From Heterobilharzia americana (lineage: Eukaryota > Platyhelminthes > Trematoda > Strigeidida > Schistosomatidae): DNA of 64,000 bases. The DNA lies in NCBI GenBank assembly GCA_944470555.2, contig OX104132.1, forward strand, positions 10,797,755-10,861,754, written 5' to 3'. A model generated the notes under the pieces. The model searched no databases, had not been told where the DNA came from, and saw nothing but the letters and a program-made list of their open reading frames with translations. The translations under genes were made by a program, and so were the position numbers. This document shows positions 1-64,000 of the stretch, in pieces (within the stretch, counting starts at the first letter, position 1; the number at the start of each line of letters is the position of its first letter).

Positions 1-330
1 ACTTCTAGGTTTTGGATACTGTTTGTTGATGAGTGCCAATAGGTTCACTGATAGGTCACTGAAGAGCAACCGATATCATGTAGAACAAGATATTCAGCGA
101 AGAGACTCTTTTCAACGAGTTTATTTTCGAGTTGTACAATCGTATATATGTGTGATATTTGAAAAATTATATCCCGTGGGGAAAACTAAACACTATATAT
201 GATGATGACAGGGATTTGTGATAGTGATAACAACTGAAGCATGAATGATGATACAGTAGATTACGTAATATATGGAATGGTTCATAGAATGCATTTAACT
301 CAGAAGGCGGTGATAAAATTGATGGAAGTG
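1..330. other. Unassigned AT-rich sequence
   Basis: I see no exon, repeat family or RNA gene here. A short open frame starting at 241 runs into SINE tail sequence and shows no protein character. Confidence 0.4.
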
Positions 331-334
331 GTAA

Positions 335-700
335 ATCAGTTAAGTATTACGTATATGCGCATCCTGGATTCCACTGCTAACCACTACCCATCATTACTAT
401 ACATAATTAAAACACAGGCAATATCGAGGCATCTGCACTGGAGCCCATATGTCAACAGAGACTGATCAGTTAGGTCCAATCAACGACGGTATCATATAAA
501 AACAATTATACTAAAAACTATACCCGTCTCACAAGAAGTGGCTATCGTGGCTCGGTGGTGTAGTGGATAATGCACTCACGTTTGAAGTGATCACTCTCGA
601 GTCCGAATCCCAATGGGAACAACATCACTCAGTGGTAGGCAGATACATCTAGGACAAAATGTGCATCCTAGATTCCAATGCTAGCCATGATCCATTATTA
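335..700 (+). repeat. Sm-alpha-like SINE, two tandem partial units
   Basis: The 3' part of one unit (about 340-480, ending in the GGTCCAATCAACGACGGT tail) is followed by a second unit starting near 537 with the tRNA-like head (A-box-like TGGTGTAGTGG). This matches the tandem habit of Sm-alpha repeats. The second unit lacks the CUGAUGA half of the hammerhead module but keeps the CCTAGATTCC 3' side. Related copies lie at 2640, 12883, 38455, 46515, 46820 and 51890. Confidence 0.75.
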
Positions 701-1319
701 ACATTTTAAAGGATAGCCTAGTAACTGTTAAGAAAACCAATTACGGTTCTTTTTTTATAAAAACTTAACTTCCTAGCCGAAATATCGAAACCTGATTGGC
801 CATTCCAACAGTCCCTAGGGTCCTGTACACAAAATAACTGTACAGTCTAACTTTGGCTTCTCTCCGAATCAACCAAAGTGACGTTGACGGCTGTAGAGGA
901 ACTCGAACATAGTAACTCAGAAAATAATTCTAGTCAGGACTAGTGCTGAGCGACTCACTCAATTCACTGGTCACAGGACTCAATTGGAAGCCAAAACCGA
1001 GGTTCGAAACAGTACATTTTCCAAACCGTTAAAACAAGGGTATAACAACTTTGGAACATTTATTCTTCGTTTGTTCATGAAGCTATGGCTCTTCACCTGA
1101 CTGTCGAATTTTCACATTATTCTACATAGCACAGTACAGTATTGTTTACTGGGTGACGATATGAGCAGAATTTATTGCTCGCATGAATATGAGGATAAAT
1201 AATTTCTACTCGAAATGTTTTCCAGTAAATAAAGCTGTATCAGTGTGTGCTTGCTGTATTCAATCAGAAATCTAATATGGAATTATACTCTACCATAGTG
1301 CCAAACTCTTACTCTTATT
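701..1319. other. Unassigned sequence
   Basis: No coding exon or repeat family was recognised in this stretch. Confidence 0.4.
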
Positions 1320-1690
1320 TTAGAAGTAGTATTCATCATGGACTGACATCAGTTGGGGAACCACTGAAGATCTGGGAGCACTGAACAGCTAGCTGTTTCG
1401 TCCAACTAGTATGGAACTCCTCAGCAGTACGCAAACACGACCCCAGTGTGCAGGGATCGAACTCAGGACCTTCAGGTTTCATGTCGAACGCGTTAACCAT
1501 TCAGCCACTGGGTCGGTTTCCAGTGGTTCATATTTTCCTACTTCTGTCAATTCACAACATAGCGTGACTGTCACCCAAGGTCTTCAGTTAGCATCCACTT
1601 CACTTCTGACTGGTTGACCCCACATGTCATGGCTTCTCATTAGAGCTTCCTGATATCCATCTGGAAGCAAGTCACTAATGAGCCCTATAC
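1320..1690 (-). repeat. tRNA-like SINE, family B
   Basis: The marker phrase TCATGGACTGACATCAGTTG is followed by a reverse-strand B-box-like region (GGGATCGAACTC read on plus) and CCACTGGGT. The same block recurs at 43460, 43780, 49705, 51030 and 52560 in both orientations, so this is an interspersed repeat. The 68-codon open frame at 1411-1617 lies inside the repeat and is not a gene. Confidence 0.7.
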
Positions 1691-2639
1691 AGTAATATAT
1701 TTTTGACATAAATGGGGATTTTTAATTGCGTTGACATTTCTTACACATGAATAATTTTTCAATGGTCTTATCAGTTGCATAAACAAGGTTTCCGCTAGGA
1801 ACTACTCAGTTAAGGTCCTAAAGCTGATTATTTCATCAAAAGTTGCTATGAACTGAAGGAATAGTTGTATTTGAAGATCATGTTGTTGATTTCAAAGAAA
1901 TCCACTTCAGTGAGATGAACTTAAGGATGCATCACTATTTGTAACTTGAGTTTTGGCATCAGTTGATGTGACGTACTATACACTGAATAACTCCTGTGTA
2001 AATAAGTTATACGGTAATGTTTCCATTGCATATGATGCTATTATAAGTATGTATTATTAAATTAATCTAAAATGCTTAATTTGAGAACAAGTTTGATGCA
2101 CTCAGTGTGAACATTATTCCCTTATGTTATACCAGCTAACTTTTTCCTAAGTGATTGTTTTTCCCTGAGGAATAGTGTTAGTCAAGCGTTATATTCTACA
2201 GTTTATTTGTACTTCAGCATACATAGTTATGCTGAGATACTTACTACACTTGTATATTCTAATGTATCACCTAGTGTTTAGTTTGTTTCCCATCCACTTG
2301 ATTTTCTTATTTCCTTTATAGACAATAAATATATTGATGGGAAATTTATATAAACTCGAAAAGCTTGGCATTAACGCTATAGTCTAATCCTAATGTCTCC
2401 TTTCAGTATTACAGTAAGTCTGTACAATGGAGTAGATTATTTCACTTGATTGAGTTAAGCCATTACTTAAAGCATCACTGTTCTAATAACATGTAAACAG
2501 TGTACATGGTTTACTAGAACTAAACATTTTCTAGATAATTCTATCCAAGCATCTTTTATCTTGATTTTTTTATATGCTTACATGAAAAATAGACTTCCAA
2601 ATACTAGTTAGTATGTTATAATTTGGTTGGTGATGGCTA
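1691..2639. other. Unassigned AT-rich sequence
   Basis: No exon, RNA gene or repeat family was recognised. Confidence 0.4.
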
Positions 2640-2644
2640 ACAGT

Positions 2645-2765
2645 GAAATCTAGGGGACCTGTTTCGTCCTGTTCGGAGCTCATCAGCTGCACACCAGTGA
2701 GTGATGTTGTTCCCATTATTGCTTTAAACGCCACAGCGTTATCACCAGACCACTGAGGTAAGTAT
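2645..2765 (-). repeat. Sm-alpha-like SINE with decayed hammerhead
   Basis: On the minus strand the copy keeps CUGAUGA (2680-2686) and GAAA (2662-2665) of a hammerhead ribozyme, with a short stem II between them. The sequences flanking the core no longer pair as stem I, so activity is unlikely. The tRNA-like head is degraded. Confidence 0.65.
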
Positions 2766-3560
2766 CAATAAATAATAACAGCTAGTAGTTTGAAACATAC
2801 TGCTACAACATAGAAGTAGTGTAGAGTGACGTCAGAAAGAAAATCTATTCAACAAACTGAAATGGTTGACAATTTGACTGACTAATGACTGTCTACAAGT
2901 ATTTAACTGCTGATTCAGAACGCTTGACTGTTCACATTCCATTTCAAGTTGGAAACTTTGGAGTAAGCGTTGATTATTAGTACTTGGGTGAATTAAAGAG
3001 TTGAGCTTAGAAATTTTCATTTAGTTGGTACTATCTCAGCTGATTTTAAATGACCAAATGTGGTTCGGAGTAAAAATGTATCTTATTGATAAGAAACGTT
3101 CTCAGGAAAAGACTGATCCCTATGATCTACGTTAAAAGGATTAAAAGCCGTTTGTTGACTAAGTTACTTAACGTTTGAGTGAAGAATTAAATAAGAAGGT
3201 TAACAGGAAAAACTCTCAGTCATTCTCATAATCTAACTGCGCTTGACCCATGACCTAGACTAACAGGTTTGCAGATTCAGCTGTCCAAATCAAAGTTATC
3301 TAATCCTTCTCCCTTCATGAGACTTTTATTTTAAATATCACGAACCAATAACTGTGATCTATGACTTCAAAAAAACTTCATTGAAGTCATACTTGTATAG
3401 GCTGGTCACGGGAGAGGGACCAATTTCATGTTGTCTAGTCCTGAGTGCAGACCGAAATCCATCGATCATTTTTGCAATACGGCCACCAAGCTAGGAGGTT
3501 CAGCATCGCGGTACACATTAGTAGATGTTAGTTGGTTGGTTTTAACCCAGTCCTACAGGG
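2766..3560. other. Unassigned AT-rich sequence
   Basis: No coding exon or repeat was recognised. A short minus-strand frame at 2832-3020 has no protein-like features. Confidence 0.4.
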
Positions 3561-3564
3561 AGTC

Positions 3565-3745
3565 TATCGCAGCCCGAATAGCTCAGTGGTAAAGTCGCTG
3601 ACAACAACAGTGGGTGACACGGGTTCGAATCTTAGGTAGGACATTAGTTTCGTTGAGGTTGCAGATATGCCTTGCTGACGAGTGCCAACAAGCACGAAAC
3701 CTGGGTTCATGCCTTCCTGCCGATTGCTTCCAATCAACTAACATC
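3565..3745 (+). repeat. tRNA-like SINE, family C
   Basis: The head reads GCCCGAATAGCTCAGTGGT (A-box-like) and, about 40 nt on, GGGTTCGAATC (B-box-like). The sequence between does not fold as a full cloverleaf and the element runs on for about 100 nt, so it reads as a tRNA-derived SINE and not a tRNA gene. Confidence 0.6.
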
Positions 3746-4440
3746 TAGATATCATACTCAGTAAGCTGGCTAGTTAAAAATTCAACCAGATATTAGACCT
3801 TTCAGTATGGATTATGAGGCTTGTCAGAAGTTGAGATGTAATACAAACTTGTAATCTGTTCAGCTTCCTATTTGAGAATATAACAATACACTGGTTTGAT
3901 AGCATACTTCACTTTAATGTCTTTCTTAATAGCTGAAGGTTGTTAAAAGTAACTGATAAATAGTAGGCGATCTAAGATTTGAATTTAGTTAGAACATACA
4001 ATCATGAGGTTCTTCACAAAGTGGGGTAAAATTCATGGTAGTTCTCATCACTCATTGGAATCAGTTGAAAACTGTTGAAAAACTTAGGGTACTAGACAGC
4101 TGTTTCATCTTAGTTTACAGATGATAAAGTAACATACTGTGAAGTACCGAGCATAGCACATTCAGTTCATGCTTTGAGTGTACAACTATTCAGCTACAAG
4201 TTTACAAACTAATTGTTTATATTTCCTCAGTTGTGTCGATTCGTGGTATAGTTTGATTGTAACCCGTTGTCATCAATGAGTATCCGCCAACGCAACAGAC
4301 TCCGCTGACTTCTAAGTTTATTCTTATCTTCATCTAGGATTTTTATAATTTTAAATTCATCATCAACGTGTTCTTAGACGTAAGAATATCTAGTATAGTT
4401 TACCTCGTAAGGGATAAAGACAAGTTTACATGTTTACAGA
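3746..4440. other. Unassigned sequence
   Basis: Nothing recognisable as a gene or named repeat. Confidence 0.4.
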
Positions 4441-4484
4441 CTGTACGACCTTATTTTGTTTTGGAAGACGGTTAGCAAGATGAC

Positions 4485-5690
4485 TTGATATATATGTATG
4501 CCTTCGACAGCGTCGGCCAAGAAGTAATTTGGCAGGTAACTGTTTCAACATCACAATTTTACTGCCACAAACCTTTATCAATCTCATTCAACAACCATAT
4601 GAAGACGCCACATGCCAAGTGATTCACAACGGGGAGCTCAGTGATGCTTTTGAAGTGAAGACAGGAGTAAAACAAGGCTACCACCTACTATCACCTATGA
4701 TATTCCTGATTGTAGTGGACTGGATCATACAACAAACAGTGAGGAATGATAAAAGGGGGAAACGCTGGACTGTGGAAAAGAACCTAGAAGATTTGGATCT
4801 CGCCACCGATGACTTGTGTCTGATGTCACACAAACTCGAAGATGTACAGGCGAAAACTAACAAGTTGACAGAAGAGGCTGGGCAGGGCAGCGAAGATGGG
4901 ACTTCAAGTGAACGTAGAGAAAACAGAGGTACAGGTGATGAAAATACCCAACCAACAACACCACCACCGAAAACAACAACAAGAAGCTCCAATCACCACC
5001 AACGGAAGAAACTTGAAGGAAGTAGCCTCTTTCACCTATCTAGACAGCACTGTTTCAATCAACTACAGGTGGTGGCAGAGACGAAGACGTAAAAGCTAGC
5101 CAGGATCGGGAAGAGAAGAAAGGCTTTCATTAACCTAAAACCAGTGTGGAGATATTGTGCACTGCGCTCAGCATAAAGGGTAAGCAAGATCCGAATTTTC
5201 AACACCAATTCAATCAAGTCAGTGGTTCTAAGTAATGGCTGAGGGGCTTGGGACATCACGAAAAGCATTTCCAACAAATTACACACATTCATCAACAGCT
5301 GCCACCTACCCTCACTAGATACTGAAGATGGAGATCAGATGGTGAGCATAATAAGAATAAGCAACAAGGAGCTCTGGCTGGCTGGCTGGTTGGTTGGCAA
5401 CGTACCAACCAAGAACCCATCGCCTAACAGTTGTGTGCAGAGGAAGAAAGTGCAGATGGATTAGGCATACACTGAGAAGGCCAACTGGGGATGACACGCA
5501 CCAGGCGAGATTCTCGAGTGGAATCCAAATGTGAAACGATGAGTTGGGTGTCCGAAGTGAGGGTGACATAGGGGAAGAAATGAATACTTATGGGCAGTGA
5601 TAGAGTCAGGTTGAAAAGACCGCAGAGAAGAGGGTGGAATGGAGACGTGCTAGTGAAGCCCTATGTTCCACTAGGAACCCAAGGGAAAAA

Positions 5691-5692
<2 letters not shown>
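4485..5692 (+). mobile_element. SR2/RTE-clade LINE, 5'-truncated and frameshifted
   Basis: The copy begins inside the reverse transcriptase with an AFDSVGQE stretch (RT motif A region) and continues through TGVKQGYHLLSPMIFLIVVD (RT motif B; the usual QGC is QGY) and a LATDDL stretch where F/YADD is expected. After a frame change it continues with IFNTNSIK-like and RWIRHTLRRP-like C-terminal segments. The 3' end carries TGTTCCACTAGGAACCCAAGG, shared with the copy at 10312-10695, and runs into an AT microsatellite, as RTE tails do. The missing 5' half, frameshifts and altered catalytic motifs mean it is dead. Confidence 0.82.

Positions 5693-5727
<35 letters not shown>
5693..5727. repeat. (AT)n microsatellite
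   Basis: An uninterrupted TA run abuts the 3' end of the RTE fragment and probably derives from its simple-repeat tail. Confidence 0.9.
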
Positions 5728-5730
<3 letters not shown>

Positions 5731-6224
5731 AAGTGATTGGTTGCGGCGTTTATGGCCATCAAAGTGTATTGTTATAAGAGATAAATCCATTTATGGTAAT
5801 AAACAATCATTTAGTCATCGAAATAATCATCAATATCTGTAATGACATAAAATATCAGGACCCTTTTCCATCCTACATTGCCACTTATGGTGTACTTATC
5901 CACAAGAAAGTCTGGTTTCATTGAAATCTGTCATAGAAGTATGTACAACACCATTAAGACAATTAATATTTGTGAGTTAGAATAAGGTAAAAAAAGAATT
6001 TTAATTCTCAATTCTGGTGAAATACTTTCACGACGAAAAATTCTTTCGATTTTGTAATGGAAGTGTTCGCAAGAGAAGTAGGTCTATGCTTTTTAGTTAA
6101 AGTAATCATGATTTAACATACTTGTTTCTGTAAAATACGGTGATAACTAAAGATGGATAGAAAATCAAGATGACAGTATAAAATGTATCAGAGGCTTCAG
6201 GGAAAACTTTAATACCAAGATAAC
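5728..6224. other. Unassigned AT-rich sequence
   Basis: No gene or repeat family recognised. Confidence 0.4.
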
Positions 6225-7080
6225 TTTATATTTAAAGCAATTAGTTCTCTTTATAAACTTCGATAAAACAATAAGAAGACGTAAATTGTATGAACCGTGT
6301 AATGTATTTGTGCAACACATTTCGAACTATCTAATCACACACACACTTGTCATACGTATTTATATTGAAAACTCATGAAGATAAGGGATGAGAAAATGAA
6401 AAGGGATCAGGTAGGAAGGCTGATTTAAACGCTGAATAACAATGGAAATGAATAGAGCGAAAAAGTAATGGTACATGGAACTTGGTTTTTCAATAGTTGA
6501 ATTTACCAAGGAAGATTTAATGTGACAATAAATTGTTTATGAATACATAAAGGTGGATTCAACTTTCTTATAGCTGAGGCTTCAACAAATTTCAGGATCC
6601 CTTCCCAACATGTTTTGTAGATAGGTGTAAAGGAAGTAGCCACATCAATCTTGTGACCTGTCTCAACTATATGTTTAGCGATCGAAGAGCTTGGACGTTT
6701 GCTACCAACATTTATAGGTTCAGATGATTTAATTTGCTTCTGAAGCCACTTTGGAATATGTTCCGAGGCCCTTAATTTCATGGATCTATTAGTCCTCCCT
6801 ATGTATGTGTCACCACACGTACATTTGAATTGGTAGATACAATGGGATGTGACATTATCGTTTACATGCTGTGGGTGTTTGGGGGAATATAAGGGGCTTC
6901 GTGGTTTCGATTACTCGAACCCTGGCTGCATAATAAGTCCTTCTAACAGCAGCTTTAAGTCTCTGCTTAAGGATTGCACTCTGAGAGTCACCTTTGTACG
7001 GAAGGCTGATGAAAACATCCTTCTTTGGGACTGACTACAGTTCTAGTTTTGACGCTGTGCTAATTTTGTTCTGCCCTGAT
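6225..7080 (-). mobile_element. Penelope-like element, 3' portion
   Basis: Reading the minus strand, a degraded segment with VFISLPYKGDSQSAILKQRL (about 7030-6970) leads to a GIY-YIG endonuclease signature, CTCGDTYIGRTNR (about 6830-6785), then [14 protein letters not shown] and a tail ending FIVTLNLPW at 6503. RT plus C-terminal GIY-YIG is the hallmark of Penelope-like elements; only the last part of the protein is present. A near-identical tail follows as 3' UTR down to about 6225. The same tail recurs twice at 9295-10735. Confidence 0.8.
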
Positions 7081-7304
7081 AAATGTTGATGGAGAGTTAT
7101 TTTCCAACAAAATATCGGTCAGTGTTCCTGTTTCATCTTCTTCTACTTATATGTTTACTACAACTTTTCTAATATGATCTGATACAGTCGACAACAATGA
7201 TTACTTACATCATAGTTTAACATTATGAGAATATAATCAGAAGAAAAGATTTTTAATAATGCATATTTTTTTTCTTGTATTTTTAAAATGTATGAAATTT
7301 CATT

Positions 7305-7310
7305 TTTATT
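7305..7310 (-). terminator. Polyadenylation signal of the cystine-knot gene
   Basis: AATAAA on the minus strand, 17-22 nt beyond the stop codon at 7327. Confidence 0.55.
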
Positions 7311-7326
7311 CATTTACTAATAAAAA

Positions 7327-7544
7327 TTATTTTATTTTCTTTATTTTCATATGAGAACCATTATCATTACATTTTAACATTTTACATTTTCCACGACAAC
7401 AATCTTTACTTTTGGTACAAAAATATCCATTTGGCAAGCATCGAACACATTTACCTTTGAGTCCTTTTAACTGACAAACACTACCCTTGCAACATTGTTT
7501 ATTTGGTAATTTACGACATTCTTCTCCAAGTTTTTTACAAACAC
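7327..7544 (-). CDS. Exon 2 of the cystine-knot gene
   Basis: Encodes all mature cysteine motifs after the first Cys, which is split across the junction, and ends in a Lys-rich tail before TAA. An open frame extends further upstream into the intron (to 7593), but the ATATTTTAG acceptor and the matching exon 1 make 7544 the better boundary. Confidence 0.8.
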
Positions 7545-10500
7545 CTAAAATATAATTAAATGTGATGATAATCTTTTCATTTGTAATTTTCATATGTATA
7601 ATGTAAAAATATGTTTTATACAGAAAATTATTTATTTAAGTTGATCATTTTGATGTGAATAATCTACAACTACTGGTATCAGTCAGTAGTATATTAAAAT
7701 GCAGTTTAATAAATTAATCTATCTTAAACTTATGTATATGGATTAGTTATTCTCTGTTTAGAAATTTAATCAAACTGTTATCTATACTGAGAGATAAGTG
7801 AAGGTGAGATGAAAATCTGAATGGCAGCCAAATTCAAACCACCGACCACTGGGTTACCGACCCAGTGCTCTACCAATTGACCTATGAAGTCTGACTGCTA
7901 ACTAGATTTTTATTTCACTCTAATCATCAAGGATTTTGTTCGATTACCATGTGATTTGATGAAGCGTTACTGGCTGTATAGCCAGGACTTCTCATCGCAA
8001 TCTAAATCTACCTGAATTAGTTAGACGGAGCATCACAGTCAGGTAAAACTCTTCGTAATTGAAGTTAAATGATACTTCCCGTCTCTGATTCAGTTAGATT
8101 TGGATAGGGATGAGATGTCCTGACCAGACAGCCAGTGTCACGAATTCACATGGTAATCAGGGAAAATCCTTGGTGATTGAACTTAAATGAAAATCTGATG
8201 AACAGTTGAACCTCGTAGGTCGGTAACCCGGTGGTCACTGGTTCGAATCCGGCTACTATCCATATTTTCAGTTTCACCTTCAATTATCATCCTGTACAAA
8301 TAGTAGTCTGCTAAACTACTGCTATCTTACATAATTAAATGATAAACTCTTATTCTGTAATGATTACTTCAGTGGATAGTAAATAATATAATGATTTCAC
8401 TTTGTTGTCACCAATACTGAGACTGGAAACATATTTCATCAATTATTATGGTTCCGAAAATACGTTCAGAATATTTTCATTTTCTATTTACTCATTCAAA
8501 TTGTTATTTTTTTTGTTCTAGGATAAATCTGTTGTGTAATAAAAAATACTTCATGAAGGATAGATTGTGAATTATTCAATTATTCAGTAGTGAGTATATC
8601 AGGCAGGAATGGGTATGATGCTACGGAATATCTTAATTGAAGTGTTTACCATAGAAATAGAGTTGAATAGAAACGAGAAATTAGTTTTATGTCATCATAA
8701 ATTGATAAAAAAGTTGAAGTATATTGGAAAAAAAATTTCGATTACCAGTATAATAAATGTTTCTTCGAGATTTTTCATCATAAAGCAACCTATACAGTTT
8801 AACTGACAAGTTGATCATAATGTATATATGAATGTGTAACAGTGATAATGCAAAAGTGTAAAAATGTTTCTATTTTACCTATCAAAAAAGACATCCACTT
8901 TACTCTCAATCATTCCACTTGAATAACTTCATGAATAGTATTATCGTAAAATGATTTCAGTGTAACATTACATAACATAATAGGTTTATAATGTAGTTGT
9001 TAACATTAGAAACTATACTGTGCATATTTGTTTACTCAGAAGTAAATACACATCAGATAATTGTCATGGAAAGTGTATACAACTGAAACTTTTTAAAGAC
9101 TACACAAATAGCCTTGATTTAACTCTTTGTCGACTGTATGGATTCATATCATTCACAATAGCTTATCATTACCTTTTGGTTATCAGTAACATTCTCTGAA
9201 CTATAATAAAAGCTTCAATCTCATCAACTTTAAACAATGTACAAATCATGTATCATAGAATCTTTAATAAGGTAATTAAGAATATAAAATTGATTTCGAT
9301 AAAATAATAAGAAGACGTAAATTGTATGAACCGTGTAATGTATTTGTGCAACACATTTCGAACTATCTAATCACACACACACTTGTCATACGTATTTATA
9401 TTGAAAACTCATGAAGATAAGGGATGAGAAAATGAAAAGGGATCAGGTAGGAAGGCTGATTTAAACGCTGAATAACAATGGAAATGAATAGAGCGAAAAA
9501 ATAATAGTACATGGAACTTGGTTTTTCAATAGTTGAATTTACCAAGGAAGATTTAATGTGACAATAAATTGTTTATGAATACATAAAGGTGGTTTCAACT
9601 TTATAGTAAATAAGGCTTTAACAAATTTCAGGATCCCTTCCCAACATGTTTTGTAGATAGGTGTAAAGGAAGTAGCCACATGAATCTTGTGACCTGTCTC
9701 AACGATATGTTTGGTGATCGAAGATCTTGGACGTTTGCTACCAACATTTATAGGTTCAGGTGACTTAATTTGCTTCTGAAGCCACTTTGGTGACCTATAC
9801 ATAGGGAGGACTAATAGATCTATGCAAGTAAGGGCCTCAGAACATATTCCAAAATGGCTTCAGAAGCAAATTAAACCACCTGAACCTATAAATGTTCTTC
9901 GATTGACAATCAAATCGTTGAGACAGGCCATAGCATTGATGTGGCTACCTATTTACAAAATATGTTGGGAGGGATCCTGAAATTTGTTAAAGCCTCAGCT
10001 ATAAGAAAGTTGAAACCACCTTTATGTATTCATAAACAATTTATTGTCACATTAAATCTTCCTTGGTAAATTCAACTATTGAAAAACCAAGTTCCATGTA
10101 CCATTACTTTTTCGCTCTATTCATTTCCATTGTTATTCAGCGTTTAAATCAGCCTTCCTACCTGATCCCTTTTCATTTTCTCATCCCTTATCTTCATGAG
10201 TTTTCAATATAAATACGTATGACAAGTGTGTGTGTGATTAGATAGTTCGAAATGTGTTGCACAAATACATTACACGGTTCATACAATTTACGTCTTCTTA
10301 TTGTTTTATGGTACTGAAGATCAGATGGATTGCCAGAAAGAATCAGCAATAAGGAGCTCTGGGAACGAACCAACCAAGAACCTATCACGCAACAAATATG
10401 CAGGAGGAAGTGGAGATGGATTGGGCATACACTGAGAAGGCCGACTGAGGACATCACGCGTCAGGCCAGGCCCTCGAGTGGAATCCTCATGGGAAGCGAC

Positions 10501-10827
10501 GAGTTGGGCATCCGTGGTGAGGGTGACATGGAGGAGGTCGTGTGAGGAAGAAATGAGAGCTTGTGGGCTGTCGTGGAGCCAGGTTGAAAAGATCTCAGAG
10601 AACAGAGAGCATTGGATATGTGCTAGTGAAGCCCTATGTTCCACTAGGAACCCAAGGGACTAATAATAATAATAGTAATAATAATAATAATAAATATTGT
10701 TTTATGGAAGTTTATAAAGGAAACTAATTGTTTTAAACAAAATTCATTGTTATAACTTACATTCAATTGTATTGATGTGAATGAAAATGGCAAATAAAAT
10801 ACTGAGAACTATCACCAGTTTATTCAT
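7327..10827 (-). CDS. Secreted double cystine-knot (UPF0506-like) small protein
   Basis: Two exons: 10827-10761 (67 nt) and 7544-7327 (218 nt), giving 94 codons plus stop. Exon 1 encodes a signal peptide starting [15 protein letters not shown] and ends at a GTAAGT donor. Exon 2 follows an ATATTTTAG acceptor. The split codon reads Cys and the phases match. The mature part has 13 cysteines, in two consecutive patterns C-x6-C-x7-CC-x4-C-x8-C and C-x6-C-x5-CC-x3-C-x4-C. Each fits the inhibitor-cystine-knot spacing. The protein is Lys-rich and presumably secreted; its role is unknown. It resembles schistosome UPF0506 proteins from memory of that family, not from a search. The 3.2-kb intron is full of mobile-element copies. 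A TATA-like box lies upstream and AATAAA downstream. Confidence 0.8.
7798..8285. repeat. Inverted pair of tRNA-like SINEs (family D)
   Basis: The block around 7830-7900, read on minus, has AATTGGTAGAGCACTGGGTC and GGTGGTTTGAATT; the block at 8205-8270 on plus has GGTCGGTAACCCGGTGGTCA and GGTTCGAATCC. The sequences between them also pair, for example GATTACCATGTG with CACATGGTAATC. The whole is an imperfect palindrome of nearly 490 bp inside the intron of the cystine-knot gene. It is not a pair of tRNA genes, as no full cloverleaf forms. Confidence 0.7.
8286..9294. other. Intronic AT-rich sequence
   Basis: Part of the cystine-knot gene intron. The 65-codon plus-strand frame at 8609-8806 is low-complexity and has no recognisable domain; I treat it as chance. 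Confidence 0.4.
9295..9812 (-). mobile_element. Penelope-like element tail, copy 2 (minus)
   Basis: Nearly the same sequence as 6260-6780, including [20 protein letters not shown] and the FIVTLNLPW end. It joins an opposite-strand copy of the same tail near 9800-9830, forming a head-to-head pair. Confidence 0.8.
9813..10311 (+). mobile_element. Penelope-like element tail, copy 3 (plus)
   Basis: Reverse-oriented partner of copy 2: [15 protein letters not shown] coding sequence near 9840, [20 protein letters not shown] near 9980, then the same 3' UTR. It is interrupted by an RTE insertion at 10312-10695 and resumes at 10696-10740, ending about 20 bp from exon 1 of the cystine-knot gene. Confidence 0.8.
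10312..10695 (+). mobile_element. RTE/SR2 LINE 3' end nested in Penelope copy
   Basis: A 5'-truncated insertion encoding the RTE C-terminal segment ([32 protein letters not shown]) and ending in CACTAGGAACCCAAGG plus an (ATA)n tail. A perfect 12-bp duplication, ATTGTTTTATGG, flanks it at 10300-10311 and 10696-10707. This fixes the boundaries and shows insertion after the Penelope copy. Confidence 0.9.
10761..10827 (-). CDS. Exon 1 (signal peptide) of the cystine-knot gene
   Basis: Codes for a 22-residue hydrophobic leader with one Lys at position 3 and a stretch rich in Val, Leu, Ile and Phe, then one base of a Cys codon before the GTAAGT donor (10760-10755). It is too short for a normal ORF scan. 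Confidence 0.78.
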
Positions 10828-10866
10828 TGTCTTAATGATGAGTTTCTTATTGTATGAAAAAAGATC

Positions 10867-10875
10867 ATTTATATA
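10867..10875 (-). promoter_or_regulatory. Candidate TATA box of the cystine-knot gene
   Basis: TATATAAAT on the minus strand, about 40 bp upstream of the start codon at 10827. This would imply a 5' UTR of roughly 10-15 nt. Position supports it; there is no further evidence. Confidence 0.45.
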
Positions 10876-10879
10876 CTAA

Positions 10880-11370
10880 AAATTGACCAAATCATCTTAT
10901 AATCGCTTAATCATCCATATTAAATACTGAACAGAGTATTGCATTGTAAACAATCAAACTGTATAGGAATTATATTTGTATTCTCGTTAACTGTTTCATG
11001 AAACATTATGAATATTAGTTAACACTGTTCATTAACTTTTGTTTTACTTGTTCAATCTTGTATTTAAGTTGATCTCAAAATGACATTTATGACCTTAATT
11101 AATCTATCTGTATAAATTTTTAAAAAAAAACTAGACTTGACTGGTCAACGTTTCTTATAAAATTTATAGTTCTGTGGTAACCTTTCAACATTCTGGTTAC
11201 CAAGATAACTTTGAATACAATTGGTATAATTTACTATTGGAAAATGATTAGTCAGCGTTGTTAGTTAAAAAAAAAAAAGAAATAAAGTAATTATCTAGTG
11301 ACTGTGTTTAACAATTCTTTTCAGTAGAATAACATTAATGATTAAAGTAAAGTGAAGATGTGTTCACCAG
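10880..11370. other. Unassigned AT-rich sequence
   Basis: Nothing recognised. Confidence 0.35.
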
Positions 11371-11374
11371 CTAG

Positions 11375-11445
11375 GTCTGATAGCAGAGTTGTTAGACTAG
11401 CAAGCCGGTAACCCGATAACCGGATATGACTCCAGTTTTCATTTC
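11375..11445 (+). repeat. tRNA-like SINE, family D fragment
   Basis: Has GTTAGACTAGCAAGCCGGTA and CCCGATAACCGGATATGACT, a degraded copy of the head seen at 8205-8270. Confidence 0.5.
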
Positions 11446-11574
11446 ACCTGCAAACATAGTTCAGTTTCAATAGTACGAGTGTGTCAAACCACAGCTATCT
11501 AAGATAATTAACTATTAGTTTGCCTAATTCCCTGTATGGTATTCTACGAAATGCATCATTCAAGTCTTTTTATT

Positions 11575-12480
11575 ATTATTATTATTACTTTACCCTTGGA
11601 ACATAGGGTTTCAGTAGCACGTCTCCATTCCACTCTCTTCTCGGCAGTCTTTTCAACCTGGCTCCATTCACTGCCCACAAGCTTTCATTTCTTCCTCCTT
11701 CATATGATCCCCTCCATGTTACTCTCGCCTCGAATGCCCAATTCGTCGTTTCACATTTGGATTCTACTCGAGCATCTCGCCTGGCGCATGACGTCTCCAG
11801 TTAGCCTTCTCAGTGTATGCCCGATCGAATCCATCTCCACTTCCTTCTGCATATTTCTTGGGTGATAGGTTCTTGGTGGATTCGTTGACAGCCAGACAGC
11901 CAACCAAAGTTACTTGTTGCTTATTCTTATTATTCTCACCATCTGATCTCCATCTTCAGTATCTAGTGAGGGTAGGTGGCAGCTGTTGGTGAATGTGTGT
12001 AGTTTATTTGAAGTGGTTTTCGTGACGCGCCAACTTTCTGAACCATGACTTAGAAGCACTGACTTGACTGAATTGGTGTTGAAAATCCGGATCTTGTTCT
12101 TTATGCTAAGTGCAGCTGTCATGATCCTGCAGGAGATTGGTTTCCACTGGATGAGAGCCTTCGATGATCTTGGAGACATCATGATAACGACTCACTGAGT
12201 GTGCTCGTGACTGTCGTCTGGATGACAATATCGGAGTAGATTATTGACTCCTCTCCAGCTGACAGTTTGGAGAGTCCTCTTCAATTCCATCTGCTTTCGC
12301 AAATTCCTAACACTTCATTGCGATACCCTCTCATCTCCTTTGCAATCTCGGCAACCTTGCTAGGTTCATACATGGTGGGGACATGTTATGTCCCCACGTT
12401 TACTTTCGCTTTCATCGAGTGAGACAAGACACATCAGCCAATTGCCTTATCGAAGGCTTTCACCAACCAGCGTCATTTTC
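11575..12480 (-). mobile_element. RTE/SR2 LINE, internally deleted
   Basis: The plus-coordinate left end is the RTE 3' end (ACCCTTGGAACATAGGG, complement of the shared tail). The C-terminal coding part follows (IFNTNSVKSVLL near 12085; RIIRISNK near 11915). The right end encodes the N-terminus of the endonuclease, EPSKVAEIAKEMRGY (about 12370-12320), with a 5' UTR-like region beyond. The endonuclease core and all of RT are missing between these blocks. Confidence 0.75.
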
Positions 12481-12718
12481 GTCTCTCCTATTCCGGCGAG
12501 GAATAACTTTGTTTTTATTTTTCATATTTTTGTTTGTGCTTTGAAGTTTCTTTAGCGGTTGGATTGGTTTTCCAGGGTAGGATTAATCGTCTAACGCCCA
12601 ACCTTCCCTAGTTAACCAATAGATGATGATGATGATACTTAGTAAAAATTCACTGACAAAAAGTTGTTTGTCTGTTGTATACCTAAACTTGGTGTACTTA
12701 CATTTCGATTTAAGTAAA

Positions 12719-12870
12719 TGTATGATTAGTGTTATTGCTTGTATTACACCGTTGTTGATTGGACCGAATTGATCAGTCTCTGTTGGCATATGGGCTCCTA
12801 TGCAGATGCCTCGATATTGCCTGTCGGTCCAATCAACGACGGTGTAATAAACAAGCAATAACACTAAACC
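12719..12870. repeat. Hairpin-forming inverted repeat at SINE tail
   Basis: Left arm 12719-12765 and right arm 12826-12870 pair over about 43 bp (ATTACACCGTTGTTGATTGG against CCAATCAACGACGGTGTAAT) around a 60-bp loop. The loop holds GGCATATGGGCTCCTATGCA, part of the Sm-alpha tail unit. Confidence 0.75.
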
Positions 12871-12882
12871 TATACCCGTCGC

Positions 12883-12950
12883 ACAATAAGTGGCTATCGT
12901 GGCTCGGTGGTGTAGTGGATAACGCGCTGGCGTTTGAATTTGGTGGTAAA
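12883..12950 (+). repeat. Sm-alpha-like SINE, head only
   Basis: GTGGCTATCGTGGCTCGGTG followed by GTAGTGGATAACGCGCTGGC, truncated about 60 bp in, before the B box and hammerhead module. Confidence 0.75.
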
Positions 12951-14670
12951 CTAAAAGAGAAGAAATAAAGGGGACAGAAGTGTCCTTCAGTTTTGCTGAA
13001 ATCTAAGGGAGGAATAACAGCTGAATATGTTTTTTTTGAATGTAAACTCCAAGTTTGTTCAATCTTACTGCTATAGCCTCAGCTATCTTGAATTAGGCTT
13101 TCACAGGTTACATGCAGTATTGTTTCTGGCACATGATATATGGTATTATCAGTATTTGTTTATTAGCATTTATATGACGCTCGGAGTTTATTAGATTGCC
13201 TAAGACATTATATGCCAACGGCAACACTATATATAGCTTACCAATATCTTCTCAACATAACTGTGGTTATCGCAGTCAAAGTGATGAAACCTTAATTTTA
13301 CATTAACAAAGAACATCTATAAGTGATAAATTGATAAAACAGTGAATTTTCAGTAGATTGTAGATTTTAAAAAAATTATTAAATGGCCTTATCTTGGCTA
13401 GAAGAACATGTACTCATAAACATATTTTATTTGAAATCAGTGAACATTTAAAATAGAATGAAATAAAACTACGAAAATGGCTTTTTTTTTAATCGATGTA
13501 CGGAAATTAGCTTCCTCTGTATAACCAGAGCCTAACCTTATGTTCCACCTTCTTGATATCCAGTTTGAAATAATAAGGAAAGGTGAATCAGTTTGGAAAT
13601 CAGTTCTCCTCAATAGTCATTACAACATACACAGAAGATATGATCAACGATTAACAGAAGAAATTATGAATCTTTTTAGTGAAGATTGCTTTCTTACCAA
13701 AATGTGTGTCATCAAAGGTTTACATCTTGAAAGAACAAAGATTTTAATGTTGAACCTTGAATTTGTACGTAACTGTACCGTAAGAATTCTCACAGAAATC
13801 CTATAAAGATAGGTAAGCAGAATCGTATTACCGATATTTTCAGAATCACAGATTCCTGCCAGAAACTTGTTTATCAGTGTGCGAAAGATCTGTTAGAATA
13901 TAAGACCGCATCAATGTGTGTATATTAGTTGACTTGCTTCCATTGGGCAGAGTTTATTAGCAATACTTTGGGTCAGCTTACGAAACATGTTTGTTAGCAG
14001 AATGAAGTTTGGCTGAAAAGGAAGGAAAACTCATGGCATTTAGCCTCTTAAAGAGCACTAAACATTTTGTCTAAACTGCAAACTGGACATTCAAAGGAAG
14101 TAAGGAAAAGATATCTGAGTAGAGCAATAGCAGTATCAGTTCAAAATTTCAAACCATTACTAAGCGTTTAAAGGAAATGAAAGAGATAGCTTTCATTATC
14201 AAGGGTATTGTAAAGAATCGATCATTCTAGATAATTCTTGTATATTGTAATTATAAATCATCTTCAATCTCATGTTTTTTTCTCTATTTTGAAATCCCCA
14301 TACATATTATGTGACTTCTCTTTTGTCATCTTTTGTATTGTGACACCTAAATGAAACTGATCCTACGTTGCTTCACCCTTTTCAATATATTTTCATGAAT
14401 ATGCATCTAAAATAATGATTTCGTGAAAAAAAAATGAGCATTTCCTTCGCTGAAATGAACATTAAAAGTACATACTAGGTGAAGTTCTTTTAGGCAACAG
14501 TTAACCGGACCAACATCTAGATTTTTACATTGAATGAAGTTGCACAAGAAACAGAATATTTCTGTTAACAGTAGTGACATGACGTTCAACTGAAGTATTC
14601 TCTTTGAAAACAGATCAATATCCGTGACTGACTCATTGAACTAAAATTGATTGTGAAGAGTGTGTTTCAA
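12951..14670. other. Unassigned sequence with one unexplained open frame
   Basis: A plus-strand frame at 13540-13806 (88 codons) begins MFHLLDIQFEIIRKGESVW and is not low-complexity. I do not recognise it. It might be a decayed piece of a Penelope-like protein, given the Penelope tail downstream at 14680, but no motif proves it. Confidence 0.35.
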
Positions 14671-14674
14671 GAGC

Positions 14675-14935
14675 TAAATAGTTACAAATCCCCTGGAGCT
14701 GAGTTTGTCGGTCGTACAATGCACTCGCCAACATTACTCACATTGGTTACTGAGGCATGAGCACGAAAACATCTTCAGCCCCATCATTAAACACCTCGTG
14801 GAGTCGGGATATCTGGCTCCATTGGAAACCTCGTTCAAAGTTCTCTACAGAGTAGGACGAAACCGTTCAAACTTCTGCGTACAATATGTGAAGACTGCAC
14901 GAAATTGTGTATAAACTACTTAGATTAAAAATAAT
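14675..14935 (+). mobile_element. Penelope-like element, C-terminal fragment
   Basis: A frame starting before 14705 encodes SHWLLRHEHENIFSPIIKHL followed by VESGYLAPLETSFKVLYRVG and ends near VQYVKT. It has the layout of the region after GIY-YIG in the Penelope copies at 6500 and 9540 but belongs to a different subfamily. Confidence 0.55.
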
Positions 14936-16479
14936 GTCGCATTTTCATTGCTTTTTACACATTTTGTACATTCTTCCCTATACTTGTAAAACAGATGTGG
15001 TTTATGTGTACACTTTTTGGTTGTGGCGGTATTTTTACTGACTTTGCTGCTGCTGTTAAACGTGGAAATGTAGTGAGCTTCTATCCATTCCCGCTTCTGC
15101 CTCCGTTGATTATTGTGTGTCATGAATACTCATTGATTGTCTTTGGATTTTACAGGACCGCTCATACTACTTCCAAATGTTACGACAATCAAGCTAACCA
15201 ACGTGGACTGTAGAGAGCTAACAAGTATTGCCTTCTGAACTCTGGAGTATCCTAAAACTGTAGTGGACAGTACCGAAGAGATAACATCTAAGTAACCCAT
15301 TATTATCCGTAACATTAACATTCCTATTTTGGGTTATAACGCATAACTTTTCATATTTCTGTATCAGTGAATCTATTCTTGTATATTATACGTAGTTTAT
15401 TATTTTGGTTTACTTGACACTTCTTTGGGTCAACTACAAACATAAGTCTTAGCAATTGACAACTTCAAACATCAATTGTGTATTCACAAGAAACATGTAC
15501 AAACTGATACATTACGCTGACCTTAAACTGATACACTTCATCTCTGTTTATGTTTCATTTTTTTGTATTTTATTCATTTACTCAGTCCAATATCTGTTGA
15601 TTTGTTTATTTTTACCAGCTACCAAATCTTACTGTTCGAAGCATTTTCTAAAATCTTTTCAGGCTATTTCTTGTGTTACGTAGTATTATTTCTGTTGTTC
15701 TCTACTTTCATCGAATAACTTAAATCTTTGATCATGAACTTTTCTGGAACATCCTATTATCTTACTTATATGCCTTGAAGTTTGTCTTTCAGGTAGTGTT
15801 GACCGAAGAGTTTGGAGCTATCAAAAATTTGGAAGCACTGAATTTCAGTTTCATCTCAGTACAAGACCCCTCAGTTGTACTGATATATTTCCCAATGTAC
15901 AGCTGTGAAGAAGAGTTTTGAAACAGGTGATTATTTTCGCTGTAGCCTCCTTATTTTTTCTACAACCTAATGGATATTCTTCGTTATTCAGTTCTAAGTT
16001 TCTTGATATATTTACGTAAGAATACGATCAAGAAACGATGTCATTCAATAGAACAGTTCTTGACACTCATAAGCATTTCTTTGTAAAAAGAAGGAAGCTA
16101 ATGGTGCCTTGGTGATTGCGAAACTTGTCACTCAATATCAAAATCAGAGACTTGACTTCTGACCTATTCAGATCAGAGATGAGTGTATGTACGGCTGGTT
16201 CATATACGTGAAACAGACATCAGACGTTAACGGTTGTATCTGTGTCAACCGTAGTACTTAGCACTCAGCAAAGTTCATCAGTCATCTTGAACCGCTGCGA
16301 ATAATTCTGAATGAAAAACTGTCGTAAATCTCAGCATAATTAAGTCTTCCTATTAACATCACAGACTGTTTTGTTTATTCAAGTAAAAAATATTTCATTA
16401 ACTCCCGATGAAATGTGTAACAGCTTCTGACTTGTTCAATATATTCATTTTAATTAATGATTAATGAAGTTCAACAGGC
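14936..16479. other. Unassigned sequence left of the inverted repeat
   Basis: No exon or repeat family recognised. Short frames at 14995-15213 and 15456-15683 are T-rich and lack domains. Confidence 0.4.
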
Positions 16480-16812
16480 TTACGGAGCTTGTTCGATATC
16501 TATTCCTACTAAGTAGGTTAGGATTAGTATTAAGCTCAAACTGTATATTGTGTCAACAGACCAAATGGCTTTTACACTATGACCCAAGCATTTTGCCAAC
16601 ATTTGAGGGGCTTTGAGATTAAACGTGAATATCGTGACCAGATAATGTTGGCTTCCTGTAAATATTCCATTTTACCTTCTCATTAATACAACAACCAGAA
16701 AAGAAATACTACCATTTTATCTTTCCAAAGTGATGAATATAGGAGAGTATTCATTGTAAAACTTATACCTGAATGCAAAGACATTGACAAGAAAATAATC
16801 GGAAAAAACATA

Positions 16813-16950
16813 TTTATTCACCTAATTTGTCTTTTCACAAATACTAAAACGGGAATATCTAATGATCATCCTCACCAGTTGTTTTAAAGAGGACAAGGTA
16901 TGAAAAAATCAGTGCCATCGAAACAAAAAGCACAACACTGACAAAAACAG
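16813..16950 (-). pseudogene. Left-arm copy of the membrane-protein terminal exon
   Basis: Mirror of 37434-37571: acceptor, 29-codon hydrophobic frame (16950-16859) and AATAAA (16818-16813). Whether either copy is expressed cannot be told from sequence. Confidence 0.4.
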
Positions 16951-17279
16951 CTAAAGCAAGTGAGGAAAAACAAAATGAGGAATGATCAGAATAAAACTTT
17001 GTATGTTCATTTTATTCACCAAACAGATGTTCAGTGAAATAAGAGAAAATCTAGTACCTAGTCCTCTATATGTTGTTCGTCTAAGATGAAGCATCTAGTT
17101 GGTACGATTGCAGATATGTATAATTTACATTCATTAGAGTGACATATCCGGTTTCGCTTACCTGATAATCACTAAGCTAAGTATATAGTTATTAATCTAT
17201 GGGAAACAGATTACTACAGAAACCCATTCCTTTTAAACATGCTCCATTGCAACCCCCCTATGGTCAGACCAAGATATGA

Positions 17280-17600
17280 CACCAATTCATGAGGTCTCTT
17301 AGTGTTGACTTGAGCCGTGTGGGGAGATGTAGAATGCTTGGTTAGGGTCCTGGAGACCAAAGAAATCACTACTTGAAGACTCTTGGTGACATGGCTGAAA
17401 ATCGCTCACAATGACGTAGATGTATTCACTCTTTGACATCTTCGAAAGCTTGAATATTCGCTCTAACTTTTATCTTCAGATTATCTATTCACGGATACTA
17501 CTTTGTTTACTTTATCACCCCATTTCTATCCATTTGTTATTTGCGTACTACTGTGAAGTGTAGCAACCTGAGCCAATGCACTCCTGTGAGAGGTTCCACG
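17280..17600 (+). mobile_element. LINE 3' end fragment
   Basis: Contains GCCGTGTGGGGAGATGTAGA, ATGCTTGGTTAGGGTCCTGG and TACTACTGTGAAGTGTAGCA, shared with the larger fragment at 42060-42490 and mirrored in the right arm at about 36785-37105. It is a 5'-truncated 3' end of an endonuclease/RT LINE. Confidence 0.65.
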
Positions 17601-19337
17601 TTGTTTTTGTCAGTCAATTAGTCACTCTCTGCGTCACTAACATCTAAACGAGGTTTCAAGTTTCAATAGCTGTGAAGTAAATCCAATAGAGTAGCCAACA
17701 ATAAGTAGTAACAGGCTTTGCTGATATATTTTTTAGCGAGAGACACTACCCAAGGAAATTTCAATAAATGGATTGTGCTCAGAAATATAACTTACGTGAA
17801 ATTTGCGTGGTACGTAGGGAAAAACGATGTATCATGCATATCACCTGAAGACAGTGACTGCTAATTCTACAATAGTAGAACAGGCAAATGATGACATCTG
17901 CTTGTTGATATAATTGCACTGATTTGGCATAACTGAGTCAAAGGTTGTCATACAGCTCATAATACAAATGTGGAGATTCAATTAGATGCATACCAGAAGA
18001 TATAATGAGACCAGTAATGATCATTAATCAATAAAAAAACATACATAATATAGAGAGTATAGAAACTGAGTAAGATATGTTCCTAAATACCAACAATAGA
18101 GACAAAAACAACCGAAGGTAACCGACTCCCCAGTCTGGGAAAACTGACCCAATTTTCGACTACTACATGAATCCTTACAAAGATTTTATTACTACCTAGA
18201 GGTTTGATAACAGATGATTACTGAATCTGGAACTAGACAGGTTTGTTCATATTTGTCTTTACCATGAAAATTGATAAGTATATATCAGGCCTATGATTGC
18301 CTGAGGTAGGTCTGCACAAAAAGACATATAACAACTGCAGATCAAAACACAATTTCCATAAACCCATATTATAATGTTTAACTAGCTAAAACACTTGATC
18401 ATAAATCAATGAGGTATTTGGATCGAACACCACCCTATTTACCAAGATTTAAGCAGTGAGATGGTATTATCAACCCGCACGCATTAGGTTTTATTCATAG
18501 GCTAGTGCGAAATCCCGCATGTATCTGGATAGTTATTCGTTATTTATCATTCCTGAGAAATGACTTACGAGAGTTTTCCAGACAATTTGACTCACTCTAG
18601 TTTAGAATTTTGTAGCATTACCTGAATGCAACTTTCCTACTAAGTACACTAGTGTATAAAATAACATCATAAATATATCGATCTACGTCAAAATCCTTGT
18701 AATCTGTATAGATGAAGAAAGCTAATATCCCAATTATTTAAAAAAATAGCACCACGTGGACGAAAAGTCGACGAAGACGAAGAAAAATCTTGCTTAGTTT
18801 GCCAATAAATCCAGTCAAAAACTGCTCTGAGATAGGTCTCTGCTCAATCCCTATGATAAACCACAACAACTAGCACCTACCATATGCAGAGTTATCCTTG
18901 GAGTTTTCAGTTCTACGTAACCATTTAGTTGGAGTTCTTTTACCGACAGGATGTTTAGCATTTGATTTTCAGTGTACGAAGTAATTTGCAGTTTTTTGAA
19001 ACCCTAAGCTGCGTACTATCTGAAAGTATATATATAGCATATATTTTTAATTTGTCGATATCAAAGCAAATGCGATATTCCTATGATCACTGAATCACAT
19101 CCACCTTACTGATTCCTACAAAACGGTGTACATTGCATTTGCTGGTTTCGAATAAGCATAACGATAATCATGAAAAGAATAAACCCTACGACCATTCATG
19201 TCCAGCGACCTTAGAGACAACTGATTCCAGGTAAATATTGATGAAGTGTTGTACCTGATAAAACAAAAGACTTAAATCCTTGAATCAACAGGCTACTGGG
19301 AGCTAAAATGTTTTGCAATCTACATGATCCAACTTAC

Positions 19338-19445
19338 CTTTAAAAACCCCTTGTACCAGTCTTGAATCTCCGTTTCTGTAAACGATGTTTGATTCAGTAA
19401 TTCCTCGACAGCATCTTGCTTCAGTTTCGGTTGTTTTTGGCCCAT
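19338..19445 (-). pseudogene. Orphan duplicate of NCS exon 1
   Basis: All 108 bases match the coding exon at 34939-35046 in reverse orientation, including ATG (19445-19443) and the GTAAGT donor at 19337-19332. It encodes 36 residues starting MGQKQPKLKQ and ending WYKGFLK. No exon 2 or 3 equivalent was found to its left on the minus strand, so I call it an orphan exon. Its upstream region is cut about 540 bp from the ATG by the LTR element. It could still be transcribed and trans-spliced or spliced to an unknown exon. Confidence 0.85.
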
Positions 19446-19982
19446 AGACTGGTAAAAATTACGGTTGGAGTTCCGGACAAATCTTTCAGTTTACACTCAA
19501 CCTAAACGTAGTATTCATAAAAAGTAACACAATGTAGCACAAGACTGCAACTTTTTTCAAACTAGAGACTGCACCATACGAATTACCTTACTACAGATTT
19601 GAGAACTGATCATCCACTTAGTATTTTTTTCTCTAAATATCTCTAAATATAATTTTGAAAAAAAAATAACCCAATTATCTATGAGATAAACAGAACAGAT
19701 CATCTTATTTTCAGTTTAAGAATTACTTCCAGAGAATAGTTTTACGGAGTTGATTCAGAATGGTTCCAAATTAAAAAGCGGAAATAAGAGAGTACAAGCC
19801 ATAGAATCAGACACCCAGAATCAACGTTAAATCTGGCACACAACTGCGTACGCCGTTCTACCACACTTCACAATCCTATACAAAGAACAACTGGATACGA
19901 AAAGTGATATCATGGTGGACAAACGAGTACGAGAGAAGAGACAATTTGAAAACAAGGTTACTTAAAAACATTCAAAAGCATG

Positions 19983-19986
19983 AAGC
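19983..19986. repeat. Target-site duplication, left copy (AAGC)
   Basis: AAGC here and at 24622-24625 flank the LTR element. The uninterrupted site is at 34398-34401 (GCTT on plus) in the other arm. Confidence 0.85.
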
Positions 19987-20418
19987 TGTAGGGATGCGTG
20001 TTACAATTCCGTAACGTTCGATCAACCCTACTTAATTTGATGTGCTCTAGTACCTGCTTAACCAGTACTTTACCTAACGTGTAAGTACTGGTAACAAAAC
20101 ACAAATCAAAAGAACTGATACGCAATGTATTTAAAGGAGCTATGTATTTAAGGTAAATGTAATAATAATGAATGAGGGAAAAGTTTAATCAACTTATCTG
20201 GCTTGTAAGGCTGAACTAGGGACTCGGAGTACGTGCGTGGTGATCAGCACAATGGAGCGCAAAAATGGCGTCCAAGCCTGCTCGGATGCATGCTCGTTAA
20301 AACAAAACTTAAAACACCCTAAGCATCCGGAGGCAAGCTAGAGATTTATTTAGTTAATTTAATTTAAACTATTTATTTTAGCCCTAGTTATATTTTGGTG
20401 CCAGGAAGGTGCACTACA
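19987..20418 (-). repeat. 3' LTR (432 bp)
   Basis: On plus it starts TGTAGGGATG and ends GTGCACTACA, with 5-bp inverted ends TGTAG/CTACA. It matches the other LTR except at about position 33 (C versus T) and at the penultimate base. Confidence 0.95.
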
Positions 20419-20420
20419 GG

Positions 20421-20436
20421 TTATCCCCCTCCTAGA
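20421..20436 (-). promoter_or_regulatory. Polypurine tract
   Basis: On minus, AGGAGGGGGATAACC lies immediately before the 3' LTR, the expected primer position for plus-strand DNA synthesis. Confidence 0.75.
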
Positions 20437-21049
20437 AGGTTGTTGGGATACCGGCAACCTTCGATCCTAGGAGGCGACTGCGAGGCGGACACGCAACACC
20501 TTTCCATATTGGTGATGGAGTAGGTGACGTGTGGGTCTCCGAAGCTAGTGCAACTATGCACACCTACGAGGTAAGATAACTTTGCGTCTAGACGCAACCC
20601 TTCTCGCAGTGGTGGAAGGTGACCCAAAGCCTCCGTCTACTTTTCCCTATTGCTTCTTAATCTACCGGGGAGTGTACAGGGGGAAATTGGTACAAAGAGA
20701 ACCGAAGAACGATCCAAGTAGCATCGTCAGCGGCCAATTGTATCCAATTTTCAACGCATTTTCTAGGTTCTGCAAGAAGAAAGAAATGGGACATTAGAGT
20801 GCTAAGAAAAGGAAAACCAAACAATTCGAAGTGGGAGGAGTACAGAAAAAAAAATAATAACCAACCAAAAAAAGTTTTCGGAATTTAAATTGTATTTTTG
20901 ATTTTTCTTTTTTTTTTTTGAAAAAAAAACTGTTTGCAAAGTAGTAAACATGACTTTTGAAAACTTTAGGTATGAAAACGCATTGAAAGTGTATGCCACG
21001 ACAAAGTAGTTGAAACTCCGAATTCACCAAGTGTGAAGTTGCTCTGGGG
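20437..21049 (-). other. Noncoding 3' region of the LTR element
   Basis: No conserved frame. It includes A- and T-rich runs around 20845-20935. Short frames on either strand look accidental. Confidence 0.55.
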
Positions 21050-21275
21050 CTAATTAACGAACTCGGCGTATCGCTTGGGCCAATGTACACGCCTCCCAGC
21101 ACGTGTAGAGGTTACTGGATCAGTGTTACTAGACGTGGCTCTTTTAGAAGGTTCAGGATACGCGCGACTAAACGAGTCTGTTAGGGAGTCCGGCGGCAAG
21201 GGTCTGGGTGTGCCTGTGGAGGTGTCGCACAATATTGACACTTCACTGTTCAGGAGCGGTAACGCTGTATCTTCA
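21050..21275 (-). pseudogene. Integrase remnant: N-terminal edge fused to C-terminus
   Basis: On minus, a segment reading VSILCDTSTGTPRPLP, which precedes the integrase zinc finger in this clade, is followed directly by a C-terminal tail ending RAGRRVHWPKRYAEF, the usual pol end. No zinc-binding HHCC region and no DD35E core lie between. A deletion of roughly the whole integrase core has joined these ends, near 21190-21200. Confidence 0.7.
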
Positions 21276-21669
21276 GAGAGGATGAGTGTTGAAGTTTTTC
21301 AATCTCCTCGTCTGAATCCTGAAGTTCGGCAATCTTCCGTAAGTCGACTGCTCGAGGCAAAGTAGTGGTGCAAACGCGAGACAGTGCGTCCGCGACAGGG
21401 TTATTCACACCAGAAATATGACGGATGTCCGACGTGAATTGCGAAATATAATCTAGGTGACGTAATTCACGCGGTGAATATCTGTCAGTAGTGGTGTGTA
21501 AGGCATACGTCAGAGGTTTATGGTCGGTAAAGATGATGAAGTCACGACCTTCCACAAAATGACGAAAATGTTTCACTGAGGCATATATGGCGAGCAGTTC
21601 CCTGCCGAAAGTGCTGTACCGCATTTCGCAGGTGGATAACTTCCGGAGAAGAATGCAACTGGGATCCAA
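21250..21669 (-). pseudogene. pol fragment: RNase H domain
   Basis: Has the RNase H connection CEMRYSTFGRELLAIYASVK, FTDHKPLTYAL and RHISGVNNPVADALSR, the standard end of Ty3/Gypsy RNase H. It is one frame off from the preceding RT piece: the break lies near 21650, where a short C run is one base shorter than the frame needs. A further one-base break near 21272 separates it from the integrase remnant. Confidence 0.85.
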
Positions 21670-22118
21670 GTGTGATCCGAAAGTTGTTGCAACACAGCTC
21701 CAATGGCCGTGTTAGAGGCGTCAACCGCAATGCTGAGAGGTAGGTTTACGTCTTGATGCACCAGCATCGTGGCGTCTGCTATTGCGGTTTTGATCTTGCG
21801 AAATGCTTCTAGTGCCTCCGGAGTCAAGCTGAAAGTTTTACATTTACTTTTCAGCAGGTCGGTCAGTGCAGTCAAAATGTGTGCACATTGGGGAATGAAG
21901 CGACGATAATAGCTCACCATACCCAGAAACACACGCAGAGCTTTAAGTGACGCTGGGACTGGGAAGTCTTGGATCGCCTGTACCTTTTCAGGTAGTGGGC
22001 GAATGCCTTGCTCGTCGATAACGTGTCCCAAAAATTTTAGTGAACGAACGCCAATTTGGCATTTGGCCAGGTTGACTGTCATCGAATGCTCTGACAGTCT
22101 GGCGAAAACCTGTTTCAA
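21573..22118 (-). pseudogene. pol fragment: RT thumb and RNase H start
   Basis: Starts VFARLSEHSMTVNLAKCQ and continues LKFLGHVIDEQGIRPLPEK and FLGMVSYYRRFIP, the RT region after YLDD, then LPLSIAVDASNTAIGAVLQQ at the RNase H start. It runs out of frame after WIPVAFFS. Upstream it is out of frame with the protease-RT piece at about 22115-22130, again at a short C run. Confidence 0.88.
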
Positions 22119-23167
22119 GTGGTTAATATGGTGTCTTCGTCTGGACTAGCGATTAGTATATCGTCTAGGTAGGCATAGGCGAAATCGAGTCCACGTAAAA
22201 CATCGTGAATAAAACGTTGGAAGGTTTGTGCTGCATTGCGAAGACCAAAAGGCATACGGAGGAACTCAAAAAGACCAAACGGTGTAATGACGGCTGTCTT
22301 GGGAACATCATCAGGATGAACCGGGATCTGATGATATGCACGCGTCAAGTCAAGCTTACTGAAGATAACCGAGCCTTTTAAAGATGCAGTCAAGTCGTGA
22401 ATGTGAGGGACTGGGTAACGATCTGGAATCGTTTTAGCGTTGAGCCTTCGGTAGTCACCACAAGGCCTCCAGTCCATGCCATTGTTCTTGGGTACCACAT
22501 GCAAGGGTGAAGACCATGGACTGTTGGATGGTCTGATTATTCCCATTTCAAGCATGTGTTCGAACTCGGCTTTTACAGCACGCAGTTTCTCCGGGGATAA
22601 TCGCCGTGGTTTCGCAAATACTGGAGGGCCAGTCGTCGTTATGTGATGAGAAACGTTCGAAGTCACACAAGGGACACAACGACTTGGCTTAAAGACATCC
22701 GGAAAGGACTGAATGATAGACGCGTAGGGACTAGAAGCGTCCGTCGTGCAGTACACGGGACTGAGGGGCGGCGTCTTTGTGACTATACCGGAAACAGAGA
22801 GTGTTGTGGTAGAATCTATCAACTTATGCTTGCCAGCATCTACCAGCAGCTGATAGTGCTGCAAGAGATCCATACCAATAATGCCGGTGGTCACATCTGC
22901 CACTATGAAAACCCAACGAAAGGGACGACGCAATCCAAGGTTGAGATCGAGGAATCTCCGACCATAGGTTGTGATGGGCGAACCGTTGGCGGCACGAAGT
23001 TGCAGAGACATTGGCCGCAGACGCTCTTCCTTCGTAGGTGGGATGACGCTAGCTTCTGCCCCAGTGTCAACTAGGAAGCGTATCCCAGAATGTCGATCAG
23101 TGACGAAGAAGAGGCGACATGGAAGTGGCTCGCCAGCGACGTTAGTCGCCGTCACGTGCTGGCTCAC
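22115..23167 (-). pseudogene. pol: pol fragment: protease and RT palm
   Basis: 350 codons in the -1 frame relative to gag. Residues 34-37 are DTGA, the aspartic protease active site. RT motifs follow: [32 protein letters not shown] and YLDD at residues 333-336, all intact. The frame begins with GTG overlapping the gag stop and has no ATG at its head, so it should be made by frameshifting as Gag-Pol. It stops just after YLDD because of a frame break, so the polymerase is truncated. Confidence 0.9.
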
Positions 23168-24000
23168 ACGTTTCCCGCCTGGTTAGCCTCGAAGGTGCAA
23201 GGTCGAGTGCACTTTTTGGCATTGGCACCATAACGTTTATGGTACCAGCACAACCTGGGTTGTGATTGTCGCGATTTGGAACGTCTGCTATCGGTACGGG
23301 AGGCAGACCTGTTGCGCGAGCGAGACGTGCGACCTTTGTAAGAACTACCAGACCGCATTTCGTTCCTGATGCTGCACAACTCTTCATACAATTTTGAGAT
23401 GTGAGTTATAACATCGAAACTTGTTGGCTCAACAGCCGAGGGAGGATTTTTGAACGAATCCGTGGCAGTAGACAGTGCAGCTGAGATACTAGTGTTGGGT
23501 TTCGTAGCATCCACAGCTCTGTCAGCCGCTTCCGCCAACTCTATTAAGGGGCACTTATGGAAGGGTGCGAGGATCCCTTGAACCGACTGTGGTAACCTCT
23601 GTAACCACAGTTGCTTGAGAAATGCTTCATCAATGTTGAAGTCAGCAATCAGCTGCTTCATCTGACGAAGCAGTTGCGTCGGCTTGCGATCACCCAGATG
23701 CACATCCCTGAAAAGTTCTTGCACTTTCTGCTGGTCAGTAAGTGCAACACGTTTGATGAGGGCGGTTTTGAGGCGATCGTAAAGATTCGGTGCTGGGTCA
23801 TCTAGCACATCTGACACGTCTTCAATCACATTTTCCGGTAAGCTGACGATGACTAAGTTGGACTTAGTTTCTTGTGATTGAATGTGTCTCAAGGCAAACT
23901 GAGCTTCCACATGGGAGAACCATGCAGATGGTCTGTGGGCCCAGAAGGTGGGAAGCTGGAGGGTTATGGCCATCTGCGCAGTCGAGTCGTTATCCGCCAT
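23164..24000 (-). CDS. gag: Gag of the LTR element (intact)
   Basis: 278 codons from ATG at 24000. The N-terminal capsid-like part includes [20 protein letters not shown] and [20 protein letters not shown], typical of Gag in the CsRn1/Kabuki/Boudicca group. A Ser/Arg-rich basic stretch (about residues 225-250) precedes the zinc knuckle C-x2-H-x9-C-x3-C (CWYH...C...C, about residues 252-268), the unusual CHCC form of this clade. The frame is undamaged, unlike pol, and ends two codons after the slippery heptamer. It would form the particle for reverse transcription in the cytoplasm. Confidence 0.9.
23170..23176 (-). promoter_or_regulatory. -1 frameshift slippery heptamer GGGAAAC
   Basis: On minus, G GGA AAC is in the gag frame, followed by GTG TGA. 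Slipping back one base gives GGG AAA CGT GTG, exactly the pol frame. X XXY YYZ heptamers of this type are established -1 signals. I did not establish a downstream pseudoknot. Confidence 0.75.
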
Positions 24001-24167
24001 TGATCAGGGAATTAACGAGGCACGATAGTGATAATAAAAAAATTACAATGCAAAAATAACCAATGAGGAGTGCAATAATATAAAAAAAAACGCTAGACGT
24101 GCCAAAAACAAAATTAGGCCAGACAAATCAACGCAAGAGAACAAAGGTACTAGACAAAATAAGAAGT

Positions 24168-24187
24168 GATACTCGGGCTCACCAATT
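24168..24187 (-). promoter_or_regulatory. Candidate tRNA primer-binding site
   Basis: Just inside the 5' LTR on minus: TTGGTGAGCCCGAGTATC, a few bases after the LTR end. The TGGTG start fits pairing with a tRNA 3' end; I cannot assign the tRNA. Confidence 0.55.
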
Positions 24188-24189
24188 TT

Positions 24190-24621
24190 TGTAGGGATGC
24201 GTGTTACAATTCCGTAACGTTTGATCAACCCTACTTAATTTGATGTGCTCTAGTACCTGCTTAACCAGTACTTTACCTAACGTGTAAGTACTGGTAACAA
24301 AACACAAATCAAAAGAACTGATACGCAATGTATTTAAAGGAGCTATGTATTTAAGGTAAATGTAATAATAATGAATGAGGGAAAAGTTTAATCAACTTAT
24401 CTGGCTTGTAAGGCTGAACTAGGGACTCGGAGTACGTGCGTGGTGATCAGCACAATGGAGCGCAAAAATGGCGTCCAAGCCTGCTCGGATGCATGCTCGT
24501 TAAAACAAAACTTAAAACACCCTAAGCATCCGGAGGCAAGCTAGAGATTTATTTAGTTAATTTAATTTAAACTATTTATTTTAGCCCTAGTTATATTTTG
24601 GTGCCAGGAAGGTGCACTAGA
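24190..24621 (-). repeat. 5' LTR (432 bp)
   Basis: Identical to the 3' LTR except for two positions. The outermost bases on the element strand read TCTAG in place of TGTAG. Promoter elements are not clear; ATGTATTTAAAGGAGC on plus gives TTTAAATACAT on minus, a possible TATA-like box. Confidence 0.93.
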
Positions 24622-24625
24622 AAGC
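24622..24625. repeat. Target-site duplication, right copy (AAGC)
   Basis: Second copy of the 4-bp duplication; the next bases GATCAAAAAGCATGC continue the right-arm sequence. Confidence 0.85.
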
Positions 24626-25735
24626 GATCAAAAAGCATGCAAACCTGTACCGAAAAACTCGGCCACTAGGAGTCATCAACATTACGTAAATGCTAATTTC
24701 TGGTATCTCCAAGACATCACACAGCGAGGCAGTCGACACTTAAGTGTACAGCTGAGGCCGTTAGTCAGGGACGTAATTGACCTGTGCCACGTCTTGTTAT
24801 GGCCACCCTGAACTATCTTGCAGTGTGATTCAAATACACCCAGCCTAGCACGTCGGCGTAGGCGGTGGATCAGCATGCGTAACATATGTCAAAGACATCT
24901 CAGTCAACTAAGGTTCACAATCTCACCGGCTGACTTGCAGGCTTTGTCTAGTACTCTTCATCTGGCCTCAAAATTGCCAACATGGTAGTTACACGATACG
25001 CGAGAAATCCTATGAAGACACCCGTGATCGAAAACCTATGACCGCTTCATGTCTTCTACTTTCAACAGCCACGTCTCACAGCAGTAAACCAGGGATAACG
25101 GAATGCAACGCGGAGTACTCGTCCTTCGATAGAGAGTCAGATATCTCGCCAGTCAGCGCCACAGAGGACGCAGGTCGGCAAGTGCCAAACGGGCCTTCTG
25201 TATCCGAGATGAGACTTCGCCAACAATTTCGTTTGGGCTGGTGCGAATCACCAATTAAGTGAAGTGGTCGATACATCCAACAACTCCACTCCCTATCATC
25301 GACCTGGGAGTGGTTGAAAACCAGTCCTACAGCATCATCTTACATTTGACGACACACGTGACATGCATGCAAAACACTCAGATTTCTGCTCAACGCGTTC
25401 CGAAAACTCTATCTGCATTTTGGTAGCGTCTTCTAGCAGGACAACATCACCTGCATACTCCAAGTTAACCAGATGACCTCCAGGAAGTAGATCAACTCCT
25501 ATGGAGTCAGACGCACCTAAGTTCATGCCCATCAGTACGTCTATGAAGAAGTTAAATAGGAACGGTGACAGTGGACATCCCTGTCGAACACTGTGAGTTG
25601 TCGTCAATTCAGATGACAACCCTCGATAAACCCTGATACGGCTGTGTGAGTTCAAGTAGAGAGCTTTCATTAGCGTTATATAATTTCTCTACCTGATATC
25701 ACGCTGGGTTTACTCAGGATGACCTCCCCTGTCAC
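24626..25735 (-). mobile_element. Endonuclease/RT LINE 3' part in the left arm
   Basis: Mirror of 33334-34397 up to 25689. On minus it encodes RQGCPLSPFLFNFFIDVLMG (RT motif B) and YAGD at 25457-25446, where YADD is expected, so the catalytic site is broken in both arms. The near-identity to the right arm ends at 25689. The next about 40 bp (25695-25735) match a more 5' part of the right LINE (around 32355-32395), so this copy lacks about 0.9 kb there. Confidence 0.8.
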
Positions 25736-27200
25736 GTTCAGATAAATATCGGCTGTTTCCTCTCATGAAGCTTGCTTGGCGTGCCAGTCTGGCAACTGCG
25801 CACGGCTTGTGTTTCTTGCCTCTTTCCTCCAGCTAGTAAGTCTCACCACTTCAACTGATGCGTGACTCTGGTCTTTTTGGGGAATTGCAGAAAACGACTC
25901 CGGAAACAGCCTGCTTCGTTCATCTTGAGAGCGTCAGACCATTTTTGCCGAGTTACTATGGTAAAAGTGGTGACCTAATTTATCAAGCAAATCATCTGAG
26001 TACAATAAAACTTCCTGCACGGCAATAACCAAAGTGATGACACCAAGGTGGGAACGTTTATCAAGCTAACACTCGGACTACGTTCTGTGTGATTTCTTTC
26101 AGAATATGTAACATGTGGAGTGCACAGACACACAATATGGTAACAGCTTCAGAAACATGGTCCTACAAAAAAGATTGGCTAAATGTAGGATAATATGGTT
26201 TTTCGAAAGCAGTCACAGTGCTTTATGGGACTCTCCTGTTTGTCATCCACTAAGTGGTATAATTTAGCAACCCTTACTTCTTATCCGCTCTCACTCGTCC
26301 TGTCTTAAATTCATGCTGCCTTTCTCGAGATGCCTAAGCAAACGAGCGGAAGAACTCGGATTATATCAGCAATACTTTAAAGTCCTTACAAGTGACACTT
26401 ATGAACTTCATAGCCAGAAATCACCTCTACGGTACATAAACCAAATGGTTGGAGAAACCCTCCTCGTCCACGGAAATAGTGCAGCCTAGCAATACAAAGA
26501 CTTTTGGACGGATAGCAAGGCTTCACAAGCCATCAGGTCACTTCCCTCGTACTTCTTGTTTTGTCAAAGGCTGGGAGTTCGTCAAAGGTATAGTCATCCA
26601 AGTTGTGGATCAGCGCACCCAATTTCTCAATACCGGTGAAAAAGGCATTGGATTGGATCCATAGCAAAAATACAGCACTTACTGTCGAACAGTAAGCACT
26701 CAACGTGGAACCTTTATAGACCAACAGGTAGTTCGGCCAGCTGTGAAGACTGAAACATGTTAGCAAATCGTTGTACTGACAGTAAAGGTGGAGGTGGTAG
26801 TGCTTATCAATAAAAGTATGGACACCGCTGCGAGATAACAATGCTTTTTGTAGTTTTATGAAGAAGAATGATTTTTTTCTGTATCCGGGACGGCAGGGGT
26901 CTAATGGATCTGGAAGTGAGTTTGGAAACATATTACCCAAGGTTTTCAGCACAGCTTTGCCTAAAGGAGGGCGGCAGTGTGACTCACCAGGGATCTGTTT
27001 CAGCTTGTAAATGGCCGTCGTTTTTAGACTGACTAAGGTTCAAGAAATCATACGGCGTTCAAAACTGAATGGACTTCCATGATGATGCCTAACAACCAGT
27101 ACTGAAGGAGTTTTATTTGTCCCTACCGTCCCACAGGATTAGCTTTTCAACGAATATTCATGTGAGAGAGATTATTTGCTGCTTAGGGGAAAGCTGCTGT
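25736..27200. other. Spacer: degraded LINE-like and unassigned sequence
   Basis: The first few hundred bases may continue the diverged minus-strand LINE. The 139-codon minus-strand frame at 26533-26952 has no domain I recognise; I do not call it a gene. Confidence 0.35.
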
Positions 27201-27720
27201 AATATCAGCACACAATATTGAGGGGGGAAACAAGCAAAATTAAGACTTATTACCCCCATTTTGTCAACCGCAAAGATCCTGAGCAGCAAGATACACGAAT
27301 GGTTCCACTCGTATTTACTCAGTAACTTAGCATTGTCTAACTCTTAACATGGTGTGAACCGGGTTGGTCGTGTAGCTCCAACTTGCTTATGGGGTGGGGC
27401 AGCCACACTAAATTCACCAGGGGAAAGAATCCTGTGCACAAAGCTCTGATAATTTTTTCAGACTTTGGCAGGGTAGACTACTGAATTGTGCATCAGAAGC
27501 TAGTAGCCATGGGCATAACAGGACTTGGTGAGACCATTATCTCAAAGGTAGGTCACTAATTTTTATGATTGGATCCTAACTACCTGACTGGATCAAGATG
27601 GTCATTGGAGGCTTAGGGTCTTCATTCAGCCTGAAAATGGGTTGGATGGATGGGATGTGCCGACAGTGGAGAAAACTATGGATAGGAATGAGGATAAACT
27701 AGTAAGTACACAGGATAGAG
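27200..27720 (+). mobile_element. CR1/SR1-like LINE remnant
   Basis: A decayed RT segment: a NSQHGVNRVGR-like stretch near 27335-27370 (compare SxQHGFRxGRS of CR1 LINEs), then DFGRVDY and HQKLVAMGITG near 27465-27520, matching the DFxKAFDxVDH...LxxxGI region with stops between. Confidence 0.55.
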
Positions 27721-30355
27721 GTTAATAGCTTTTACTGTGGATGATTAGATGCAACCTGCATAGTCACAGCAGCATCAGGTTTCCAGCAGGCACTTTGAAT
27801 CAGATAAGTATTGTGGCATATGGTAAGTATCTAGTGACAGAAACCGGATGAATTCTGCACTTTATGAACAAGCCATTTACTTCTTTCTATTCCGCTGGCA
27901 TATCCACAACTTGAGTGTTTATCTAATATAATCGCTGCTTCGCTTAACTACCGGAGTGCTAGCAAAGCATGCAGATCTTAGCGTCACAAGTGTCCGCAGA
28001 ATCAATGGCCCAGATTTCAATGAGATTCAACATTGATGCTGACCGTCGTTGTTTAACTGGACTCACTGAGCTGAAGGCGCCCGGTCAAGCATCCTGGCCA
28101 TTTGGCACGCTGTCGTGTTACGTTGCGCCGCTCGTATTCGACTCTCTAGCCAGTTAGTTGGAACGCAGCGGTGCCTTAGCACGACCTCGCAAATATACTA
28201 CTCCATCCCACTACACTATTGAGTTCTTTGCTGGTCTCTTATTCGTGGGTCTATAACAAGTTAGAATAATTAGTGATTGGCCTTTGCGTCTGTCGAGTTC
28301 ACACTAGGACACTTCTTGAAACATCTTCCTAAAATGCCTACTGTTCCCCATGAATACGTCAGATGTGCCTATACATTAAAAGTCACTTCAGATATTCGTT
28401 GTTATTAAGGAGTAAATTTTCACCATGTTTAAATTTGAGTGAAATTGCCGGTTATTCACCATGTTCTGTAGTGGTAGTAATATGACAACCCTTTAGCTTT
28501 GAATATATCATTTCTGTCTTCCCTATTGAGTTGTCAGCAGTGGGAGATGTTTTCATAACCTCAACTACGTATTTTTCCCTTATTGTGAGAGGACAAACTC
28601 TTAGAAGGTCACAGCTAGTTCTTTAACAAACCTGGTTTAGTATAATTCCTTAGAGTTCTTCGATGGGGGCTTCAGTGCTATCTCTATGAGGATAGTACTT
28701 AGTTCGGAGCTGTTCCGAACCAGCTGACTTTGAGGGTCCATTTAACCTTTTCTCGCGTGTAAAGTTTCATGACGTATCAACCCTTGCATAACAGCTCATC
28801 GGCCCACGAGGTACCGTTTGAGGGACTAGACCAGGCGTAACTATCTCAAATGTTCCTTCAAACTTGAGCCATTCACCGTCGCTGGACGAATCGGGATTAA
28901 GTGACCAGTACGTAAGTGTCACCCGTTACTTATAACCACAGCGGCTGAATCTGGGCTTTGATCATATCACTGACTGTTAGCTCAGAGGACAGGACTGTTT
29001 AGTCCATACTAGTAAGAGGAGAAGAAAAAGCTATTCAACTCATCACGTTCATGCCTAAACACCAGGATCAAAAGCTCGGGGTCTGGAGTAGAAGCGTGAT
29101 GCATATCCTTCGAAGCATGCTGTATGAAAGCATTCTCTCTAAAAGTCAGAAATAACCGGTCGTCGAACACATTTCTGGACCATCACAATGACAAAGATCA
29201 CAGCTATGATCTACAGACACTCTTGAAGGGGTAGCGTTTCATCAATCTCCAAATGCCTTCAAACGGAAGACAGACATCAGTTCTGGGATCAGCCCAACTA
29301 ACTTAAAGTATCCCAGATGTGCTTTCTTTTGCTGTTTATTAGCTACCAGAATAATCATAACGTCTCCAGTGTGTTTCAAGAATTGCTGGGAGAAAACTGA
29401 AGAAGAAAGTGCATATTTGAGACCTACTCCCAGTATCACAGTTTCAGAACTTAAAAAACTGGTGCTGGTGTGAGAACTATCATTTCGCCCCTTTTCAACA
29501 AGAGTTTATGGAGCTTTGAAGGCTGTAAACTATGATGCTAGATGAGAGGGATCAAAAGGCATCAGTTTCCTATGCAGCCACTACTGAGGCGCTTGACTAA
29601 ATTTGTTTGAGAACTGAGGTCTAAAACGACCGGTTGCCCTTGATATGTATCGCATGGACTGTAAAAGACCCAGAGGGGACTCGAGAGTGGCTTAGAACGT
29701 CCTGAACACCCCTGGAAACACACTGCGTCGCTTACTGAGTCTTCGTACCAATCTTACAGGATATACGCAAACTAAACCTAAAATGTGGGAAGTTAAATGT
29801 CGACGCAGTTCCTGTTCCCTAAGAGCTGTTAAACCCTAGAATTCTCGCCTGGCAGAGAGTATCCCGGATACTTCATATCTATCCTTAAAACGCTAGCTTG
29901 ATACGTTTTTCAGATATGGATGGGATCTCAGAATCAACTGAATATTTAAGTTCTAACCACCCTTTTTAATTCTCCATTTAATTGTACACTGGTCAAAATT
30001 TCAGGAACTAATAATTCATAGATTCTAGATACAGAAGTCAGTTAAGTGAAAGCCTCTATTCTGTTAACAGTCATCGGGACCACTTAAACATTTGATGTTG
30101 GACGTTGGCAAGTTCAAATCAATGCGCCACTTTCCTGTTCTGAATTAGCCTGGTTTTGTCGCACTTCGATTACTTCTTTAATTCGTCCACTACATATAAT
30201 CGTTATCAGGTAAAGTTTTATAATGCTCATTCCTTTTTAATAGATTTGTATCCACTGACATGTGTTTGATATAAACCGACAGGTCTACAGACCCGCGGTT
30301 CCCACTTTATGTGGTGAGATTAAATTGCTCGAAATCAGCTGGTTTCATTATTTAT
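27721..30355. other. Spacer, unassigned degraded sequence
   Basis: No intact exon or repeat family recognised. It probably contains more decayed LINE sequence, but I could not anchor it with motifs. Confidence 0.35.
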
Positions 30356-30357
30356 GG

Positions 30358-30358
30358 A

Positions 30359-30390
<32 letters not shown>
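30358..30390. repeat. (AT)n microsatellite
   Basis: About 16 uninterrupted AT units. Confidence 0.9.
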
Positions 30391-30393
<3 letters not shown>

Positions 30394-30899
30394 CTTCGTT
30401 CCCAGTAGGAGTTAATTCGTGACCCATTAACTTGAAGCAAAATGTGCACAGGCTTCACCGTTGCATTTAAGAATTTGGGACTTGGTGTTTTATTGTTTTT
30501 CGTTGATTATAGCTTGATGATGAATTACGGATTGTCCAAAAATCTACATAATTGCATTGTGAGTATGCACCATTAAGCAGACCGAACGCCAGTGTGTTAG
30601 TCGTAGTGTTCGGGCTTGTACATCGCAATGGCCCAGATCTATGCTGGTGGAACGCTTGTTCCTTACAGGTACTACCGTACCAGAAATGTCTATTGGTTAG
30701 TGGTTAGAAAAAGAAAAGCTGTCATGATAGTGTAAATTTCTACGCTATGATGAGGCTCTGAGGACTTTAATGGGAGTGTGGGGGGGGGGGTCACTAATGT
30801 ATTTCCCGTAGATGAGTAGGAAAAAAAGCACTCTGCAGCCTTGAGCGTATCGTGTGGTAGGCAGTGAGCCACATCTAATGTGTGAATGCTAATGATACT

Positions 30900-30995
30900 A
30901 CCTGGTTGCTTTAACCTCGGTAGGGAGAGTGGGGCTCGAACTCGTGACCCATTTGTTGTCATCTCCCTTAACCAATGAGCTTGGATGACCAACAG
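30900..30995 (-). repeat. tRNA-like SINE fragment
   Basis: On minus, AGCTCATTGGTTAAGGGAGA followed about 20 nt later by GAGTTCGAGCCCC, A- and B-box-like blocks. Confidence 0.5.
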
Positions 30996-31189
30996 TGCCA
31001 CGCTAAAGCTGCCTTTCCCCTTGAAAGGGAGGGAGGGAAGCATTAGCGAAGGTAGGCCCTAAAAATAGCACACTCACCTCTTCAAGGCATGCTAATGCCC
31101 GCAAAAGAGACTCATAGTCGGGTTCGGATGCAAAAAACCAAAATCTCAAAAGTACCAAGAGACTGTGACCGGCCTCAAGCGGATGTTCT

Positions 31190-34100
31190 TCTGGCTATGC
31201 AGTCACATACTACCTCTTCTCTTCCACGTACCTCGATGAGAATTAGCTTCTCATAATTTGTGCAGCCGTGAAGTGTCAATTGCCCACAGGCTTCATGTAG
31301 TACACAAGACCCATTCAAACTTAGCATGTCCTCCTCAACTCTCTCTTTTTCTTTGCCTTCACTTTCTGGTACCAATATTCAGCCTGTTACAACTTCTTAG
31401 TCTTTCTGCTACCAATGCAAAAATCAAAGCCATCCAAACCTCATTCCTAGTCTCGTAAAACCTTACTATCTATTTTATGTCAGAGCTTTCAACATCCGAA
31501 CTCAGTCAAATCACACACCAGGCATTGCTCGCCAGAACTCTCGAGTCTAGCTATGGATGTATGCTGTTTCAGAGACACGTATACGGGACCCGAGTGTGTG
31601 ACCTCAACTGGCTATAGTAGTGAATTTTCAAAATTCACGAGTATCCGGAAGTCCTGTGGCTAGCTGTCGTGTACTCGCTGAATTAGGCATAGCACTGAGC
31701 TGTGGGGCAAAAAGTGCGCTTCTTGATTGGATTCTAGTCAAAGGCCGTGTATGTGCTGTTCAACTGAACGAATCTTTAAGAACTAGGGAGGTTCATGAGA
31801 CCAACCGCTGCCTATTTGTAATCTCCGCCCGCGCACTCACCGACTGCAGTTAAGATGATGGAAAGCATGAATTCTATGAGCTGTGGATTGTGCTATGGAA
31901 AGCAAAACGTTCAGATATAGTCATAATGGCAGGTGACTCTAAACTCAAGTAATAAAGCTGAGTTAATCGGAAGATTATCTTGGGGATATTTACGGAGACC
32001 CATACCAAGTAACCGAAAACAGTGGTCGTCTGTAACTTTGCTCTGATAACCATCTGTTTCTGGTCAACACTAACTTCAGGCATAAGGCGAGACAATGCCG
32101 CACATGGCGTCCGCCAACATCAAACCAACGATGGAGACATATATCATATTGCCACAAGCCATCGTTGGAGAGGATCAGCGCTGGTTGGCAGCTTTTTCGA
32201 GAGTACCTATTTGGACCACAATCACGCACAAGAGCGTACTTGTGTGTATTTGGGTCTTACTGGTGGTAGAAAACAGTAACCAATTTAGCCTACAGGTGCT
32301 CGATTAGAGGATGAGAACATGAAGTAAATAATCAGGGAAAAGTTAGGTAAGCATTTACCCAAACGTGACAGGAGTGGTCATCCTGAGTAAACCCGGCGTG
32401 ATATTAAGTCTTCTGTAGGAACACCAGTAAAGACAGTTAGTAACCTGCACCCGAAGACTAGCAAACGTCATTGGATTTCCGAGGTATCATCCTAACTGAT
32501 TGATACGAGAAGACTGGTTCTAGCTCATTCTGACCACAATGAAGAGCAAGTCGGCCAAGTGTCTTCGCAACGATCGGGAGCAGTGGTAGGTAACGAAGGT
32601 GAGAGAAATGGGTAAGGCTCCAGGGTTTGGTAACACCCAGCAATTATTTAGGCTTTTGAGGATGCCCGCAAGAAGAAAACGATGGTTAGTGACACCATCA
32701 CCGAAAAGGATGGGACACTGATAGGCTCCCAGGACAGGGGGCTAGAACGTTGGGCAGAACACTGTGAAGCACAGTTCAACTGACCCTCAGCAACGGTTCA
32801 GTTCCCCAGCGTCCAGCCTGAACCTGAATGGGGCATAGATGTCGGTCCTCTAAATGTCCTTGAAGGTGAAAAGGCTGTATCTAACCTGAAAGGATGGAAG
32901 GTGGCAGGACCTGGCAGTTCGCTGCGCGAAGTTTTCGAGGATGGAGGTGGAAAATTGCTAATCAAAGTGACAGGTAGTAGGTAGTGTATGGAAATCGGCC
33001 TGCTTCACTAGTCATTCCAGTCCATGAAAATGGAGAGAAGTCCCCTTGTGACAACTATAGGGGAAATAGTTTGATTAACGTTGTGTCCAAAATTTTGGGG
33101 TTTATAGTTACCCGACGCCTAAGTGGAGCTGGAGAACAGCAAACCCAAGAAAATCACCCAGGTTTCACACCTGGACGAGGATGCGTTGGATATATCTTCA
33201 TCCTTCGACAGGTTCTGGAACACGGGCATACTAACCGGTGGCTGACACTTGCCAAATTTCTTGACCTGAAGGTGGCATTCGGTTCTGTTAACCGTAAGTT
33301 GTTGTGGCAGTGTTTGACTGTAAAGGGAGTACTGAGAAATTATATAACGCTAATGAAAGCTCTCTACTTGAACTCACACAGCCGTATCAGGGTTTATCGA
33401 GGGTTGTCATCTGAATTGACGACAACTCACAGTGTTCGACAGGGATGTCCACTGTCACCGTTCCTATTTAACTTCTTCATAGACGTACTAATGGGCATGA
33501 ACTTAGGTGCGTCTGACTCCATAGGAGTTGATCTACTTCCTGGAGGTCATCTGGTTAACTTGGAGTATGCAGGTGATGTTGTCCTGCTAGAAGACGCTAC
33601 CAAAATGCAGATAGAGTTTTCGGAACGCGTTGAGCAGAAATCTGAGTGTTTTGCATGCATGTCACGTGTGTCGTCAAATGTAAGATGATGCTGTAGGACT
33701 GGTTTTCAACCACTCCCAGGTCGATGATAGGGAGTGGAGTTGTTGGATGTATCGACCACTTCACTTAATTGGTGATTCGCACCAGCCCAAACGAAATTGT
33801 TGGCAAAGTCTCATCTCGGATACAGAAGGCCCGTTTGGCACTTGCCGACCTGCGTCCTCTGTGGCGCTGACTGGCGAGATATCTGACTCTCTATCGAAGG
33901 ACGAGTACTCCGCGTTGCATTCCGTTATCCCTGGTTTACTGCTGTGAGACGTGGCTGTTGAAAGTAGAAGACATGAAGCGGTCATAGGTTTTCGATCACG
34001 GGTGTCTTCATAGGATTTCTCGCGTATCGTGTAACTACCATGTTGGCAATTTTGAGGCCAGATGAAGAGTACTAGACAAAGCCTGCAAGTCAGCCGGTGA

Positions 34101-34560
34101 GATTGTGAACCTTAGTTGACTGAGATGTCTTTGACATATGTTACGCATGCTGATCCACCGCCTACGCCGACGTGCTAGGCTGGGTGTATTTGAATCACAC
34201 TGCAAGATAGTTCAGGGTGGCCATAACAAGACGTGGCACAGGTCAATTACGTCCCTGACTAACGGCCTCAGCTGTACACTTAAGTGTCGACTGCCTCGCT
34301 GTGTGATGTCTTGGAGATACCAGAAATTAGCATTTACGTAATGTTGATGACTCCTAGTGGCCGAGTTTTTCGGTACAGGTTTGCATGCTTTTTGATCGCT
34401 TCATGCTCTTGAATGTTTTTAAGTAACCTTGTTTTCAAATTGTCTCTTCTCTCGTACTCGTTTGTCCACCATGATATCACTTTTCGTATCCAGTTGTTCT
34501 TTGTATAGGATTGTGAAGTGTGGTAGAACGGCGTACGCAGTTGTGTGCCAGATTTAACGT
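31190..34560 (+). mobile_element. Endonuclease/RT LINE, near full length, degraded
   Basis: Plus strand. A 5' UTR-like region is followed by an apurinic-type endonuclease with FNIRTQ near 31490, CLFVISARALTDCS near 31830, SDIVIMAGDSKLK near 31920 and HIATSHRWRGS near 32150. The RT runs from about 32984: GFTPGRGCV, TLAKFLDLKVAFGSVNRKLL (motif A), RQGCPLSPFLFNFFIDVLMG (motif B) and YAGD at 33566-33577 in place of YADD. A C-terminal segment LRMLIHRLRRRARLGVFESH (34141 on) and a 3' UTR close it. Frameshifts and the changed catalytic Asp make it inactive. The inverted-repeat boundary at 33334 falls inside its RT. Confidence 0.85.
34398..34401. other. Empty pre-integration site of the LTR element
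   Basis: GATCGCTTCATG here is the unoccupied counterpart of the AAGC-flanked insertion in the left arm. Confidence 0.85.
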
Positions 34561-34938
34561 TGATTCTGGGTGTCTGATTCTATGGCTTGTACTCTCTTAT
34601 TTCCGCTTTTTAATTTGGAACCATTCTGAATCAACTCCGTAAAACTATTCTCTGGAAGTAATTCTTAAACTGAAAATAAGATGATCTGTTCTGTTTATCT
34701 CATAGATAATTGGGTTATTTTTTTTTCAAAATTATATTTAGAGATATTTAGAGAAAAAAATACTAAGTGGATGATCAGTTCTCAAATCTGTAGTAAGGTA
34801 ATTCGTATGGTGCAGTCTCTAGTTTGAAAAAAGTTGCAGTCTTGTGCTACATTGTGTTACTTTTTATGAATACTACGTTTAGGTTGAGTGTAAACTGAAA
34901 GATTTGTCCGGAACTCCAACCGTAATTTTTACCAGTCT
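34561..34938 (+). promoter_or_regulatory. Upstream region of the NCS gene
   Basis: About 380 bp between the LINE 3' end and the NCS start codon. I see no clear TATA box or initiator. The region is duplicated in the left arm (19446-19823), so any promoter here exists twice, in opposite orientations. Confidence 0.4.
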
Positions 34939-35046
34939 ATGGGCCAAAAACAACCGAAACTGAAGCAAGATGCTGTCGAGGAATTACTGAATCAAACATC
35001 GTTTACAGAAACGGAGATTCAAGACTGGTACAAGGGGTTTTTAAAG
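34939..35046 (+). CDS. NCS exon 1
   Basis: 36 codons from ATG, then GTAAGT. Too short for a 60-codon scan. Identified by the NCS pattern FTETEIQDWYKGFLK and by its phase match to exon 2 (FLK/ECPTG). Confidence 0.9.
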
Positions 35047-38000
35047 GTAAGTTGGATCATGTAGATTGCAAAACATTTTAGCTCCCAGTAGCCTGTTGAT
35101 TCAAGGATTTAAGTCTTTTGTTTTATCAGGTACAACACTTCATCAATATTTACCTGGAATCAGTTGTCTCTAAGGTCGCTGGACATGAATGGTCGTAGGG
35201 TTTATTCTTTTCATGATTATCGTTATGCTTATTCGAAACCAGCAAATGCAATGTACACCGTTTTGTAGGAATCAGTAAGGTGGATGTGATTCAGTGATCA
35301 TAGGAATATCGCATTTGCTTTGATATCGACAAATTAAAAATATATGCTATATATATACTTTCAGATAGTACGCAGCTTAGGGTTTCAAAAAACTGCAAAT
35401 TACTTCGTACACTGAAAATCAAATGCTAAACATCCTGTCGGTAAAAGAACTCCAACTAAATGGTTACGTAGAACTGAAAACTCCAAGGATAACTCTGCAT
35501 ATGGTAGGTGCTAGTTGTTGTGGTTTATCATAGGGATTGAGCAGAGACCTATCTCAGAGCAGTTTTTGACTGGATTTATTGGCAAACTAAGCAAGATTTT
35601 TCTTCGTCTTCGTCGACTTTTCGTCCACGTGGTGCTATTTTTTTAAATAATTGGGATATTAGCTTTCTTCATCTATACAGATTACAAGGATTTTGACGTA
35701 GATCGATATATTTATGATGTTATTTTATACACTAGTGTACTTAGTAGGAAAGTTGCATTCAGGTAATGCTACAAAATTCTAAACTAGAGTGAGTCAAATT
35801 GTCTGGAAAACTCTCGTAAGTCATTTCTCAGGAATGATAAATAACGAATAACTATCCAGATACATGCGGGATTTCGCACTAGCCTATGAATAAAACCTAA
35901 TGCGTGCGGGTTGATAATACCATCTCACTGCTTAAATCTTGGTAAATAGGGTGGTGTTCGATCCAAATACCTCATTGATTTATGATCAAGTGTTTTAGCT
36001 AGTTAAACATTATAATATGGGTTTATGGAAATTGTGTTTTGATCTGCAGTTGTTATATGTCTTTTTGTGCAGACCTACCTCAGGCAATCATAGGCCTGAT
36101 ATATACTTATCAATTTTCATGGTAAAGACAAATATGAACAAACCTGTCTAGTTCCAGATTCAGTAATCATCTGTTATCAAACCTCTAGGTAGTAATAAAA
36201 TCTTTGTAAGGATTCATGTAGTAGTCGAAAATTGGGTCAGTTTTCCCAGACTGGGGAGTCGGTTACCTTCGGTTGTTTTTGTCTCTATTGTTGGTATTTA
36301 GGAACATATCTTACTCAGTTTCTATACTCTCTATATTATGTATGTTTTTTTATTGATTAATGATCATTACTGGTCTCATTATATCTTCTGGTATGCATCT
36401 AATTGAATCTCCACATTTGTATTATGAGCTGTATGACAACCTTTGACTCAGTTATGCCAAATCAGTGCAATTATATCAACAAGCAGATGTCATCATTTGC
36501 CTGTTCTACTATTGTAGAATTAGCAGTCACTGTCTTCAGGTGATATGCATGATACATCGTTTTTCCCTACGTACCACGCAAATTTCACGTAAGTTATATT
36601 TCTGAGCACAATCCATTTATTGAAATTTCCTTGGGTAGTGTCTCTCGCTAAAAAATATATCAGCAAAGCCTGTTACTACTTATTGTTGGCTACTCTATTG
36701 GATTTACTTCACAGCTATTGAAACTTGAAACCTCGTTTAGATGTTAGTGACGCAGAGAGTGACTAATTGACTGACAAAAACAACGTGGAACCTCTCACAG
36801 GAGTGCATTGGCTCAGGTTGCTACACTTCACAGTAGTACGCAAATAACAAATGGATAGAAATGGGGTGATAAAGTAAACAAAGTAGTATCCGTGAATAGA
36901 TAATCTGAAGATAAAAGTTAGAGCGAATATTCAAGCTTTCGAAGATGTCAAAGAGTGAATACATCTACGTCATTGTGAGCGATTTTCAGCCATGTCACCA
37001 AGAGTCTTCAAGTAGTGATTTCTTTGGTCTCCAGGACCCTAACCAAGCATTCTACATCTCCCCACACGGCTCAAGTCAACACTAAGAGACCTCATGAATT
37101 GGTGTCATATCTTGGTCTGACCATAGGGGGGTTGCAATGGAGCATGTTTAAAAGGAATGGGTTTCTGTAGTAATCTGTTTCCCATAGATTAATAACTATA
37201 TACTTAGCTTAGTGATTATCAGGTAAGCGAAACCGGATATGTCACTCTAATGAATGTAAATTATACATATCTGCAATCGTACCAACTAGATGCTTCATCT
37301 TAGACGAACAACATATAGAGGACTAGGTACTAGATTTTCTCTTATTTCACTGAACATCTGTTTGGTGAATAAAATGAACATACAAAGTTTTATTCTGATC
37401 ATTCCTCATTTTGTTTTTCCTCACTTGCTTTAGCTGTTTTTGTCAGTGTTGTGCTTTTTGTTTCGATGGCACTGATTTTTTCATACCTTGTCCTCTTTAA
37501 AACAACTGGTGAGGATGATCATTAGATATTCCCGTTTTAGTATTTGTGAAAAGACAAATTAGGTGAATAAATATGTTTTTTCCGATTATTTTCTTGTCAA
37601 TGTCTTTGCATTCAGGTATAAGTTTTACAATGAATACTCTCCTATATTCATCACTTTGGAAAGATAAAATGGTAGTATTTCTTTTCTGGTTGTTGTATTA
37701 ATGAGAAGGTAAAATGGAATATTTACAGGAAGCCAACATTATCTGGTCACGATATTCACGTTTAATCTCAAAGCCCCTCAAATGTTGGCAAAATGCTTGG
37801 GTTATAGTGTAAAAGCCACTTGGTCTGTTGACACAATATACAGTTTGAGCTTAATACTAATCCTAACCTACTTAGTAGGAATAGATATCCAACAAGCTGC
37901 GTAACGACACTGAAGGGTTAAGCTAATTGTGTACATTAGTGTTCACCATGGAAGTTTCCAGGGATAACGAAGTTTGAAGAATTATAACATGCTCTTTTTA

Positions 38001-41000
38001 TATGAATGTACTAGAGTTGTTCGTAAAGCTTTGACGTTGATTGTCCTGGTTGGGCTTTCTAAAGTGACTTTTGAGATTTCTTTTACTCTGTTGTAAGATT
38101 GGGTACTGATTGAGTTTTAGTTATTGACTCATTGAATTTTGCGAGTATGGTGTGCTGTCTAACCGATTGTATTGGTTCTTAATTTCACTAACTGTCAGAT
38201 AATTAGCTAACAAGAATGCTGTATTATTTCATCACATATTCTAATCTCTGGTTTACGCTGTGATATTTGACACATACTTATTTAAATAAATAATGTGAAA
38301 AATAATACTTTTTAAGTGTGTCAGTAAAGTGTTGTTAATTACTGTACATTCTTAATTGTTCGGTTGGCACAAGTGAATGAACAAGTTTGTAATTTATACA
38401 ACTTGCTGAGGAAAAATGTTTCTTCTAAATATATTCAAACTTATGTAGCAAGAGGTGGCTATCGTTCGGCAGTGGTCTAGGGGGTAACACTTTGGTGTTT
38501 GAAGTGATGGATACTGGGAACAGCATCACTCACCGGGGTGCAGGTATATCCAACTGACAAGTTCCAAATGAGTGGAAACGCACCTCCCGGATTCCATTGC
38601 TAGCCACTAAGCAGACATCAACCTATCCGACTTTTCTCACAAATGTTAGATTGGGACTGAACAAATTCTATTCACGCTGCTCTGATGTTTTTTGAGAAGC
38701 TTATTATTTACGATATTTTCCTGTCCACACAGATGATAGATATCTAGTTTGATCTAGATTTTACGATAAATTAACATTTCTTGTTACTATGAGCCTGCTC
38801 AATTGTAGTGTAGGTTTTGTCATTGATATTTTCTCCTAGAATAGAACTCGGAAATTTTGAAACTCGTCTTAACAACAGTACTCTTCATATAAATGACTCA
38901 GTGTTCATTCTGTCACATAGTCATGTGATCAGATCACAGTTTATTATCCGTTGTGCATTTTTGGGTTGAATGGTTCTATGCGAAACTTTGTTAGTTCTGA
39001 TACCTAATTATCTCTAACTGTAAAGTGTTCTGAAAGTACTTTTGGAATCCTAGCTTGTTGAACGGATAATGGTAGTAGTTGTCAAAGAGTTTGTTCGAAA
39101 TACCACACGCAATTAAACACTGCACAAGAAAAAAATTTTCAAGTTGGTCTTCGCTGACAGCAACTGAGTATTAAGCGAAGAGATCGTACTTTCACTGGCT
39201 TCCATTATAAAACGTTAGTGAAAGATCATGATATATTTTGGAGTTGTCTTTTCAGCTCTAATCGTGTTGGTCTCATTAGTGATATGTCTGTATTTAGGTG
39301 AGCCCATGGAGTATGCTGCTGGTAAATCTGACTCTCCATTCCGAATAATAACTAATATTCCAAGTATAAATGATCACTACCTACTTGGGAAGCTGTGTGA
39401 ATGCTGGTTTGATGAAAGCTTTTTATGGCTACAAATGGTTTGGCTAAATTACTTTAGGGAATCGTCGGATATTCGGATGTTTATTAAGGATCTTGTAAAT
39501 GGCTGGTCATGAACTGTTTACGGGAAGTACTTGCCTGCTGGTTGATATCTGAGAAACATTAGCAGTCGATGATGGGAGACTTAGTGATGTGAACTTAAGT
39601 ACACGACGATGATAAAATTCTTCCACTTATTATCTTTCCCAAAGCTTGTTTCACTCTTTGTCAACTTCTTTCTGTTTACTAGCTCATTTCATTATTGTGC
39701 TCCACTTATTGGTGTTCTGTTACTTATCAGGAAAAAGAAATGCAACTCAATGACCAGCTATTCTGAGTAAACAATCATTTTAAACTACACAGAGATTTAT
39801 ATCCCTTGGTTTTCTCTGCTTTGAACACTCTTTTGTGGTAGTGTAAGCTGTAACTAAACAGGCTCAAATAGCAGTAACCTTGTGAATATGCGTATAACAT
39901 GACGTAATTTGGCTATTTGGTATTAGGTGCTATTAACTGTGGATTTAGACTTTGCTTTACCTGGGCTTCAGATGACAAAGTGGTAGTGCTAACTGTGTCC
40001 CGTTGTCTTCTTAACATCCTATAGGGTTTGTGAGTTGCACGCCTATTATTTATTGCCATTACTTATCACTAATTTTGTCAGACTTTTGAAAGTAACTTGT
40101 TAGGATGAAACAGTGTTCACTGGTTCCACCTAAGTGAGGTGTGTTAGTGTTTTTGTAGATATAGATCTTTGATTGTTTTTCACATGTACAACTGGCTTGA
40201 TGAGAGTACTTGTTGTAATACGTTATAATGTCGAGGCATTGAAGTGACCAACCATTTTAACTGAAATATAATCATGTATTAAAAACTCGCAATTCATTCT
40301 TCGAACTTGTGCAATATATCTTATAGTAGATTTGTTTGATAGGTGTTTTAAAAGGTTTTTTCTTCTGTTTTCTATCCTCATGCTGTTATATCGTTCTGTG
40401 ATGCCCCAGTTACTTCGACTGTGATAATGTGGTTATATTTGGTTATACCCATTTGCACATTGAATGTGACTCCATGGCTCATTACAGAAATCTGTGCCGA
40501 TTTGCTAGACTGGATTACATATTATCTAGTGTGACATGTTTGTTAATGTTTAGTTTATTTATCATTTTCCAATAATAATAAATAGTGTTTATTACTAATA
40601 ATGAGATTCTTTCTTTTTTATGTAAGGAATGCCCAACTGGTCATCTATCCATAGATGATTTTAAACGTGTTTATACAAAGTTTTTCCCGTATGGTGAATC
40701 AGCTCGATTCGCAGAATATGTCTTCCGTACATTTGATCGAAATCGTGATGGGCTGGTTGATTTTAGAGATTTCCTGTCCTCATTAAATGTAACAAATCAT
40801 GGTGATTTATCCCAAAAGTTACGTTGGGCTTTCACAATGTATGATTTAGACAATGATGGGTATATCTCTAAGCAGGATTTGATCGAAGTGTTATCGGTGA
40901 GTTTCATTTGCTTCTTTATAATTTATACCAGATAAAAAAGCTTCAGGTTGATAATGATTTCTAGGAGTTTAAATGATTTGGTTTACCCCATAGGTCATTG

Positions 41001-44000
41001 TTTTACAGTAGAACTTCAGGAAATCCCTCTTGAGGCCTGTCACTAATAAGTACTGAACAGTAAGTAATTCAGTTTGGAGTAGTTCTATGCTATGACAAAA
41101 GAGCCACCCAGCGCTTCCTCCACGTTTTCAGTGGTTTACCAACCTATGTCAGTCCGTGGTGCTAACTGACTTGGAATCAATCAATCAATCTGCAAAATGA
41201 ATTAGTGTAAGATAAGCTTTAGTTTGTATAGTCCCTTAACTTCACCGCTTTTTAATCCGGTATCATATTTTCTAATCAAATGGTTTTTTTTAACCCAATC
41301 AGCAGACACAATTAGGATAATAGGCGGAAAATATTTTATCACATGTGGCATCAGCACGTTATTCAGTCAGTAGGCATGGCCAGATTTAAAGATTGTTTAT
41401 CCTCGATAAGTTTTTATTTGTTGACATATCCTATTTTGTTTTGATTTATAATCCAGATACTTCCGTATTGTTGCACTTTTATTCAGTTTAGTGATTAAAG
41501 AAGTGGCATCAGCTTGAATGGGCTGGTTGCTGACGAAATCTCGTCTCGGATACAGAAGGCCTGTTTACCATTTACCAACTTGCATTACCTGTGGCGTTGG
41601 CTAAGTATCCAGCTATCTATCAAAGGATGAGTATACTGCTCTGCAATCCGTTCTGTCCTGTTGTACGGCTGTGAGACATAGCCATTAAAAGTAGGAGACA
41701 TGAAACAGTTGCAGTTTTGGTTGTATTTTGTTGTCCGAACTGGGTTGTTTAATCGTGAGGCTTTCATCGTCTTTCTAGACGACATCATCAATACTAACTT
41801 AAGTATGAAATTGGTCTTACTGAAGTTAATGCTGATGAGGTCGTCTAGAAAGACGATGAAAGCTTGACGATTAAGCAACCCAGCTCAGAGAACACAATAC
41901 AACCAAGACCATCCACCTAAGCTACAAATATTCTCCGCAGCTACAGTTTTTGACCATAGGTGTCTTTGTAGCATTACTCGCGTGTGGTAGAATAACCGTG
42001 TGAGTAATGTTTAAGTCAAGCGAAGAGTACTAGGCAAGACAAGCAAGTCGACTGGTGAGGTTATGAACCCTCATCAACCGAGATGGCTTGGGCATGTGTG
42101 TGTTGTGCATCCGAGCCACCGTCTACCTCGACGTGGCATGCTACCGGAAGTTGGAGCAAGATGGAAAAGGATTCAGGGTGCCCAGACCAAAACCTGACGC
42201 TAATCGATGAAGTCCCTAACTGTTGGCTTGTGCCGTGTGGGGAGATGTAGAATGCTTGGTTAGGGTCCTGGAGACGAAAGAAATCAGTACTTGAAGACTC
42301 TTGGTGACATGGCTGAAAATCGCTCACTCTTTGACATCTTCGAAAGCTTGAATATTTGCACTAACCGTTATCTTCAAATTGTTTATTCCCTCATACAAGT
42401 TCGTCTACTTGGATAACACTTTCTCTTAACCTGTTCTCTGTGTACTACTGTGAAGTGTGGCACCTTGAGGCGATGCTGTATGCCGGTTAGTCAGTCATTA
42501 AAAAGGTGTATGTAGGGAGTGCTTACCACGTAACTACACTTTCGTAGAGTTATGACTTATTGAATTAGGCATTTGACTTTTAACCAGTGGGTTATGGGTT
42601 ATAGCTTCCTTCCACCTACCGAGTTTTTGACTTCCACATAGTGCTATTAGCTTTTTTTAAAGCAGTTGCTCATTGCTTACTGCACACACATTTTCTGAGA
42701 TAATCTAGTTGCTTTGGTTTTAGGCAATGTAAGAAACATTAACTTGAACGGTACCAATTTGTGTTCTATGCATCCATTTTCTGGCATTTTTAGATATTCG
42801 AAATTTGTTTTCCACATCTACAGCATCTGAATAATAATTCAACTCTCAGCTGCTTTTTTCCCTTGACATAATTTATTATGACTGTGGCTTGAAATAGTGA
42901 AACAACTATTCAGTATTTAAATCATGTGTATCTATAACATACACGAAATATGTTGTGGATAAATTTGTGTATGTTCTAACGTCATATCACATTTCATCAT
43001 TATATTAGTTGGTTTTACATTACAAACATGAAAAGTTTGAATAAAATTATATTGTCATCAAGACTTTAGTTTGCAAGACTGGTGAAGGGATAAGATGTTT
43101 TACAATGCATAACAGTTGAATCAGTGCGTTTTGAAAGATGGCGAAGAAATAAAGTCTAATTAAAAGTGAAACATTGATTTTATCAATTTAACATAGTAAA
43201 ACGCCATATATTCTGTGTATTCAAAGGTTAGTGAAATGCTTATCCACATGTTTAGTTTATTCGATTTCTTTCGACCATCGTTATCTTCAGCGACGAATTC
43301 CAGCTTTTCCTGTAAGCCATAAACCACAACCGTCATATGTGTGCTACCGATATGAACTGGTTACTCTAAACCTCGATATGTAAGGTTTAACTTCGAATCA
43401 CTGATCAAAAGTCAACTCAATTTGGGGGTTTATGTGGATTTTATTGTTTTTTGGGTTGGTATTCGTCATGAGCTGACATCAGTTGAAGAAACATTTGAAA
43501 CTTGGGAGCAATAAACAACTGTTTCATCCCAGTGTAGGACTCTTCAGCAGTGTACACTCAGGATCCCCTCTAGGGATCAAAGTTAGGGCCTTCAGTTTCC
43601 GTATCCAGCACGTTACCATTGAACCACTGGGTTGAAATCCAATGGTCCATATTTCCAACTTTTGTCACTTCATGACACCGCGACCATAACCCAGTGTCAT
43701 CACTGGGTGTTTGTCCTCATGGTCACCACTGGTCACAACTTCTCATTAGAACTTCAGGAATCACCGAACCACTGAGTTCTGACCCAGCGGCTTAGTAGTA
43801 ACATGCTGAATGGGGAACTTGAAGGTTCTGGGCTCGATCCCTGTCAGGATCATGGGTGCACACAGCTGAGCCTATTACCAGGGAGAAACTGATGTCCAGT
43901 CTGTCTCCAACTGATTTCAGTTCATGATGAATACCAACCAAAAGCAGTTGCATAAATCAAGAGACTGAATGTCTGTTAGCATATTCACGTGATAGTTTTT

Positions 44001-47000
44001 CAAAACGATAAAACAATATGAGGAAGCCAGAGATCGTGTATGTAGAAGTTTCTAGTTCGTCATGCTTAGTCTACTGAACTTTGGAACTTATCCATTAGTG
44101 TAGTGGCAAAGTACTTTGTAGTTTCTTGTCTTTTGGTGAATTAATCATTTTCGAAGCATCTCCTAGTTTGCACGTTTATGATGTAATCATTGTTTGAGTA
44201 ATATGTAGCTGAGATTAAGGTAGCGAAATCAGGTAATCAGATTGTAAACCTTTATTGATTTTGGTTAATGGAATATTTGTTGATATCTGATTGACTATTG
44301 TTCTAACTTATTATTATTATTTAGGGCAATCAGAAATTATGAAAGCAATCTATGAAGTTTTGTGTTTGTAGATATGTTTTTAAGATGGATTGTTGTATAC
44401 TTGAAATGATTTAGTTTGAAATCGGTTACTGTTTTAGTAGTCAATTACTTTCGTTAACTATCATCCATTAGTAATTATTATTATCATTATTTGTCCCTTG
44501 AGTTCCTAATGGGAGATAGGGCTTCAGTAGCACTTCTCCATTCTACTCTGTTTCTTACAATCTTTTGAACCCGACTCAACTACAGCCCAGAAGCTTTCAT
44601 TTCTTCCTCACACCATCTCTTCCATGTCACCCCCACCTCGGACGCCCACCTCGTCGTTTCCCATCTGGGTTCCACTCGATATCCTGGCTTGGAGCGTGAT
44701 GTCCCCGAATGGTCTTCTCAGTGCATGCCCAATCCATCTCCACTTACTCCTGCATATTTGTTGAGAGATAGCTTCTTGCTTCGTTGGTTCGCTGCTAGCC
44801 AGCCAGCCAGCCACAGTTCCTTTTTGCTTATTCTCATTATTATGGTCATCTCATCTGATGTTCAGTATGGAGTGAGGGTAGGTGGCAGTTGTTGATGAAT
44901 GTGTAGTTTGTTGGGAATGCCTTTCGTAACGCGCCAAGTATCGCAACCATCACATAGAAGCAGTGATTTGACTGACTTAGTGTTGAAGATTCGGATGTTG
45001 TTCATGCTTTATGCTGAGTAGAGTGCAGTAGATCTCCACACTGGTTTCAGGTTAATAAACACGCCTGTCTTGCTTTTCCGATCCCGGCTTTGACATCCTC
45101 GTCTGTGCCGCCTGTAATTGAAATGATGCTGCCTAGATAAGTGAAAGGGGCTACTTCCTTTAAGTTTCTCTCATTAATGGTGATTGGTGTTTATTGTTGT
45201 TGTTGGTTGGGTATCTTCATCACCTCTGTCTTCTCTACGTTCACTTGAAGTCCCGTCTTCGCTGCCCTACCTCTTATGTCAACTTGCTAGTTTTTTTCGT
45301 GTAGATCTTCGAGTTTGTGCCACAAAACATTAGACACAAGTCATCGGTGACGGAATCCAAATCTTCTAGGATCTTTTCCCCGGTCCTGTGCATCCCCTTG
45401 TTTTACTCCTGTCCTCACTTCAAAGGCATCACTGAGCTTTCCATTGTGGATCACTTGGCATATGGCGTCTCCATATAGTTGTTGAATGAGATTGATAAAG
45501 CTTTGTGGTATTCCGTATTGTTAGAGGAGTTGCCAGATAGAACTAATTAAGCAATTAATTTAATCTACGAAATTCCATGTAATGACTACGACGTTAAGTA
45601 CATAGGTCAAACTAGCCGGTCAGTTAGAATAACCGAACATAGTAACTTAGCTAAATATAGGATGACAGACCTGAATAAGATCAATAATCTGGCAAAAAAA
45701 ACTCGCCTATTGGAATGCATGCATTAACATACAACCACACAACAAGGTGAGATAAAGCCATTGTACTTAAGTTCAATATAATTAGGTGGAGAGAGTGAGG
45801 GAGAGATTGATTACTGAATCTGTATTCATCGAATCAACACGCAACACATGTAATAGAAATGACGCAACACCCATACCAAAGATATAGAAAATTTTACCAT
45901 TAATAGAAACAAAGAATAAGTGATGACAGGATTATAAAAATCAGATGTTGAAAATAGTGTGATTCCGTTGATATGATTATGATCATGATTGATGATAATT
46001 TATGCTCGAAACTTCATCAAGTAAATAATACTAAATCAAATAAACAAATCCAATATGAAATTAAATTCTATCACAATGACCAAGTTTTACATTTATATTA
46101 AAGAATTAAGGTTATTCATTGACTGTTTCTCTTGAAAGTAGTTAAATATATCTACCTGATGTCCATCATCAGTTCGATAGCTAATGATTACACTGTTTTA
46201 GTTTTACTTCCTCTAAATTTTAGGTTTTTCACAGTGTAGGTGTAAACTACGTTTCACTATCAATCAATTAGTTAAGAAACAACAGACTAGTGTATTTCTT
46301 AAAAATGTAATGATTGACAAACCAAATTTTCAATCGACACTTGTCAAATAGTCGTCCTCTAGTTGTACATATGCATTTTAGGAATAAATATAAACTATTT
46401 ATTGATATACTTATTATTCTCCATTGTTTTGTTGAATCGAATTGTTCGACCTCTATTGACATATGGCCTGATATGCGGATGCTTCGATGTTGCCTGAATA
46501 TTAATTATGATAAGTTAGTTGATATAGTGAATAACACCTTTGCGTTTGAAGCGATGGATACAAGGTTCGAGTCTTAGTGGGAACAATGTCACTGACTGGG
46601 GTACAGGTACATCCAGCCGGCGAGTCTTAAATAGGACGAAACGCGCGTCCTGGATTCTTCTGCTAGCCACAACCAACCAATTTATCATAATTAACATTCA
46701 GGCAACATTAAGGCATCCGCACACCTGCCCATATACCAATAGAGGTCGAAAAATTCGATTCAACAAAACAACGAAGAATAATAAGTATGTTAATAAGTAG
46801 TGATGGCTATAACCCGTTGTACAAGAAGTGGCTATCTTTCCTCCGTGGCATAGTGGATAATGCCTTGTTATTTGAAGCGAAGGGTATGAGGTTCGAGTGT
46901 TAGTGGGAACAACATCACCGACTGGGGTGCAGGTGCATCCAGCTGATGAGTCCCAAATAGGACGAAATGCGCGTCCTGGATTCTTCTGCTAGCCATAACC

Positions 47001-47794
47001 AACCAAATTATAATAAATATAAACATTAGAATTGTTAGCATATCAAATCATTTTCCATCCATTGCCTTAACTTGACCTGTATATAGCTACGAATTTAAAA
47101 AAAGGTAGAAGAATAATAAAAGTAGGATAGATCAAGTTTTTGCCCAAATCCTCATAGGTTAGTTAATAGAGCATTGAGCTAGAGACCTGGTGATCACTGA
47201 TTCGAATTTGGCTGCGGTTAAAAATTTTCATTTCAATTATCATTGTCCAGTATCAATATCATTTTGTATTGTTTAAGCGCTCTTCATTTGTTTATTAAAT
47301 AACTAAGTGGTAGTTTATATTGCGCTATACTTTGAAGAGAGAGAGAAAGAAAAAGAATTTTCTTCGTCTTTTGAAGAATAACTAGTTTATTGAAAGAAGA
47401 AAAAAAAATTGTTTTATTCATTTAGGCTATATATTCTATGATTGGATCAGCTGTTGAATTTACTGACTCTGAGGCTACACCAGAACGGCGTACAGAGAAG
47501 ATATTTCAACTTATGGATTTAGATGGTGATGATCGTCTTTCATTAGATGAATTTATAAATGGTGTACAATGTGATAAATTATTAATACAATTACTTACCT
47601 TAAACACATATCCACCACATTGTTATTATCAGAATCAAAATGTGTATTATTCTGATTTTCATACTGGATCGAATGATAATAAATTCTCTTCAACTGGAAA
47701 TACTTATCAACTTGATGATTGTACAAATAGAACAATAAATGATCAATCAGTTTCAAAACAACATAATATTATATCTGATACATCAGAATCATAA
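34939..47794 (+). CDS. Neuronal calcium sensor protein (hippocalcin/neurocalcin-like)
   Basis: Three exons: 34939-35046, 40627-40896 and 47426-47794; both junctions are phase 0 with GT/AG sites. Product 248 aa; NCS proteins usually have about 190. Residues 1-36 (MGQKQPKLKQ...WYKGFLK) are the NCS N-terminus. EF1 is the degenerate ECPTGHLSIDDF of this family. EF2 (DRNRDGLVDFRD) and EF3 (DLDNDGYISKQD) end in Asp, not Glu, at position 12. EF4 (DLDGDDRLSLDE) has Asp in place of Gly at position 6. Gly2 is present, but residue 6 is Pro, so the classical N-myristoylation consensus is not met. A tail of about 55 residues rich in Asn, Ser, Thr and Tyr follows QLLTLNTYPP and is not typical. Expected role: calcium-dependent switch at membranes of neurons or sensory cells. 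The introns (5.6 and 6.5 kb) carry many repeats. Confidence 0.9.
35416..35503 (+). other. Possible upstream exon of the membrane-protein gene
   Basis: An open stretch of 29 codons (PVGKRTPTKWLRRTENSKD, basic) ends one base into a codon at a GTAGGT donor, which fits the phase of the exon at 37434. A TGA directly precedes the stretch and there is no ATG in this frame, so the start is unexplained. Weak. Confidence 0.25.
36785..37105 (-). mobile_element. LINE 3' end fragment (mirror of 17280-17600)
   Basis: Reverse complement of the left-arm fragment, within NCS intron 1. Confidence 0.6.
37434..37525 (+). CDS. Candidate terminal exon of a small membrane protein
   Basis: After a pyrimidine-rich tract and CTTTAG acceptor (ending 37433), 29 codons form one hydrophobic segment (VFVSVVLFVSMALIFSYLVL) and a short tail FKTTGEDDH before TAG. 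An AATAAA follows at 37566. Single-pass topology with an acidic tail is suggested. I do not recognise the family. It lies in NCS intron 1 on the same strand and cannot be an NCS exon, because the phase does not fit exon 1. A mirror copy sits at 16950-16859. Confidence 0.4.
37566..37571 (+). terminator. Polyadenylation signal after the membrane-protein exon
   Basis: AATAAA 41 nt after the TAG. It supports a separate transcript ending inside NCS intron 1. Confidence 0.4.
37905..38450. other. NCS intron 1, outside the repeat arm
   Basis: AT-rich intron sequence with no other recognised element. Confidence 0.5.
38455..38612 (+). repeat. Sm-alpha-like SINE, dead hammerhead
   Basis: GTGGCTATCGTTCGGCAGTG head; the hammerhead core CTGATGA is CTGACAA at 38554-38560. 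The 3' end CCATTGCTAGCCAC is intact. Confidence 0.75.
38613..40626. other. NCS intron 1, distal part
   Basis: No exon recognised. The 94-codon frame at 39228-39512 begins with a hydrophobic stretch, but the rest has no family resemblance and no splice context; I leave it unassigned. A pyrimidine tract and TGTAAG form the exon 2 acceptor. Confidence 0.4.
40627..40896 (+). CDS. NCS exon 2
   Basis: 90 codons covering degenerate EF1, EF2 and EF3, flanked by TGTAAG acceptor and GTGAGT donor. The open frame extends upstream to 40585 and downstream to 40935, but both extensions are intron. Confidence 0.93.
40897..41515. other. NCS intron 2, proximal part
   Basis: No recognisable element. Confidence 0.4.
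41518..42490 (+). mobile_element. LINE 3' fragment split by a hairpin insertion
   Basis: Begins GGTTGCTGACGAAATCTCGT, similar to 33790-33815 of the larger LINE. Continues to about 41718, resumes at about 41945 with TTGACCATAGGTGTCTTTGT, and ends with RLRRR-type coding sequence near 42110 and the 3' UTR shared with 17280-17600. Confidence 0.7.
41719..41944. mobile_element. Short element with about 60-bp terminal inverted repeat
   Basis: Left arm about 41724-41787 and right arm about 41842-41906 are near-perfect reverse complements around TTTCATCGTCTTTCTAGACG. The interrupted LINE carries CAGTTTT on both sides, a possible site duplication. No coding capacity. Confidence 0.65.
42491..43455. other. 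NCS intron 2, unassigned
   Basis: No recognisable element. Confidence 0.4.
43458..43945. repeat. Inverted pair of family-B SINEs
   Basis: Minus-oriented copy at 43458-43690 (TCATGAGCTGACATCAGTTG, GATCAAAGTTAGGGCC) and plus-oriented copy at about 43785-43945 (GGGCTCGATCCCTG, ending in the complement of the same start). Confidence 0.7.
43946..44475. other. NCS intron 2, unassigned
   Basis: No recognisable element. Confidence 0.4.
44478..45545 (-). mobile_element. SR2/RTE-clade LINE, 5'-truncated (minus)
   Basis: The 3' end is at the low coordinate (ATTATTATCATT tail and the TTGAGTTCCTAATGGGAG block). Going up, minus frames give RSKWRWIGHALRRPFGDITL (about 44750), then IFNTKSVKSLLL-like and EVTKTRKEINVEKTE-like segments to about 45270, and an RT piece near 45400-45500 (HNGKLSDAFEVRTGVKQG, matching the copy at 4485). 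Inactive through truncation and frameshifts. Confidence 0.8.
45550..45885 (+). mobile_element. Penelope-like element, GIY-YIG fragment
   Basis: Encodes IYEIPCNDYDVKYIGQTSRS then VRITEHSNLAKYR: the GIY-YIG core (YIGQTSRS) of a Penelope-like endonuclease, followed by stop codons. A different subfamily from the 6.5-kb copy. Confidence 0.7.
46400..46800 (+). repeat. Sm-alpha-like SINE inside an inverted repeat
   Basis: The flanks 46405-46513 and 46680-46795 are inverted copies of each other (TGTTTTGTTGAATCGAATT against its complement) around a SINE body at 46515-46680. The hammerhead core is CCGGCGA (46617-46623) in place of CUGAUGA, so dead. GAAA and GCGTCCTGGATTC remain. Confidence 0.75.
46826..47010 (+). 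repeat. Sm-alpha-like SINE with intact hammerhead core
   Basis: Head AAGTGGCTATCTTTCCTCCG, B-box-like GGTTCGAGTGTTAG, and a full hammerhead module, listed separately. The 3' end TTCTGCTAGCCATAACC is as in other copies. Confidence 0.8.
46937..46981 (+). ncRNA. Hammerhead ribozyme (Sm-alpha type)
   Basis: Stem I pairs ATCCAG (46937-46942) with CTGGAT (46976-46981). The core CUGAUGA is 46943-46949. Stem II is GTCC (46950-46953) with GGAC (46960-46963). GAAA is 46964-46967. A minimal stem III leads to the GUC cleavage triplet (46973-46975), with a U.G wobble where a C-G pair is usual. All conserved core bases are present. Sm-alpha hammerheads are known to self-cleave; this copy may be slower because of the wobble. 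Confidence 0.8.
47140..47240 (+). repeat. tRNA-like SINE, family D fragment
   Basis: TAGGTTAGTTAATAGAGCAT and ACTGATTCGAATTTGGCTGC, a degraded version of the heads at 7830 and 8205. Confidence 0.55.
47426..47794 (+). CDS. NCS exon 3 and C-terminal extension
   Basis: After TTTCATTTAG-type acceptor, AIYSMIGSAVEF continues EF3 to EF4. EF4 is at about codons 25-36 of the exon. The stop is TAA at 47792-47794. An ATTAAA variant signal occurs near 47953. Confidence 0.9.
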   Translation, partial: AIYSMIGSAVEFTDSEATPERRTEKIFQLMDLDGDDRLSLDEFINGVQCDKLLIQLLTLNTYPPHCYYQNQNVYYSDFHTGSNDNKFSSTGNTYQLDDCTNRTINDQSVSKQHNIISDTSES

Positions 47795-47799
47795 AATTT

Positions 47800-48480
47800 C
47801 ATTATTTCTTTTATCTATTCATCATTTGTAAAGGTAATCACTTTTGATGAATATTTTTTTTCATTTAATACACGATTTTCAAGTGTTCATAACTGTATAA
47901 GAGTAAAAATTGTACACTATAGTAGATTGTAATTCCATTTTGTTAGATTGTAAGATTAAATGAACATAAGATGAAAGTTTAGAGACTAGTGTCGTCTATA
48001 GGAAACCTTCCCATACGAATGGCTACTTAGGTTTTAAATCCCGCCATCCTATCTGAGTTGAGTTAGGCTTACTTAACTGCCTGAGTGATAGGGTGGAAAA
48101 GCTTACTAGTAGATCACAAAATCTACGTCAAGAAACTAGACACATCAAGAATACCTTACACGTCTCAATAATTACCCACCTAAATTTATAAGAAATCGAA
48201 AGAAAAATATTACCAGTAGAGTACTAATAGTACAGGTGTTATCCATAATAATTCTACTACTAGTAGTAATAATGATGACAAGGTTGAGAGAGAATTCAAA
48301 GCCTCTGATGTGTTACCATATAAAGTAGGCACCTCATAATCAATACGAAGAATTCTCATTATGTCTGACTGGGATTAAAGTAGCATTTTAACTAACAAAC
48401 TTGTTTAGAAACAAGCTTCGTAGGTTAGAAGATCCTATTGATGGAATTAAGCAAAATAATCCGGTTTAGCAAATCCCTTG
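47800..48480. other. Downstream of NCS; probable 3' UTR then unassigned
   Basis: AT-rich; no canonical AATAAA near the stop. Nothing else recognised. Confidence 0.4.
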
Positions 48481-48484
48481 CAAT

Positions 48485-49440
48485 GATTGATAGGTCAAAG
48501 TAGTCGACCATAGTCGATTAGAATGACAGAGCACAAAACTTAGCTAAATCAAGATTAGTAGATCGTAATAAGATAAGAAATTTAGAGAAAAGCTTGGCTA
48601 TACCTCTGTACGCAATTACACAGTAGGGGTGGGATGATACAACGACAGAGTCAAAAACTAATTTTGGAGGGAGAGATTGATAACCCAATCTTTGTTTCGA
48701 TAACGCTATTAGAAGATGAAGATTATCTGAAAAATGTGATGTATTTGCGCAATACATTTCGAACAATCTGATCACACATTTACTTGTTAAGTCAATTTAT
48801 ATATGAAAATGAAAGGTCAAATATAATGACTGTGAAAAGGTTGTGACACTAGTCTTGGTAATATAATCAGATTATCAAGGATTACCAAGGTAAATTAAGT
48901 GAAACAACAAATTGTTTTTGTACACACAGTGGGGGATTAAGTTTACGAATGGCTAACGCTTCGGCAAACTTCAGTATGCGCCCCTAATTATTCCTGTATA
49001 TTATCTTAAACGCTGTTTTCGTATTAACCCTGTGATTCATTTTTCAATAATATGTTTTGCTATAGATGACGATGGATGTCTGTCATCTGCACTTATCAAA
49101 GTTTGTGTGTTAAACTATTTTTCTAGCCATTTGGGTATGTGTTCAATGCAGACTAGGGTGGGTGAACACATACCCAAATGGCTAGAAAAAAAGAGACTTG
49201 ACAAGTAAATGTGTGGGAGATCAGATTGTTCGAAATGTATTGCGCAAATACATCACATTTTTCAGATAATCTTCATCTTCTAATAGCGTTATCGAAATTT
49301 ATTAAAGGGACTAATTGTTTCAATCTTTGTTTATCGAATCAACACTAAATACATTCAGCAACAGGAATGATTCTGCAACTGTTCCAGATATGTGGAAAAT
49401 TCTACTACCCTTGTCATCACAAAGAAGGAGAGGAAATTAG
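48485..49440. mobile_element. Decayed Penelope-like copies, inverted pair
   Basis: A tail resembling 45700-45880 starts near 48485 (GATAACCCAATCTTTGTTTC). The blocks at 48690-48790 and 49205-49300 are inverted copies (TGATGTATTTGCGCAATACA against TGTATTGCGCAAATACATCA). GAACACATACCCAAATGGCT at 49166 encodes EHIPKWL-like residues. The arrangement repeats that at 9295-10310 in a more decayed form. Confidence 0.6.
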
Positions 49441-49699
49441 GGCTGTATAAACTTTGTCTCAAAGTTGTGGAGTCATCTGGCATGAAAATCGGACAATGAT
49501 ACTGTTTCTTCACTGTGGCATTTCTAATAAACAGTGAAGTGTTCATAACTGTGTTTTTAATGGTTCTATGGTAGTGTAGTAAGTTTTTAATGGTTTGTTG
49601 TCAAGCGCATCAGTGTCGATGCAAATCATCTCAATAGACACTTGTAGTAAAAAGTGAATCTCAAATGAATTTTAAAAGTTGAACTAAAGAAATATTGAT

Positions 49700-49845
49700 T
49701 TCAGGTTAGTATTCATCGTGGACTGACATCAGTTGAAGAAATACTGGGTGTACTGGACGACCATTTCATCCTAGTACGGAACTTCTGAGTTGTGTGCACC
49801 CATGACCCTGTCAGAGATCGAACCGAAAACCTTTGGGAAAAGTAA
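49700..49845 (-). repeat. tRNA-like SINE, family B
   Basis: TTCATCGTGGACTGACATCA then AGATCGAACCGAAAACC, as in 1320-1690 but truncated. Confidence 0.65.
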
Positions 49846-50510
49846 TTTGATTATGAGTTGTAATATTGTATATTTTATCGAATCACAGTAACTTTGGCTC
49901 GTCATTCAAGGCATTTGATTTCCGAAGATGATGGGTTACAAATTCAAACCCAGCCCCACTTACAAAGGTTCGGGAGTTAGATAGTATCATTAACCCTTAA
50001 TTATATCTCATCGCCTATTGGATGAATGTGTAGAAGGTTACCGAATACATTTCAATATTCTTTTTTTTTCCGTACTGTTCTAGAAATGAATTAGTGAGAT
50101 TTGACATATTTCTCGTTAGAATGAAAGTTTGAGAAAGCAGCTTGTTTTTCTAGTAATTGATGCGATTGTTAAAAAAGATTTACAATGAATATGTGAATAG
50201 AGCAAAGTTTTAATGAACTCATAAATCTTCAGTGAAATTGTCAGTGTTTAGTATAAAGTTAGATCGAGTACAGACTTCATATCACTTCATGGACTTTTTA
50301 ATTGATACTGTAAACTACTTAGGGAAGTGTATGTGTAGTCTATCTCGTCAAGGCAGATTCCTCTGCATCTGATATTCTTTTAATTTTTGAAGATGTTATT
50401 GCTGGATGTTTTTATTCCTTTTACTATATGTGCTTCTTAGATCTCACTATTAATAAGTACTACTGAACATTTCGGTGTACAAGTTTGTCTGGTCGGAAAT
50501 GAATCACACG
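49846..50510. other. Unassigned AT-rich sequence
   Basis: No recognisable element. Confidence 0.4.
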
Positions 50511-50514
50511 TAGT

Positions 50515-50590
50515 GTGTTACGGTTGGCCAAGTGGTAGTTGATGAAGCACAGTTCGAATCCAGGACATGTGTTACGTATGTCATATTAGT
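50515..50590 (+). repeat. tRNA-like SINE fragment
   Basis: GTTGGCCAAGTGGTAGTTGA and AGTTCGAATCCAGG, short A- and B-box-like blocks. Confidence 0.45.
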
Positions 50591-51027
50591 ATCTGCCACA
50601 TGGTTCACTGTTCCTCTGTTTGGTGACTGATTGAAAAAAGTGGTTAGGTGGTCAGTGTATGACTGGACGACGTAGGTGAACATCTGTAGATGCCTTATGG
50701 ATTCCTAAGTGGAGTCCGAGAGAGCAGACAACAGCAGATATACCTCAATATATCTAGACTAATGGGATTCATGCAACATCTTCCTCATTTCTCCTATTAC
50801 TGGGATGTTAAACAAAAGTGGTGAATGCTCTTGTGGATTTACCTTTGACACTACTGTAGTAACTCTTTCATGGTTTGGTTCCCATTATTTTAGGCTTTCC
50901 TTGTGTTTTTCTTAGGATCACATTCTGCATAGGCATCTCTTGGTCCCATGATGTAATACAAGGAGCGATACAAATATAATAGACTAATAATAATAATAAT
51001 ATAATAAACTAAGACAACAAATAAAAA

Positions 51028-51470
51028 ATGTTAGTCCATGATGAATACTAACTTGAAAAATCTGTAAATCCCCATAGACTCCAAATTCAATTAAACTAGT
51101 GCTCGTTGCTGACTAGCTTCAAAAGATGATTCCCGAAGTTCCAATGAGAAGTCGTGAGCAGTGGGACAAACCTGGTGGCCGTAAGGACAAGTACTGAAAA
51201 CGATGACATCGGGTGGCAGTCGCGCTGTGTCGTGAACTGACAGAAGTTGGGAATATGGACCATTGGATTCCAACCCAATGGTTCAGTTGCAGCGTGCTGA
51301 CCACGAAACCAGAAGGTCACAGGTTCGATCCCTGAATGGCCGGATCGTGTGTACGCGCTGCTGAGGAGTCTCATACCAGGACGAAACAACTATCCAATAC
51401 TTCTAAGTTTCCAATGTTTCTCCAACTAAGTTGTATGTCAGTCCATGATGAATACCAACTTGAAAAATAA
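51028..51470 (+). repeat. tRNA-like SINE, family B (plus)
   Basis: Contains ACAGGTTCGATCCCTG (B box) and GCGCTGCTGAGGAGTCTCAT, and ends TCCATGATGAATACCAACTT. The same end phrase occurs at 51032, so two 3' ends lie in tandem. Confidence 0.7.
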
Positions 51471-51880
51471 AACATACCTTCAGAAATTCAGAATTCTTCA
51501 AGCTTTAATTATTCTCACTTTCATTGTTCATTTTAATTTTGTTTCACTTTAGAAACTTTGCATGATGCTCGCATTTTCTTGATGTTTTTGACAAATAAAT
51601 AATCCGCTTTAAGTTTCTACGCAAATTTAATAATTATTGAGATAACTTCATTCTAGTTACATCTGTTGAACATTTTAGAGTGATTCGTGATTGAAAGCTT
51701 AGTTACAAAGTAGATAATAGTCAAATTTATCGATTTAGCTTAAAGAGTATCGGATCAGTAACTTACAGTTGACTGCCAAACTGTGTTTATCAACACAGTT
51801 TCCATTGGAAACCATTTAGTCAAGATCACAAGATGTGATCACTCATACATGTGTCACGAACTAGCGAAAGATACCTCTGA
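51471..51880. other. Unassigned sequence
   Basis: No recognisable element. Confidence 0.4.
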
Positions 51881-51884
51881 ATAA

Positions 51885-52120
51885 TATGTGAATGATGGAT
51901 AGTGGTTAACAAAGGAATCCAGGACCAGCGTCTCATCCTATTTAGGACTCATCAGCGGGATGTCCCTGCCTTCTAATGGGCGGTTTCGTTTCCACTCGGG
52001 ACTGATCGCTTAAAACACCAGAGCATTGCCCACTAGAACACCGAGTCACGATATCCACTTTATTGTACGACGGGTATAGTTTGTATATTATTTCGTTGTT
52101 GAGTGGACTGAATATTGAAT
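51885..52120 (-). repeat. Sm-alpha-like SINE, hammerhead mutated
   Basis: On minus: CUGAUGA (51955-51949) intact and stem II intact, but GAAA is GAGA (51934-51931), a core change expected to abolish cleavage. Tail and head follow toward 52120. Confidence 0.75.
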
Positions 52121-52555
52121 AAAGTGAATAGTTCGAAACCAATCAGGCTAATCTATAGATTTCACTAGTCAGATAAAAGTGATCTAAACACTAGACAGTA
52201 GTTTTGCTCATTTCCCACAGCTGAATAGTTAAAAATATCAACGTGTACTATGGAGTCAGTAAATTATTTGCAAATTGATCATCCTATTTAGGGTAAAAAC
52301 GGTTCATGTAAGTCAGCTATCCATAGTTAGGTGGTCTGAACAATTTAGCTCTATGAGCTTAATTTAACCTGGTACACATCTAATGAAGTCGATTATAAAC
52401 AAATGAATCATGCTTATCTGACTAGTGAAAGCTATCGATTAGCCTGATTAGTTTTTGATTATTCAAGTTATTCAATAGCCTGTCTCGTTACTTTATGACA
52501 CTTGTGTTTCAGAGACTACATCTTTGTGATCTTGGTTGTAAGAAGTGTAAATGTT
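52121..52555. other. Unassigned sequence
   Basis: No recognisable element. Confidence 0.4.
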
Positions 52556-52557
52556 GG

Positions 52558-52775
52558 TTTTAGGTTGGAATTTATCGTGAACTGATATCATTTGAAGGAA
52601 AAGTGGAAACCTCAGAGGGCTATTTCTTCCTAGTGTAGGACTTCTCAGCAGTGCGCACCCACGATACCGCATCGCCGCCAGGGGTCGAACCCAGGACCTT
52701 CAGGTTTCGTGACCAGCATATTACCATTGAGTCACTGGGTCGGAATCCAATGGTCCACATTTCCTACTTTCTTTA
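52558..52775 (-). repeat. tRNA-like SINE, family B
   Basis: TTATCGTGAACTGATATCAT, then AGGGGTCGAACCCAGGACCT and GTCACTGGGTCGGAATCCAA. Confidence 0.7.
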
Positions 52776-55700
52776 TAGAATTTTTTTAATACCGACTTGT
52801 GAAGGAAATGGCAAAAGAGGTTTGTTTAGAAGTTTTTATTCTTTCAGAATGCTTCAGTTTACTATCAGATATTCCAATCTACAGTACAGTATTTTTTATC
52901 CATTAGATGCTTAATGATGTATCGCTTCTTTTTTTTTTTTAAATGGTTGTTCTTCTCTTCATTTTTAGATCTCATTGTCGAATCATGCACAGATGCATCA
53001 AAGTTTCTGTGTTATATCAGTGTGAAATGCCTCAATCACTTCGCTTTCATATGTTCAAAACCTCTTCTTTATGCGATCAATTATCTAAGTATCTTTAATC
53101 TCATACTAAACTAACTGTTAATCTTTCCATGAAATTTAATTTGTGTTGCTTTGTTTCCTTTCTTTTTTTATTTTTCTTCTTTGAATCTAATCGATTCCTT
53201 GGAAGGAGTAGAGAAAACAAAATACCACATATCTCTTTTATATCATCCAGGAATTAATTCATTCTTTTTATTGATTATTTTTCCTTTCTTAGTTTTTTTT
53301 TCGTTTTTATTGTTTTCTATGCCTAGTTCCATCTTTTTGTTGTTGTTGTTATTGTGTTGTTGTTTTTGTTTTTTTTTTAAATATGCTTGTCATATCATAA
53401 TTTTGACTAAGTTTAAAGCCATTCCGTTAATTTCAAAAAAGTATACTTTAGCAATGAACTATCGCAGCTAAACATGTAAATATTGTACATTGATCTGTGG
53501 ACATATAAAGAATATGGTGTTGAACTTGTTCTTTTCCGGTGCTTTTTTGTTCAATTGAATATTATTTCTATGGTATACATACAAGTATGAATCTTTTATC
53601 GATTATGCAATATTTCATGACTGTTATTTAATCACATAAGTGAGTATTTGTCTCTATTCTAAAAAAATTGTTGATTATTTCCGCTGAAATCATTGAAAAA
53701 TTCATCTGAAGCAAATCAATTATAAAAATTGAATGGTTTCTCACTTGGGATCTTTTATCATGAATCTATATCAAGCTGGTAAAGGGGAATAAGCATCTTG
53801 TCCTTTTTAGAGAATATTTAACAGTGGACTGAGGTTGTAACAGTGAGTTCTATAGTAGGACCTATTGTCTTCTTAACTTTCGTCTATCCTCAATGGATTG
53901 AAAGCATCATCCCACTTATTTAACGCTTATTATTGACAAGTGTCAAGATGAATCTGTTACAGTTATTATACAAAGTTATGATTTATGGAATTCACCATTT
54001 CAAGAATGAAGTCATTCTTATCAGGTCTATATTAGAATTTTAGAAAATATCGGTTGATTGATAACATGGTTATGACAGGACTTAGTGTTGCTTAAGTGGA
54101 TACCGGGTAAGTTAATGAATCCAGCCTATTATAGAGTTTAAACTAGGACAAAACTACTGTTTAGGATTGTTTACTTTCCAGCTGTATTGTAGCTGATAAG
54201 CAGCCCGCAATGAAAATCCCTAAGATTAGTTGACTTCATTCAAACCTTTCATTTGAAGACATCTATCTGTTCATGTCTTAGATTAGTCTTCCTTTTACCT
54301 AGTATATAGTGGTCTTTTAACTTTTCAGTTTGATTGTGCATGTTTCGTAGTCGAATTAGCCAACTTCAATACTGATTTCACAACATTTTGTTTTTCTTGG
54401 TTCTTTTAAGTACAAGGAAGTATGTTTAGTATCACCAGAATAAATTTTTGTTGACAGAAGATTATGACGTATGTTGCCAATGATATACTTGACTACCAGT
54501 TAAATTCGTCAGTTTTTAACTGACTGATGAGACTTTAAATTCGTTCTAAGCTCATGTGTATATCGATTGCTACTTTATCTTGATATCGGGTTTCTAGAAG
54601 CTCTCTTACTGAATCTTGATAACCATATATGGTATGGAGATCCTCTTATTTGAATTACTGAAGCCGGAGATAATGCAACGTGTTAACCAACTACCGAATT
54701 CTGTGTAAATTTTTCATGCAATCCAGTAGTTAGGTCGATTGGTGTAGTGTTTCTGATACATTTTACGAATACTTAATTGTTTGCTTTATCTTTAACAACA
54801 GTTTTTCTGAGCTACATTAAGTTTACAGTAGTAACTTTTGTGTATGTGCCATTGCTGTCATTGGCTGAAAATGATCAGTTTACAATTCTTATGATATGCC
54901 GTTAAGTAATCCACTTCATTAGTTATTGTACGAGCTGTCGTTTGTTATCCTTGCTTAATACTTACGGATTCGAGTTATTTTCCATTGAGCTTGAAGCCTA
55001 CGTACGTAGTTTTCTCTCATTTCACTTGAAGTTGAATTCCTTTCATACTAGATAACATTTTGGGCGGAATTTGTTTCTCGTTATCATATCAACTCTTGAT
55101 AGCTCATAATTTGTGATCCTTGCATCATAACAACAGGAAAGTTCGTTTCGCAAAAAGTAGGTTTAGTCAAAGGTGTTCAATGTGAAGCTGTGCGTGTGTA
55201 TTCTAAATGAACATTTAATATATTTTTGAAATTGCAGAACGAAGTGCAAGTTTTGACAGCTAATTTTGCCTTGAACTTGCTTGCTCTGATGCCGCTTCTG
55301 GCAATTGGGAGTGAAGTGGTCGACTGTGTTTGTGCGGACTCATGAAACAAATGTTTGATGCTGTGTATTTAAGCGACTTCGAGAGCGCCGCTGGCAACTT
55401 CACCTATCCACTTTTAACTATCATTATAAGAGATGAGGTGATCTAACAACAGAGCATAAGATTTGGTCATCAGGTGAACCATGAAATGCAGAGAATCGGC
55501 ACTGAAAAGATAAATACATGATAACTTAATTTTGGAAGACTGAATAGTTATCACTGGGGTCACAGTCGACTACTTTCTACATATGGTATGAGCTATGTGT
55601 TGTGTGTTACCACATGATAAAGAGATGGCTTCCATAGCAAAGTCATTGAGAGAATCATTGAATAAACAAGTCAGCACGTACGGTTTTCTGCCAACCTACG

Positions 55701-56640
55701 GTGAGAATTTTTGACTACATCAACTCACAGAAACATATATGTAATACTGTCTTATCATTTTCATGGACTTCACTTTTCCTGACACCATGTAAATGTAGCA
55801 ATTCTTCTTCTTTCTTCTGTAACACATAGGTAGTTCTTTCTGATTGCTCACTGCTGATTTTGGCTATTTTGCCACAACCTGGGTTGCCACAGAGATAGCA
55901 ACTGAGAAAAGACCATGGGTCTCCCTAATTGTTTCATAGTATTTTTACACACACTGATTCAAAGCTACTAGAAGAAACAACCCACAGACAACCAAAGCGT
56001 AAAGAGATAAATCTAGGCTAACGGAAAGGACTTCCGTGTAGGAGCAAAAACAAGGTAAATGAACACCGTCTGAAGACACTGAAATGAGAGTCCGGAAACC
56101 GTCACTTTGCTATGCTCCCAACACGAGAAAAGACCAGCAGCTATGGTCATCCGCGGAAAACCAGAATTGACAACTGGTGAATGAGGAGAAAAATACACCG
56201 TAACATTCAGCATCGGTATTGGCGGTCTGCAGGTATGGGGTTGAATGTAATTGCCGCCACAGCGATTCGTTGGCACCCATTACCATGGCTTCCGACAAAA
56301 GTTGCGTTACCTAGACTGAGAGCTCTCAACTTCAGATGCCCAGAGAACCTGAACGGGGTGCTGTAAATAGCACATAGGAAAGGAAGTTATCGGCACGAAT
56401 CTTCTTAATTGTGAACCCAGACCAAGAAAGTCGTGACAGTGACAAGTGGGAATTTTTTGTGACAAGGCCATCGTTATTACACACCGTATTAGAGTAACTC
56501 AGTTTACAAATCTGATCTAACGACGACTGCAGATGCTATTCTGGGAGAAAATGCGACTGGTCCGGTTCCAGTGAAGCCACCCAGATAGCGGCACCTAACC
56601 CTAACGCACACAACCCCTTGTATTCACTCGCTACTAGAAT
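52776..56640. other. Long stretch without recognised genes
   Basis: T-rich around 52920-53470, where long frames are low-complexity artefacts. Near 55240 a pyrimidine-poor TTGCAG precedes a 35-codon frame (NEVQVLTANFALNLLALMPL), which could be part of an old repeat; not called. Confidence 0.4.
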
Positions 56641-56649
56641 GCCCCACAT

Positions 56650-59280
56650 TGTAGGAAGTACCTCCCGCTATCTTTGTGGCAACGCGAGGGAACTTGGAGC
56701 TAGGACAGCCGAGCGATTGCCCTCCACCCCCACCTCGCAGCCCCGACAGAAACTTGATGATCACTGAATATTAAGGCAACGAAGCGAATATGAGTGGTAT
56801 GTTTGTGTTCAGGAGAGATTAGCGACACATGGTGGGAGGTAGAATGTCATTATGCGTGACTTACTAGTTCAGAAGTGGACCACCTACTGACAGTGTACTT
56901 CAGGGCCCAGTCCAGGGCTACTTTGCTGTCAGACACACTAAGTGTCTGGTAGGAGGACCTATCGAATCTCTGGTATCAACATGGGAAAGAGTCAACAACT
57001 GCTTCAAGTAATAGCCTTAGTGATGACCGCGGGGTTCAATGAGGTTATCCTGGTACGGGATTTCAATGCCTTAACTCTCAATCTGAGGTGGGGCAACGAC
57101 TTATAGGAAGACGTTTAGTCAAAACCTGCTCAGTGCCATCAAAAAAGCTGGGTTTTATGAAAACACCGGTGATGGCAGATGTTGTGGTTTAGGCGGATAG
57201 CTATCAAAACTGCATTGCTTTCGAACCAGTGACCATCTGACAGTAGGGCGCCCCCAGGTTCAAACCCCTCCCTACAGCAGCAATCATGCCGGAGTATTAT
57301 TTTACCTGGCAGCTAGCAAAAAGCACCATGGGAAGGATATTGGGCTTCGCTCTGGCACGGCAATGGCAGAGTATGTGGTGTTGAACTACCTTTCAACACA
57401 GCCATTGATTTAGGAGTGGGGTTTTTGATCACTTGTCTGCCACTAAGACACAATAGAGGAAGTCATTAGTTGAAAGATTTCTGAAAATATCCCTTAATGG
57501 CAACGGCACCTATGGAGCTGATATCATGGCTAAAATGAGGCATTCAGAGCCTATTAGGAACGAAGAGGAAAGGTTGGCACAAAACAGGGCTTTCCACAAA
57601 ACACTCAGTTCGTAGTGTATATATAACTCATAGGAGCCAATGCAACATCAAGGTGTAGGAGATATAGAAGTTTTGTTCGATACGAGCTTGTCTAGAAGCT
57701 TAACACAAACCCCAAGGAACCGCACCGACTCATAACGAAGAGGTCTCCTAAGTAGGGAGCATGTACAATTAAAGGACCGAATAATAAAGCCTCCCTGGGT
57801 TGCGAAATGACTAACGCCACTGTGGACAGGTAGCCAAATATCTAATCACTCAACCATAAGTTCCAGCAGCCCGAACAACCTTCGAATCTGCCCACTGCAG
57901 AAAATTTACATAGATTCTGGAAAACTACCATTGTGGTTCTCAGAAACTGCCAGAGCCTTGAGAAGAAAAATTCACAAGGCCTGGCTTATTTCACCTATCT
58001 GTGCTAAAACAATAGGTGAGTGCCCTGTGTGGCTAGCTCTTTAAGTCCTTAAATCAATGCCAACTACCAATGAAGTGGAAACGTGCCATTCTGTCTTGAG
58101 TCTGTAAATGAGGAAATAGGCAGGATCTGATTGATATCCACTTGTTGCATCCCTGCCAATTTTGTCTAGAAAAATGGATGGTGTAATGGATTACCATGCC
58201 GAGTGCTTGGAGGAAAACGGGCACCAAGTGATGCTGAATATAGCTCCTGAGAGAGTGGATGCGGCACCTTGAACCATCTAACAGCCTGTGACAAGCGAAA
58301 GACCTTGAGGGACCTCCAGATTTCTATCTATGTGATTCTTCTGGATCCTGAGAAGGCACTTAACACAGTCCTATCTGCTGTCCTTATGACCGAAATATCG
58401 AGGTAGGGCACCGGCGTCCACGCGGCTTCCCGAATGAGGGACTATTTAGGCGATCGGTAGTTCCATTTAAAGGTTCACAGGGTCCATTTGAATGGCTTCA
58501 TCGTGCGGAGTATCACAAAAAGCAAGTCTTGGCGCTTTAGTGTTCCTAATTCGCGTGAATGACCTGCCATCAAGTTTCGGTGACTCTGGAGACATCCAAA
58601 AGAGAACCGAGCTCACTACAGGGCGACACAAAAATGCTTGAAAGATGGATGAAAATAACGGTCTGGCATCTACCCGTATGCGTGCCGCTCCATGCTTTTC
58701 CGCACTACTCACCCGCGAAGGGTATCTTACTATCTCTGCGGCATGGATCTTTCTAGCACGACCACCACCGTCTAATACTGACTGATTAACAAGACAATAG
58801 CTCAGATTATCCGGTTGACGCTTTCAGAACTCACGCACTACTAAACTTCATGCATGGACGACTGGCTACTCTGCCCTGAAGCACTTTCTGAAGCTCTATG
58901 AGGCCTAAATGGTTGCCCACTCAGAGTTTAGCAATATTTTTGCACAACTAAAATCGAAATGGGTCGTGAACTTTCTAGAGGAGGCCAAGAAGCCAGCCAC
59001 AAGATGTGATGTAAGGACTCAGGAAAATCTTACTTGAATAGGCTAAAGAATCTAGGTCTTAAGAATCTTAGTTACCGTGGGTTGCGGGGCGACTTAGGGA
59101 AAGCCACAAAGTGTGTCAAGGAGTCCAAATCACTGGAAGAGTGGGGTTCCATCGGGCTGTCATTATTATTATTCTCTTGGAAACCCAAAGAGCAGTTCCT
59201 ATTAGGGAGTTATGACGGAGATGCACCCGCCATTTTCTCTTCGAATCTTCGGTCTCTGAAGGTTATTAGCCGTTGAGGTG
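56650..59280 (+). mobile_element. CR1/SR1-like LINE, heavily decayed
   Basis: Motifs in order on plus, broken by stops: EVILVRDFNALTLNL near 57040 (endonuclease VxxGDFN block), LPMKWKRAILS near 58065 (RT entry), VILLDPEKALNTV near 58325 (motif A, xxDFEKAFDxV), SQKASLGALVFLIRVNDLP near 58505 (motif B, PQGSVLGPxLFxxxxNDLP) and RLKNLGLKNLSYRGLRGDLG near 59040 (post-RT tail). The spacing fits a single CR1 RT. Left boundary uncertain. Confidence 0.72.
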
Positions 59281-59900
59281 GCTACCTATCCATCTGTTGG
59301 TAGCCTCAAGAAGTGCTTGCAGTGCCGTTCAGTGACCCACCGCTCGAACCCATCCACTTGGGATGCAGACCAGGCGAAACAATGGACTGAATCCACACGA
59401 GTCCAACTTCGTGATCTCACTACCCGATTCTCCTCCACTGCCACTACTATCATGGCCCCGACCCTACCTTATGCCTGTTTAGTAGACGCCTTGCCTCATC
59501 AGTTACCATATCACCAATAGTATCAATAACATTTCCATTTCCATTAACCCTACTATAATTCCATCTGCCTCTGCCTCTTCTTGTGTCTGTGTGCAGCTTC
59601 ACCTTATTCATCTGAACCGTCTATACAACCATTCTCTTTCCAGCCTACCATGAATCTGCCCAGAATTCCCTTTCCATTCCGTTGTTCTTTCTCACCCCTT
59701 TGTTTTCATCTTTCTCTATTCTTCCTTTTTGGCTATTTTTCCACTCTCCTTAACTTCCTTCCACGATCGGCTAGAAAAGCTGCCTAGCAATATAACACCT
59801 CATAATTCTACCTGATCCATAGCCCGAAGATAGGCCATATACCTCGCTATAAAATCAACTAACACCCCATCAAAAAGTGAGCCTCACTGCTGAAACGAAG
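59281..59900 (+). other. C/T-rich region between CR1 copies
   Basis: Pyrimidine-rich text such as CATCTGCCTCTGCCTCTTCT may be 3' UTR of the CR1 copy to the left. Frames at 59278-59520 and 59581-59787 show no domain. Confidence 0.4.
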
Positions 59901-59939
59901 CTCTGAATGCCTCTTGAAGGCCAAGAAAAAAGAATGACG

Positions 59940-61110
59940 TAAATAGGGGACCTTCAGAAAAGAGTAAGATCTCACCACCTATGTGGATGGCCCTGATGAG
60001 CTGATACAAAGTGGGGGAGGATGGAAAGTAGTTCCGGGCAGGCCCTAAGTGGCAGCTGGAGGCAAACCCCTATAACCTATCTGGATTCACGCTGGAGTGA
60101 AAATCCTTCAACCGAGGGGCTTGTGTTATAAAGGCCTGAAAGGAAAGAGTCTCTCTGACTACAAACTATCGGAACCGTTGACATCACCTTTGACAAAACT
60201 AAAAATTCAGTCATCTAACCGAAATTATTAATTGTTGGGCAACCTGGAGAATATCTTTATTTAGTGTAGCATAAGGAGCAATTCTGGATCGGCTGGTGTT
60301 CCTTCTTTTGTGAACGACCTCCCATAGACTCTCGGCTCCCTGATTCTACTTGACGCAGACAGTATTAAGTTATGGAGAGCTGACACCCGAAACAGAATCA
60401 GGCGTACTAAAAAGTTGTTTCAGATAGCTTGCAGAGTGGGTGGGCAACAACAAACTAACGTCCAGCCTAGACAGCCCCCGAACCGTGTTCTTATACACCT
60501 GCAACTTGCGAAGGGTGTCCCATTATGTACCTGCTGCACACAAGATTCCCAAGAGACTACGGAGAAAGACCTGGGACTAACACTGACTGACAGGCTAGGC
60601 ACCCGCTCTGATGATCCGGAAGGTGCCTCCAAAGCCTGCGCGGTACAGAATTTAGTCTGGAGAAAACTCTGGAACTCATTCTGGAGCCACGCAAGACCTA
60701 AATACAGCCTCAGTTAGAGGTTCACAAAGTCGTTGCACCACCATGCCTGGAAACGGATGTGGACCTCAGGGAGAAAGTTCAGAGGTGAGCAACAACGCAT
60801 ATCGTGGAAATCCACCAAAATCCCCAAGAAGACAGACTGGAAGATCTAGCTCTTTATTTTCTCGGTTGCAATAGGTCACGCAGCGGCTTGATAGTGGCTT
60901 ACAAAATTCTGAGTAATGCAAGTCATCCTGCTGGTGTAGTCCTACCGTATGGCTTACGCTCATCCAGGTGGGACATGGGCCAGGTCGGTACGATCAGTTG
61001 ATTCTACACAGTCCATTACGGTCAACCCCGCACTGAATCTTTTGTACTGTCACCATCACAACGAACTTGACTTAACCTTATGCTTCCCTACTAGACATCA
61101 TATGTCCGGT
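59940..61110 (+). mobile_element. Second CR1/SR1-like LINE remnant
   Basis: GSAGVPSFVNDLP near 60285 (motif B), then a run with RLEDLALYFLGCNRSRSGLI and VAYKIL near 60830-60915 (the CR1 post-RT tail RLxxLxLxxLxxRRxRGDLI). The pyrimidine-rich 3' part to about 61300 resembles 59520-59790. Confidence 0.68.
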
Positions 61111-61678
61111 TTACAACCCCCACTCACAAAATTATTATTTCTGTTCCCATAGTCCGTCCTATAATCTTACTCACACCTTCTTTTCCCCCTGGCTCTACCA
61201 TTTCATCCTACTTATCAGGGTTCCCCTTATCAATGTTATCTCCCTTCATCTGGATTTCTTCTTTCCTCCTGTTCCGCTTCCTTTCACCTTGATGTTTTGC
61301 ACTTTTTAGATGAATCCGCTGGACATCTTTTCTTCGTTTATGTCTTCCTTTCGCTGCCAGTCCGAACAACCATCTGGTGGCACGACACTCGGGGAACCCA
61401 CATACACCACAGTCCCTGACAAATCATACAATCCCTACAAGTTTTATGAACATCAACAGTTCATTGGGCTAACCAGAGATACAGCAAGTGAGTGGGTTAA
61501 TCTACAGCATCTCAATTCATCGAAAACCTGGAGCCATCGCGCATAACGTGGTTGTGAGCACAAAGAAGTCAATTTATTTTTACCAACTGGATTAAAGATA
61601 TTGGAAATTGAAAACAGATATTAAACTTTGGATGGGATATTAGGTGGTAAAATAAGATTTGTTTGGGTTGCCGTTGCC
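61111..61678 (+). other. Upstream region of DNAAF3
   Basis: Includes possible LINE 3' UTR to about 61300 and a 78-codon frame at 61310-61546 without known domain. No clear promoter motif seen. Confidence 0.4.
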
Positions 61679-62373
61679 ATGGTAGAAAACACTGAACATG
61701 CACTAGGAAATATAATATGGTGGGGTTTATCCCCTGCAGTTAACTTCCTGGAATGTGCAAACGAGTATCTGCCTGTTGAAAATGACTGTATAGCTGGTAA
61801 CTCCTATTTATTTGAAGTATTATTTTGTGACATGAATGATATAGGTGACAACTTCCTCTGCATCGGGATGGGAGATTCAAGACATATCTTGAAAACAATG
61901 TCTTCAGAGTTCACAAAGGCAGAGAATTTTAAAACGGTATTTCTGTTATCTGTTCACCGATGATCTTTTTTAGTTTTTTATAATTGAGGCATTCCATGAA
62001 ACATATGCTAAACTGATGTTACAGCTATATATGGCGATGGAGCCAAGCACAAGATTTGGTCTGCAGGGTAATAAAGAAGTTTATAATCTAACCTAAAAGA
62101 GAAGTCGGAGACATATCTTGAAATTTTTGGCAATATGATGATTCGGGATGTTTCTTCCAGATATTTAGTGCATGCAGCCAACAGACTAATAAGGTTTAAT
62201 TCCATTCAATTTCATTTTTTCATTTTATATAGGGCGGTGACAAACTTAGGGCCCTCATCATTGGATTTTATCGACCTTTCATATCTTAAATTTAAAGAAA
62301 GAGATATGCTAGAGTTAGTTCTTAAATTCTGGCGCGGAAGTGAAGGGACTATGTTTGACGCTTCCAAATGCTG
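61679..62373 (+). CDS. DNAAF3: DNAAF3, dynein axonemal assembly factor 3 (5' exons)
   Basis: Five exons: 61679-61796, 61845-61936, 61974-62067, 62100-62193, 62233-62373, totalling 539 nt; the last ends in GTAAGT and the gene continues rightwards. Introns are 48, 37, 32 and 39 nt, all GT-AG. ATG at 61679 is in a strong GCCATGG context; an in-frame ATG at 61628 is less likely. The protein shows the DNAAF3 pattern: IIWWGLSPAVNF near the start, IGMGDSRHILKTM, ENFKT/FFIIEAFHETYAKLML, a MEPSTRFGLQE/KSETYLEIFGN join and LSYLKFKERDMLELVLKFWRG. In other animals DNAAF3 acts in the cytoplasm in pre-assembly of outer and inner dynein arms; in a fluke that would serve flame cells, cilia and sperm. No following exon was found before 64000. 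Confidence 0.88.
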
Positions 62374-64000
62374 GTAAGTGCATACTCACTTTGGAGCAGA
62401 AATCCACTAAACCACGGTTATCCATCTTAATGTTTTACACTTAATGGTTGGCAAATCTAATATAACAGACTACTTATCTTTGTTTGCCCCTAGAGACGGG
62501 TTCAGTGGTCCGGATTCTCTCGTTTGTAATATTTTATGACATTACACTTCATGTTTTTATGCCTTGACTAAGTACTTTGTCATGATTTTCTATGCTTCAT
62601 GATAAGGTCGGTGTAAAATGCTCCTAATTTGAATATTATGCAACGTCTGCAGATGCTGACAACTACCTAATTTTGAGCTTAGGGGTTGAATAAATGACGA
62701 TCTTGAGTCATATCTAAGTTGAACACTATCTACAATAATTTAGTTTCATTGATTTTATTCATTGTATAGAGTTACTACATTGCTAAAATAACGCAAAACT
62801 CAAGGTTAGTTTTTGTTTCCTGGGGAGCTAGGAGGTAGTATCTCCTGATGGAGTTGTACTTCTATATAATAACTTTATTTCTGCTTTCATTTATTCCATC
62901 ATATTTTATTGCCATGGACGCTTTTAAGCGTGCTAATCTCAAGAAATTTTATAAGTTCATAGTACAACTTTTAAGCTAAAGGCTAAAGTTTGAAGTTATT
63001 TATTTACATAGACAACTTCGACTGATCGTCTCAATTGTTATTGGATGACTGAAGCAATAAGAATGTATGAAAATGCACTCCCATAGTGTGCAGGAACAAA
63101 ATGGACAGAAAGAGGGAGCAAAGATAAAGAGGAATACGCAGGAATATAGAGTTGAGAGTAAGCAGCAACTCAAGAAGACTCAAAAGACGGCGTCGAGAGT
63201 AGTTGGTGTACATGGTTTACAGAAGTATTATGGTCAATGAAAGCTATGGCCTGCAAGATGATCGTATCTTACGTATTTTCCACTGCTAGGAAAGTTAAAT
63301 CATCTTTCTGACGACATTATTTTTTATTCAGGGTTGTAGTGTGAATTGCATTCATTATCTTATCATGAAGACGTCAACAGAAGATGAAGAAATGATATGA
63401 CGTAGAAGGTTTATTCAGATTTTCAGTACTCCATCTGATAAACCTTTATTCATTTCACATCTCAGTTACTGTTATTTGAAATTCTGCTGATGTCTTCTAA
63501 GCCTATTTTAATTGCATATTTCTGTTAAACTGCGTAGTGTCCTTGAGTATTATAAAGTTGCTCCAACGCTATCTACATTCAAGACGGAATAAATTGATTA
63601 ACTTTATTCTCTCATCTTAGGAAGGTATAGAAACCTAGTGTCATCTAATTTGATTTTTTTGAACGTCATCTAGTCGATAGTTGTTGCTCACCGAATTAGA
63701 TGGGTATGCGATTGTACAATATTGTAGGTATGAACAGATGTAGATGTATAGAATTATAAACTTATCTCACGAATCTAGTGAATACTTTAAGGGACGTTCC
63801 TAACGCTGGGCTGCCCTTTCTTGACAGTTTTAGATGTATGGGTGGATGTATTAAGGTTTTCAGGTGCCAGCACTTTTAGGTCATGCTATTCACTAACATT
63901 CAGAAATGCGTTACTTTTTACAGTATACTGGTGGCATTTCCAGCATTTTCACCCAGTTGTTTTGACTTCTAGTTAGTTTCCTGGTGCTCACTAGATTGTT
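62374..64000. other. DNAAF3 intron or downstream, unassigned
   Basis: No continuation exon in the right phase (needing one base to complete a Trp codon) was recognised after the acceptor-like sites I tested (63329, 63615). No repeat family recognised. Confidence 0.45.

Follow-up and report, generated by a model that had tools for sequence, protein, structure and literature searches.

Results

An NCS gene and an inverted copy of its first exon

The window, by which we mean the whole 64,000-nucleotide stretch of Heterobilharzia americana DNA analyzed here (contig OX104132.1), contains a neurocalcin/hippocalcin-like calcium-sensor gene of the NCS type. The coding part of its exon 1 (36 aa) was located at 34939..35046 on the plus strand by tblastn, with a GT donor and a match to P0001. 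Exon 2 was placed at 40627..40896 (plus strand; tblastn and PDB relatives, with AG/GT borders set by eye), and exon 3 with the stop codon at 47426..47794 (plus strand; tblastn and P0001). The top PDB matches of exon 2 were hippocalcin-like 1 (6e-42) and neurocalcin delta (9e-42), and EF-hand domains were found in the NCS protein with Pfam; a phage search with the protein returned nothing useful. The start MGQKQPK is common to P0001, P0002, P0004, P0005, and P0006. The PROSITE pattern for N-terminal myristoylation, PS00008, demands S/T/A/G/C/N at one position, and by eye MGQKQPK did not match, having proline at that site.

A second, letter-identical copy of exon 1 lies at 19338..19445 on the minus strand and points away from the first. 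String comparison showed 181 identical bp around it, and the start codon and GT donor are common to both copies. The sequence-only reading had described just this arrangement, with an identical left exon 1 pointing away and a right arm that holds the start codon, exon 1, and upstream region of a gene continuing into exons 2 and 3, and the tblastn results agreed with it. Within the window, exons 2 and 3 were found by tblastn downstream of the right exon 1 alone; in the whole genome, with all 17 candidates scored, exon 1 was present in the two arms only and exons 2 and 3 once. The left exon 1 copy, without exons 2 and 3, is most likely a dead (nonfunctional) partial duplicate. A hairpin-RNA function for the exon 1 copies was rejected from their orientation: transcription of the two would diverge, and therefore no hairpin RNA would be expected.

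The two copies of exon 1 sit in long inverted arms, the left at 16480..25689 (minus strand) and the right at 33334..37904 (plus strand), separated by a spacer of 7,644 bp (25690..33333, no strand assigned). When the window was searched against itself with blastn, 16480-19986 paired with 37904-34398 (3507 bp, 99.857%, gaps 0), and 24622-25689 paired with 34401-33334 (1068 bp, 99.813%, gaps 0), the left arm being split by an LTR element. With this insertion removed and one copy of its 4-bp target-site duplication kept, the arms measure 4571 bp each and differ by 7 substitutions and 0 indels (99.85%), so that the near-perfect match without length change read from the letters was borne out. As judged from the length and identity of the match, a chance origin is excluded. 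Each arm comprises upstream DNA, exon 1, and a portion of intron 1, as in a DNA-level copy of part of the gene. No near-identical second copy of the spacer was found in the sequence searched, and its LINE portion was 67 to 74% identical to other loci. An ORF and Pfam scan gave three spacer ORFs of at least 100 aa, with a Pfam match in the LINE ORF alone.

The left arm is the derived copy

The direction of copying was indicated by an old LINE on the plus strand, recognized from RVT_1 (32981-33685, E=2e-17) and from its genomic copies, that spans the right inner edge (31164..34260, limits approximate). The right inner edge was crossed without a break in 9 of 10 matching LINE loci (6/7 when near-identical loci were counted once), the exception (L022) matching on either side and not across. 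The left inner edge was crossed in 0/10 loci, nine of which stop at 25682-25690 and L022 at 25659. Because the LINE is unbroken at the right inner edge and cut at the left, and with intron 1 continuing from the right arm to exons 2 and 3, sequence comparison identifies the right arm as the original and the left arm as the derived copy. The truncation of the LINE at the left inner edge had escaped the sequence-only reading.

The spacer begins, right at the left inner edge, with a short LINE-family piece (25690..25747, minus strand), 52 bp of which are 88% identical to the reverse complement of 32353-32404. An origin of this piece as templated filler from the neighboring LINE was dropped even though its best match is there. 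Since 25 other LINE pieces in the genome match it at 75 to 85%, it may be an old LINE fragment that was present at the target. The left flank is unique at the edge, and the start of the spacer is unique beyond the LINE piece; therefore, no empty insertion site was found in the genome searched.

Two other origins for this layout were considered. A chromosomal inversion with staggered breaks leaves an arm, a spacer, and an inverted arm, as seen here, with the duplicates on either side of an inverted spacer. Such an inversion needs an ancestral left inner edge, whereas the LINE copies make the right inner edge ancestral, and it was rejected as highly improbable. Long inverted arms around a spacer could also belong to a mobile element, as its long terminal inverted repeats, with the exon held there by chance. 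However, no further full arm was present among the matches scored (40 of 13348 candidates), exon 1 occurs nowhere else, and no target-site duplication was seen by eye around the left arm. Moreover, outside the arms nothing in the genome closely matched the outer tip of the left arm (16480..16581), the sole hit being 71% identical over about 110 bp. A mobile element was rejected as more improbable still.

A Gypsy-type element in the left arm only

The insertion that splits the left arm is a Gypsy-type LTR element of about 4.6 kb on the minus strand (19987..24621, limits by our own reading of LTRs, flanks, and Pfam matches), bordered by an AAGC target-site duplication at 19983-19986 and 24622-24625. 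Its insertion point is some 540 bp from the copied start codon, on the upstream side. Its gag-like, protease-like, RT, and RNase H pieces sit in separate frames; DUF7041, RVT_1, and RNase H scored above the Pfam cutoff and the protease matches below it, and no integrase match was found in a scan of five minus-strand ORFs. The LTR pair showed 1 difference in 430 bp by BLAST, or 2 differences in 432 bp if the terminus is read two bases further.

The element also bears on whether the arms are real. Library preparation or assembly could have joined, in inverted orientation, a piece of an alternative haplotype or a chimera made by amplification. The divergence of 0.15% could then be heterozygosity, near-identical inverted pairs recur in the assembly, as a systematic artifact might, and a literature search found no description of the assembly. 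Inverted chimeras are reported to be common in some amplified long-read libraries, mostly as two overlapping alignments on opposite strands (PMC9484634). A copy with two separate junctions would be harder to obtain from chimeras of that type. The four arm edges adjoin differing flanks, the left outer flank being unique beside its edge; the two junctions are clean, a 7.6-kb spacer separates the arms, and the window contains 0 N. An LTR insertion with a target-site duplication in one arm, and the clustering of tip differences described below, also count against an artifact, which we consider unlikely.

Differences between the arms cluster at the outer tip

The arm alignment placed 4 of the 7 differences in the outer tip of the left arm (16480..16581, minus strand), a concentration that the sequence-only reading had missed. 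The tip thus differs at 4/102 bp, compared with 3/4469 bp in the interior. End clustering in the window arms remained after strict trimming (p=0.008). Alignment overrun or errors at the junction could account for two of the four. The differences found 85 bp and 101 bp in from the edge are well within true homology. One interior difference sits 11 bp from the LTR insertion.

A very recent inverted duplication without gene conversion would take the 0.15% divergence as a measure of age and the tip differences as junction errors. It is favored by the interior divergence of just 3/4469, and error-prone synthesis at junctions is known from break-induced repair. End clustering was seen in five inverted pairs before trimming and was gone in three once trimmed (p=0.52 for C8:46 Mb, p=0.43 for C5, and no remaining difference in C6b), which likewise speaks for it. 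In the C8:84 Mb pair, known from the untrimmed comparison only, 2 of 3 differences are no more than 9 bp from the inner end, where the alignment may have overrun, and in C2, whose tip has a third local copy, the strong clustering is confounded. Against this explanation stand the two differences well inside true homology. In addition, the LTR pair should postdate the duplication, yet at 2/432 it was not below the arm interior and was if anything more diverged, although this comparison is weak (p=0.065, or p=0.31 using 1/430). The LTR pair was less diverged than the arm tip (p=0.014). A conversion-free duplication may account for the locus, though we judge it rather unlikely.

The differences lend moderate support to gene conversion between the arms, as a hint and not proof, given the few sites. 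Our preferred account is a real segmental duplication, followed by LTR insertion and then by probable conversion between the arms, and we give this account as a whole a probability of about 0.5. In it, a 4.57-kb piece comprising the 3' part of the LINE, the upstream region, exon 1, and some of intron 1 would have been copied as DNA, flipped, and inserted 7.6 kb upstream of its source, possibly through template switching during replication or through break repair that used no long homology. The Gypsy element, positioned within the left copy, would have entered afterwards. The arms would then have been kept near-identical, probably with the help of arm-to-arm gene conversion that was poor at the outer tip. 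Among the three origins first offered from the letters, duplication was retained, with the left copy now taken as derived; gene conversion gained moderate support, and a misjoin of haplotypes became less likely in view of the distinct flanks, the spacer, and the lack of N.

Other near-identical local copies in the genome

In addition to the window arms, the count of near-identical local sets came to 11 inverted, 7 direct, and 1 mixed, obtained with partly biased probes and with several sets judged by equal scores only; the existence of such pairs in the same genome favors the duplication account. Equal scores in the RVT_1 survey mean little because its top copies are young families at the consensus score. 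Close same-score direct pairs from that survey (C4:1.92/1.93, C6:18.60/18.61, C7:11.02/11.03, and C1:15.40/15.41 Mb) were not counted. The count also omits a direct 740-bp pair (98.65%) in a 144-kb stretch of C6, which may represent two LTRs, close LINE pairs whose scores were unequal (inverted at C1:98.79/98.82 and C3:28.35/28.36; direct at C8:66.57-66.59), and a third, shorter copy at C1:58.30, with which C1:58.3 would become a mixed set. An excess of inverted over direct local copies was not established.

A wider reading holds that spaced, near-identical inverted local duplications are widespread on H. americana chromosomes, with arms homogenized by gene conversion and with the NCS locus as one of them; we regard it as doubtful. 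If true, local inversion-duplication would be a main route to new gene fragments in this species. Should the recurrence hold in reads, schistosomatids would join nematodes in owing a notable share of new sequence to inverted duplication, and gene conversion in a fluke could be measured directly from the arms; should it fail, the pairs would warn of a systematic flaw in the assembly.

Comparison with known systems

Taken singly, the locus is an ordinary partial duplicate, well dissected. From its size against the karyotype, the contig is presumably autosomal, unlike sex-chromosome palindromes. Resemblance to mammalian sex-chromosome palindromes such as human Y P6 lies in inverted arms more than 99.8% alike, a unique spacer, and possible conversion (PMC3723533). 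The P6 arms are about 100 kb (PMC3723533), whereas the arms here are 4.6 kb, hold no intact gene in both, and are candidates only for conversion.

The event appears to be of a type already known, the partial adjacent-inverted gene duplicate. In Caenorhabditis elegans, newborn duplicates are often adjacent and inverted, and about half of the young pairs are partial or chimeric (PMC2728529). The NCS duplication resembles the partial adjacent-inverted ones described there in being local, inverted, a few kb long, and near zero in divergence and in taking part of a gene. It differs in its flatworm host, its 7.6-kb spacer, its content of one exon of three, and the LTR element in one arm. The C. elegans hsp16 inverted repeat, whose identity is ascribed to gene conversion in a review (PMC3966223), is likewise an inverted duplicate, with whole genes in the arms there and exon 1 only here.

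Architecture of the duplicated locus

Heterobilharzia americana is a blood fluke with mammalian hosts, and the genome containing the window (C6:10797755-10861754) comprises 665 Mb in 337 contigs. On comparison of the window with itself, the left arm (16480 to 25689, minus strand) and the right arm (33334 to 37904, plus strand) aligned over 4571 bp each with 7 substitutions and 0 indels once an LTR element interrupting the left one was set aside. The arms are separated by a spacer of 7644 bp (25690 to 33333). A near-perfect inverted duplication, without net length change apart from the LTR insertion and with single-base differences only, had been proposed by the sequence-only reading and was thereby borne out.

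The right arm carries exon 1 (34939 to 35046) of an NCS (neurocalcin/hippocalcin-like) calcium-sensor gene, which continues, as had been claimed, in exon 2 (40627 to 40896) and exon 3 (47426 to 47794), all on the plus strand and with borders read by eye. Together these exons encode the 248 aa of the H. americana protein P0001, to which the window-encoded protein was a 100% match; the solved structures closest to exon 2 were hippocalcin-like 1 and neurocalcin delta. The identical exon 1 described as pointing away from this gene was also found, with exon 1, the donor site and their surroundings on the minus strand of the left arm letter-identical to the right arm, while exons 2 and 3 were absent from the left arm.

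P0005, a second NCS protein entry from H. americana in which a stretch of exon 2 is altered, was used to search the whole genome. With all 17 candidates scored, exon 1 mapped nowhere but to the two arms, and the window locus was the sole site for exons 2 and 3; the remaining matches were relatives at 32 to 38% and a single short match (64%) 13 kb farther right. P0005 is encoded on a contig of 44,697,867 bases, and its exons map to the window locus alone; it therefore probably derives from a different assembly or haplotype.

The N-terminus of the NCS protein, MGQKQPK (34939 to 34959), is identical in P0002, P0004, P0005 and P0006; the myristoylation pattern does not allow proline at the position where it occurs here. 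Three type I hammerhead ribozymes, a type known from schistosome repeats, scored above the Rfam cut-off at 46611 to 46655 (plus), 46937 to 46981 (plus) and 51917 to 51961 (minus), two of them within NCS intron 2.

Origin of the left arm

An old LINE, which contains a reverse transcriptase domain, runs across the right inner edge. The junction 33333/33334 was aligned straight through in 9/10 matching LINE loci, or in 6/7 distinct loci when near-copies (L031/L032, L033/L034 and two loci on contig C2) were counted once; locus L022 matched on either side without alignment across. None of the 10 loci spanned the left inner edge, nine matches stopping at 25682 to 25690 and L022 at 25659. Intron 1 continues to exons 2 and 3, which makes the right outer edge ancestral as well. 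Both left-arm edges are new, so that the left arm is the copy that was inserted, in inverted orientation. Inversion through staggered breaks was contradicted by the ancestral right inner edge and the two new left edges. The left outer flank adjoining the edge was unique in the genome (13/13 candidates scored), and the spacer begins with a LINE-family piece of ∼58 bp.

Partial gene duplicates lying next to their source in inverted orientation have already been described in worms (PMC2728529), and the NCS locus is of this kind. Among the literature matches listed, none dealt with inverted duplications in schistosomatids, which is no proof of absence.

The copied start codon lies ∼540 bp downstream of the LTR element, which is flanked on both sides by AAGC; the right arm provides the uninterrupted insertion site. 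Its LTRs differ at 1/430 aligned positions, or 2/432 with terminal bases included. Gag-like, protease-like, RT and RNase H pieces each occupy a separate frame, with the protease matches below the Pfam cut-off, and no integrase match was obtained in the five minus-strand ORFs scanned.

Divergence between the arms

Four of the seven arm differences fall in the outermost 102 bp (p ∼5e-5 against uniform placement, before trimming). Alignments overrun true ends, and the ends were therefore trimmed as far as the first 15 consecutive matching bp. Five differences survived this step, and two of these lie no more than 90 bp from the trimmed edge (p=0.008). The tip (16480 to 16581) has no other close genomic copy, its sole other match being 71% over ∼110 bp on contig C3. 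Divergence of the LTR pair was lower than that of the tip (p=0.014), though not lower than that of the arm interior. The resulting order of tip (old), LTR insertion (younger) and interior (youngest) is the pattern expected from gene conversion, although the counts are small. Two interior differences, at 33490 and 33805, lie in the LINE: 10/12 LINE copies, some near-identical to each other, share the right-arm base at 33490, and at 33805 seven copies carry the left-arm base and five the right-arm base.

Other inverted pairs of the genome provided counter-evidence: end clustering disappeared on trimming at C8:46 Mb (p=0.52) and C5 (p=0.43), and 0 differences remained in the C6b pair. The C8:84 Mb pair had three differences, two within 9 bp of the inner end (untrimmed). 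In the C2 pair, 20/27 differences fell in the outer 526 bp; this tip lies in a dispersed repeat and has a third copy nearby that scores equal to the right tip, so its divergence may derive from that copy.

Near-identical local copies elsewhere in the genome

Sets at least 98.9% identical or of equal score, within 60 kb, were tallied, leaving out the window pair and an RVT_1 survey. The probes were EF-hand (55 matches), protein kinase (138), WD40 (149), LINE (best 40 of 13348 and best 40 of 8694 candidates scored), the C2 tip (best 40 of 933), the left flank (13/13, no close pair) and the spacer start (27/27). Some loci were chosen since their scores already stood out, making the sample partly biased. 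At least 11 inverted, at least 7 direct and at least 1 mixed set (C5:26.87-26.89) were obtained.

The inverted sets included C6:10891087-10893288 and 10898808-10901009 (10.89/10.90 Mb; 2202 bp, 99.91%), ∼29 kb right of the window, and C2:56755162-56773585 and 56779334-56801155 (56.76/56.79 Mb), with arms of ∼18.4 kb, a spacer of 5.7 kb and extra pieces of 3.2 kb and 168 bp in the right arm. The third C2 tip copy, at 56806541 and of equal score, is not independent of that pair. The others were C8:84.15 (99.88% over at least 2487 bp), C8:45.97/46.02 (98.9%, 1210 bp), C1:110.73, C1:58.31, C1:119.40, C3:7.58 and C274 (99.8 to 100% over 225 to 912 bp), and C8:28.14 (equal score only). Direct sets comprised C8:33.43 (99.45%), C1:157.97 (equal score only) and, with equal scores over matches of 53 to 57 bp only, C8:72.18/72.20, C134 (three copies), C3:55.92 and C1:48.71-48.73. 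The last (C1:48713775-48735017), with three matches at exact 10,594-bp steps, and C1:46.80 (46800092-46806549), with three equal-scoring WD40 matches at exact 3178-bp steps, are putative direct tandem triplications, judged by score and spacing.

Near-identical local copies, many of them inverted, thus recur in this genome. Such recurrence also fits a systematic artefact, amplified long-read libraries yield inverted chimeras (PMC9484634), and literature searches turned up no description of the assembly; an assembly or library origin of the window repeat is nevertheless unlikely in view of its two separate junctions, the spacer between the arms, the LTR insertion in one arm only and the sequence differences between arms. 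No excess of inverted over direct sets was established in the tally from partly biased probes. That the genome is strewn with spaced, near-identical inverted local duplications homogenised by gene conversion, the NCS copy among them, is a tentative reading given a probability of about 0.2, lowered from 0.3 because the spacer-start probe added four direct sets.

Elsewhere in the window, palindromic elements at 9299 to 10309 and 7793 to 8288 match their own reverse complements at 86% and 67%, respectively, and an ORF at 7330 to 7635 (minus strand) contains a UPF0506 domain (E=1e-9).
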